NCBI GenBank assembly: GCA_947650365.1
Contig: OX393556.1
Location: forward strand, 80,728,579-80,792,578
From: Chamaelirium japonicum
Taxonomy: Eukaryota; Streptophyta; Magnoliopsida; Liliales; Melanthiaceae
DNA length: 64,000 bases
Direction of reading: 5' to 3'
Part shown: in pieces, positions 1 to 64,000 of the stretch
Position numbering within the stretch: position 1 is the stretch's first letter
Layout: each line of letters opens with the position of its first letter
Notes under the pieces: generated by a model
Databases searched by the model: none
What the model was told of the DNA's origin: nothing
The model's input: only the letters and a program-made list of their open reading frames with translations
Translations under genes and position numbers: made by a program

Positions 1-812
1 TGGATCGTGCTAATGAATTAGAATGGATCGTGCGAATGAATTAGAATGGATCGTGCGAATAAATTAGAATGGATCGTACGAATGAATTAGAATGGATCGT
101 ACGAATGAATTAAAATGGATCGAGCGAATGAATTTGAATATGGATCGTACGAATGAATTAGAATGGATCGTATGAATGAATTAGAATGGATACAATCGTG
201 CGAATGAATTAGAATGGATCATACGAAGGAATTAGAATGGATCGTACGAATGAATTAGAATGGATCGTACGAATGAATTAGAATGGATACATTCGTGCGA
301 ATGAATTAGAATGGATTATACGAATGAATTAGAGTGGATACATTCGTACAAATGAATTAGAATGGATCGTACGAATGAATTAGAATGGATACATTCGTGT
401 GAATGAATTAGAATGGATCGTACGAATGAATTAGAATGGATCGTATGAATGAATTAGAATGGATCGTGCGAATGAATTAGAATGAATCGTACGAATGAAT
501 TAGAATGGATCGTACGAATGAATTAGAATGGATCGTACGAATGAATTAGAATGGATTGAATTAGAATGAATCGTACGAATGAATTAGAATGAATCATACC
601 GTATGAATGAATTAGAATGGATCATACGAAGGAATTAGAATGGATCGTACGAATGAATTAGAATGGATCGTACGAATGAATTAGAATGGATCGTGCGAAT
701 GAATTAGAATGGATCGTACGAATGAATTAGAATGGATCGTATGAATGAATTAGAATGGATCGTGCGAATGAATTACAATGGATCGTATGAATGAAATAGA
801 ATGGATTCGCAC
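1..812 (+). repeat. F-orientation satellite block
   Basis: Units read GAATTAGAATGG on the plus strand from the first base, so the block began before the window. It mixes 23-bp units with several 28-bp units (for example near 285-310 and 385-400) and one N short unit near 553. It ends in a J3 junction. Confidence 0.93.
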
Positions 813-852
813 GAATGTATCCATTCTAATTCATTCGTACGATCCATTCGTA
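813..852 (-). repeat. Very short R block after J3 (801-826)
   Basis: This is about 40 bp of inverted units, starting at GAATGGATTCGCAC (J3) and returning to F through CATTCGTACAAATTAATTAG. It is the shortest inversion in the window. It places J3 and K in an arrangement unlike the other copies, because here K lies after J3 in an F block. Confidence 0.85.
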
Positions 853-1292
853 CAAATTAATTAGAATGGATCGTACAAATGAATTAGAATGGATACATTC
901 GTGCGAATGAATTAGAATGGATCATATGAATGAATTAGAATGGATCGTTTGAGTGAATGCGAATGGATCATGCGAATGAATTAGAATGGATTGTACGAAT
1001 GAATTAGAATGGATCGTACGAATGAATTAGAATGGATCGTACGAATGAATTAGAATGGATCGTATGAATGAATTAGAATGAATCGTGCGAATAAATTAGA
1101 ATGAATCGTACGAATGAAATAGAATGGATCGTATGAATGAATTAGAGTGGATATATTCGTACAAATGAATTAGAATGGATTGAATTAGAATGAATCGTAC
1201 GAATGAATTAGAATGGATCGTACGAATGAATTAGAATGGATCGTACGAAGGAATTAGAATGGATCGTACGAAAGAATTAGAAAGGATACATT
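853..1292 (+). repeat. F block with K marker
   Basis: The block carries K (CGTTTGAGTGAATGCG) within 942-967 and an N short unit near 1178. It ends in J1 at 1281-1304, where F meets R at TTCGAATTC. Confidence 0.92.
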
Positions 1293-1458
1293 CGAATTCA
1301 TTCGTACGATCCATTCTAATTCCTTCATACGATCCATATTCTAATTCATTCGCACGATCCATTCTAATTCATTCGCACGATCCATTCTAATTCATTCATA
1401 TGATCCATTCTAATTCATTCACACAATCCATTCTAATTCATTCTAATTTATTCGTATG
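1293..1458 (-). repeat. Short R block between J1 and T6
   Basis: This is about 165 bp of R units containing CATATTC and a doubled CATTCTAATT at the end. The same J1-R-T6 order recurs at 22034-22216, and in mirror image at 8708-8913, 38473-38653 and 62759-62939. Confidence 0.92.
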
Positions 1459-1486
1459 TGAGCGGATCGTGTTTTTTCGTGCTAAT
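1451..1486 (+). repeat. T6 marker at an R-to-F switch, copy 1
   Basis: This is an unusual 36-bp variant. TTCGTATGTGAG is followed by CGGATCGTG, a run of six T, then CGTGCTAATG. The T run is the least repeat-like sequence in the window. R units lie before it and F units after it. It is probably a unit that gained the T run, because GGATCG and CGTGC are still recognisable. Confidence 0.9.
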
Positions 1487-2955
1487 GAATTAGAATGGAT
1501 CGTACGAATGAATTAGAATGGATATATTCGTTTGAAAGAATTAAAATGGATCGTATGAATGAATTAGATTGGATCGTATAAATGAATTAGAATGGATCGT
1601 ACGAATGAATTAAAATGGATCGTGCTAATGAATTAGAATGGATCGTGCGAATGAATTAGAATGGATCGTGCGAATGAATTAGAATGGATCGTATGAATGA
1701 ATTAGAATAGATTTTGTGAATGAATTAGAATGGATCATACGAATGAATTAGAATGGATACATTCGTGCGAATGAATTAGAATGGATCGTATGAATAAATT
1801 AGAATCGATCGTACGAATGAATTAGAATGGATCATGCGAATGAATTAGAATGGATCGTGCGAATGAATTAGAATAGATCGTACGAATGAAATAGAATGGA
1901 TTGTACGAATGAGATAGAATGGATCGTACGAATGAATTAGAATGGATATATTCATGCGAATGAATTAGAATGGATCATACGAATGAATTAGAATGGATTT
2001 ATTCGTGCGAATGAATTAGAATGGATCGTACGAATGAGTAAGAATGGATCGTACGAATGAATTAGAATGGATTGAATTAGAATGAATCGTACGAATGAAT
2101 TAGAATGGATCGTACGAATGAATTAGAATGGATCGTACGAATGAATTAGAATGGATTGAATTAGAATGAATCGTACGAATGAATTAGAATGAATCATACC
2201 GTACGAATGAATTAGAATGGATCATACGAAATAATTAGAATGGATCGTACGAATGAATTAGAATGGATCGTACGAATGAATTAGAATGGATCGTACGAAT
2301 GAATTAGAATGGATACCTTCGTGCAAATGAATTAGAATGGATCGTACGAATGAGTAAGAATGGATCGTACGAATGAAATAGAATGGATCGTATGAATGAA
2401 TTAGAATTGATCGTGCGAATGAATTAGAATGGATCGTACGAATGAATTAGAATAGATTGTGCGAATGAATTAGAATGGATCGTACGAATGAAATAGAATG
2501 GATCGTACGGATGATTTAGAATGGATCGTGCGAATGAATTAGAATGGATCGTACGAATGAGTAAGAATGGATCGTATGAATGAATTAGAATGGATCGTGC
2601 GAATGAATTAAAATGGATCGTATGAATGAAATAGAATGGATTAGAATGGATCGTACGAATGAAATAGAATGGATCGTATGAATGAATTTGAATAGATTGT
2701 GCGAATGGATTAGAATGGATCATACGATTGAGTAAGAATGGATTGTACGAATGAAATAGAATAGATCGTACGAATGAATTAGAATGGATCGTATGAATGA
2801 ATTAGAATGGATCATGCGAATGAATTAGAATGGATCGTACGAATGAATTAGAATGGATCGTCTGAATGAATTAGAATGGATCGTAGTAATGAATAAGAAT
2901 GGATCCTACGAATGAATTAGAATAGATTGTGCGAATGAATTAGAATGGATCTGGA
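1478..2955 (+). repeat. F block with N pair and P marker
   Basis: The opening matches the sequence after T6 copy 2 (22217 onward). The block holds two N short units (near 2069 and 2154), the odd GAATCATACCGTACG near 2185 and P near 2312. Antisense frames stay open over 2424-2723 because GAAATAG and GAGTAAG variants remove stops on the opposite strand; this is not a gene. It ends in J2 at 2941-2970. Confidence 0.93.
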
Positions 2956-3695
2956 TCGTGTATCCATTCTAATTCATTCGTACGACCCATTCTAATTCAT
3001 TCGCACGATCCATTCTAATTCATTCGTACGATCTAATCTATTTCATTCGTACAATCCATTCTAATTCATTCATACGATCCAATCTAATTCATTCATACGA
3101 TCCATTCTAATTCATTCGTACGATCTATTCTATTTCATTCATACGATCCATTTTAATTCGTTTGTACGATCCTTTCTAATTCCTCCGTACGATCCATCCT
3201 ATTTCATTCGTATGACCCATTCTAATTCATAAGTACGATCCATTCTAATTCATTCAAACGATCCATTCTAATTCATTCGTACGATCCATTCTAATTCATT
3301 CGTACGATCCATTCTAATTCATTCATACGATCCAATCTAATTCATTCATACGATCCATTCTAATTCATTCGCACGAATGTATCCATTCTAATTCATTCGC
3401 ACGATCCATTCTAATTCATTCATACAATCCATTCTAATTCTTTTGCACGAATGTATCCATTCTAATTCATTCGTACGATAAATTCTAATTCATTCGTATG
3501 ATCTATTCTAATTCATTCGCATGATCCATTATAATTCATTCATACGATCCAATCTAATTCATTCGTACGATCCATTCTAATTCATTCGCACGAATGTATC
3601 AACTCTAATTCATTCGTACGATCCATTCTAGTTCATTCGCACGAATGTATCAACTCTAATTCATTCGTACGATCCATTCTAGTTCATTCATACAT
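2956..3695 (-). repeat. R block ending in a 51-bp dimer repeat
   Basis: The block starts at J2. Near its end a 23+28-bp dimer containing ATCAACTCTAATTC is repeated at 51-bp spacing (about 3599 and 3650). The switch back to F is at TACATGTAC (3691-3699), a short palindrome. Confidence 0.92.
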
Positions 3696-4152
3696 GTACG
3701 AATGAATTAGAATGGATACATTCGTGTGAATGAATTAGAATGGATTGTATGAATGAATTAGATTGGATCGTATGCATGAATTAGAATGGATCGTGCGAAT
3801 GAATTAGAATGGATCGTACGAATGAATTAGAATGGATCGAACGAATGAATTAGAATGGATACATTCGTGCAATAGAATTAGAATGGATTGTATGAATGAA
3901 TTAGAATGGATCGTGCGAATGAATTAGAATGGATCGTACGAATGAAATAGAATGGATACATTCGTGCGAAAGAATTAGAATAGATCGTATGAATGAATTA
4001 GAATGGATCGTATGAATGAAATAGAATGGATCGTACGAATGAATTAGAATGGATCGTGCGAATGAATTAGAATGGATCGTACGAATGAATTAGAATGGAT
4101 CGTACGAAGGAATTAGAATGGATCGAACGAATGAATTAGAAAGGATACATTC
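3696..4152 (+). repeat. F block
   Basis: These are ordinary 23-bp and 28-bp units, one with a degenerate GTGCAATAGAATTAG. The block ends in J1 at 4140-4163. No T6 marker follows this J1. Confidence 0.92.
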
Positions 4153-6897
4153 GAATTCATTCGTACGATCCATTCTAATTCCTTCGTACGATCCATATTC
4201 TAATTCATTCGTACGATCCATTCTAATTCATTACTACGAGCCATTCTAATTCATTCGTACGATCAATTCTAATTCATTCGCACGATCCATTCTAATTCAT
4301 TCATACGATCCATTCTATTTCATTCGTACGATCCATTCTTACTCATTCGTACGATCCATTCTAATTCATTTGCACGAAGGTATCCATTCTAATTCATTCG
4401 TACTATCCATTCTAATTCATTCGTACTATCCATTCTAATTCCTTCGTACGATCCATTCTAATTCTTTCGTACGATCCATTCTAATTCATTCGCACGATCC
4501 ATTCTAATTCATTCATACGATCCATTCTATTTCATTCATACGATCCATTCTTACTCATTCGTACGATCCATTCTAATTCATTTGCACGAAGGTATCCATT
4601 CTAATTCATTCGTACTATCCATTCTAATTCCTTCGTACGATCCATTCTAATTCCTTCGTACGATCCATTCTAATTCATTCGCACGATCCATTCTAATTCA
4701 TTCATACGATCCATTCTAATTCATTCGCATGATCCATTCTAATTCATTCGTACGATCGATTCTAATTCATTCATACGATCCATTCTAATTCATTCGCACG
4801 AATGTATCCATTCTAATTCATTCGTACGATCCATTCTAATTCATTCATACGATCCATCCTAATTCATTCGCACGAATGTATCCATTCTAATTCATTCGTA
4901 CAATCCATTCTATTTCATTCGTACGATCCATTCTTACTCATTCGTACGATCCATTTATATCCATTCTAATTCATTCGTACGATCTATTCCATTTCATTCG
5001 TACGATCCATTCTAATTCATTAATACGATCCAATCTAATTCATTCATACGATCCATTCTAATTCATTCGTACGATCCATTCTAATTCATTCGCACGATCC
5101 ATTCTAATTCATTCAAACGATCCATTCTAATTCATTCATACGATCCATTCTAATTCATTCGTACGATCCATTCTAATTCATTCGCACGATCCATTCTAAT
5201 TCATTCGCACAAATGTATCCATTCTAATTCATTCGTATGATCCATTCTAATTCATTCACACGATCCATTCTAATTCATTCATACAATCCATTCTATTTCT
5301 TTTGCATGAATGTATCCATTCTAATTCATTCATACGATCCATTCTATTTCATTTGTACGATCCATTCTAATTCATTCGTACAATCCATTCTAATTCATTC
5401 GCACGATCTATTCGAATTCATTCGCACGAATGTATCCACTCTAATTCATTCATAGGATCCATTATAATTCCTTCGTACGATCCATTCTATTTCATTCGTA
5501 TGATCCATTCTATTTCATTCATATAATCCATTCTAATTCATTCGCATGATCCATTCTAATTTATTCATACGATCCATTCTAATTCATTCGTACGATCCAT
5601 TCTAATTCATTCGCACGATCCATTCTAATTCATTCATACGATCCATTCTTACTCATTCGTACGATCCATTCTAATTCATTCGCACGATCCATTCTAATTC
5701 ATCCGTACGATCCATTCTATTTCATTCGTACGATCCATTCTTACTCATTCGTACAATCCATTCTAATTCATTCGCACGATCCATTCTAATTCATCCGTAC
5801 GATCCCTTCTATTTCATTCGTACGATCCATTCTTACTCATTCGTACGATCCATTCTAATTCATTCACACGAATGTATCCAATCTAATTCATTCGTACGAT
5901 CCATTCTAATTCCTTCGTACAAACCATTCTAATTCCTGCGTACGATCCATTCTAATTCCTTTGTACGACCCATTATATTTCAGTCGTATGATCCATTCTA
6001 ATTCCTTTGTACGATCCAGTCTAATTCATTCCCATGAATGTATCCATTCTAATTCATTTGCACGAATGTATCCATTCTAATTCATTCGTACGATCCATTC
6101 TAATTCATTCGTACGTTCCATTCTAATTCATTCGTAAGATCCATTCTAATTCATTCATACGATCTATTCTAATTCATTCATACAATCCATTCTAATTCAT
6201 TCGTACGATCCATTCTAATTCATTCGTACGATCCTTTCTAATTCATTCGCACAATCTATTCTAATTCATTCGTACGATCCATTCTAATTCATTCGCACGA
6301 TCGTACGGTATGATTCATTCTAATTCATTCGTACGATTCATTCTAATTCAATCCATTCTATTTCATTCGTACGATCCATTCTAATTCATTTTTACGATCC
6401 ATTCTAATTCATTCGTACGATCCATTCTAATTCATTCGTACGATTCATTCTAATTCTAATTCATTCGTACGATCCATTCTAATTCCTTCGTATGATCCAT
6501 TCTAATTCATTCGTACGATCCATTCTAATTCATTCGCACGATCCATTCTAATTCATTTGTACGATCCATTCTATTTCATTCATACGATCCATTCTAATTC
6601 ATTCATACGATCTATTCTAATTCTTTCGCATGTATGTATCCATTCTAGTTCATTCGTACGAACCATTCTAATTCATTCGTACGATCCATTCTAATTCATT
6701 CGCACAATCTATTCTAATTCATTCGCACGATCCATTCTAATTCATGCATACGATCCAATCTAATTCATTCGCACGAATGTATCCATTCTAATTCATTCGC
6801 ACAATCTAATTCATTCATACGATCCATTCTAATTTATTCGTACGATCTATTCTAATTCATTCATACGATCCATTCTAATTCATACAATCTATTCTAA
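4153..6897 (-). repeat. Long R block with doubled P and module D
   Basis: P (as GCACGAAGGTATCC) occurs twice, 212 bp apart (about 4369 and 4581), with matching flanks. Module D occupies about 5200-6080. Reading frames look open at 5237-5455 only through loss of TAA. A four-monomer (92-bp) local duplication around CATCCGTACG lies at about 5700 and 5792. The block ends at CTAATTAG (6894-6901), a palindromic switch. Confidence 0.92.
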
Positions 6898-7790
6898 TTA
6901 GAATGGATCGTACTAATGAATTAGAATAGATTGTGCGTATGAATTAGAATGGATCGTACGAATGAATTAGAAAGGATATATTCGTGCGAATGAATTAGAA
7001 TAGATCGTATGAATGAATTAGATTGGATCGTATTAATGAATTAGAATGGATCGTGCGAATGAATTAGAATGGATCGTACGAATGAATTAGAATGGATAAA
7101 TTCGTGCGAATGAATTTGAATGGATCGTACGAAGGAATTAGAATGGATCGTACGAAGGAATTAGAATAGATCATACGAAGAAATTAGAATGGATCGTACG
7201 AATGAATTAGAATGGATCGTATGAATGAATTAGAATGGATCGTGCGAATGAATTAAAATGGATCGTATGAATGAAATAGAATGGATCGTATGAATTAGAA
7301 TGGATCGTACGAATGAAATAGAATGGATCGTACGAATGAATTAGAATAGATTGTGCGAATGGATTAGAATGGATCATGCGATTGAGTAAGAATGGATTGT
7401 ACGAATGAAATAGAATAGATCGTACGAATGAATTAGAATGGATCATGCTAATGAATTAGAATTGATCGTACGAATGAATTAGAATAGATTGTGCGAATGA
7501 ATTAGAATGGATCGTACGAATGAATTGGAATGGATACATTCGTGCAAATGAATTAGAATGGATCGTATGAATGAATTAGAGTGGATACAATCGTACAAAT
7601 GAATTAGAATGGATCGTACGAATGAATTAGAATGGATACATTCGTGCGAATGAATTAGAATGGATCATATGAATGAATTAGAATGGATCGTTTGAGTGAA
7701 TGCGAATGGATCGTGCGAATGAATTAGAATGGATTGTACGAATGAATTAGAATGGATCGTACGAATGAATTAGAATGGATACATTCGTGC
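6898..7790 (+). repeat. F block with module M and K-J3 cassette
   Basis: Module M (antisense frame over 7207-7446) is followed by K (7684-7709) and J3 (7773-7800). The same order recurs at 36.1-36.96, 41.1-41.96 and 60.4-61.2 kb, and inverted at 25.2-26.1 kb. Confidence 0.92.
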
Positions 7791-8710
7791 GAATCCATTC
7801 TATTTCATTCATACGATCCATTCTAATTCATTCGCACGATCCATTCTAATTCATTCATATGATCCATTCTAATTCATTCATACGATCCATTCTAATTCAT
7901 TCGTACGATCCATTCTAATTCATTCGCACAATCTATTCTAATTCATTCGTACGATCCTTTCTAATTCATTCGCACGATCCATTCTAATTCATTCATACGA
8001 TCCATTCTATTTTATTCGTACGATCCATTCTTACTCATTCGTATGATCCATTCTAATTCATTTGCACGAAGGTATCCATTCTAATTCATTCGTACTATCC
8101 ATTCTAATTCCTTCGTACGATCCATTCTAATTCCTTCGTACGATCCATTCTAATTCATTCGTACGATCCATTCTAATTCATTCGTACGATCCATTCTAAT
8201 TCCTTCGTATGATCCATTCTAATTCATTCGTACGGTATGATTCATTCTAATTCATTCGTACGATTCATTCTAATTCAATCAATTCTAATTCATTCGTACG
8301 ATCCATTCTAATTCATTCGTACGATCCATTCTAATTCATTCGTACGATTCATTCTAATTCAATCCATTCTAATTCATTCGTACGATCCATTCTTACTCAT
8401 TCGTACGATCCATTCTAATTCATTCGCACGAATGAATCCATTCTAATTCATTCGTATGATCCATTCTAATTCATTCGCATGAATGTATCCATTCTAATTC
8501 ATTCGTACGATCCATTCTATCTCATTCGTACAATCCATTCTATTTCATTCGTACGATCCATTCTCATTCATTCGCACGATCCATTCTAATTCATTCGCAT
8601 GATCCATTCTAATTTATTCACACGATCCATTCTAATTCATTCATACGATCCATTCTAATTCATTCATATGATCCATTCTAATTCATTCGTACGATCCATT
8701 CTAATTCATT
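7791..8710 (-). repeat. R block with P, N pair and T6 at its end
   Basis: After J3 the order is a GAAATAG-type unit, P near 8064, the GTACGGTATGATTC irregular unit near 8232, and N short units near 8270 and 8355. This is the same series as at 37.0-37.9, 42.0-42.7 and 61.2-62.1 kb. Confidence 0.92.
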
Positions 8711-8743
8711 AGCACGAAAAAACACGATCCACTCACATACGAT
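8708..8743 (-). repeat. T6 marker, copy 3 (inverted)
   Basis: This is the exact mirror of the marker at 1451-1486 apart from single bases: GCACGAAAAAACAC and then CACTCACATACG. R precedes and F follows, as in the plus-strand copies, so the cassette has been inverted as a whole. Confidence 0.9.
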
Positions 8744-8900
8744 TAAATTAGAATGAATTAGAATGGATTGTGTGAATGAATTAGAATGGATCGTATGAAT
8801 GAATTAGAATGGATCGTGGGAATGAATTAGAGTGGATCGTGTGAATGAATTAGAATATGGATCGTACGAAGGAATTAGAATGGATCGTACGAATGAATTC
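8744..8900 (+). repeat. Short F block between T6 and J1
   Basis: Mirror of the R block at 1293-1458, including the AATATGG irregular unit near 8855. It ends in an inverted J1 at 8890-8913. Confidence 0.91.
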
Positions 8901-9316
8901 GAATGTATCCTTTCTAATTCATTCATACGATCCATTCTAATTCCTTCGTACGATCCATTCTAATTCATTCGTACGGTCCATTCTAATTCATTCGCACGAT
9001 CCATTCTAATTCATTCGTACGATCCATTCTATTTCATTCATACGATCCATTCTAATTCATTCATACGATCTATTCTAATTCTTTCGCACAAATGTATCCA
9101 TTCTAATTCATTCGTACGATCCATTCTAATTCATTCGCACGATCCATTCTAATTCATTCATACAATCCATTCTAATTCTTTTGCATGAATGTATCCATTC
9201 TAATTCATTCGTTCGATCCATTCTAATTCATTCGTACGATCCATTCTAATTCATTCGCACGATCCATTCTAATCCATTCTAATTCATTCGCACGATCCAT
9301 TCTAATTCATTCGTAC
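8901..9316 (-). repeat. R block
   Basis: The sequence after J1 matches 62927 onward, with the same order of variant units including CATACGATCTATTCTAATTC. It ends at TACATGTA (9313-9320), the same type of switch as at 3691-3699. Confidence 0.91.
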
Positions 9317-10322
9317 ATGTATGAATGAATTAGAATGGATCGTACGAATGAATTAGAGTTGATACATTCGTGCGAATGAATTAGAATGGATCGTACGAAT
9401 AAATTAGATTGGATCGTATGAATGAATTATAATGGATCATGCGAATGAATTAGAATAGATCATACGAATGAATTAGAATGGATCGTACGAATGAATTAGA
9501 ATGGATACATTCGTGCAAAAGAATTAGAATGGATTGTATGAATGAATTAGAATGGATCGTGCGAATGAATTAGAATGGATACATTCGTGCGAATGAATTA
9601 GAATGGATCGTATGAATGAATTAGATTGGATCGTATGAATGAATTAGAATGGATCGTACGAATGAATTAGAATGGATCATACGAATGAATTAGAATGGAT
9701 CATATGAATGAATTAGAATGGATTGTACGAATAAATTAGAATGGATCGTTTGAATGAATTAGAATGGATCATACTTATGAATTAGAATGGGTAATACGAA
9801 TGAAATAGAATGGATCGTACGAAGGAATTAGAAAGGATCGTACAAACGAATTAGAATGGATCGTATGAATGAAATAGAATAGATCGTATGAATGAATTAG
9901 AATGGATCGTATGAATGAATTAGATTGGATCGTATGAATGAATTAGAATGGATTGTACGAATGAAATAGAATAGATCGTATGAATGAAATAGAATGGATC
10001 GTATGAATTAGAATGGATCGTACGAATGAAATAGAATGGATCGTACGAATGAATTAGAATAGATTGTGCGAATGGATTAGAATGGATCATACGATTGAGT
10101 AAGAATGGATTGTACGAATGAAATAGAATAGATCGTACGAATGAATTAGAATGGATCGTATGAATGAATTAGAATGGATCGTGCGAATGAATTATAATGG
10201 ATCGTACGAATGAATTAGAATGGATCGTATGAATGAATTAGAATGGATCGTAGTAATGAATTAGAATTGATCCTACGAATGAATTAGAATAGATTGTGCG
10301 AATGAATTAGAATGGATCTGGA
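9317..10322 (+). repeat. F block ending in J2
   Basis: The block contains TACTTATGAATTAG near 9774 and TACAAACGAATTAG near 9841, both also found near 46950-47030 and 51500-51580. A partial module M lies at about 9960-10140. It ends in J2 at 10308-10337, which is followed by R. Confidence 0.91.
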
Positions 10323-10814
10323 TCGTGTATCCATTCTAATTCATTCGTAAGACCCATTCTAATTCATTCGCACGATCCATTCTAATTCATTCGTACGATC
10401 TATTCTATTTTATTCGTACAATCCATTCTAATTCATTCATACGATCCAATCTAATTCATTCGCACGAATGTATCCATTCTAATTCATTCGTACGATCCAT
10501 TCTAATTCATTTGTACGAATGTATCCACTCTAATTCATTCATACGATCCATTCTAATTCATTCACACGAATGTATCCATTCCAATTCATTCGTACGATCC
10601 ATTCTAATTCATTCGCACAATCTATTCTAATTCATTCGTACGATCAATTCTAATTCATTAGCATGATCCATTCTAATTCATTCGTGCGATCTATTCTATT
10701 TCATTCGTACAATCCATTCTTACTCAATCATATGATCCATTCTAATCCATTCGCACAATCTATACTAATTCATTCGTACGATCCATTCTATTTCATTCGT
10801 ACGATCCATTCTAA
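10323..10814 (-). repeat. R block
   Basis: The block runs from J2 to the palindromic switch CTAATTAG at 10811-10818. Its last third resembles the first part of module M. Confidence 0.91.
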
Positions 10815-11132
10815 TTAGAATGGATAGTACGAATGAATTAGAATGGATACCTTCGTGCAAATGAATTAGAATGGATCGTACGAATGAGTAAGAATGGATC
10901 GTACGAATGAAATAGAATGGATCGTATGAATGAATTAGAATGGATCGTGCGAATGAATTAGAATGGATCGTACGAATGAATTAGAATAGATTGTGCGAAT
11001 GAATTAGAATGGATCGTACGAATGAATTAGAATGGATCGTACGAATGAATTAGAATGGATCGTACGAATGAATTAGAATGGATCGTGCGAATGAATTAGA
11101 ATGGATCGTACGAATGAAATAGAATGGATTCG
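10815..11132 (+). repeat. F block with P, ending in J3
   Basis: P lies near 10846, followed by GAGTAAG and GAAATAG units in the usual order. It ends in J3 at 11121-11148. Confidence 0.91.
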
Positions 11133-14100
11133 CACGAATGTATCCATTCTAATTCATTCGTACGATCCATTCTAATTCATTCGTACAATCCATTCTAATT
11201 CATTCGCACGATCCATTCGCATTAACTCAAACGATCCATTCTAATTCATTCATATGATCCATTCTAATTCATTCGCACGAATGTATCCATTCTAATTCAT
11301 TCGTACGATCCATTCTAATTCATTTGTACGAATGTATCCACTCTAATTCATTCATATGATCCATTCTAATTCATTCGCACGAATGTATCCATTCTAATTC
11401 ATTCGTACGATCCATTCTAATTCATTCGCACAATCTATTCTAATTCATTCGTACGATCAATTCTAATTCATTAGAATGATCCATTCTAATTCATTCGTAT
11501 GATCTATTCTATTTCATTCGTACAATCCATTCTTACTCAATCGTATGATCCATTCTAATTTATTCGCACAATCTATTCTAATTCATTCATACGATCCATT
11601 CTATTTCATTCGTACGATCCATTCTAATTCATACGATCCATTCTATTTCATTCATACGATCCATTTTAATTCATTCGCACGATCCATTCTAATTCATTCA
11701 TGCGATCCATTCTAATTCATTCGTACGATCCATTCTAATTTCTTCGTATGATCTATTCTAATTCCTTCGTACGATCCATTCTAATTCCTTCGTACGATCC
11801 ATTCAAATTCATTCGCACGAATCTATCCATTCTAATTCATTCATACGATCCATTCTAATTCATTCGCACGATCCATTCTAATTCATTAATACGATCCAAT
11901 CTAATTCATTCATACGATCTATTCTAATTTATTCGCACGAATATATCCTTTCTAATTCATTCGTACGATCCATTCTAATTCATTCGCACAATCTATTCTA
12001 ATTCATTAGTACGATCCATTCTAATTCATTCGTACGATCCATTCTAATTCATTAGCACGATCCAAATTCATTTATCCGTACGATCTATTCTATTTCATTC
12101 GTACGATCCATTCTTATCGCACGATCCATTCTAATTCATTCGCACGATCCATTCTCCATTCTAATTCCTTCGTACGATCCATTCTAATTCCTTCGTATCC
12201 ATTCTAATTCACTCATACGATCCATTCTAATTCATTCATACGATCCATTCTAATTCATTCATATGAATGTATCCATTCTAATTCATTCGTACGATCCATT
12301 CTAATTCATTCGCACAATCTATTCTAATTCATTCATACGATCCATCCTAATTCATTCGCACAAATGTATCCATTCTAATTCATTCGTACAATCCATTCTA
12401 TTTCATTCGTACGATCCATTCTTACTCATTCGTACGATCCATTCGTATCTATTCTAATTCATTCGTACGATCTATTCTAATTCATTCGTACGATCCATTC
12501 TAATTCATTCGCACGATCCATTCTAATTCAATCCATTCTAATTCATTCGTACGATCCATTCTTACTCATTCGGACGATCCATTCTAATTCATTCGCACGA
12601 ATGAATCCATTCTAATTCATTCGTATGATCCACTCTAATTCATTCGCATGAATGTATCCATTCTAATTCATTCGTGCGATCCATTCTATCTCATTCGTAC
12701 AATCCATTCTATTTCATTCGTACGATCCATTCTAATTCATTCGCACGATCCATTCTAATTCATTCGCATGATCCATTCTAATTCTTTCATACGATCCATT
12801 CTAATTTATTCGCACGATCCATTCTAATTCATTCATACGATCCATTCTAATTCATTCATATGATCCATTCGTACTCATTCGTACGATCCATTCTAATTCA
12901 TTCGCACGATCCATTCTAATTCATTAATACGACCCATTCTAATTCATTAGCACGATCCAAATTCATTTATCCGTACGATCTATTCTATTTCATTCGTACG
13001 ATCCATTCTTATCGCACGATCCATTCTAATTCATTCGCACGATCCATTCTCCATTCTAATTCCTTCGTACGATCCATTCTAATTCCTTCGTATCCATTCT
13101 AATTCACTCATACGATCCATTCTAATTCATTCATACGATCCATTCTAATTCATTCGCATGAATGTATCCATTCTAATTCATTCGTACGATCCATTCTAAT
13201 TCATTCGCACAATCTATTCTAATTTATTCATACGATCCATCCTAATTCATTCGCACGAATGTATCCATTCTAATTCATTCGTACAATCCATTCTATTTCA
13301 TTCGTACGATCCATTCTTACTCATTTGTACGATCCATTCGTATCCATTCTAATTCATTCGTACGATCTATTCTAATTCATTCGTACGATCCATTCTAATT
13401 CATTAATACAATCCAATCTAATTCATTCATACGATCCATTCTAATTCATTCGTACGATCAATTCTAATTCATTCATTCGATCCATTCTAATTCAATCCAT
13501 TCTAATTCATTCGTATGATCCATTCTTACTCATTTGTACGATCCATTCTAATTCATTTATATGATCCATTCTAATTCATTCGCACGAATGTATCCATTCT
13601 AATTCATTCGTACGATCCATTCCAATTCATTTGTACGAATGTATCCACTCTAATTCATTCATACGATCCATTCTAATTCATTCGCACGAATGTATCCATT
13701 CCAATTCATTCGTACGATCCATTCTAATTCATTCGCACAATCTATTCTAATTCATTCGTACGATCTATTCTAATTCATTAGCATGATACATTCTATTTCA
13801 TTCGTACGATCTATTCTATTTCATTCGTACAATCCATTCTTACTCAATCGTATGATCCATTCTAATCCATTCGCACAATCTATTCTAATTCATTCGTACG
13901 ATCCATTCTATTTCATTCGTACGATCCATTCTAATTCATACGATCCATTCTATTTCATTCATACGATCCATTTTAATTTATTCGCACGATCCATTCTAAT
14001 TCATTCATACGATCCATTCTAATTCATTCGTACGATCCATTCTAATTTCTTCGTATGATCTATTCTAATTCCTTCGTACGATCCATTCTAATTCCTTCGT

Positions 14101-14454
14101 ACAATCCATTCAAATTCATTCGCACGAATCTATCCATTCTAATTCATTCGTACGATCCATTCTAATTCATTCGCACGATCCATTCTAATTCATTAATACG
14201 ATCCAATCTAATTCATTCATACGATCTATTCTAATTCATTCGTACGAATATATCCTTTCTAATTCATTCGTACGATCCATTCTAATTCATTCGCACAATC
14301 TATTCTAATTCATTAGTACGATCCATTCTAATTCATTCGTACGATCCATTCTAATTCATTAGCACGATCCAAATTCATTTATCCGTACGATCTATTCTAT
14401 TTCATTCGTACGATCCATTCTTATCGCACGATCCATTCTAATTCATTCGCACGA
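11133..14454 (-). repeat. Long R block: K, module M twice, L three times
   Basis: K (11213-11237) follows J3 by the usual 90 bp or so. Module M occurs near 11480-11730 and again at 13783-14022. L (AAATTCATTTATCC) occurs at 12064, 12959 and 14371; the first two lie in a direct duplication with 895-bp spacing. It ends at a GATC-centred palindrome (14453-14456). Confidence 0.92.
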
Positions 14455-14938
14455 TCGTACGAATGAATTAGAATGGATCGTATGAATGAATTAGAATGGA
14501 TCGTGCGAATGAATTAGAATGGATCGTGCGAATGAATTAGAATGGATCGTACGAATGAATTAGAATGGATCGTATGAATGAATTAGATTGGATCGCATTA
14601 ATGAATTAGAATGGATTGTAAGAATGAACTAGAATAGATCGTACGAATGGATTAGAATGGATACGAATGGATCGTACGAATGAGTAAGAATGGATCGTAC
14701 GAATGAAATAGAATGGATCGTACGAATGAATTAGAAAGGATAGATTGTGCGAATGAATTAGAATGGATCATATGAATGAATTGGAATGGATACATTCGTG
14801 CGAATGAATTAGAATGGATCGTACGAATGAATTAGAATGGATCGTACGAATGAATTAGAATGGATCGTATGAATGAATTAGAATGGATCGTGCGAATGAA
14901 TTAGAATGGATCGTACGAATGAAATAGAATGGATTCGC
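14455..14938 (+). repeat. F block ending in J3
   Basis: The start mirrors the preceding R units around GATC, with one difference in the first core (CGCACG against CGTACG). Two irregular units, GAACTAGAATAG and GGATACGAATGG, lie near 14625-14670. It ends in J3 at 14929-14954. Confidence 0.91.
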
Positions 14939-16130
14939 ACGAATGTATCCATTCTAATTCATTCGTACGATCCATTCTAATTCATTCGTACAATCCATTC
15001 TATATCATTCGCACGATCCATTCGCATTCACTCAAACGATCCATTCTAATTCATTCATATGATCCATTCTAATTCATTCGCACGAATTTATCCATTCTAA
15101 TTCAATCGTACGATCCATTCTAATTCATTTGTACTAATGTATCCACTCTAATTCATTCATACGATCCATTCTAATTCATTCGCACGAATGTATCCATTCC
15201 AATTCATTCGTACGATCCGTTCTAATTCATTCGCACAATCTATTCTAATTCATTCGTACGATCAATTCTAATTCATTCGTACTATCCATTCTAATTCATT
15301 CGCACGATCCATTCTAATTCATTCGTACGATCCATTCTAATTCATTCATACGATCCATTCTAATTCATTCGTACGATCCATTCTAATTCATTCGCACGAA
15401 TGTATCCATTCCAATTCATTCGTACGATCCATTCTAATTCATTCGCACGATCCATTCTAATTCATTAATACGATCCAATCTAATTCATTCATACGATCTA
15501 TTCTAATTCATTCGCACGAATATATCCTTTCTAATTCATTCGTACGATCCATTCTAATTCATTCGCACAATCTATTCTAATTCATTCGTACGATCCATTC
15601 TAATTCATTCTTACGATCCATTCTAATTCATTAGCACGATCCAAATTCATTTATCCGTACGATCTATTCTATTTTATTCGTACGATCCATTCTTATCGCA
15701 CGATCCATTCTAATTCATTCGCACGATCCATTCTCCATTCTAATTCCTTCGTACGATCCATTCTAATTCCTTCGTATCCATTCTAATTCACCCATACGAT
15801 CCATTCTAATTCATTCATACGATCCATTCTAATTCATTCGCATGAATGTATCCACTCTAATTCATTCGTACGATCCATTCTAATTCATTCGCACAATCTA
15901 TTCTAATTCATTCATACGATCCATCCTAATTCATTCGCACGAATGTATCCATTCTAATTCATTCGTACAATCCATTCTATTTCATTCGTACGATCCATTC
16001 TTACTCATTCGTACGATCCATTCGTATCCATTCTAATTCATTCGTACGATCTATTCTAATTCATTCATACGATTCATTCTAATTCAATCCATTCTAATTC
16101 ATTCGTACGATCCATTCTAATTCATTCGTA
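14939..16130 (-). repeat. R block with K and L
   Basis: K is at 15018-15042 and L at 15643-15656, followed by the TTATCGCACG and CTCCATTC irregular units seen after every R copy of L. It ends at CATTCGTATTAGAATGG, an asymmetric switch. Confidence 0.92.
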
Positions 16131-17562
16131 TTAGAATGGATCGTACGAATGAGTAAGAATGGATCGTACGAATGAAATAGAATGGATCGTATGAATGAAT
16201 TAGAATGGATCGTGCGAATGAATTAGAATGGATCGTACGAATGAATTAGAATAGATTGTGCGAATGAATTAGAATGGATCGTACGAATGAATTAGAATCG
16301 ATCGTACGAATGAATTAGAATGGATCATGCGAATGAATTAGAATGGATCGTGCGAATGAATTAGAATGGATCGTACGAATGAAATAGAATGGATTGTACG
16401 AATAAGATAGAATGGATCGTACGAATGAATTAGAATGGATACATTCATGCGAATGAATTAGAATGGATCATACGAATGAATTAGAATGGATTCATTCGTG
16501 CGAATGAATTACAATGGATCGTACGAATGAGTAAGAATGGATCGTACGAATGAATTAGAATGGATTGAATTAGAATGAATCGTACGAATGAATTAGAATG
16601 GATCGTACGAATGAATTAGAATGGGTCGTACGAATGAATTAGAATGGATTGAATTAGAATGAATCGTACGAATGAATTAGAATGAATCATACCGTACGAA
16701 TGAATTAGAATGGATCATACGAAGGAATTAGAATGGATCGTACGAATGAATTAGAATGGATCGTACGAATGAATTAGAATGGATCGTACGAAGGAATTAG
16801 AATGGATCGTACGAAGGAATAAGAACAGATAGTACGAATGAATTAGAATGGATACCTTCGTGCAAATGAATTAGAATGGATCGTACGAATGAGTAAGAAT
16901 GGATCGTACGAATGAAATAGAATGGATCGTATGAATGAATTAGAAAGGATTGTGCGAATGAATTAGAATGGATCGTACGAATGAATTAGAATGGATCGTG
17001 CGAATGAATTAGAATGGATCGTACGAATGAATTAGAATGGATCGTACGAATGAATTAGAATGGATCGTATGAATGAATTAGAATGGATCGTACGAATGAA
17101 TTAGAATGGATCGTATGAATGAATTAGAATGGATCGTGCGAATAAATTAGAATGGATCGTATGAATGAATTAGAATAGATTGTGCGAATGAAACAGAATG
17201 GATTGTACGAATGAGATAGAATGGATCGTACGAATGAATTAGAATGGATACATTCATGCTAATGAATTAGAATGGATCATACGAATGAATTAGAATGGAT
17301 TCATTCGTGCGAATGAATTAGAATGGATCGTACGAATGAGTAAGAATGGATCGTACGAATGAATTAGAATGGATTGAATTAGAATAAATCGTACGAATGA
17401 ATTAGAATGGATCGTACGAATGAATTAGAATGGATCGTACGAATGAATTAGAATGGATTGAATTAGAATGAATCGTACGAATGAATTAGAATGAATCATA
17501 CCGTACGAATGAATTAGAATGGATCGTACGAAGGAAATAGAATGGATCGTACGAATAAATTC
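16131..17562 (+). repeat. F block with two N-pair modules
   Basis: N short units lie near 16563 and 16648, and again near 17373 and 17457, each pair followed by GAATCATACCGTACG. P lies near 16854 between them. The spacing suggests direct duplication of a module of about 0.8 kb. It ends in inverted-type J1 at 17552-17575. Confidence 0.91.
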
Positions 17563-18105
17563 GAATGTATCCTTTCTAATTCATTCGTACCATCCATTCT
17601 AATTCCTTCGTACGATCCATTCTAATTCATTCGTACGATCCATTCTAATTCATTCGCACGATCCATTCTAATTCATTCGTACGATCCATTCTATTTCATT
17701 CATACGATCCATTCTAATTCATTCGCACGATCCATTCTAATTCATTCATACGATCCATTCTATTTCATTCGTACGATCCATTCTTACTCATTCATACGAT
17801 CCGTTCTAATTCATTTGCACGAAGATATCCATTCTAATTCCTTCGTACGATCCATTCTAATTCCTTCGTACGATCCATTCTAATTCATTCGTATGATCCA
17901 TTCTAATTCATTCATACAATCCATTCTAATTCCTTTGTACGATCCATTCTAATTCATTCATACGATCCATTCTAATTCATTCGTACGATCTATTCTATTT
18001 CATTCATACGATCCATTCTAATTCAATAATACGATCCATTCTAATTCATTCGCACGATCCATTCTAATTCATTCACACTCATACGATCCATTCTAATTCA
18101 TTCGT
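17563..18105 (-). repeat. R block with a degenerate P
   Basis: The P position reads GCACGAAGATATCC (near 17818). CACACTCATACG lies near 18075. The switch to F is at CGTACG (18103-18108), but the arms match for only about ten bases. Confidence 0.91.
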
Positions 18106-18376
18106 ACGAATGAATAAGAGTGGATACATTCGTACAAATGAATTAGAATGGATCGTATGAATGAATTAGAGTGGATACATTCGTACAAATGAATTAGAAT
18201 GGATTGTACGAATGAATTAGAATGGATACATTCGTGCGAATGAATTAGAATGGATCATATGAATGAATTAGAATAGATCGTTTGAGTGAATGCGAATGGA
18301 TCATGCGAATGAATAAGAATGGATTGTACGAATGAATTAGAATGGATCGTACGAATGCATTAGAATGGATACATTA
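18106..18376 (+). repeat. Short F block with K-J3
   Basis: K is at 18274-18299 and J3 at 18363-18390, 89 bp apart. J3 carries CATTAGTG in place of CATTCGTG, a private change. Confidence 0.91.
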
Positions 18377-18950
18377 GTGCGAATCCATTCTATTTCATTC
18401 GTACGATCCATTCTAATTCATTCGCACGATCCATTCTAATTCATTCATACGATCCATTCTAATTCATTCGTACGATCTATTCTAATTCATTCGTACGATC
18501 CATTCTAATTCATTCGCACAATCTATTCTAATTCATTCGTACGATCCATTCTAATTCATTCGCACGATCCATTCTAATTCATTCATACGATCCATTCTAT
18601 TTCATTCGTACGATCCATTCTTACTCATTCATACGATCCATTCTAATTCATTTGCATGAAGGTATCCATTCTAATTCATTCGTACTATCCATTCTAATTC
18701 CTTCGTACGATCCATTCTAATTCCTTCGTACGATCCATTCTAATTCATTCGTACGATCCATTCTAATTCATTCGTACGATCCATTCTAATACCTTCGTAT
18801 GATCCATTTTAATTCATTCGTACGGTTTGATTCATTCTAATTCATTCGTACGATTCATTCTAATTCAATCCATTCTAATTCATTCGTACGATCCATTCTA
18901 ATTCATTCGTACGATCCATTCTAATTCATTCGTATGATTCATTCTAATTT
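18377..18950 (-). repeat. R block, short version of the P-N series
   Basis: P here reads GCATGAAGGTATCC (near 18654), a CpG-type change. N follows near 18870. The block stops within the second N repeat unit, at ATTTATTAGAATGG, so the series is cut compared with 36.96-38.12 kb. Confidence 0.9.
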
Positions 18951-19625
18951 ATTAGAATGGATCGTACGAATGAATTAGAATGGATTGAATTAGAATGAAT
19001 CGTACGAATGAATTAGAATGGATCGTACGAATAAAATAGAATGGATCGTACGAATGAATTGGAATAGATACATTCGTGCGAATGAATTAGAATGGATCGT
19101 ATGAATGAATTAGAGTGGCTATATTCGTACAAATGAAATAGAATGGATCGTGCGAATGAATTAGAATGGATCGTGCGAATGAATTAGAATGGATCGAACG
19201 AATGAATTAGAATGGATCGTATGAATGAATTAGATTGGATCGTATTAATGAATTAGAATGGATCGTGCGAATGAATTAGAATGGATCGTACGAATGAATT
19301 AGAATGGATCGTACGAATGACTTAGAATGGATCGTTCGAATGAATTAGAATAGATTATGCGAATGAATTAGAATGGATCGTATGAATGAATTAGAAAGGA
19401 TACATTCGTGTGAATGAATTAGAATTGATCGTATGAGTGTGAATGAATTAGAATGGATCGTGCGAATGAATTTGATTGGATCGTATTAATGAATTAGAAT
19501 GGATCGTGCGAATGAATTAGAATGGATCGTACGAATGAGTAAGAATGGATCGTGCGAATGAATTAGAATGGATTGTACGAATGAATTAGAATGGATTGTA
19601 CGAATGAATTAGAATGGATACATTC
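18951..19625 (+). repeat. F block ending in J3
   Basis: It holds an N short unit near 18984 and the odd junction GTATGAGTGTGAATGAATT near 19430, also seen near 22540. It ends in J3 at 19612-19639 without a K in the usual position. Confidence 0.9.
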
Positions 19626-21909
19626 GTGTGAATCCATTCTATTTCATTCGTACGATCCATTCTAATTCATTTGCACGATCCATTCTAATTCATTCATACG
19701 ATCCATTCTAATTCATTCGTACGATCCATTCTAATTCATTCGTACGATCCATTCTAATTTATTCGCACGATCTATTCTAATTCATTCGCACGATCCATTC
19801 TAATTCATTCATACGATCCATTCTATTTCATTCGTACGATCCATTCTTACTCATTCGTACGATCCATTCTAATTCATTTGCACGAAGGTATCCATTCTAA
19901 TTCATTCGTACTATCCATTCTAATTCCTTCGTACGATCCATTCTAATTCCTTCGTACGATCCATTCTAATTCATTCGCACGATCCATTCTAATTCATTCA
20001 TACGATCCATTCTATTTAATTCGTACGATCCATTCTTACTCAATCGTATGATCCATTCTAATTCATTTGCACGAAGGTATCCATTCTAATTCATTCGTAC
20101 TATCCATTCTAATTCCTTCGTACGATCCATTCTAATTCCGTCGTACGATCCATTCTAATTCCTTCGAACGATCTATTCTAATTCATTCGTACGATCCATT
20201 CTAATTCCTTCGTATGATCCATTCTAATTCATTCGTACGGTATGATTCATTCTAATTCATTCGTACGATTCATTCTAATTCAATCCATTCTAATTCATTC
20301 GTACTATCCATTCTAATTCATTCGTACGATCCATTCTAATTCATTCGTACGATTCATTCTAATTCAATCCATTCTAATTCATTCGTACGATCCATTCTTA
20401 CTCATTCGTACGATCCATTCTAATTCATTCGCACGAATGAATTCATTCTAATTCATTCGTATGATCCATTCTAATTCATTCGAATGAATGTATCCATTCT
20501 AATTCATTCGTACGATCCATTCTATCTCATTCATATAATCCATTCTATTTCATTCGTACGATCCATTCTAATTCATTCGCACGATCCATTCTAATTCATT
20601 CGCATGATCCATTCTAATTCATTCGTACGATCGATTCTAATTCATTCATACGATCCATTCTAATTCATTCGCACGAATGTATCCATTCTAATTCATTCGT
20701 ACAATCCATTCTAATTCATTCGCACAATCTATTCTAATTCATTCATACGATCCATTCTAATTTATTCGCACGATCCATTCTAATTCATTCATACGATCCA
20801 TTCTAATTCATTCATATGATCCATTCTAATTCATTCGCACGATCCATTCTTACTCATTCGTACGATCCATTCTAATTCATTCGCACGATCCATTCTAATT
20901 CATTAATACGATCCATTCTAATTCATTCGCACGATCCATTCTAATTCATTCACACTCATACGATCCATTCTAATTCATTCGCACGTATGTATCATTTCTA
21001 ATTCATTCGTACGATCCATTCTAATTCATTCGCACAATCTATTCTAATTCATTCTAACGATCCATTCTAATTCATTCGTACGATCCATTCTAATTCATTC
21101 GCACGATCCATTCTAATTCATTCGCACGATCCATTTTAATTCATTAGCACGATCCATTCTAATTCATTCGTACGATCCATTCTAATTCATTTATACGATC
21201 CAATCTAATTCATTCATACGATCCATTCTAATTCATTCGCACGAATGTATCCATTCAAATTCATTCGTACGATCCATTCTAATTCATTCGCACGATCCAT
21301 TCTAATTCATTCGTACGATCCATTCTATTTCATTCATACGATCCATTCTAATTCATTCATACGATCTATTCTAATTCTTTCGCACGAATGTATCCATTCT
21401 AATTCATTCGTACGATCCATTCTAATTCATTCGCACGATCCATTCTAATTCATTCATACAATCCATTCTTATTCTTTTGCACGAATGTATCCATTCTAAT
21501 TCATTCGTTCGATCCATTCTAATTCATTCGTACAATCCATTCTAATTCATTCGCACGATCCATTCTAATTCATTCATACGATCCATTCTAATTCATTCGT
21601 ACGATCCATTCTAATTCATTCGTACGATCCATTCTAATTCATTCGCACAATCTATTCTAATTCATTCGTACGATCCATTCTAATTCATTCGCACGATTCA
21701 TTCTAATTCATTCATACGATCCATTCTAATTCATTCGTACCATCCATTCTAATTCATTGGCACGAATGTATCCATTCTAATTCATTCGTACGATCCACTC
21801 TAATTTATTCGCACAATCTATTCTAATTCATTCGTACGATCCATTCTAATTCATTCGCACGAATGTATCCATTCTAATTCATTCGTACGATCCATTCTAA
21901 TTTATTCGT
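19626..21909 (-). repeat. R block with doubled P and N pair
   Basis: P occurs at about 19877 and 20066 with matching flanks (189-bp spacing), then the GTACGGTATGATTC unit and N pair at about 20237-20370. Frames happen to be open at 21245-21448. It ends at CGTACG (21907-21912). Confidence 0.92.
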
Positions 21910-22045
21910 ACGAATGAATTAGAATGGTACGAATGAATTAGAATGGATCGTGCGAATGAATTAGAATGGATCGTACGAATGAATTAGAATGGATCGTACG
22001 AAGGAATTAGAATGGATCGTACGAATGAATTAGAAAGGATATATT
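21910..22045 (+). repeat. Short F block
   Basis: One unit has lost its GATC (AGAATGGTACGAATG, about 21921). It ends in J1 at 22034-22057. Confidence 0.9.
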
Positions 22046-22190
22046 CGAATTCATTCGTACGATCCATTCTAATTCCTTCGTACGATCCATATTCTAATTC
22101 ATTCGCACGATCCATTCTAATTCATTCATACGATCCATTCTAATTCATTCACACAATCCATTCTAATTCATTCTAATTTATTCGTATGTG
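22046..22190 (-). repeat. Short R block between J1 and T6, copy 2
   Basis: Nearly the same as 1293-1458, but about 20 bp shorter (one unit fewer). Confidence 0.91.
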
Positions 22191-22216
22191 AGTGGATCGT
22201 GTTTTTTCGTGCTAAT
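22181..22216 (+). repeat. T6 marker, copy 2
   Basis: The same 36 bp as at 1451-1486 with GAGTGG for GAGCGG. The F sequence following both copies is alike for well over 100 bp, so the whole switch region was duplicated. Confidence 0.9.
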
Positions 22217-24112
22217 GAATTAGAATGGATCGTACGAATGAATTAGAATGGATACATTCGTGCGAAAGAATTAGAATGGATCGTATGAATGAATTAGATT
22301 GGATCGTATAAATGAATTAGAATGGATCGTACGAATGAATTAGAATGGATCATGCGAATGAATTAGAATGGATCGTGCGAATGAATTAGAATGGATCGTA
22401 CCAATGAATTAGAATGGATCGTACGAATGAATTAGAATGGATCGTTCGAATGAATTAGAATAGATTGTGCGAATGAATTAGAATGGATCGTACGAATGAA
22501 TTAGAAAGGATACATTCGTGCGAATGAATTAGAATGGATCGTATGAGTGTGAATAAATTAGAATGGATCGTGCGAATGAATTAGAATGGATCATATTAAT
22601 GAATTAGAATGGATCGTGCGAATGAATTAGAATGGATCGTACGAATGAGTAAGAATGGATCGTGCGAATGAATTAGAATGGATCATATGAATGAATTAGA
22701 ATGGATCGTATGAATGAATTAGAATGGATCGTGCGAATAAATTAGAATGGATCGTATGAATGAATTAGAATAGATTGTGCGAATGAATTAGAATGGATCG
22801 TACGAATGAATTAGAATGGATACATTCGTGCGAATGAATTAGAATGGATCGTATGAATGAATTAGAATCGATCGTACGAATGAATTAGAATGGATCATGC
22901 GAATGAATTAGAATGGATCGTGCGAATGAATTAAAATGGATCGTACGAATGAAATAGAATGGATTATACGAATGAGATAGAATGGATCATGCGAATGAAT
23001 TAGAATGGATCATATGAATGAATTAGAATGGATCGTATGAATGAATTAGAATGGATCGTGCAAATAAATTAGAATGGATCGTATGAATGAATTAGAATAG
23101 ATTGTGCGAATGAATTAGAATGGATCGTATGAATGAATTAGAATGGATACATTTGGAATGAATCATACGAATGAATTAGAATGGATCGTACGAATGAATT
23201 AGAATGGATCGTACGAATGAATTAGAATGGATTGAATTAGAAAGAATCGTACGAATGAATTAGAATGAATCATACCGTACGAATGAATTAGAATGGATCA
23301 TACGAAGAAATTAGAATGGATCGTACGAATGAATTAGAATGGATCGTACGAAGGAATTAGAATGGATCGTACGAAGGAATTAGAATGGATAGTACGAATG
23401 AATTAGAATGGATACCTTCGTGCAAATGAATTAGAATGGATCGTACGAATGAGTAAGAATGGATCGTACGAATGAAATAGAATGGATCGTATGAATGAAT
23501 TAGAATGGATCGTGCGAATGAATTAGAATGTATCGTACGAATGAATTAGAATAGATCGTACGAATGAATTAGAATGGATTGAATTAGAATGAATCGTACG
23601 AATGAATTAGAATGGATCGTACGAATGAATTAGAATGGATCGTACGAATGAATTAGAATGGATTGAATTAGAATGAATCGTACGAATGAATTAGAATGAA
23701 TCATACCGTACGAATGAATTAGAATGGATCATACGAAGGAATTAGATTGGATCGTACGAATGAATTTGAATGGATCGTACGAATGAATTAGAATGGATCG
23801 TACGAAGGAATTAGAATGGATCGTACGAAGGAATTAGAATGGATAGTACGAATGAATTAGAATGGATACATTCGTGCAAAAGAATTAGAATGGATTGTAT
23901 GAATGAATTAGAATGGATCGTGCGAATGAATTAGAATGGATCGTACGAATGAATTAGAATGGATATATTCGTGCGAAAGAATTAGAATAGATCGTATGAA
24001 TGAATTAGAATGGATCGTATGAATGAAATAGAATGGATCGTACGAATGAATTAGAATGGATCGTACGAAGGAATTAGAATGGATCGTACGAATGAATTAG
24101 AAAGGATACATT
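22207..24112 (+). repeat. F block with three N units and P
   Basis: N short units lie near 23224, 23577 and 23661, each in the GAATCATACCGTACG setting, and P near 23411. GGATACATTTGGAATG near 23142 is a private deletion. It ends in J1 at 24101-24124. Confidence 0.91.
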
Positions 24113-24260
24113 CGAATTTATTCGTACAATCCATTCTAATTCCTTCGTACGATCCATATTCTAATTCATTCGTACGATCCATTCTAATTTATTCGTACAA
24201 TCCATTCTAATTCATTCGCACGAATGTATCCATTCTAATTCATTCGTACGATCCATTCTA
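24113..24260 (-). repeat. Short R block
   Basis: It starts at J1 and ends at CATTCTACGAATTAG. The same R-to-F join occurs near 43637, so this switch is also duplicated. Confidence 0.9.
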
Positions 24261-25232
24261 CGAATTAGAATGGATCGTATGAATGAATTAGAATGGATCG
24301 TGCGAATAAATTAGAATGGATCGTATGAATGAATTAGAATAGATTGTGCGAATGAATTAGAATGGATCGTACGAATGAATTAGAATGGATACATTCGTGC
24401 GAATGAATTAGAATGGATCGTATGAATGAATTAGAATCGATCGTACGAATGAATTAGAATGGATCATGCGAATGAATTAGAATGGATCGTGCGAATGAAT
24501 TAGAATGGATCGTACGAATGAAATAGAATGGATTGTACGAATGAGATAGAATGGATCGTACGAATGAATTAGAATGGATACATTCATGCGAATGAATTAG
24601 AATGGATCATACGAATGAATTAGAATGGATTCATTCGTGCGAATGAATTAGAATGGATCGTACGAATGAGTAGGAATGGATCGTACGAATGAATTAGAAT
24701 GGATTGAATTAGAATGGATTGTACGAATGAATTAGAATGGATCGTACGAATGAATTAGAATGGATCGTACGAATGAATTAGAATGGATTGAATTAGAATG
24801 AATCGTACGAATGAATTAGAATGAATCATACCGTACGAATGAATTAGAATGGATCATACGAAGGAATTAGAATGGATCGTACGAATGAATTAGAATGGAT
24901 CGTACAAAGGAATTAGAATGGATAGTACGATTGAATTAGAATGGATACCTTCGTGCAAATGAATTAGAATGGATCGTACGAATGAGTAAGAATGGATCGT
25001 ACGAATGAAATAGAATGGATCGTATGAATGAATTAGACTGGATCGTGCGAATGAATTAGAATGGATCGTACGAATGAATTAGAATAGATTGTGTAAATGA
25101 ATTAGAATGGATCGTACGAATGAATTAGAATGGATCGTACGAATGAATTAGAATGGATCGTATGAATGAATTAGAATGGATCGTGCGAATGAATTAGAAT
25201 GGATCGTACGAATGTAATAGAATGGATTCGCA
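24261..25232 (+). repeat. F block with N pair, P and J3
   Basis: It has the F series seen near 48.5-49.4 kb: GAATCGATCG unit, GAGATAG unit, N pair (near 24703 and 24786), P near 24944, then J3 at 25221-25246. Confidence 0.91.
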
Positions 25233-26178
25233 CGAATGTATCCATTCTAATTCATTCGTACGATCCATTCTAATTCATTCGTACAATCCATTCTAATTCA
25301 TTCGCACGATCCATTCGCATTCACTCAAACGATCCATTCTAATTCATTCATATGATCCATTCTAATTCATTCGCACGAATGTATCTATTCTAATTCATTC
25401 GTACGATCCATTCTAATTCATTTTTATGAATGTATCCACTCTAATTCATTCATACGATCCATTATAATTCATTCGCACGAATGTATCCATTCCAATTCAT
25501 TCGTACGATCCATTCTAATTCATTCGCACAATCTATTCTAATTCATTCGTACGATCAATTCTAATTCATTAGCATGATCCATTCTAATTCATTCGTACGA
25601 TCTATTCTATTTCATTCGTACAATCCATTCTTACTCAATCGTATGATCCATTTTAATCCATTCGCACAATCTATTCTAATTCATTCGTACGATCCATTCT
25701 ATTTCATTCGTACGATCCATTCTAATTCATACGATCCATTCTATTTCATTCATACGATCCATTTTAATTCATTCGCACGATCCATTCTAATTCATTCATA
25801 CGATCCATTCTAATTCATTCGTACGATCCATTCTAATTTCTTCGTATGATCTATTCTAATTCCTTCGTACGATCCATTCTAATTCCTTCGTACGATCCAT
25901 TCAAATTCATTCGCACGAATCTATCCATTCTAATTCATTCGTATGATCCATTCTAATTCATTCGCACGATCCATTCTAATTCATTAATACGATCCAATCT
26001 AATTCATTCATACGATCTATTCTAATTCATTCGCACGAATATATCCTTTCTAATTCATTCGTACGATCCATTCTAATTCATTCGCACAATCTATTCTAAT
26101 TCATTAGTACGATCCATTCTAATTCATTCGTACGATCCATTCTAATTCATTCGTACAATCCATTCTTACTCATTCGTA
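25233..26178 (-). repeat. R block with K and module M
   Basis: K is at 25311-25335, 90 bp after J3. Module M has an accidental 79-codon open frame at 25574-25813. Flanks match 11133-12060 and 13560-14370. Confidence 0.92.
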
Positions 26179-27801
26179 ATGAATTAGAATGGATACATTC
26201 GTGCAAAAGAATTAGAATGGATTGTATTAATGAATTAGAATGGATCGTGCAAATGAATTAGAATGGATCGTGCGAATGAATTAGAATGGATCGTACGAAT
26301 GAATTAGAATAGATTGTGCGAATGAATTAGAATGGATCGTACGAATGAATTAGAATGGATACATTCGTTCGAATGAATTAGAATTAGAATGAATTGGAAT
26401 GGATCGTACGAATGAATTAGAGTGGATCGTACGAATGAATTAGAATGGATACATTCGTGCCAATGAATTAGAATGGATCGTACGAATGAATTAGAATGGA
26501 TCGTACGAATGAATTAGAATAGATACATTCATGCAAATGAATTAGAATGGATACATTCATGGGAATGAATTAGACTGGATCATACAAAGGAATTAGAATG
26601 GATCATACGAATGAAATATAATGGATCGTACAAAGGAATTAGAATGGATCGTACGCAGGCATTAGAATGGTTTGTACGAAGGAATTAGAATGGATCGTAC
26701 GAATGAATTAGAATGGATACATTCGTGCGAATGAATTAGAATGGATCGTACGAATGAGTAAGAATGGATCGTACGAATGAAATAGAATGGATCGTATGGA
26801 TGAATTAGAATGGATCATGCGAATGAATTAGAATGGATCGTACGAATGAGTAAGAATGGATCGTATGAATGAATTAGAATGGATCGTGCGAATAAATTAG
26901 AATGGATCGAACGAATGAATTAGAATGGATCATACGAATGAATTAGAATGGATCGTATGAATGAATTAGAATGGATCGTGCGAATGAATTAGAATGGATT
27001 ATATGAATGAAATAGAATGGATCATACGAATGTAATAGAATGAATCGTACGAAGGAATTAGAATGGATCGTATGAATGAAGTAGAGTGGATACATTCGTG
27101 CGAATAAATTCGAATAGATCGTGCGAATGAATTAGAATGGATTGTACGAATGAATTAGAATGGATCGTACGAATGAAATAGAATGGATCGTACGAATGAA
27201 TTAGAATGGATACATTCGTGCAAAAGAAATAGAATGGATTGTATGAATGAATTAGAATGGATCGTGTGAATGAATTAGAATGGATCATACGAATGAATTA
27301 GAATGGATACATTCGTGCGAATGAATTAGAATGGATCGTGCGAATGAATTAGAATGGATCGTACGAATGAATTAGAATAGATCGTGCGAATGAATTAGAA
27401 TGGATCGTGCGAATGAATTAGAATGGATCGTACGAATGAATTAGAAAGGATATATTCGTGCGAATGAATTAGAATAGATCGTATGAATGAATTAGATTGG
27501 ATCGTATTAATGAATTAGAATGGATCGTGCGAATGAATTAGAATGGATCGTACGAATGAATTAGAATGGATAAATTCGTGCGAATGAATTTGAATGAATC
27601 GTACAAAGGAATTAGAATGTATCGTACAAAGGAATTAGAATAGATCATACGAAGAAATTAGAATGGATCGTACGAATGAATTAGAATGGATCGTATGAAT
27701 GAATTAGAATGGATCGTGCGAATGAATTAAAATGGATCGTATGAATGAAATAGAATGGATCGTATGAATTAGAATGGATCGTACGAATGAATTAGAATGT
27801 A
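26179..27801 (+). repeat. F block with inverted module D
   Basis: About 26510-27330 is the mirror of 5200-6080, shown by rare variants (CATGGGAATG near 26548, GAAATATAATGG near 26612, CGTACGCAGG near 26650). The antisense open frame at 27058-27288 is the mirror of 5237-5455. The last part begins a module M that is cut at 27801. Confidence 0.92.
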
Positions 27802-30800
27802 TCTAATTCATTCATACGATCCATTCTAATTCATTCATATAATCCATTCTAATTCATTCGTACGATCCATTCTAATTCCTTCGTACGAATGTATCTACTC
27901 TAATTCATTCATACGATCCATTCTAATTCATTCGCACGATCCATTCTAATTCATACGTACGATCCATTCTAATTTATTCATATGATCCATTCTAATTCAT
28001 TCGTACGATCCATTCTAATTCATTCGCATGATCTATTCTAATTCTTTCATACAATCCATTCTATTTCATTCGTACGATCCATTCTAATTCATTCGCAAGA
28101 TCCATTCTAATTCATTCATACGATCCAATCTAATTTATTCATACGATCCATTCAAATTCATTAATACGATCCAATCTAATTCATTCATACGATCCATTCT
28201 AATTCCTTCGTACGATCCATTCTAATTCATACGATCCATTCTAATTCATTCGTACGATCCATTCTAATTCATTCGTACGATCCATTCTAATTCATTCGTA
28301 CGATCCATTCTAATTCATTCGCACGATCCATTCTAATTCATTCATACGATCCAATCTAATTCATTCATACGATCCATTTTAATTCATTCGCACGAATGTA
28401 TCCATTCTAATTCATTCGCACGATCCATTCTAATTCATTCATACAATCCATTCTAATTCTTTCATATGATCCATTCTAATTCATTCGCACGATCCATTCT
28501 TACTCATTCGTACAATCCATTCTAATTCATTCGCACGATCCATTCTAATTCATTAATACGATCCATTCTAATTCATTCGTACGATCCATTCTAATTCATT
28601 CGTACGATTCATTCTAATTCAATCCATTCTAATTCATTCGTACGATCCACTCTTACTCATTCGTACGATCCATTCTAATTCATTCGCACGAATGAATCCA
28701 TTCTAATTCTTTCGTATGATCCATTCTAATTCATTCGCATTAATGTATCCATTCTAATTCATTCGTACGATCCATTCTATCTCATTCGTACAATCCATTC
28801 TATTTCATTCATATGATATATTCTAATTAATTCGCACGAATGTATCCATTCTAATTCATTCGTACGATCCATTCTAATTCATTCGCACGATCCATTCTAA
28901 TTCATTCATACAATCCATTCTAATTCTTTTGCACGAATGTATCCATTCTAATTCATTCGTTCGATCCATTCTAATTCATTCGTACGATCCATTCTAATTC
29001 ATTCGCACGATCCATTCTAATTCATTCATACGATCCATTCTAATTCATTCATACGATCCATTCTAATTCATTTGTACGAATGTATCCACTCTAATTCATT
29101 CAATGTATCCACTCTAATTCATTCATACGATCCATTCTAATTCCTTCGTACGATCCATTCTATTTCATTCGTATGATCCATTCTATTTCATTCATATAAT
29201 CTATTCTAATTCATTCGCACAATCCATTCTAATTCATTCATACGATCCATTCTAATTTATTCGTATGATCCATTCTAATTCATTCGTTCGATCCATTCTA
29301 ATTTATTCACACGATCCATTCTAATTCATTCATACTATCCATTCTTACTCATTCGTACGATCCATTCTAATTCATTCGCGCGATCCATTCTAATTCATTC
29401 ATACGATCCATTCTTCCTCATTCGTACGATCCATTCTAATTCATTCGCCCGATCCATTCTAATTCATCCGTACGATCCATTCTATTTCATTCGTACGATC
29501 CATTCTTACTCATTCGTATGATCCATTCTAATTCATTCGCACGAATGTATCCATTCTAATTCATTCGTACGATCCATTCTAATTCATTCATACGATCCAT
29601 TCTAATTCTACGATCCATTCTTACTCATTCGTATTATCCATTTTAATTCATTCACATGAATGTATCAACTCTAATTCATTCGTATGATCCATTCTAATTC
29701 ATTCGCACGAATGTATCCATTCTAATTCATTCGTACGGTCCATTCTAATTCATTCGCACGATCCATTCTAACTCATTCATACAATCCATTCTAATTCTTT
29801 TGCACGAATGTATCCATTCTAATTCATTCGTTCGATCCATTCTAATTCATTCGTACGATCCATTCTAATTCATTCGCACGATCCATTCTAATTCATTCGT
29901 ACAATCCATTCTAATTCATTCGTACGATCCATTCTAATTCATTCGCACAATCTATTCTAATTCATTCGTACGATCCATTCTAATTCATTCGCACGATCCA
30001 TTCTAATTCATTCATACGATCCATTCTGTTTCATTCGTACGATCCATTCTTACTCATTCGTACGATCCATTCTAATTCATTCGTACGATCCATTCTAATT
30101 CATTCGCACGATCCATTCTAATTCATTAATACGATCCAATCTAATTCATTCATACGATCTATTCTAATTCATTCGCACGAATATATCCTTTCTAATTCAT
30201 TCGTACGATCCATTCTAATTCATTCGCACAATCTATTCTAATTCATTAGTACGATCAATTCTAATTCATTCGTACGATCCATTCTAATTCATTAGCACGA
30301 TCCAAATTCATTTATCCGTACAATCTATTCTATTTCATTCGTACGATCCATTCTTATCGCACGATCCATTCTAATTCATTCGCACGATTCATTCTCCATT
30401 CTAATTCCTTCGTACGATCCATTCTAATTCCTTCGTATCCATTCTAATTCACTCATACGATCCATTCTAATTCATTCATACGATCCATTCTAATTCATTC
30501 GCATGAATGTATCCATTCTAATTCATTCGTACGATCCATGCTAATTAATTCGCACAATCTATTCTAATTCATTCATACGATCCATCCTAATTCATTCGCA
30601 CGAATGTATCCATTCTAATTCATTCGTACAATCCATTCTAATTCATTCGTACGATCTATTCTAATTCATTCGTACGATCCATTCTAATTCATTAATACGA
30701 TCCAATCTAATTCTTTCATACGATCCATTCTAATTCATTCGTACGATCCATTCTAATTCATTCGCACGATCCATTCTAATTCATTCGCACGATCCATTCT

Positions 30801-31567
30801 AATTCATTCATACGATCCATTCTAATTCATTCGTACGATCTATTCTAATTCATTCGCACGATCCATTCTAATTCATTCACACGAATGTATCCATTCTAAT
30901 TCATTCGTATGATCCATTCTAATTCATTCACACGATCCATTCTAATTCATTCATACAATCTATTCTATTTCTTTTGCACGAATGTATCCATTCTAATTCA
31001 TTCGTACGATCCATTCTATTTCATTCGTACGATCCATTCTAATTCATTTGTACAATCCATTCTAATTCATTCGCACGATCTATTCGAATTCATTCGCACG
31101 AATGTATCCACTCTAATTCATTCATACGATCCATTCTAATTCCTTCGTACGATCCATTCTATTTCATTCGTATGATCCATTCTATTTTATTCATATAATC
31201 CATTCTAATTCATTCGCACGATCCATTCTAATTCATTCATACGATCCATTCTAATTCATTCGTATGATCCATTCTATTTCATTCGTTCGATCCATTCTAA
31301 TTTATTCGCACGATCCATTCTAATTCATTCATACGATCCATTCTTACTCATTCGTACGATCCATTCTAATTCATTCGCACGATCCATTCTAATTCATCCG
31401 TACGATCCATTCTATTTCATTCGTACGATCCATTCTTACTCATTCGTACGATCCATTCTAATTCATTCGCACGAATGTATCCATTCAAATTCATTCGTAC
31501 GATCCATTCTAATTCCTTCGTACAAACCATTCTAATTCCAGCGTACGATCCATTCTAGTTCCTTTGT
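27802..31567 (-). repeat. Long R block opening duplication copy 1
   Basis: From 27803 it matches 51981 onward. It includes L (30304-30317) and module D (about 30870-31567). It ends at TGTACG (31565-31570), where the sequence turns to F exactly at the GTAC core. Confidence 0.92.
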
Positions 31568-32530
31568 ACGAATGAGTAAGAATGGTTCGTACGAATGAGT
31601 AAGAATGGATTGTACGAATGAAATAGAATGGATTGTACGAATGAATTAGAATGGATACATTCGTGCGAATAAATTAGGATGGATCGTATGAATGAATTAG
31701 AATAGATTGTGCGAATGAATTAGAATGGATCATACGAATGAATTAGAATGGATCGTATGAATGAATTAGAATGGATCGTAAGAATGAATTAGAATGGATA
31801 CATTCGTGCGAATGATTTAGAATGGATCGTACGAATGAATTATAATAGATTGTGCGAATGAATTAGAATGGATCGTATGAATTAGAATTGATCGTACGAA
31901 TGAATTAGAATGGATCATACGAAGGATTTAGAATGGATCGTACGAATGAATTAGAATAGATCGTACGAATGAATTAGAATGGATACATTCGTGCGAATGA
32001 ATTAGAATGGATCATATGAAGGAATTAAAATGGATCGTACGAATGAATTAGAATGGATCGTACGAATGAATTAGAATGGATACATTCGTGCGAATGAATT
32101 AGAATGGATCATACGAAGGAATTAGAATGGATCGTACGAATGAATTAGAATGGATCGTACGAATGAATTAGAATGGATCGTACGAATGAATTCGAATGGA
32201 TACATTCGTGCGAATGAATTAGAATGGATCATACGAATGAATTAGAGTTGATACATTCGTGTGAATGAATTAAAATGGATAATACGAATGAGTAAGAATG
32301 GATCGTAGAATTAGAATGGATCGTATGAATGAATTAGAATGGATACATACGAATGAATTAGAATGGATCGTATGAATGAATTAGAATGGATCGTGCGAAT
32401 GAATTAGAATGGATTGTATGAATGAATTAGAATGGATGGTATGAATGAATTAGAATGGATCGTAGTAATGAATTAGAATGGATCCTACGAATGAATTAGA
32501 ATAGATTGTGCGAATGAATTAGAATGGATC
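31568..32530 (+). repeat. F block ending in J2
   Basis: It starts with two GAGTAAG units. It contains GGATCGTAGAATTAG (near 32303), a unit that has lost CGAATGAATT-type sequence, and ends in J2 at 32520-32549. Confidence 0.91.
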
Positions 32531-34214
32531 TGGATCGTGTATCCATTCTAATTCATTCGTACGACCCATTCTAATTCATTCGCACGATCCATTCTAATTC
32601 ATTCGTACGATCTATTCTATTTAATTCGTACAATCCATTCTAATTCATTTATACGATCCAATCTAATTCATTCATACGATCCATTCTAATTCATTCGTAC
32701 GATCTATTCTATTTCATTCATACGATCCATTCTAATTCGTTTGTACGATCCTTTGTAATTCTTTCGTACGATCCATTCTATTTCATTCGTATGACCCATT
32801 CTAATTCATAAGTACGATCCATTCTAATTCATTCAAACGATCCATTCTAATTCATTTGTACGATCCATTCTAATTCATTCGCACGATCCATTCTAATTCA
32901 TTCGCACGATCCATTCTAATTCATTCGCACGAATGTATCCATTCTAATTCATTCGTACGATCCATTCTAAATCCTTCGTATGATCCATTCTAATTCATTC
33001 GTACGGTATGATTCATTCTAATTCATTCGTCCGATTCATTCTAATTCAATCCATTCTAATTCATTCGTACGATCCATTCTAATTCATTCGTACGATCCAT
33101 TCTAATTCATTCGTACGATTCATTCTAATTCAATCCATTCTAATTCATTCGTACGATCCATTCTTACTCATTCGTACGATCCATTCTAATTCATTCACAC
33201 GAATGAATCCATTCTAATTCATTCGTATGATCCATTCTAATTCATTCGCATGAATGTATCCATTCTAATTCATTCGTACGATCCATTCTATCTCATTCGT
33301 ACAATCCATTCTATTTCATTCGTACGATTTATTCTAATTCATTCGCACGATCCATTCTAATTCATTCGTTTGATCCATTTTAATTCATTCGTACGATCGA
33401 TTCTAATTCATTCATACGATCCATTCTAATTCATTCGCATGAATGTATCCATTCTAATTCATTCGTACGATCCATTCTAATTCATTCGTACGATCCATTC
33501 TATTTCATTCATACGATCCATTCTAATTCATTCGTACGATCCATTCTAATTCATTCGTATGATCCATTCTTACTCATTCGTACGATCCATTCTAATTCAT
33601 TCGCACGAATGAATCCATTCTAACTCATTCATATGATCCATTCTAATTCATTCGCATGAATGTATCCATTCTAATTCATTCGTACGATGCATTCTATCAT
33701 ATTCGTACAATCCATTCTATTTCATTCGTACGATCCATTCTAATTCATTCGCACGATCCATTCTAATTCATTCGCATGATCCATTCTAATTAATTCGTAC
33801 GATCGATTCTAATTCATTCATATGATCCATTCTAATTCATTCGCACGAATGTATCTATTCTAATTCATTCGTACGATCCATTCTAATTCATTCGCACAAT
33901 CTATTCTAATTCATTCATACGATCTATTCTAATTTATTCGCACGATCCATTCTAATTCATTAATACGATCCATTCTAATTCATTCATATGATCCATTCTA
34001 ATGCATTCGCACGATCCATTCTTACTCATTCGTACGATCCATTCTATTTCATTCGCACGATCCATTCTTATTTATTAATACGATCCATTCTAATTCATTC
34101 GCACGATCCATTCTAATTCATTCACACTCATACGATCCATTCTAATTCATTCGCACGAATGTATCATTTCTAATTCATTCGTACGATTCATTCTAATTTA
34201 ATCCATTTTAATTC
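32531..34214 (-). repeat. R block with N pair
   Basis: It carries the GTACGGTATGATTC unit near 33003, N units near 33047 and 33127, and CACACTCATACG near 34124. It ends at TTTTAATTCATTAGAATGG. Confidence 0.91.
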
Positions 34215-36946
34215 ATTAGAATGGATCGTATGAATGAAATAGAATGGATCGTACGAATGAATTAGAAAGGATCGTACGAATGAATTAGATTGGATCGTAC
34301 GAATGAATTAGAATGGATCGTGCGAATGAATTAGAATGGATCGTACGAATGAATTGGAATGGATACATTTGTGCGAATGAATTAGAATTGATTGTACGAA
34401 TGAATTGGAATGGATACATTCGTGCGAATGAATTAGAATGGATCGTATGAATGAATTAGAGTGGATACATTCGTACAAATGAATTAGAATGGATCGTACG
34501 ACTGAATTAGAATGGATACATTCGTGCGAATGAATTAGAATGGATCATATGAATGAATTAGAATGGATCGTTTGAGTGAATGCGAATGGATTGTGCGAAT
34601 GAATTAGAATGGATTGTACGAATGAATTAGAATGGATCGTACGAATGAATTAGAATGGATACATTCGTGCGAAAGAATTAGAATGAATTAGAATGGATAC
34701 ATTCGTGCGAAAGAATTAGAATGGATCGTATGAATGAATTAGATTGGATCGTATAAATGAATTAGAATGGATCGTACAAATGAATTATAATGGATCGTGC
34801 GAATGAATTAGAATGGATCGTGCGAATGAATTAGAATGGATCGTGCGAATGAATTAGAATGGATCGTACGAATGAATTAGAATGGATCGTACGAAGGAAT
34901 TAGAATGGATCGTACGAAGGAATTAGAATGGATAGTACGAATGAATTAGAATGGATACCTTCGTGCAAATGAATTAGAATGGATCATACGAATGAGTAAG
35001 AATGGATCGTACGAATGAAATAGAATGGATCGTATGAATGAATTAGAATTGATAGTACGAATGAATTAGAATGGATCGTACGAATGAGTAAAAATGGATC
35101 GTGCGAATGAATTAGAATGGATCATATGAATGAATTAGAATGGATCGTATGAATGAATTAGAATGGATCGTACGAATAAATTAGAATGGATCGTATAAAT
35201 GAATTAGAATAGATTGTGCGAATGAATTAGAATGGATCGTATGAATGAATTAGATTGGATCGTATGAATAAATTAGAATGGATCGTACGAATGAGTAAGA
35301 ATGGATCGTACGAATGAATTAGAATGGATCGTACGAATGAATTAGAATGGATACATTCGTGCGAATGAATTAGAATGGATCGTATGAATGAATTAGAATC
35401 GATCGTACGAATGAATTAGAATGGATCATGCGAATGAATTAGAATGGATCGTGCGAATGAATTAGAATGGATCGTACGAATGAAATAGAATGGATTGTAC
35501 GAATGAAATAGAATGGATCGTACGAATGAATTAGAATGGATACATTCATGCGAATGAATTAGAATGGATCATACGAATGAATTAGAATGGATCGTACGAA
35601 TGAGTAAGAATGGATCGTACGAAGGATTTAGAATGGATCGTACGAATGAATTAGAATTAGAATGAAACGTACGAAAGAATTAGAATAGATCGTATGAATG
35701 AATTAAAATGGATCGTATGAATGAAATAGAATGGATCGTACGAATGAATTAGAATGGATCGTGCGAATGAATTAGAATGGATCGTACGAATGAATTAGCA
35801 TGGATCGTACGAAGGAATTAGAATGGATCATACGAATGAATTAGAATAGATCGTACGAATGAATTAGAATGAATACGAATGGATCGTACGAATGAGTAAG
35901 AATGGATCGTACGAATGAAATAGAATGGATCGTACGAATGAATTACAATGGATTGAATTAGAATGAATCGTACGAATGAATTAGAATGGATCGTACGAAT
36001 GAATTAGAATGGATCGTACGAATGAATTAGAATGGATTGAATTAGAATGGATCGTACGATAAGAATGGATCGTACGAATGAAATAGAATAGATCGTACGG
36101 ATAAATGAATTTGGATCGTACGAATGAATTAGAAAGGTTATATTCGTGCGAATGAATTAGAATAGATCGTATGAATGAATTAGATTGGATCGTATTAATG
36201 AATTAGAATGGATCGTGCGAATGAATTAGAATGGATCGTACGAATGAATTAGAATGGATAGATTCGTGCGAATGAATTTGAATGGATCGTACGAAGGAAT
36301 TAGAATGGATCGTACGAAGGAATTAGAATAGATCATACGAAGAAATTAGAATGGATCGTAAGAATGAATTAGAATGGATCGTATGAATGAATTAGAATGG
36401 ATCGTGCGAATGAATTAAAATGGATCGTATGAATGAAATAGAATGGATTGTATGAATTAGAATGGATCGTACGAATGAAATAGAATGGATCGTACGAATG
36501 AATTAGAATAGATTGTGCGAATGGATTAGAATGGATCATACGATTGAGTAAGAATGGATTGTACGAATGAAATAGAATAGATCGTACGAATGAATTAGAA
36601 TGGATCATGCTAATGAATTGGAATAGATCGTACGAATGAATTAGAATAGATTGTGCGAATGAATTAGAATGGATCGTACGAATGAATTGGAATGGATACA
36701 TTCGTGCGAATGAATTAGAATGGATCGTATGAATGAATTAGAGTGGATACATTCGTACAAATGAATTAGAATGGATCGTACGAATGAATTAGAATGGATA
36801 CATTCGTGCGAATGAATTAGAATTGATCATATGAATGAATTAGAATGGATCGTTTGAGTGAATGCGAATGGATCGTGCGAATGAATTAGAATGGATTGTA
36901 CGAATGAATTAGAATGGATCGTACGAATGAATTAGAATGGGTACAT
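34215..36946 (+). repeat. Long F block: K, P, L, M, K, J3
   Basis: K (34564-34589) is not followed by J3 here. P lies near 34954, L (inverted, GGATAAATGAATTT) at 36099-36112, module M with an antisense open frame at 36369-36701, K again at 36846-36871, J3 at 36934-36961. Confidence 0.92.
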
Positions 36947-38128
36947 TCGTGCGAATCCATTCTATTTCATTCGTACGATCCATTCTAATTCATTCGCACG
37001 ATCCATTCTTATTTATTCATACGATCCATTCTAATTCATTCGTACGATCCATTCTAATTCATTCGTATGATCCATTCTAATTCATTCGCACAATCTGTTC
37101 TAATTCATTCGTACGATCCATTCTAATTCATTCGCACGATCCATTCTAATTCATTCATACGATCCATTCTATTTCATTCGTACGATCCATTCTTACTCAT
37201 TCGTACGATCCATTCTAATTCATTTGCACGAAGGTATCCATTCTAATTCATTCGTACTATCCATTCTAATTCCTTCGTACGATCCATTCTAATTCCTTCG
37301 TACGATCCATTCTAATTCATTCATACGATCCATTCTAATTCATTTGTACGATCCATTCTAATTCCTTCGTATGATCCATTCTAATTCATTCGTACGGTAT
37401 GATTCATTCTAATTCATTCGTACGATTCATTCTAATTCAATCCATTCTAATTCATTCGTACGATCCATTCTAATTCATTCGTACGATCCATTCTAATTCA
37501 TTCTTACGATTCATTCTAATTCAATCCATTCTAATTCATTCGTACGATCCATTCTTACTCATTCGTACGATCCATTCTAATTCATTCGCACGAATGAATC
37601 CATTCTAATTCATTCGTATGATCCATTCTAATTCATTCGCATGAATGTATCCATTCTAATTCATTCGTACGATCCATTCTATCTCATTCGTACAATCCAT
37701 TCTATTTCATTTGTACGATCCATTCTAATTCATTCGCACGATCCATTCTAATTCATTCGCATGATCCATTCTAATTCATTCGTACGATAGATTCTAATTC
37801 ATTCATACGATCCATTCTAATTCATTCGCACGAATGTATCCATTCTAATTCATTCGTACGATCCATTCTAATTCATTCGTACAATCTATTCTAATTCATT
37901 CATACGATCCATTCTAATTTATTCGCACGATCCATTCTAATTCATTCATACGATCCATTCTAATTCATTCATATGATCCATTCTAATTCATTCGTACGAT
38001 CCATTCTTACTCATTCGTACGATCCATTCTAATTCATTCGCACGATCCATTCTAATTCATTAATACGATCCATTCTAGTTCATTCGCATGATCCATTCTA
38101 ATTCATTCACACTCATACGATCTATTGT
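36947..38128 (-). repeat. R block, fullest copy of the P-N series
   Basis: Order after J3: TATTTC unit, P near 37225, GTACGGTATGATTC near 37393, N near 37437 and 37520, ATGAATCC and CTATCTC units, then CACACTCATACG near 38107. Shorter versions lie at 7.8, 18.4, 19.6, 42.0 and 63.4 kb. Confidence 0.92.
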
Positions 38129-38266
38129 ACGAATGAAATAGAATGGATCGTATGAATGAATTAGAATGCATCGTGCGAATGAATTAGAATGGATCGTACG
38201 AATGAATTAGAATAGATAGTGAGAATGAATTAGAATGGATCGTACGAATGAATTAGAATGGATCGT
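38129..38266 (+). repeat. Short F block, left arm of an 88-bp palindrome
   Basis: It starts at GTAC (38127-38130) and ends in the middle of CGTACG (38264-38269). Confidence 0.92.
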
Positions 38267-38310
38267 ACGATCCATTCTAATTCATTCGTACGATCCATTC
38301 TAATTCATTC
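38223..38310. repeat. Perfect 88-bp palindrome at an F-to-R switch
   Basis: The 44 bases 38223-38266 are the exact complement of 38267-38310 with no loop, centred on CGTACG. The arms contain almost two full units each. Such a structure could extrude as a cruciform. The equivalent place in the second duplication copy (62486-62573) has lost perfection. Confidence 0.93.
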
Positions 38311-38476
38311 GCACGATCCATTCTAATTCATTAGCACGATCCATTCTAATTCATTCGTACGATCTATTCTAATTCATTTATACGATCCAATCTAATTCAT
38401 TCATACGATCCATTCTAATTCTTTCGCACGAATATATCCTTTCTAATTCATTCGTACGATCCATTCTAATTCATTA
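38267..38476 (-). repeat. Short R block before T6
   Basis: Right arm of the palindrome and a further 165 bp of R units; includes an AATATATCC unit near 38432. Confidence 0.91.
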
Positions 38477-38508
38477 GCATGAAAAAACACGATCCACTCA
38501 CATACGAA
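38473..38508 (-). repeat. T6 marker, copy 4 (inverted)
   Basis: As at 8708-8743, with GCATG for GCACG before the A run, a CpG-type change shared with copy 5. Confidence 0.9.
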
Positions 38509-38640
38509 TAAATTAGAATGAATTAGAATGGATTGTGTGAATGAATTAGAATGGATCGTATGAATGAATTAGAATGGATCGTGCGAATGAATTAGAATGG
38601 ATCGTGAGAATGAATTAGAATGGATCGTACGAATGAATTC
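38507..38640 (+). repeat. Short F block between T6 and J1
   Basis: Similar to 8744-8900 and 62793-62926. It ends in J1 at 38630-38653, which is also where similarity between the two 10.8-kb copies stops. Confidence 0.91.
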
Positions 38641-39726
38641 GAATGTATCCTTTCTAATTCATTCATACGATCCATTCTAATTCATTCGTACGATCCATTC
38701 TAATTTCTTCGTATGATCTATTCTAATTCCTTCGTACGATCCATTCTAATTCCTTCGTACGATCCATTCAAATTCATTCGCACGAATCTATCCATTCTAA
38801 TTCATTCGTACGATCCATTCTAATTCATTCGCACGATCCATTCTAATTCATTAATACGATCCAATCTAATTCATTCATACGATCTATTCTAATTCATTCG
38901 CACGAATATATCCTTTCTAATTCATTCGTACGATCCATTCTAATTCATTCGCACAATCTATTCTAATTCATTAGTACGATCCATTCTAATTCATTCGTAC
39001 GATCCATTCTAATTCATTAGCACGATCCAAATTCATTTATCCGTACGATCTATTCTATTTCATTCGTACGATCCATTCTTATCGCACGATCCATTCTAAT
39101 TCATTCGCACGATCCATTCTCCATTGTAATTCCTTCGTACGATCCATTCTAATTCCTTCGTATCCATTCTAATTCACTCATACGATCCATTCTAATTCAT
39201 TCATACGATCCATTCTAATTCATTCGCATGAATGTATCCATTCTAATTCATTCGTACGATCCATTCTAATTCATTCGCACAATCTATTCTAATTCATTCA
39301 TACGATCCATCCTAATTCATTCGCACGAATGTATCCATTCTAATTCATTCGTACAATCCATTCTATTTCATTCGTACGATCCATTCTTACTCATTCGTAC
39401 GATCCATTCTAATTCATTAATACGATCCAATCTAATTCATTCGTACGATCCATTCTAATTCATTCGTACGATCCATTCTAATTCATTCGCACGATCCATT
39501 CTAATTCAATCCATTCTAATTCATTCGTACGATCAATTATTACTCATTCGTACGATCCATTCTAATTCATTCGCACGAATGAATCCATTCTAATTCATTC
39601 GTATGATCCATTCTAATTCATTCGCATGAATGTATCCATTCTAATTCATTCGTACGATCCATTCTATCTCATTCGTACAATCCATTCTAATTCATTCGTA
39701 CGATCCATTCTAATTCATTCACACGA
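38641..39726 (-). repeat. R block resembling module M downstream flank
   Basis: It follows 14000-14450 and 25790-26160 rather than 62927 onward. L is at 39029-39042. It ends at a GATC-centred switch (39725-39728), the same type as at 14453-14456. Confidence 0.91.
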
Positions 39727-41944
39727 TCGTACGAATGAATTAGAATGGATCGTACGAATGAATTAGAATGGATTGAATTAGAATGAATTAGAATGAATCA
39801 TACGGTACGAATGAATAAGAATGGATCAGACGAAGGAATTAGAATAGATTGTGCGAATGAATTAGAATGGATCGTACGAATGAAATAGAATCGATCGTAC
39901 GAATAAATTAGAATGGATACATTCGTGCAAAAGAAATAGAATGGATTGTATGAATGAATTAGAATGGATTGTGTGAATGAATTAGAATGGATCATACGAA
40001 CGAATTAGAATGGATACATTCGTGAGAATGAATTAGAATGGATCATGCGAATGAATTAGAATGGATCGTATGAATGAATTAGAATGGATCATATGAATGA
40101 ATTAGAATGGATCGTGCGAATGAATTAGAATGGATACATTCGTGCAAAAGAAATAGAATGGATTGTATGAATGAATTAGAATGGATCGTGTGAATGAATT
40201 AGAATGGATCATACGAACGAATTAGAATGGATACATTCGTTAGAATGAATTAGAATGGATCATGCGAATGAATTAGAATGGATCGTATGAATGAATTAGA
40301 ATGGATCGTATGAATGAATTAGAATGGATCGTGTGAATGAGTTAGAATGGATCATACGAATGAATTAGAATGGATACATTCGTGCGAATGAATTAGAATG
40401 GATCGTGCGAATGAATTAGAATGGATCGTACGAATGAATTAGAATGGATCGTATGATTGAATTAGAATGGATTGTGCGAATGAATTAGAATGGATCGTGC
40501 GAATGAATTAGAATGGATCGTACGAATGAATTAGAATGGATCGTATGAATGAATTAGATTGGATCGTATTAATGAATTAGAATGGATCGTACGAATGAAT
40601 TAGAATAGATCGTACGAATGAATTAGAATGGATACGAAGGGATCGTACGAATGAGTAAGAATGGATCGTATGAATGAAATAGAATGGATTGTACGAATGA
40701 ATTAGAATGGATACATTCGTGCGAATGAATTAGGATGGATCGTATGAATGAATTAGAATAGATTGTGCGAATGAATTAGAATGGATCGTACGAATGAATT
40801 AGAATGGATACATTCATGCGAATGAATTAGAATGGATCGTATGAATGAATTAGAATGGATCGTATGAGTGAATTAGAATGGATACGAAGGAATTAGAATG
40901 GATCGTACGAAGGAATTAGAATGGAGAATGGATCGTGCGAATGAATTAGAATGTATCGTGCGATAAGAATGGATCGTACGAATGAAATAGAATAGATCGT
41001 ACTGATAAATGAATTTGGATTGTGCTAATGAATTAGAATGGATCGTACGAATGAATTAGAATTGATCATACTAATGAATTAGAATAGATTGTGCGAATGA
41101 ATTAGAATGGATCGTACGAATGAATTAGAAAGGATATATTCGTGCGAATGAATTAGAATAGATCGTATGAATGAATTAGATTGGATCGTATTAATGAATT
41201 AGAATGGATCGTGCGAATAAATTAGAATGGATCGTACGAATGAATTAGAATGGATAGATTCGTACGAATGAATTTGAATGGATCGTACGAAGGAATTAGA
41301 ATGGATCGTACGAAGGAATTAGAATAGATCATACGAAGAAATTAGAATGGATCGTACGAATGAATTAGAATGGATCGTATGAATGAATTAGAATGGATCG
41401 TGCGAATGAATTAAAATGGATCGTATGAATGAAATAGAATGGATCGTATGAATTAGAATGGATCGTACGAATGAAATAGAATGGATCGTACGAATGAATT
41501 AGAATAGATTGTGCGAATGGATTAGAATGGATCATACGATTGAGTAAGAATGGATTGTACGAATGAAATAGAATAGATCGTACGAATGAATTCGAATGGA
41601 TCATGCTAATGAATTAGAATTGATCGTACGAATGAATTAGAATAGATTGTGCGAATGAATTAGAATGGATCGTACGAATGAATTGGAATGGATACATTCG
41701 TGCGAATGAATTAGAATGGATCGTATGAATGAATTAGAGTGGATACATTCATACAAATGAATTAGAATGGATCGTACGAATGAATTAGAATGGATACATT
41801 CGTGCGAATGAATTAGAATGGATCATATGAATGAATAAGAATGGATCGTTTGAGTGAATGCGAATGGATCGTGCGAATGAATTAGAATGGATTGTACGAA
41901 TGAATTAGAATGGATCGTACGAATGAATTAGAATGGATACATTC
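39727..41944 (+). repeat. F block with a 217-bp local duplication, L, M, K, J3
   Basis: The rare CGAACGAATTAG unit occurs at 39997 and 40214 in matching context. Degenerate L (TGATAAATGAATTT) is at 41003-41016, module M antisense frame at 41365-41604, K at 41842-41867 and J3 at 41931-41958. The open antisense frame at 39798-39995 is accidental. Confidence 0.92.
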
Positions 41945-43637
41945 GTGCGAATCCATTCTATTTCATTCGTACGATCTATTCTAATTCATTCGCACGATCC
42001 ATTCTAATTCATTCATACGATCTATTCTAATTCATTCGTACGATCCATTCTAATTCATTCGTACGATCCATTCTAATTCATTCGCACAATATATTCTAAT
42101 TCATTCGTACGATCCATTCTAATTCATTCGCACGATCCATTCTAATTCATTCATATGATCTATTCTATTTCATTCGTACGATCCATTCTTACTCATTCGT
42201 ACGATCCATTCTAATTCATTTGCACGAAGGTATCCATTCTAATTCATTCGTACTATCCATTCTAATTCCTTCGTACGATCCATTCTAATTCCTTCGTACG
42301 ATCCATTCTAATTCATTCGTACGATCCATTCTAATTCATTCGTACGATCCATTTTAATTCCTTCGTATGATCCATTCTAATTCATTCGTACGGTATGATT
42401 CATTCTAATTCATTCGTACGATTCATTCTAATTCAATCCATTCTAATTCATTCGTACGATCCATTCTAATTCATTCGTACGATCCATTCTAATTTATTCG
42501 TACGATTCATTCTAATTCAATCCATTCTAATTCATTCGTACGATCCATTCTTACTCATTCGTACGATCCATTCTAATTCATTCGCACGAATGAATCCATT
42601 CTAATTCATTCGTATGATCCATTCTAATTCATTCGCATGATCCATTCTAATTCATTCGTATGAATCGATTCTAATTCATTCATATGATCCATTCTAATTC
42701 ATTCGCACGAATGTATCCATTCTAATTCATTCGTACGATCCATTCTAATTCATTCGTACAATTTATTCTAATTCATTCGCACGATCCATTCGCATTCACT
42801 CAAACGATCCATTCTAATTCATTCATACAATCCATTCTAATTCTTTTGCACGAATGTATCCATTCTAATTCATTCGTATGATCCATTCTAATTCATTCGT
42901 ATGATCTATTCTAATTCATTCGCATGATCCATTCTAATTCCTTCGTACGATCCATTTTAATTCATTCGCACGATCTATTCTAATTCAATCATACGATCCA
43001 TTCTAATTCATTCGTACGATCCATTCTAATTTCTTCGTATGATCTATTCTAATTCCTTCGTACGATTCATTCTAATTCATTCATACGATCTATTCTAATT
43101 CTTTTGCACGAATGTATCCATTCTAATTTATTCGTACGATCCATTCTAATTCCTTCGTACGATCCATTCTAATTCATTCGTACGATCAATTCTAATTCAT
43201 TAGCATGATCCATTCTAATTCATTCGTACGATCTATTCTATTTCATTCGTACAATCCATTCTTACTCAATCGTATGATCCATTCTAATCCATTCGCACAA
43301 TCTATTCTAATTCATTCGTACGATCCATTCTATTTCATTCGTACGATCCATTCTAATTCATATGATCCATTCTATTTCATTCATACGATCCATTTTAATT
43401 CATTCGCACGATCCATTCTAATTCATTCATACGATCCAATCTAATTCATTCGTACGATCCATTCTAATTTCTTCGTATGATCTGTTCTAATTCCTTCGTA
43501 CGATCCATTCTAATTCCTTCGTACGATCCATTCAAATTCATTCGCACGAATCTATCCATTCTAATTCATTCGTACAATACATTCTAATTCATTCGCACGA
43601 ATGTATCCATTCTAATTCATTCGTACGATCCATTCTA
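41945..43637 (-). repeat. R block: P-N series, K, module M
   Basis: P lies near 42224, GTACGGTATGATTC near 42390, N near 42432 and 42515. The series breaks at 42660, then K (42786-42810) and module M (frame 43205-43444) follow. Ends at CATTCTACGAATTAG as near 24260. Confidence 0.92.
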
Positions 43638-44352
43638 CGAATTAGAATGGATCGTATGAATGAATTAGAATGGATCGTGCGAATAAATTAGAATGGATCG
43701 TATGAATGAGTTAGAATAGATTATGCGAATGAATTAGAATGGATCGTACGAATGAATTAGAATGGATACATTCGTGCGAATGAATTAGAATGGATCATAC
43801 GAATGAATTAGAATGGATCATATGAATGAATTAGAATGGATCGTACGAATGAATTAGAATGGATACATTCATGCGAATGAATTAGAATGGATCATACGAA
43901 TGAATTAGAATGGATTCATTCGTGCGAATGAATTAGAATGGATCGTACGAATGAGTAAGAATGGATCGTACGAATGAATTAGAATGGATTGAATTAGAAT
44001 GAATCGTACGAATGAATTAGAATGGATCGTACGAATGAATTAGAATGGATCGTACGAATGAAATAGAATGGATCGTATGAATGAATTAGAATGGATCGTG
44101 CGAATGAATTAGAATAGATCGTACGAATGAATTAGAATATATTGTGCGAATGAATTAGAATGGATCGTGCGAATGAATTAGAATGGATCGTACGAATGAA
44201 TTAGAATAGATTGTGCGAATGAATTAAAATGGATCGTACGAATAAATTAGAATGGATCGTACGAATGAATTAGAATGGATCGTATGAATGAATTAGAATG
44301 GATCGTGCGAATGAATTAGAATGGATCGTACGAATGAAATAGAATGGATTCA
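43638..44352 (+). repeat. F block ending in J3
   Basis: Opening matches 24261 onward. N lies near 43987. J3 at 44341-44368 reads GGATTCACATGAATG, altered at both CpGs. Confidence 0.91.
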
Positions 44353-45528
44353 CATGAATGTATCCATTCTAATTCATTCGTACGATCCATTCTAATTCAT
44401 TCGTACAATCCATTCTAATTCATTCGCACGATCCATTCGCATTCACTCAAACGATCCATTCTAATTCATTCATATGATCCGTTCTAATTCATTCGTACGA
44501 TCCATTCAAATTCATTCGTACGATCCATTCTAATTCATTCGCACAATCTATTCTATTTCATTCGTACGATCCATTCTAATTCATTCGCACGATCCATTCT
44601 AATTCATTCATACAATCCATTCTATTTCATTCGTACGATCCACTCTAATTCATTCGCACGATCCATTCTAATTCATTCATACGATCCATTCTAATTCATT
44701 CGTATGTATCCATTCTAATTCATTCATACGATCCATTCTAATTCTACGATCCATTCTTACTCATTCGTATTATCCATTTTAATTCATTCACACGAATGTA
44801 TCAACTCTAATTCATTCGTATGATCCATTCTAATTCATTCGCACGAATGTATCCATTCTAATTCATTCGTACGATCCATTCTAATTCATTCGTACGATCC
44901 ATTCTAATTACTTCGTAAGATCCATTCTAATTCATTCGCACGAATGTATCCATTCTAATTCATTCGTACGATCCATTCTAATTCATTCGCATGATCCATT
45001 CTAATTCATTCATACGATCCATTCTATTTCATTCGTACGATCCATTCTTACTCATTCGTACGATCCATTCTAATTCATTCGTACGATCCATTCTAATTTA
45101 TTAGCACGATCCAAATTCATTTATCCGTACGATCCATTCTTATCGCACGATCCATTCTAATTCATTCGCACGATCCATTCTCCATTCTAATTCCTTCGTA
45201 CGATCCATTCTAATTCCTTCGTATCCATTCTAATTCACTCATATGATCCATTCTAATTCATTCATACGATCCATTCTAATTCATTCGCACAATCTATTCT
45301 AATTCATTCATACGATCAATTCTAATTTATTCGCACGATCCATTATAATTCCTTCGTATGATCCTTTCTAATTCATTCGTATGATCCAATCTAATACATT
45401 CGTACGATCCATTCTAATTCATTCGCACGATCCATTCTAATTCATTCATACGATCCATTCTAATTTATTCGCACGATCCATTCTAATTCATTCGTACGAT
45501 CCATTCGCATTCACTCAAACGATCCATT
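44353..45528 (-). repeat. R block with K at both ends and L
   Basis: K occurs at 44433-44457 and 45501-45525, L at 45113-45126. After the second K the sequence turns to F at GATCCATTGAATTAG, without a palindrome. Confidence 0.91.
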
Positions 45529-45849
45529 GAATTAGAATGAATCATACGAATGAATTAGAATGGATCGTACGAATGAATTCGAATGGATCGTACGAATGAA
45601 TTAGAATGGATAAATTTATGTAAATGAATTAGAATGGATTGTATGAATGAATTAGATTGGATCGTATAAATGAATTAGAATGGATCGTACGATTGAATTA
45701 GAATGGATCGTACGAATGAATTAGAATGGATCGTATGAATGAATTTGAATGGATACATTCGTGCGAATGAATTAGAATGGATCGTATGAATGAATTAGAT
45801 TGTACGAAGGAATTAGAATGGATCATACGAATGAAATAAAATGGATCAT
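45529..45849 (+). repeat. Short F block
   Basis: Includes a divergent 28-bp unit (GGATAAATTTATGTAAATG near 45609). It turns to R at GGATCATAATCTAATTC. Confidence 0.9.
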
Positions 45850-46123
45850 AATCTAATTCATTAATACGATCCATTCTAATTCATTCGCACAATCTATTCT
45901 AATTCATTCGTACGATCCATTCTATTTCATTCGCACGATCTATTCTAATTCATTCGTACGATCCATTCTAATTCATTCGCACAAATGTATCCATTCTAAT
46001 TCATTCATACAATCTATTCTAATTCATTCGTACGATCCATTCTAATTCATTCGTACAATCCATTCTATTTCATTCGTACGATCCATTCTTACTCATTCGT
46101 ATGATCCATTCTAATTCATTCGC
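45850..46123 (-). repeat. Short R block
   Basis: Ordinary R units; the switch to F is at CATTCGCACGAATG (46117-46130), a 6-bp dyad with a two-base centre. Confidence 0.9.
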
Positions 46124-46406
46124 ACGAATGAATTAGAATGGATCGTACGAATGAATTAAAATGGATCGTATGAATGAGTTAGAATGGATCGTGCGAATGA
46201 ATTAGAATGGATCGTACGAATGAATTAGAATGGATACATTCGTGCAAAAGAATTAGAATGGATTGTATGAATGAATTAGAATGGATCGTGCGAATGAATT
46301 AGAATGGATCGTGCGAATGAATTAGAATGGATCGTACGAATGAATTAGAATGGATCGTACGAATGAACTAGAATGGATCGTACGAATGAATTAGAAAGGA
46401 TACATT
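46124..46406 (+). repeat. Short F block ending in J1
   Basis: Resembles 3696-4152 near its end. J1 lies at 46395-46418. Confidence 0.9.
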
Positions 46407-46742
46407 CGAATTCATTCGTACGATCCATTCTAATTCATTCGTACGATCTATATTCTAATTCATTCGCACGATCCATTCTAATTCATTCATATGATCCATT
46501 CTAATTTATTCGCACGATCCATTCTAATTCATTCGTACGATCCATTCTAATTCATTCGCACAATCTATTCTAATTCACTCAAACGATCCATTCTAATTCA
46601 TTCATATGATCCATTCTAATTCATTCGCACGAATGTATCCATTCTAATTCATTCGTACGATCCATTCTAATTCATTTGTACGAATGTATCCACTCTAATT
46701 CATTCATACGATCCATTCTAATTCATTCGCACGAATGTATCA
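46407..46742 (-). repeat. Short R block
   Basis: Includes CACTCAAACGATCC near 46575, a half-K that lacks GCATT. It turns to F at GAATGTATCAATGG. Confidence 0.9.
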
Positions 46743-49700
46743 ATGGATCGTACGAATGAATTAGAATGGATTGAATTAGAATGAATCGTACGAATGAATT
46801 AGAATGTATCATGCGAATGAATTAGAATGGATTGTACGAATGAATTAGAATGGATCGTATGAATGAATTAGATTGGATCGTATGAATGAATTAGAATGGA
46901 TCGTGTGAATGAATTAGAATGGATCGTACGAATGAATTAGAATGGATCGTACTTATGAATTAGAATGGGTCATATGAATGAAATAGAATGGATCGTACGA
47001 AGGAATTAGAAAGGATCGTACAAACGAATTAGAATGGATCGTATGAATGAAATAGAATAGATCGTACGAATGAATTAGAATGGATCGTATGAATGAATTA
47101 GATTGGATCGTATGAATGAATTAGAATGGATCGTGCGAATGAATGAGAATGGATCGTACGAATAAATTAGAATGGATCGTATGAATGAATTAGATTGGAT
47201 CGTACGAATGAATTAGAATGGATTGAATTAGAATGAATCGTACAAATGAATTAGAATGAATCATACCGTACGAATGAATTAGAATGGATCATACGAAGGA
47301 ATTAGAATGGATCATACGAATGAATTAGAATGGATCGTACGAATGAATTAGAATGGATCATACGAAGGAATTAGAATGGATCGTACGAAGGAATTAGAAT
47401 GGATCGTACGAATGAATTAGAATGGATACGAATGGATCGTACGAATGAGTAAGAATGGATCGTACGAATGAAATAGAATGGATTGTACGAATGAATTAGA
47501 ATGGATACATTCGTGCGAATGAATTAGGATGGATCGTATGAATGAATTAGAATAGATTGTGCGAATGAATTAGAATGGATCGTACGAATGAATTAGAATG
47601 GATACATTCATACGAATGAATTAGAATAGATCATATGAATGAATTAGAATGGATCGTATGAGTGAATTAGAATGGATACGAAGGAATTAGAATGGATCGT
47701 ACGAAGGAATTAGAATGGAGAATGGATCGTGCGAATGAATTAGAATGGATCGTGCGATAAGAATGGATCGTACGAATGAAATAGAATAGATCGTACGGAT
47801 AAATGAATTTGGATCGTGCTAATGAATTAGAATGGATCGTACGAATGAATTAGAATGGATCGTACTAATGAATTAGAATAGATTGTGCGAATGAATTAGA
47901 ATGGATCGTACGAATGAATTAGAAAGGATATATTCGTGCGAAGTAATTAGAATAGATCGTATGAATGAATTAGATTGGATCGTATTAATGAATTAGAATG
48001 GATCGTGCGAATGAGTTAGAATGGATCGTACGAATGAATTAGAATGGATAGATTCGTGCGAATGAATATGATCTATTCATACGAATGAGTAAGAATGGAT
48101 CGTACGAATAAAATAGAATGGATTGTACGAATGAATTAGAATGGATACATTCGTGCGAATGAATTAGGATGGATCGTATGAATGAATTAGAATAGATTGT
48201 GCGAATGAATTAGAATGGATTGTACGAATGAATTAGAATGGATACATTCATGCGAATGAATTAGAATGGATCGTATGAATGAATTAGAATCGATCGTATG
48301 AGTGAATTATAATGGATACGAAGGAATTAGAATGGATCGTGCGAATGAATTAGAATGGATCGTACGAATGAGTAAGAATGGATCGTGCGAATAAATTAGA
48401 ATGGATTGTACGAATGAATTAGAATGGATCGTACGAATGAATTAGAATAGATACATTCGTGCGAATGAATTAGAATGGATCGTATGAATGAATTAGAATC
48501 GATCGTACGAATGAATTAGAATGGATCATGCGAATGAATTAGAATGGATCGTGCGAATGAATTAGAATGGATTGTAATAATGAAATAGAATGGATTGTAC
48601 GAATGAGATAGAATGGATCGTATGAATGAATTAGAATCGATCGTACGAATGAATTAGAATGGATCATGCGAATGAATTAGAATGGATCGTGCGAATGAAT
48701 TAGAATGAATCGTACGAATGAAATAGAATAGATTGTACGAATGAGATAGAATGGATCGTACGAATGAATTAGAATGGATACATTCATGCGAATGAATTAA
48801 AATGGATGATACGAATGAATTAGAATGGATTCATTCGTGCGAATGAATTAGAATGGATCGTATGAATGAGTAAGAATGGATCGTACGAATGAATTAGAAT
48901 GGATTGAATTAGAATGAATCGTACGAATGAATTAGAATGGATCGTACGAATGAATTAGAATGGATCGTACGAATGAATTAGAATGGATTGAATTAGAATG
49001 AATCGTACGAATGAATTAGAATGAATCATACCGTACGAATGAATTAGAATGGATCATACGAAGGAATTAGAATGGATCGTACGAATGAATTAGAATGGAT
49101 CATACGAATGAATTAGAATGGATCGTACGAATGAATTAGAATAGATCGTATGAATGAATTAGAATAGATCGTGCGAATGAATTAGAATGGATCGTAAGAA
49201 TGAATTAAAATGGATCGTATGAATGAAATAGAATGGATCTTATGAATGAATTAGAATGGATCGTACGAATGAATTAGAATGGATCGTATGAAGGAATTAG
49301 AATGGATCGTACGAAGGAATTAGAATAGATAGTACGAATGAATTAGAATGGATACCTTCGTGCAAATGAATTAGGATGGATCGTACGAATGAGTAAGAAT
49401 GGATCGTACGAATGAAATAGAATGGATCGTATGAATGAATTAGAATGGATCGTGCGAATGAATTAGAATGGATCGTACGAATGAATTAGAATGGATACAT
49501 TCGTGCGAATGAATTAGAATGGATCGTATGAATGAATTAGAATCGATCGTACGAATGAATTAGAATGGATCATGCGAATGAAATAGAATGGATCGTGCGA
49601 ATGAATTAGAATGGATCGAACGAATAAAATAGAATGGATTGTACGAATGAGATAGAATGGATCGTACGAATGAATTAGAATGGATACATTCATGCGAATG

Positions 49701-50480
49701 AATTAGAATGGATCATACGAATGAATTAGAATGGATTCATTCGCACGAATGAATTAGAAAAGATTGTGCGAATGAATTAGAATGGATCGTACGAATGAAT
49801 TAGAATGGATACATTCATGCGAATGAATTAGAATGGATCGTATGAATGAATTAGAATGGATCGTATGAGTGAATTAGAATGGATACGAAGGAATTAGAAT
49901 GGATCGTACGAAGGAATTAGAATGGATCGTACGAATGAATTAGAATGGATCGTATGAATGAATTAGAATGGATCGTGCGAATGAATTAAAATGGATCGTA
50001 TGAATGAAATAGAATGGATCGTATGAATTAGAATGGATCATCAAATGAAATAGAATGAATCGTACGAATGAATTAGAATGGATCATACGAAGGAATTAGA
50101 ATGGATCGTACGAATGAATTAGAATGGATCGTACGAATGAATTAGAATGGATCGTACGAAGGAATTTGAATGGATAGTATGAATGAATTAGAATGGATAC
50201 CTTCGTGCAAATGAATTAGAATGGATCGTACGAATGAGTAAGAATGGATCGTACGAATGAAATAGAATGGATCGTATGAATGAATTAGAATGGATCGTGC
50301 GAATGTATTAGAATGGATCGTACGAATGAATTAGAATAGATTGTGCGAATGAATTAGAATGGATCGTATGAATGAATTAGAATGGATCGTACGAATGAAT
50401 TAGAATGGATCGTATGAATGAATTAGAATGGATTGTGCGAATGAATTAGAATGGATCGTACGAATGAAATAGAATGGATT
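46743..50480 (+). repeat. Longest F block (3.7 kb)
   Basis: It contains L (47797-47810), N units near 46769, 47220, 48903 and 48987, P near 49351 and 50198, and a six-monomer (138-bp) direct duplication starting at GAATCGATCG (48496 and 48634). A small disturbance, GAATATGATCTATTCATACG near 48062, is about one inverted unit. It ends in J3 at 50471-50498. Confidence 0.92.
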
Positions 50481-50993
50481 CGCACGAATGTATCCATTGT
50501 AATTCATTCATACGATCCATTCTAATTCATTCGTACGATTCATTCTAATTCAATCCATTCTAATTCATTCGTATGATCCATTCTAATTCATTCGCATGAA
50601 TGTATCCATTCTAATTCATTCGTACGATCCATTCTATCTCATTCGTACAATCCATTCTATTTCATTCGTACGATCCATTCTAATTCATTCGCACGATCCA
50701 TTCTAATTCATTCGCATGATCCATTCTAATTTATTCGCACGATCCATTCTAATTCATTCATACGATCCATTCTAATTCATTCATATGATCCATTCTAATT
50801 CATTCGTACGATCCATTCTAATTCATTCGTACGATCCATTCTAATTCATTCATACGAATGTATCCATTCTAATTCATTCGTATGATCCATTCTAATTCAT
50901 TCGTACGGTATGATTCATTCTAATTCATTCGTACGATTCATTCTAATTCAATCCATTCTAATTCATTCGTACGATCCATTCTAATTCATTCGT
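50481..50993 (-). repeat. R block ending in a perfect palindrome
   Basis: Contains N units near 50557 and 50945, the CTATCTC unit near 50634 and the GTACGGTATGATTC unit near 50905. No K follows J3 here. Confidence 0.91.
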
Positions 50994-51032
50994 ACGAATG
51001 AATTAGAATGGATCGTACGAATGAATTAGAAT
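50955..51032. repeat. Perfect 78-bp palindrome at an R-to-F switch
   Basis: The 39 bases 50955-50993 are the exact complement of 50994-51032, centred on CGTACG (50991-50996). The arms end where GAATGG on one side meets GAATAG on the other. Confidence 0.93.
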
Positions 51033-51871
51033 AGATCGTACGAATGAATAAGAATGGATTGAATTAGAATGAATCGTACGAATGAATTAGAATGAATAAT
51101 ACCGTACGAATGAATTATAATGGATCATACGAAGGAATTAGAATGGATCGTACGAATGAATTAGAATGGATCGTACGAAGGAATTAGAATGGATCGTACG
51201 AAGGAATTAGAATGGATCGTACGAAGGAATTAGAATGGATACCTTCGTGCAAATGAATTAGAATGGATAGTACGAATGAGTAAGAATGGATCGTACGAAT
51301 GAAATAGAATGGATCGTATGAATGAATTAGAATGGATCGTGCGAATGAATTAGAATGGATACATTCGTGCGAATGAATTAGAATGGATCGTATGAATGAA
51401 TTAGATTGGATCGTATGAATGAATTAGAATGGATCGTGCGAATGAATTAGAATGGATCGTACGAATGAATTAGAATGGATCGTTTGAATGAATTAGAATG
51501 GATCGTACTTATGAATTAGAATGGGTCATACGAATGAAATAGAATGGATCGTACGAAGGAATTAGAAAGGATCGTACAAACGAATTAGAATGGATTGTAT
51601 GAATGAAATAGAATAGATCGTACGAATGAATTAGAATGGATCGTATGAATGAATTAGATTGGATCGTATGAATGAATTAGAATGGATTGTACAAATGAAA
51701 TAGAATAGATCGTACGAATGAATTAGAATGGATCGTGCGAATGAATTAGAATGGGTCGTACGAATGAATTAGAATGGATCGTACGAATGAATTAGAATGG
51801 ATACATTCGTGCAAAAGAAGTAGAATGGATTGTATGAATGAATTAGAATGGATCGTACGAATGAATTAGAC
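50994..51871 (+). repeat. F block
   Basis: Holds one N near 51057, P near 51238 directly after a GAAGG unit, and the TACTTATGAATTAG and TACAAACGAATTAG pair seen near 9.8 and 47.0 kb. It ends at GAATTAGACGTACGATCC. Confidence 0.91.
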
Positions 51872-54800
51872 GTACGATCCATTCTAATTCATTCGTACAA
51901 TCTATTCTAATTCATTCGTACGATCCATTCTAATTTATTCGTACAATCCATTCTAATTCATTCGCACGAATGTAACCATTCTAATTCATTCTTACGATCC
52001 ATTCTAATTCATTCATATAATCCATTCTAATTCATTCGTACGATCCATTCTAATTCCTTCGTACGAATGTATCTACTCTAATTCATTCATACGATCCATT
52101 CTAATTCATTCGCACGATCCATTCTAATTCATACGTACGATCCATTCTAATACATTCATATGATCCATTCTAATTCATTCGTACGATCCATTCTAATTTA
52201 TTCGCACGATCTATTCTAATTCTTTCATACAATCCATTCTATTTCATTCGTACGATCCATTCTAATTCATTCGCAAGATCCATTCTAATTCATTCATATG
52301 ATCCAATCTAATTTATTCATACGATCCATTCAAATTCATTAATACGATCCAATATAATTCATTCATACGATCCATTCTAATTCCTTCGTACGATCCATTC
52401 TAATTCATACGATCCATTCTAATTCATTCGTACGATCCATTCTAATTCATTCGTACGATCCATTCTAATTCATTCGTACGATCCATTCTAATTCATTCGC
52501 ACGATCCATTCTAATTCATTCATACGATCCAATCTAATTCATTCATACGATCCATTTTAATTCATTCGCACGAATGTATCCATTCTAATTCATTCGCACG
52601 ATCCATTCTAATTCATTCATACAATCCATTCTAATTCTTTCATATGATCCATTCTAATTCATTCGCACGATCCATTCTTACTCATTCGTACAATCCATTC
52701 TAATTCATTCACACGATCCATTCTAATTCATTAATACGATCCATTCTAATTCATTCGTACGATCCATTCTAATTCATTCGTACGATTCATTCTAATTCAA
52801 TCCATTCTAATTCATTCGTACGATCCATTCTTACTCATTCCTACGATCCATTCTAATTCATTCGCACGAATGAATCCATTCTAATTCATTCGTATGATCC
52901 ATTCTAATTCATTCGCATGAATGTATCCATTCTAATTCATTCGTACGATCCATTCTATCTCATTCGTATAATCCATTCTATTTCATTCATATGATCTATT
53001 CTAATTCATTCGCACGAATGTATCCATTCTAATTCATTCGTACGATCCATTCTAATTCATTCGCACGATCCATTCTAATTTATTCATACAATCCATTCTA
53101 TTTCTTTTGCACGAATGTATCCATTCTAATTCATTCGTTCGATCCATTCTAATTCATTCGTACGATCCATTCTAATTCATTCGCACGATCCATTCTAATT
53201 CATTCATACGATCCGTTCTAATTCATTCATAGGATCCATTCTAATTCATTTGTACGAATGTATCCACTCTAATTCATTCAATGTATCCACTCTAATTCAT
53301 TCATACGATCCATTCTAATTCCTTCGTACGATCCATTCTATTTCATTCGTATGATCCATTCTATTTCATTCATATAATCTATTCTAATTCATTCGCACGA
53401 TCCATTCTAATTCATTCATACAATCCATTCTAATTTATTCGTATGATCTATTCTAATTCATTCGTTCGATCCATTCTAATTTATTCACACGATCCATTCT
53501 AATTCATTCATACTATCCATTCTTACTCATTCGTACGATCCATTCTAATTCATTCGCACGATCCATTCTAATTCATTCATACGATCCATTCTTCCTCATT
53601 CGTACGATCCATTCTAATTCATTCGCACGATCCATTCTAATTCATCCGTACGATCCATTCTATTTCATTCGTACGATCCATTCTTACTCATTCGTATGAT
53701 CCATTCTAATTCATTCGCACGAATGTATCCATTCTAATTCATTCGTACGATCCATTCTAATTCATTCATACGATCCATTCTAATTCTACGATCCATTCTT
53801 ACTCATTCATATTATCCATTTTAATTCATTCACATGAATGTATCAACTCTAATTCATTCGTATGATCCATTCTAATTCATTCGCACGAATGTATCCATTC
53901 TAATTCATTCGTACGATCCATTCTAATTCATTCGCACGATCCATTCTAACTCATTCATACAATCCATTCTAATTCTTTTGCACGAATGTATCCATTCTAA
54001 TTCATTCGTTCGATCCATTCTAATTCATTCGTACGATCCATTCTAATTCATTCGCATGATCCATTCTAATTCATTCGTACAATCTATTCTAATTCATTCG
54101 TACGATCCATTCTAATTCATTCGCACAATCTATTCTAATTCATTCGTACGATCCATTCTAATTCATTCGCACGATCCATTCTAATTCATTCATACGATCC
54201 ATTCTGTTTCATTCGTACGATCCATTCTTACTCATTCGTATGATCCATTCTAATTCAATCGTACGATCCATTCTAATTCATTCGCACGATCCATTCTAAT
54301 TCATTAATACGATCCAATCTAATTCATTCATACGATCTATTCTAATTCATTCGCACGAATATATCCTTTCTAATTCATTCGTACGATCCATTCTAATTCA
54401 TTCGCACAATCTATTCTAATTAATTAGTACGATCAATTCTAATTCATTCGTACGATCCATTCTAATTCATTAGCACGATCCAAATTCATTTATCCGTACG
54501 ATCTATTCTATTTCATTCGTACGATCCATTCTTATCGCACGATCCATTCTAATTCATTCGCACGATTCATTCTCCATTCTAATTCCTTCGTACGATCCAT
54601 TCTAATTCCTTCGTATCCATTCTAATTCACTCATACGATCCATTCTAATTCATTCATACGATCCATTCTAATTCATTCGCATGAATGTATCCATTCTAAT
54701 TCATTCGTACGATCCATGCTAATTAATTCGCACAATCTATTCTAATTCATTCATACGATCCATCCTAATTCATTCGCACGAATGTATCCATTCTAATTCA

Positions 54801-55801
54801 TTCGTACAATCCATTCTATTTCATTCGTACGATCCATTCTTACTCATTCGTACGATCCATTCGTATCCATTCTAATTCATTCGTACGATCTATTCTAATT
54901 CAATCGTACGATCCATTCTAATTCATTAATACGATCCAATCTAATTCTTTCATACGATCCATTCTAATTCATTCGTACGATCCATTCTAATTCATTCGCA
55001 CGATCCATACTAATTCATTCGCACGATCCATTCTAATTCATTCATACGATACATTCTAATTCATTCGTACGATCCATTCTAATTCATTCGCACGATCCAT
55101 TCTAATTCATTCGCACGAATGTATCCATTCTAAGTCATTCGTATGATCCATTCTAATTCATTCACACGATCCATTCTAATTCATTCATACAATCCATTCT
55201 ATTTCTTTTGCACGAATGTATCCATTCTAATTCATTCGTACGATCCATTCTATTTCATTCGTACGATCCATTCTAATTCATTTGTACAATCCATTCTAAT
55301 TCATTCGCACGATCTATTCGAATTCATTCGCACGAATGTATCCACTCTAATTGATTCATACGATCCATTCTAATTCATTCGTACGATCCATTCTATTTCA
55401 TTCGTATGATCCATTCTATTTTATTCATATAATCCATTCTAATTCATTCGCACGATCCATTCTAATTCATTCATACGATCCATTCTAATTCATTCGTATG
55501 ATCCATTCTATTTCATTCGTTCGATCCATTCTAATTTATTCGCACGATCCATTCTAATTCATTCATACGATCCATTCTTACTCATTCGTACGATCCTTTC
55601 TAATTCATTCGCACGATCCATTCTAATTCATCCGTACGATCCATTCTATTTCATTCGTACGATCCATTCTTACTCAGTCGTACGATCCATTCTAATTCAT
55701 TCGCACGAATGTATCCATTCAAATTCATTCGTACGATCCATTCTAATTCCTTCGTACAAACCATTCTAATTCCAGCGTACGATCCGTTCTAATTCCTTTG
55801 T
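51872..55801 (-). repeat. Longest R block (3.9 kb)
   Basis: From 51981 it is duplication copy 2 of 27803-31567. L is at 54482-54495, module D at about 55105-55801. Accidental open frame at 55143-55373. Confidence 0.92.
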
Positions 55802-56792
55802 ACGAATGAGTAAGAATGGATCGTACGAATGAGTAAGAATGGATTGTACGAATGAAATAGAATGGATTGTACGAATAAATTAGAATGGATACATTCGTGC
55901 GAATAAATTAGGATGGATCGTATGAATGAATTAGAATAGATTGTGCGAATGAATTAGAATGGATCATACGAATGAATTAGAATGGATACATTCATGCGAA
56001 TGAATTAGAATGGATCGTATGAATGAATTAGAATGGATCGTACGAATGAATTAGAATGGATACATTCGTGCGAATGATTTAGAATGGATCGTACGAATGA
56101 ATTAGAATAGATTGTGCGAATGAATTAGAATGGATCGTATGAATTAGAATTGATCGTACGAATGAATTAGAATGGATCATACAAAGGATTTAGAATGGAT
56201 CGTACGAATGAATTAGAATAGATCGTACGAATGAATTAGAATGGATACATTCGTGCGAATGAATTAGAATGGATCATATGAAGGAATTAGAATGGATCGT
56301 ACGAATGAATTAGAATGGATCGTACGAATGAATTAGAATGGATACATTCGTGCGAATGAATTAGAATGGATCATACGAAGGAATTAGAATGGATCGTACG
56401 AATAAATTAGAATGGATCGTACGAATGAATTAGAATGGATCGTACGAATGAATTAGAATGGATACATTCGTGCGAATGAATTAGAATGGATCATACGAAT
56501 GAATTAGAGTTGATACATTCGTGTGAATGAATTAAAATGGATAATACGAATGAGTAAGAATGGATCGTAGAATTAGAATAGATCGTATGAATGAATTAGA
56601 ATGGATACATACGAATGAATTAGAATGGATCGTATGAATGAATTAGAATGGATCGTGCGAATGAATTAGAATGGATCGTACGAATGAATTAGAATGGATG
56701 GTATGAATGAATTAGAATGGATCGTAGTAATGAATTAGAATGGATCCTACGAATGAATTAGAATAGATTGTGCGAATGAATTAGAATGGATC
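55802..56792 (+). repeat. F block ending in J2
   Basis: Matches 31568-32530; one extra difference is a 28-bp unit near 55986. J2 lies at 56782-56811. Confidence 0.91.
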
Positions 56793-58521
56793 TGGATCGT
56801 GTATCCATTCTAATTCATTCGTACGACCCATTCTAATTCATTCGCACGATCCATTCTAATTCATTCGTACGATCTATTCTATTTAATTCGTACAATCCAT
56901 TCTAATTCATTTATACGATCCAATCTAATTCATTCATACGATCCATTCTAATTCATTCGTACGATCTATTCTATTTTATTCATACGATCCATTCTAATTC
57001 GTTTGTACGATCCTTTGTAATTCCTTCGTATGATCCATTCTATTTCATTCGTATGACCCATTCTAATTCATAAGTACGATCCATTCTAATTCATTCAAAC
57101 GATCCATTCTAATTCATTTGTACGATCCATTCTAATTCATTCGCACGATCCATTCTAATTCATTCATACGATCCAATCTAATTCATCCATATGATCCATT
57201 CTAATTCATTCGCACGAATGTATCCATTCTAATTCATTCGTACGATCCATTCCTTCGTATGATCCATTCTAATTCATTCGTACGGTATGATTCATTCTAA
57301 TTCATTCGTCCGATTCATTCTAATTCAATCCATTCTAATTCATTCGTACGATCCATTCTAATTCATTCGTACGATCCATTCTAATTCATTCGTACGATTC
57401 ATTCTAATTCAATCCATTCTAATTCATTCGTACGATCCATTCTTACTCATTCGTACGATCCATTCTAATTCATTCACACGAATGAATCCATTCTAATTCA
57501 TTCGTATGATTCATTCTAATTCATTCGCATGAATGTATCCATTCTAATTCATTCGTACGATCCATTCTATCTCATTCGTACAATCCATTCTATTTCATTC
57601 GTACGATTTATTCTAATTCATTCGCACGATCCATTCTAATTCATTCGTATGATCCATTCTAATTCATTCGTACGATCGATTCTAATTCATTCATACGATC
57701 CATTCTAATTCATTCGCATGAATGTATCCATTCTAATTCATTCGTACGATCCATTCTAATTCATTCGTACGATCCATTCTATTTCATTCATACGATCCAT
57801 TCTAATTCATTCGTACGATCCATTCTAATTCATTCGTACGATCCATTCTTACTCATTCGTACGATCCATTCTAATTCATTCGCACGAATGAATCCATTCT
57901 AACTCATTCATATGATCCATTCTAATTCATTCGCATGAATGTATCCATTCTAATTCATTCGTACGATCCATTCTATCTCATTCGTACAATCCATTCTATT
58001 TCATTCGTACGATCCATTCTAATTCATTCGCACGATCCATTCTAATTCATTCGCATGATCCATTCTAATTAATTCGTACGATCGATTCTAATTCATTCAT
58101 ATGATCCATTCTAATTCATTCGCACGAATGTATCTATTCTAATTCATTCGTACGATCCATTCTAATTCATTCGCACAATCTATTCTAATTCATTCATACG
58201 ATCCATTCTAATTTATTCGCACGATCCATTCTAATTCATTAATACGATCCATTCTAATTCATTCATATAATCCATTCTAATGCATTCGCACGATCCATTC
58301 TTACTCATTCGTACGATCCATTCTAATTCATTCACACGATCCATTCTAATTTATTAATACGATCCATTCTAATTCATTCGCACGATCCATTCTAATTCAT
58401 TCACACTCATACGATCCATTCTAATTCATTCACACTCATACGATCCATTCTAATTCATTCGCACGAATGTATCCTTTCTAATTCATTCGTACGATTCATT
58501 CTAATTTAATCCATTTTAATT
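56793..58521 (-). repeat. R block with N pair
   Basis: Matches 32531-34214 with an added CATCCATATGATCC unit near 57184 and a partly deleted unit (GATCCATTCCTTCG near 57243). Confidence 0.91.
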
Positions 58522-61210
58522 CATTAGAATGGATCGTATGAATGAAATAGAATGGATCGTACGAATGAATTAGAATGGATCGTACGAATGAATTAGAATG
58601 GATCATGCGAATGAATTAGAATGGATCGTACGAATGAATTGGAATGGATACATTTGTGCGAATGAATTAGAATTGATCGTACGAATGAATTGGAATGGAT
58701 ACATTCGTGCGAATGAATTAGAATGGATCGTATGAATGAATTAGAGTGGATATATTCGTACAAATGAATTAGAATGGATCGTACGACTGAATTAGAATGG
58801 ATACATTCGTGCGAATGAATTAGAATGGATCATATGAATAAATTAGAATGGATCGTTTGAGTGAATGCGAATGGATTGTGCGAATGAATTAGAATGGATT
58901 GTACGAATGAATTAGAATGGATCGTACGAATGAATTAGAATGGATTGAATTAGAATGAATTAGAATGAATTAGAATGGATACATTCGTGTGAAAGAATTA
59001 GAATGGATCGTATGAATGAATTAGATTGGATCGTATAAATGAATTAGAATGGATCGTACGAATGAATTAGAATGGATCGTGCGAATGAATTAGAATGGAT
59101 CGTGCGAATGAATTAGAATGGATCGTGCGAATGAATTAGAATGGATCGTACGAATGAATTAGAATGGATCGTACGAATGAATTAGAATGGATCGTACGAA
59201 GGAATTAGAATGGATCGTACGAAGGAATTAGAAAGGATAGTACGAATGAATTAGAATGGATACCTTTGTGCAAATGAATTAGAATGGATCGTACGAATGA
59301 GTAAGAATGGATCGTACGAATGAAATAGAATGGATCGTATGAATGAATTAGAATTGATAGTACGAATGAATTAGAATGGATCGTACGAATGAGTAAAAAT
59401 GGATCGTGCGAATGAATTAGAATGGATCATATGAATGAATTAGAATGGATCGTATGAATGAATTAGAATGGATCGTACGAATAAATTAGAATGGATCGTA
59501 TAAATGAATTAGACTAGATTGTGCGAATGAATTAGAATGGATCGTATGAATGAATTAGATTGGATCGTATGAATAAATTAGAATGGATCGTACGAATGAG
59601 TAAGAATGGATCGTACGAATGAATTAGAATGGATCGTACGAATGAATTAGAATGGATACATTCGTGCGAATGAATTAGAATGGATCGTATGAATGAATTA
59701 GAATCGATCGTACGAATGAATTAGAATGGATCATGCGAATGAATTAGAATGGATCGTGCGAATGAATTAGAATGGATCGTACGAATGAAATAGAATGGAT
59801 TGTACGAATGAAATAGAATGGATCATACGAATGAATTAGAATGGATACATTCATGCGAATGAATTAGAATGGATCATGCGAATGAATTAGAATGGATCAT
59901 ACGAATGAATTAGAATGAATTAGAATGGATCGTACGAAAGAATTAGAATAGATCGTATGAATAAATTAAAATGGATCGTATGAATGAAATAGAATGGATC
60001 GTACGAATGAATTAGAATGGATCGTGCGAATGAATTAGAATGGATCGTACGAATGAATTAGCATGGATCGTACGAAGGAATTAGAATGGATCGTACGAAT
60101 GAATTAGAATAGATCGTACGAATGAATTAGAATGAATACGAATGGATCGTACGAATGAGTAAGAATGGATCGTACGAATGAAATAGAATGGATCGTACGA
60201 ATGAATTACAATGGATTGAATTAGAATGAATCGTACGAATGAATTAGAATGGATCGTACGAATGAATTAGAATGGATCGTACGAATGAATTAGAATGGAT
60301 TGAATTAGAATGGATCGTACGATAAGAATGGATCGTACGAATGAAATAGAATAGATCGTACGGATAAATGAATTTGGATCGTACGAATGAATTAGAAAGG
60401 TTATATTCGTGCGAATGAATTAGAATAGATCGTATGAATGAATTAGATTGGATCGTATTAATGAATTAGAATGGATCGTGCGAATGAATTAGAATGGATC
60501 GTACGAATGAATTAGAATGGATAGATTCGTGCGAATGAATTTGAATGGATCATACGAAGGAATTAGAATGGATCGTACGAAGGAATTAGAATAGATCATA
60601 CGAAGAAATTAGAATGGATCGTACGAATGAATTAGAATGGATCGTATGAATGAATTAGAATGGATCGTGCGAATGAATTAAAATGGATCGTATGAATGAA
60701 ATAGAATGGATCGTATGAATTAGAATGGATCGTACGAATGAAATAGAATGGATCGTACGAATGAATTAGAATAGATTGTGCGAATGGATTAGAATGGATC
60801 ATACGATTGAGTAAGAATGGATTGTACGAATGAAATAGAATAGATCGTACGAATGAATTAGAATGGATCATGCTAATGAATTGGAATAGATCGTACGAAT
60901 GAATTAGAATAGATTGTGCGAATGAATTAGACTGGATCGTACGAATGAATTGGAATGGATACATTCGTGCGAATGAATTAGAATAGATCGTATGAATGAA
61001 TTAGAGTGGATACATTCGTACAAATGAATTAGAATGGATCGTACGAATGAATTAGAATGGATACATTCGTGCGAATGAATTAGAATTGATCATATGAATG
61101 AATTAGAATGGATCGTTTGAGTGAATGCGAATGGATCGTGCGAATGAATTAGAATGGATTGTACGAATGAATTAGAATGGATCGTACGAATGAATTAGAA
61201 TGGGTACATT
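58522..61210 (+). repeat. Long F block: K, P, L, M, K, J3
   Basis: K at 58850-58875 and 61110-61135, P (GGATACCTTTGTGC, CpG lost) near 59258, L at 60362-60375, module M antisense frame at 60632-60964, J3 at 61198-61225. Matches 34215-36946. Confidence 0.92.
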
Positions 61211-62391
61211 CGTGCGAATCCATTCTATTTCATTCGTACGATCCATTCTAATTCATTCGCACGATCCATTCTTATTTATTCATACGATCCATTCTAATTC
61301 ATTCGTACGATCCATTCTAATTCATTCGTACGATCCATTCTAATTCATTCGCACAATCTGTTCTAATTCATTCGTATGATCCATTCTAATTCATTCGCAC
61401 GATCCATTCTAATTCATACATACGATCCATTCTATTTCATTCGTACGATCCATTCTTACTCATTCGTACGATCCATTCTAATTCATTTGCACGAAGGTAT
61501 CCATTCTAATTCATTCGTACTATCCATTCTAATTCCTTCGTACGATCCATTCTAATTCCTTCGTACGATCCATTCTAATTCATTCATACGATCCATTCTA
61601 ATTCATTTGTACGATCCATTCTAATTCCTTCGTATGATCCATTCTAATTCATTCGTACGGTATGATTCATTCTAATTCATTCGTACGATTCATTCTAATT
61701 CAATCCATTCTAATTCATTCGTACGATCCATTCTAATTCATTCGTACGATCCATTCTAATTCATTCGTACGATTCATTCTAATTCAATCCATTCTAATTC
61801 ATTCGTACGATCCATTCTTACTCATTCATACGATCCATTCTAATTCATTCGCACGAATGAATCCATTCTAATTCATTCGTATGATCCATTCTAATTCATT
61901 CGCATGAATGTATCCATTCTAATTCATTCGTACGATCCATTCTATCTCATTCGTACAATCCATTCTATTTCATTTGTACGATCCATTCTAATTCATTCGC
62001 ACGATCCATTCTAATTCATTCGCATGATCCATTCTAATTCATTCGTACGATCGATTCTAATTCATTCATATGATCCATTCTAATTCATTCGCACGAATGT
62101 ATCCATTCTAATTCATTCGTACGATCCATTCTAATTCATTCGCACAATCTATTCTAATTCATTCATACGATCCATTCTAATTTATTCGCACGATCCATTC
62201 TAATTCATTCATACGATCCATTCTAATTCATTCATATGATCCATTCTAATTCATTCGCACGATCCATTCTTACTCATTCGTACGATCCATTCTAATTCAT
62301 TCGCACGATCCATTCTAATTCATTAAGACGATCCATTCTAATTCATTCGCATGATCCATTCTAATTCATTCACACTCATACGATCTATTGT
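61211..62391 (-). repeat. R block, P-N series
   Basis: Matches 36947-38128 unit for unit, with P near 61488 and N near 61701 and 61784. Confidence 0.92.
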
Positions 62392-62529
62392 ACGAATGAA
62401 ATAGAATGGATCGTATGAATGAATTAGAATGCATCGTGCGAATGAATTAGAATGGATCGTACGAATGAATTAGAATAGATAGTGAGAATGAATTAGAATG
62501 GATCGTACGAATGAATTAGAATGGATCAT
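62392..62529 (+). repeat. Short F block
   Basis: Counterpart of 38129-38266; it ends at CATACG rather than CGTACG. Confidence 0.91.
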
Positions 62530-62761
62530 ACGATCCATTCTAATTCATTCGAACGATTCATTCTAATTCATTCGCACGATCCATTCTAATTCATTCTCAT
62601 GATCCATTCTAATTCATTAGCACGATCCTTTCTAATTCATTCGTACGATCTATTCTAATTCTTTTATACGATCCAATCTAATTCATTCATACGATCCATT
62701 CTAATTCTTTCGCACGAATATATCCTTTCTAATTCATACGTACGATCCATTCTAATTCATT
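62530..62761 (-). repeat. Short R block before T6
   Basis: Counterpart of 38267-38476 with one more unit (CATTCTCATGATCC near 62592). Confidence 0.91.
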
Positions 62762-62794
62762 AGCATGAAAAAACACGATCCACTCACATACGAA
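62759..62794 (-). repeat. T6 marker, copy 5 (inverted)
   Basis: Same 36 bases as copy 4 at 38473-38508. Confidence 0.9.
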
Positions 62795-62926
62795 TAAATT
62801 AGAATGAATTAGAATGGATTATGTGAATGAATTAGAATGGATCGTATGAATGAATTAGAATGGATCGTGCGAATGAATTTGAATGGATCGTGCGAAGGAA
62901 TTAGAATGGATCGTACGAATGAATTC
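62793..62926 (+). repeat. Short F block between T6 and J1
   Basis: Close to 38507-38640, but with GAATTTGAATGG and a GAAGG unit as also seen near 8867. J1 at 62916-62939. Confidence 0.91.
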
Positions 62927-64000
62927 GAATGTATCCTTTCTAATTCATTCGTACGATCCATTCTAATTCCTTCGTACGATCCATTCTAATTCATTCGTAC
63001 GATCCATTCTAATTCATCCGCACGATCCATTCTAATTCATTCGTACGATCCATTCTATTTCATTCATACGATCCATTCTAATTCATTCATACGATCTATT
63101 CTAATTCTTTCGCACGAATGTATCCATTATAATTCATTCGTACGATCCATTCTAATTCATTCGCACGATCCATTCTAATTCATTCGCACGATCCATTCTA
63201 ATTCATTCATACGATCCATTCTAATTCATTCGTACGATCCATTCTAATTCATTCGTATGATCCATTCTAATTCATTCGCACAATCTATTCTAATTTATTC
63301 GTACGATCCATTCTAATTCATTCGCATGATCCATTCTAATTCATTCATATGATCCATTCTATTTCATTCGTACGATCCATTCTTACTCATTCGTACGATC
63401 CATTCTAATTCATTTGCACGAAGGTATCCATTCTAATTCATTCGTACTATCCAGTCTAATTCCTTCGTACGATCCATTCTAATTCCTTCATACGATCCAT
63501 TCTAATTCATTCGTACGATCCATTCTAATTCATTCGTACGATCCATTCTAATTCCTTCGTATTATCCATTCTAATTCATTCGTACGGTATGATTCATTCT
63601 AATTCATTCGTACGATTAATTCTAATTCAATCCATTCTAATTCATTCGTACGATCCATTCTAATTCATTCATACGATCTATCCTAATTCATTCGCACGAA
63701 TGTATCCATTCTAATTCATTCGTACAATCCGTTCTATTTCATTCGTACGATCCATTCTAATTCATTCGCACAATCTATTCTAATTCATTCATACGATCCA
63801 TTCTAATTTATTCACACGATCCATTCTAATTCATTCATACGATCCATTCTAATTCATTCATATGATCCATTCTAATTCATTCGCATGAATGTATCCATTC
63901 TAATTCATTCGTACGATCCATTCTATCTCATTCGTACAATCCATTCTATTTCATTCGTACGATCCATTCTAATTCATTCGCACGATCCATTCTAATTCAT
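62927..64000 (-). repeat. R block running off the window
   Basis: The first 200 bp or so matches 8901 onward. Then P (near 63417) and the GTACGGTATGATTC unit (near 63582) follow as in the 36.96-kb series. The array continues past the last base. Confidence 0.92.

Follow-up and report, generated by a model that had tools for sequence, protein, structure and literature searches.

Orientation switches in a centromeric satellite array are enriched at palindromic cores of the unit, with most switches lying off the cores

A satellite array whose direction keeps changing raises the question of where in the monomer the reversals fall and how they arise. The window, that is the whole analyzed stretch of 64,000 bp, is one continuous array of a 23/28-bp satellite according to a cyclic profile HMM. 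Matched to the published description, it is almost certainly Chio1/Chio2, the centromere repeat of the holocentric Chionographis japonica, in which 23- and 28-bp monomers form megabase units with forward and reverse arrays mixed (Kuo et al., 2023, PMC10264360). Two monomer lengths occur in the window, 23 bp and a 28-bp variant that differs by 5 bp and one substitution, as described for the two repeats; Chio2 equals Chio1 plus ACATT and accounts for 317 of the 2756 units assigned by the HMM. Also present are TTCGTACGA, read on the minus-strand unit, and the three dyads published for Chio1 (PMC10264360). Association with CENH3 is a further trait of the published satellite. The unit had no exact-pattern match in contigs of viruses and prokaryotes and no similar sequence among plasmids, and an 18-letter piece of it led to no paper. 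Monomers, dyads, mixed arrays and megabase units all agree with the published system, whose account in its accessible portion gives neither the monomer position of the direction change nor junction families (PMC10264360), both of which are mapped here. Dyads and alternating orientation are known already; in the literature listings searched, no title or abstract opening spoke of Chio switch points.

The three short palindromes that an earlier note on this DNA had recognized in the unit are present: GATC at unit positions 3-6, AATT at 16-19, and CGTACG, which is really part of the 8-bp TCGTACGA at 5-12. Together with their sub-words, they are the only words of at least 4 bp common to both strands of the 23-bp consensus. 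The 28-bp variant adds further inverted words (CATTC/GAATG and others), and its 5-bp insert lengthens the 8-bp palindrome to 14 bp. A switch was assigned to a core under a strict test, namely matching register and at least 4 bp fitting both orientations. An HMM with the 23-bp unit only misplaced switches inside 28-bp monomers, and a two-variant model was used instead. The features of the window, listed without strand, are as follows (HH, convergent switch; TT, divergent switch):

1..64000, centromeric satellite array, almost certainly Chio1 (23 bp) / Chio2 (28 bp), with 59 orientation switches
795..825, commonest non-core HH key, CGAAT/CCATTC, register 12/5, 3-bp overlap AAT (39 of 210 sampled switches)
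2950..2975, HH junction family off the cores (GGATCTGGATCGTGTATCC), with further members near 10328, 32540 and 56802
6896..6899, TT core switch on AATT (HMM, strict test passed)
10813..10816, TT core switch on AATT, exactly where an inverted 1.7-kb copy of 40571-42267 begins (98% identical)
14453..14456, TT core switch on GATC (HMM, strict test passed)
18102..18109, TT core switch on TCGTACGA (HMM, strict test passed)
21906..21913, TCGTACGA whose left flank is mutated, failing the strict core test when both variants are modelled
27815..38264 and 51993-62527, left and right copies of a ~24.2-kb-spaced duplication, blocks ~99% identical with switches carried along
31564..31571, centre a degenerate TTGTACGA, failing the strict core test when both variants are modelled
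38263..38270, HH core switch on TCGTACGA with palindromic arms exact over 44 bp (HMM, arm comparison)
39725..39728, TT core switch on GATC (HMM, strict test passed)
46120..46127, TT core switch on TCGCACGA, a core variant (HMM), absent from the earlier note
50990..50997, TT core switch on TCGTACGA with palindromic arms exact over 39 bp (HMM, arm comparison)
55798..55805, duplicate of 31564-31571 within the ~24.2-kb-spaced duplication, likewise failing the strict core test
62526..62533, HH core switch on TCATACGA, copy of 38263-38270 in the same duplication, absent from the earlier note

Nine of the 59 window switches lie strictly on a core against 1.4 expected (P = 1e-5, a value that counts copies as independent). 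All ten switch points previously named fall within 5 bp of an HMM orientation switch, and seven of them are strictly on a core (6895, 10812, 14452, 18103, 38266, 39724 and 50991). The points at 21907, 31565 and 55799 are degenerate and are parsed otherwise once the 28-bp variant is modelled; those at 31565 and 55799 represent a single event, copied in the ~24.2-kb-spaced duplication.

Enrichment was assessed in a sample of 184 kb including the window, with 210 usable switches out of 214 (four, near an end or insertion-rich, were dropped). Eleven of the 19 loci of one set were dropped as non-satellite, and loci L001-L008 and L028-L035 were unused. The partly satellite locus L021 entered the switch, copy-cluster, 150-bp arm and flank-likeness counts but took no part in the null pools or in the neighbouring-break, inverted-copy (duplication), parental-locus and looped-arm tests. 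According to our analysis, 42 of the 210 switches are on a core, nearly always TCGTACGA or GATC, compared with 2.4% when 3000 random joins were processed identically. Across six parameter settings the core share was 19-21% versus 2.7-3.3% for random joins, a 6- to 8-fold enrichment. Beyond the window, cores account for 33 of 151 switches against an expectation of 3.6, and for 26 of 110 on C1, on C2 and at the other end of C8; all three sampled chromosomes thus have arrays with core switches. The core enrichment is real. The claim that switches sit on the cores, which the earlier note had proposed to check by mapping them all against random placement, holds for CGTACG and GATC, enriched 11- to 16-fold, but AATT shows no enrichment (2 of 210 switches, 1.7 expected). 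With 168 of the 210 sampled switches (80%) off core, the title of that note overstates.

Satellite switches are not countable as independent events, since one junction can reach thousands of copies; the GGATCTGGATCGTGTATCC family has 3844 exact 39-bp copies genome-wide. About half of the sampled switches (107/210) are off-palindrome and belong to junction families that were multiplied together with their flanks, and such families have demonstrably multiplied within and between arrays. Copy clusters hold 107 of 168 non-core versus 15 of 42 core switches. Arm clusters on a core number 32 of 115, which overstates independent core events because single families are split among clusters (the 12/5 key into ten). 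In the sole enrichment test in which copies do not count, with each key taken once, five of the six possible core keys are occupied against 1.64 expected (P = 0.006); this merged count supersedes an earlier one without merged core labels (7/59, P = 5e-4). Among the 15 non-core keys listed, 13 have 32-100% of their pairs above the null 99th percentile of flank likeness, and two, TT 12/20 and TT 20/22, have unlike flanks; in the three core keys listed, 4-13% of pairs lie above it. As the flanks of core switches are mostly unrelated to each other, these switches look as if they had arisen again and again. The earlier note, which named 10 of the 59 window switches, had missed that about half of the sampled switches are copies of a limited junction set. 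A loose alignment-based clustering of junctions merged unrelated ones and was abandoned. Looking for parental loci was of no help: ends of arms lie close to 20 of 35 core switches and to 98 of 159 non-core ones, but also to 138 of 284 random points, so that candidate parents of core switches are hardly commoner than in the mosaic background.

The core switches could instead be the most ancient junctions, each core having undergone a single event in each direction, with copies diverged beyond recognition. The five core keys left when each is taken once agree with this, as do the copy signatures of TT-GATC. We nevertheless consider it distinctly unlikely, given the exact symmetry of 26-44 bp still seen in 6 of 40 core switches and their presence on each sampled chromosome.

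We posit, with about equal belief and doubt, that microhomology-mediated switching takes place between opposite copies at the inverted homology of the unit, followed by spread through duplication. A strand would break or stall and re-pair with an oppositely oriented copy, for which a palindrome word of 4-8 bp would offer the best footing, palindromes being the only words of that size that the 23-bp unit has on both strands. Copying would continue on the other copy, by template switching or end joining, to leave a switch without sequence loss, and the junction may then be spread by unequal exchange, conversion and block duplication. MMBIR/FoSTeS and microhomology-mediated end joining also connect copies through a few bp of homology; the inverted homology of the 23-bp unit differs in being palindromic, whereby the strand is reversed without loss. 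Junction overlap exceeds that of random joins for all keys (P = 0.002) and for distinct non-core keys (P = 0.016), the short-homology excess that microhomology-mediated template switching requires. Template switching at the cores, as suggested by the earlier note, is supported for a recurrent minority of switches by the 6- to 8-fold enrichment, the mostly unrelated flanks and the core palindromes found genome-wide. Against our main reading stand the Chama satellite, which has the same word and does not alternate, the unenriched AATT, the other inverted words of the 28-bp variant, the slight excess of long exact arms, the partial amplification of TT-GATC and the two non-core keys with unlike flanks.

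Genome-wide, perfect palindromes number 2343 TT and 2095 HH for CGTACG, 3728 TT and 290 HH for GATC, and 138 + 27 for AATT; the control, a single non-core zero-loop pattern, was found 0 times. TT-GATC is partly amplified, to judge from 3728 versus 290 HH-GATC and a 1727-bp spacing occurring three times among the matches listed. Palindromic joins are a known class of artefact, and fold-back chimeras in reads or assembly might produce them. The arms would then be identical, and here they mostly are not; specific junctions recur in thousands, the rarer core palindromes are spread over many contigs, and mixed forward and reverse arrays have been published (PMC10264360), which makes an artefact extremely improbable.

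Simple two-break inversions would yield paired HH and TT switches of equal register. While the raw CGTACG numbers are similar in both directions, those of GATC are not, the register spectra of HH differ from those of TT, and equal register occurs in only 4 of 157 adjacent opposite switches against a shuffled mean of 11.7 (shuffled within HH/TT class, replacing a shuffle that mixed the two). Later shuffling could hide partners and older pairs may be separated, which softens the register evidence; we still regard this origin as very unlikely. The low register sharing of adjacent opposite switches is also unpredicted by our main model.

The earlier note had further suggested hairpin-primed synthesis. 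In such fold-back, or at an ODIRA-like closed fork, a strand would copy its own flank into an inverted duplication and the arms would be mutual copies. The palindromic centre and the occurrence of both HH and TT forms are compatible with this. Over 150 bp, the two arms of a core switch resemble each other no more than random in-phase arms do; none of 38 exceeds the 99th percentile (a second switch interrupts some arms), and mean likeness by distance is not raised. Allowing a loop of up to 1 kb brought 2 of 26 to or above the 97th percentile, no better than windows elsewhere, in a test that leans against fold-back because its null used the better of two strands. Inverted-copy arms, with or without a spacer, were not found, and the unlike 150-bp arms leave fold-back unsupported. 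A small excess of exact arms of at least 25 bp remains, in 6 of 40 core switches versus 1.5 expected (P = 0.0035) or, taking one per cluster, 4 of 30 versus 1.06 (P = 0.019), two core switches in 28-bp labels being left out here and in the other exact-symmetry counts; it includes the 44- and 39-bp arms of two window sites, and age could have erased further likeness. We consider fold-back unlikely. An apparent excess of 12-23 bp symmetry (P = 0.004) came from a null unconditioned on the core call and fell to P = 0.11 with a conditioned one. Core switches resemble ODIRA, whose inversion junctions use short inverted repeats already present in the sequence (Brewer et al., 2015, PMC4689423); ODIRA, as outlined there, gives inverted copies of one locus, whereas the arms here are mostly not mutual copies. 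The ODIRA model further calls for a replication origin inside the inverted segment and a dimeric circular intermediate. Similarly, the fold-back inverted duplications of Hermetz et al. (2014, PMC3907307) share the short inverted sequence at the junction and, in the portion available, differ in the spacer-flanked inverted copy of their own flank, which is not detectable here.

Switches might also arise anywhere, those on cores being retained because the 8-bp dyad and the monomer phase stay intact for centromere function. The 9-bp TTCGTACGA also occurs in the sister genus, in its Chama satellite (PMC12722358), as such selection would suggest. Off-core switches are tolerated, however, judging from their majority in our sample and the thousands of copies of one such junction, and AATT keeps phase too, yet is unenriched; retention therefore seems to us an unlikely explanation.

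For the shared TTCGTACGA in these unusual centromeres, the group that described the repeat has proposed fork collapse and ectopic recombination through hairpins, breakage and non-allelic repair (PMC12722358). Our reading has the same word and the same idea of breakage; the accessible part of that proposal is without junction data, and the switch points mapped here provide a genomic footprint able to test it. According to the same source, Chama arrays are consistently oriented despite carrying the word, which alone is therefore insufficient for switching. A possible, though doubtful, extension is that the palindrome, being the sole inverted homology of the 23-bp monomer, is a built-in strand-swapping site at which breakage and re-pairing keep reversing the array, and that a two-switch form of this slip turned Chio1 into Chio2. 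How readily arrays reverse would then follow from the spacing of the word, 23 bp here and 60 bp in the sister satellite, which does not alternate. The junction motifs described for Meloidogyne satellites concern, as far as that account is available, joins between different satellites (PMC3694981), whereas here one satellite is reversed. Roughly 100 centromere units have been published, and switch families could mark exchange among them. Same-strand jumps cluster slightly 8-30 bp from switches, with 6 versus 3.2 expected at core and 14 versus 8.5 at non-core switches.

The 23-bp unit TGGATCGTACGAATGAATTAGAA fills the full 64 kb of the window in tandem, head-to-tail, in runs of alternating direction, and a 28-bp variant (the 23-bp unit plus ACATT) also occurs in the array. 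The window lies at 80.73-80.79 Mb on a contig 81.1 Mb long, in a genome of 1.52 Gb where an exact 39-mer of the repeat has 535,170 + 542,462 occurrences. For the holocentric Chionographis japonica, part of the published account describes centromere satellite monomers of 23 bp (Chio1) and 28 bp (Chio2) that differ by 5 bp, three dyads in Chio1, and arrays of mixed forward and reverse orientation (PMC10264360). The word TTCGTACGA is given in a section of a second paper as common to the Chio satellites and the sister-genus satellite Chama (PMC12722358). As monomer lengths, 5-bp difference, dyads, mixed orientation and TTCGTACGA all match, the window satellite is very probably Chio1/Chio2, a correspondence of description and shared word, not letter by letter. 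The satellite, its dyads and its alternating orientation are already known.

A cyclic two-strand profile model (HMM) placed 59 orientation switches in the window, among them all ten points named in an earlier note; the other 49 were not named there. The note had located switches on the self-complementary words of the unit (cores: CGTACG, GATC and AATT), which holds as an enrichment, with 9/59 strictly on a core vs 1.4 expected, but most window switches lie off core. Together with twelve further 10-kb loci of this satellite (120 kb), the window gave 214 switches, 210 of them usable. A switch was called core when its register, the unit positions at the junction, sets the mirror axis on one of the three words and at least 4 bp are compatible with both orientations; 3000 random joins between real array pieces, passed through the same pipeline, served as null. 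In this comparison with random placement, which the note had proposed, 42/210 switches were core vs 2.4% in the null, including 33/151 in the loci that the note had not seen. The core fraction was robust across six parameter settings (19-21% vs 2.7-3.3%). CGTACG (28, 2.5 expected) and GATC (12, 1.05 expected) are over-represented, but AATT is unenriched (2, 1.7 expected). After copies were grouped by flank likeness, the core share was 32/115. Counting each distinct key (direction plus register pair) once, which is the only copy-free count, 5/6 core keys were occupied vs 1.64 expected (P = 0.006).

Genome-wide, we searched for 36-bp palindromes with perfect consensus arms, the counts of which include copies. 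Divergent (TT) and convergent (HH) forms numbered 2343 and 2095 for CGTACG centres, 3728 and 290 for GATC, and 138 and 27 for AATT. The same type of palindrome centred on the non-core GAAT/ATTC, the one pattern making up the entire control set, occurred 0 times genome-wide.

About half of the switches are copies. Clusters of at least two by flank likeness hold 107/168 non-core vs 15/42 core switches, and the window contains the following copied features, besides inverted duplicates of about 98-99% identity:

27815-38264 and 51993-62527: duplicates ~24.2 kb apart, aligned blocks about 99% identical, switches copied along
near 2961, 10328, 32540 and 56802: a 39-bp non-core junction with 3844 exact copies genome-wide

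The listing of this junction's copies, in contig order, starts with places that are all on contig C2, close to either chromosome end, and shows none for C1. Listed TT-AATT sites alternate in spacing between ~14-15 and ~19-24 kb on C1 (115.026-115.190 Mb), are partly C1-like on C7 (78.68-78.81 Mb) and stand about 36 kb apart on C2 (3.186-3.258 Mb), which suggests a long, ~35-kb higher-order repeat common to several chromosomes. Several junction families have been spread through duplication, and because junctions are multiplied in this way, a count of switches is not a count of independent events. Three HH-AATT sites on C9 (56.177, 56.217 and 56.256 Mb) are separated by two intervals of exactly 39,912 bp each. 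Among the matches listed on C1, TT-GATC palindromes at 1.84-10.71 Mb show an exact 1727-bp spacing three times, and between 2.356 and 2.374 Mb, three of the HH-CGTACG sites listed each have a TT-GATC site 1175-1199 bp downstream; both patterns are linked block copies.

Core switches look recurrent, since their flanks are less alike than in most non-core keys: the flank pairs exceeding the null 99th percentile of likeness amount to 6.7% for HH-CGTACG, 3.6% for TT-CGTACG and 13% for TT-GATC vs 32-100% in 13/15 non-core keys listed. However, the non-core keys TT 12/20 and TT 20/22 likewise have unlike flanks, a second nearby switch truncates some core flanks, and TT-GATC shows amplification; great age instead of recurrence could also explain the unlike core flanks.

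In the 23-bp unit, the palindromes are the only words of at least 4 bp that occur on both strands (the 28-bp variant offers more), so that repair or restart requiring few-bp homology with an opposite-oriented copy would mostly use them. In non-core keys, too, overlap exceeds that of random joins (P = 0.016). We infer that core switches arose when microhomology mediated template switching or joining between copies of opposite orientation; duplication, as shown for several families, then spread the junctions. That TCGTACGA (8 bp) and GATC are used more than AATT is consistent with annealing strength.

Hairpin-primed synthesis, also raised in the note, would make the arms of a core inverted copies of each other, of which there is little sign. 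The 150-bp arm-to-arm score averages 91 at cores vs 104 for random in-phase pairs, a few very low values stemming from arms interrupted by another switch, and 0/38 exceed the 99th percentile, so large fold-back copies were not seen. With a null requiring the same core call and one switch per cluster, arm likeness was unraised at 4-12, 12-23, 23-46 and 46-69 bp (P = 0.68, 0.11, 0.81 and 1.0). Yet exact arms of at least 25 bp are in excess (4/30 vs 1.06 expected, P = 0.019, one per cluster; 6/40 vs 1.5, P = 0.0035, all copies), and arms allowing up to 2 mismatches are slightly longer (27.5 vs 23.1 bp, P = 0.036), so that short symmetric tracts may exist near some junctions. With a loop permitted, own flanks matched no better than windows elsewhere, against a null (the better of two strands) that is biased against fold-back. 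Simple inversion, which would pair HH and TT switches of equal register, is unlikely to account for the switches: 4/157 neighbouring HH/TT pairs in the sampled loci have equal register vs 11.7 after shuffling, a deficit that template switching would not predict either. Among same-strand phase jumps in these loci, 83/413 go from unit position 5 to 14, yielding 15-bp monomers.

In the consensus, the Chio2 insert ACATT at unit position 5/6 turns the 8-bp palindrome into the 14-bp CATTCGTACGAATG, and it resembles a two-switch form of the process proposed for the core switches, perhaps a short double template switch. In a section of their paper, the authors of PMC12722358 propose that the shared 9-bp word leads to fork breakage and ectopic recombination. 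Chama, as described there, contains the word yet its arrays are consistently oriented, which counts against the word alone driving reversal. The placement of switches on dyads was not found in the available parts of PMC10264360 and PMC12722358, nor by title and abstract start elsewhere, subscription papers and supplements being outside this scope.

As to the assembly itself, at least 59 contigs from C514 onward carry a full-length cox1 match of equal score; by these repeated matches, it includes many organelle-like contigs. The cox1 frames are intact and translated without stop codons, as in plant mitochondria.
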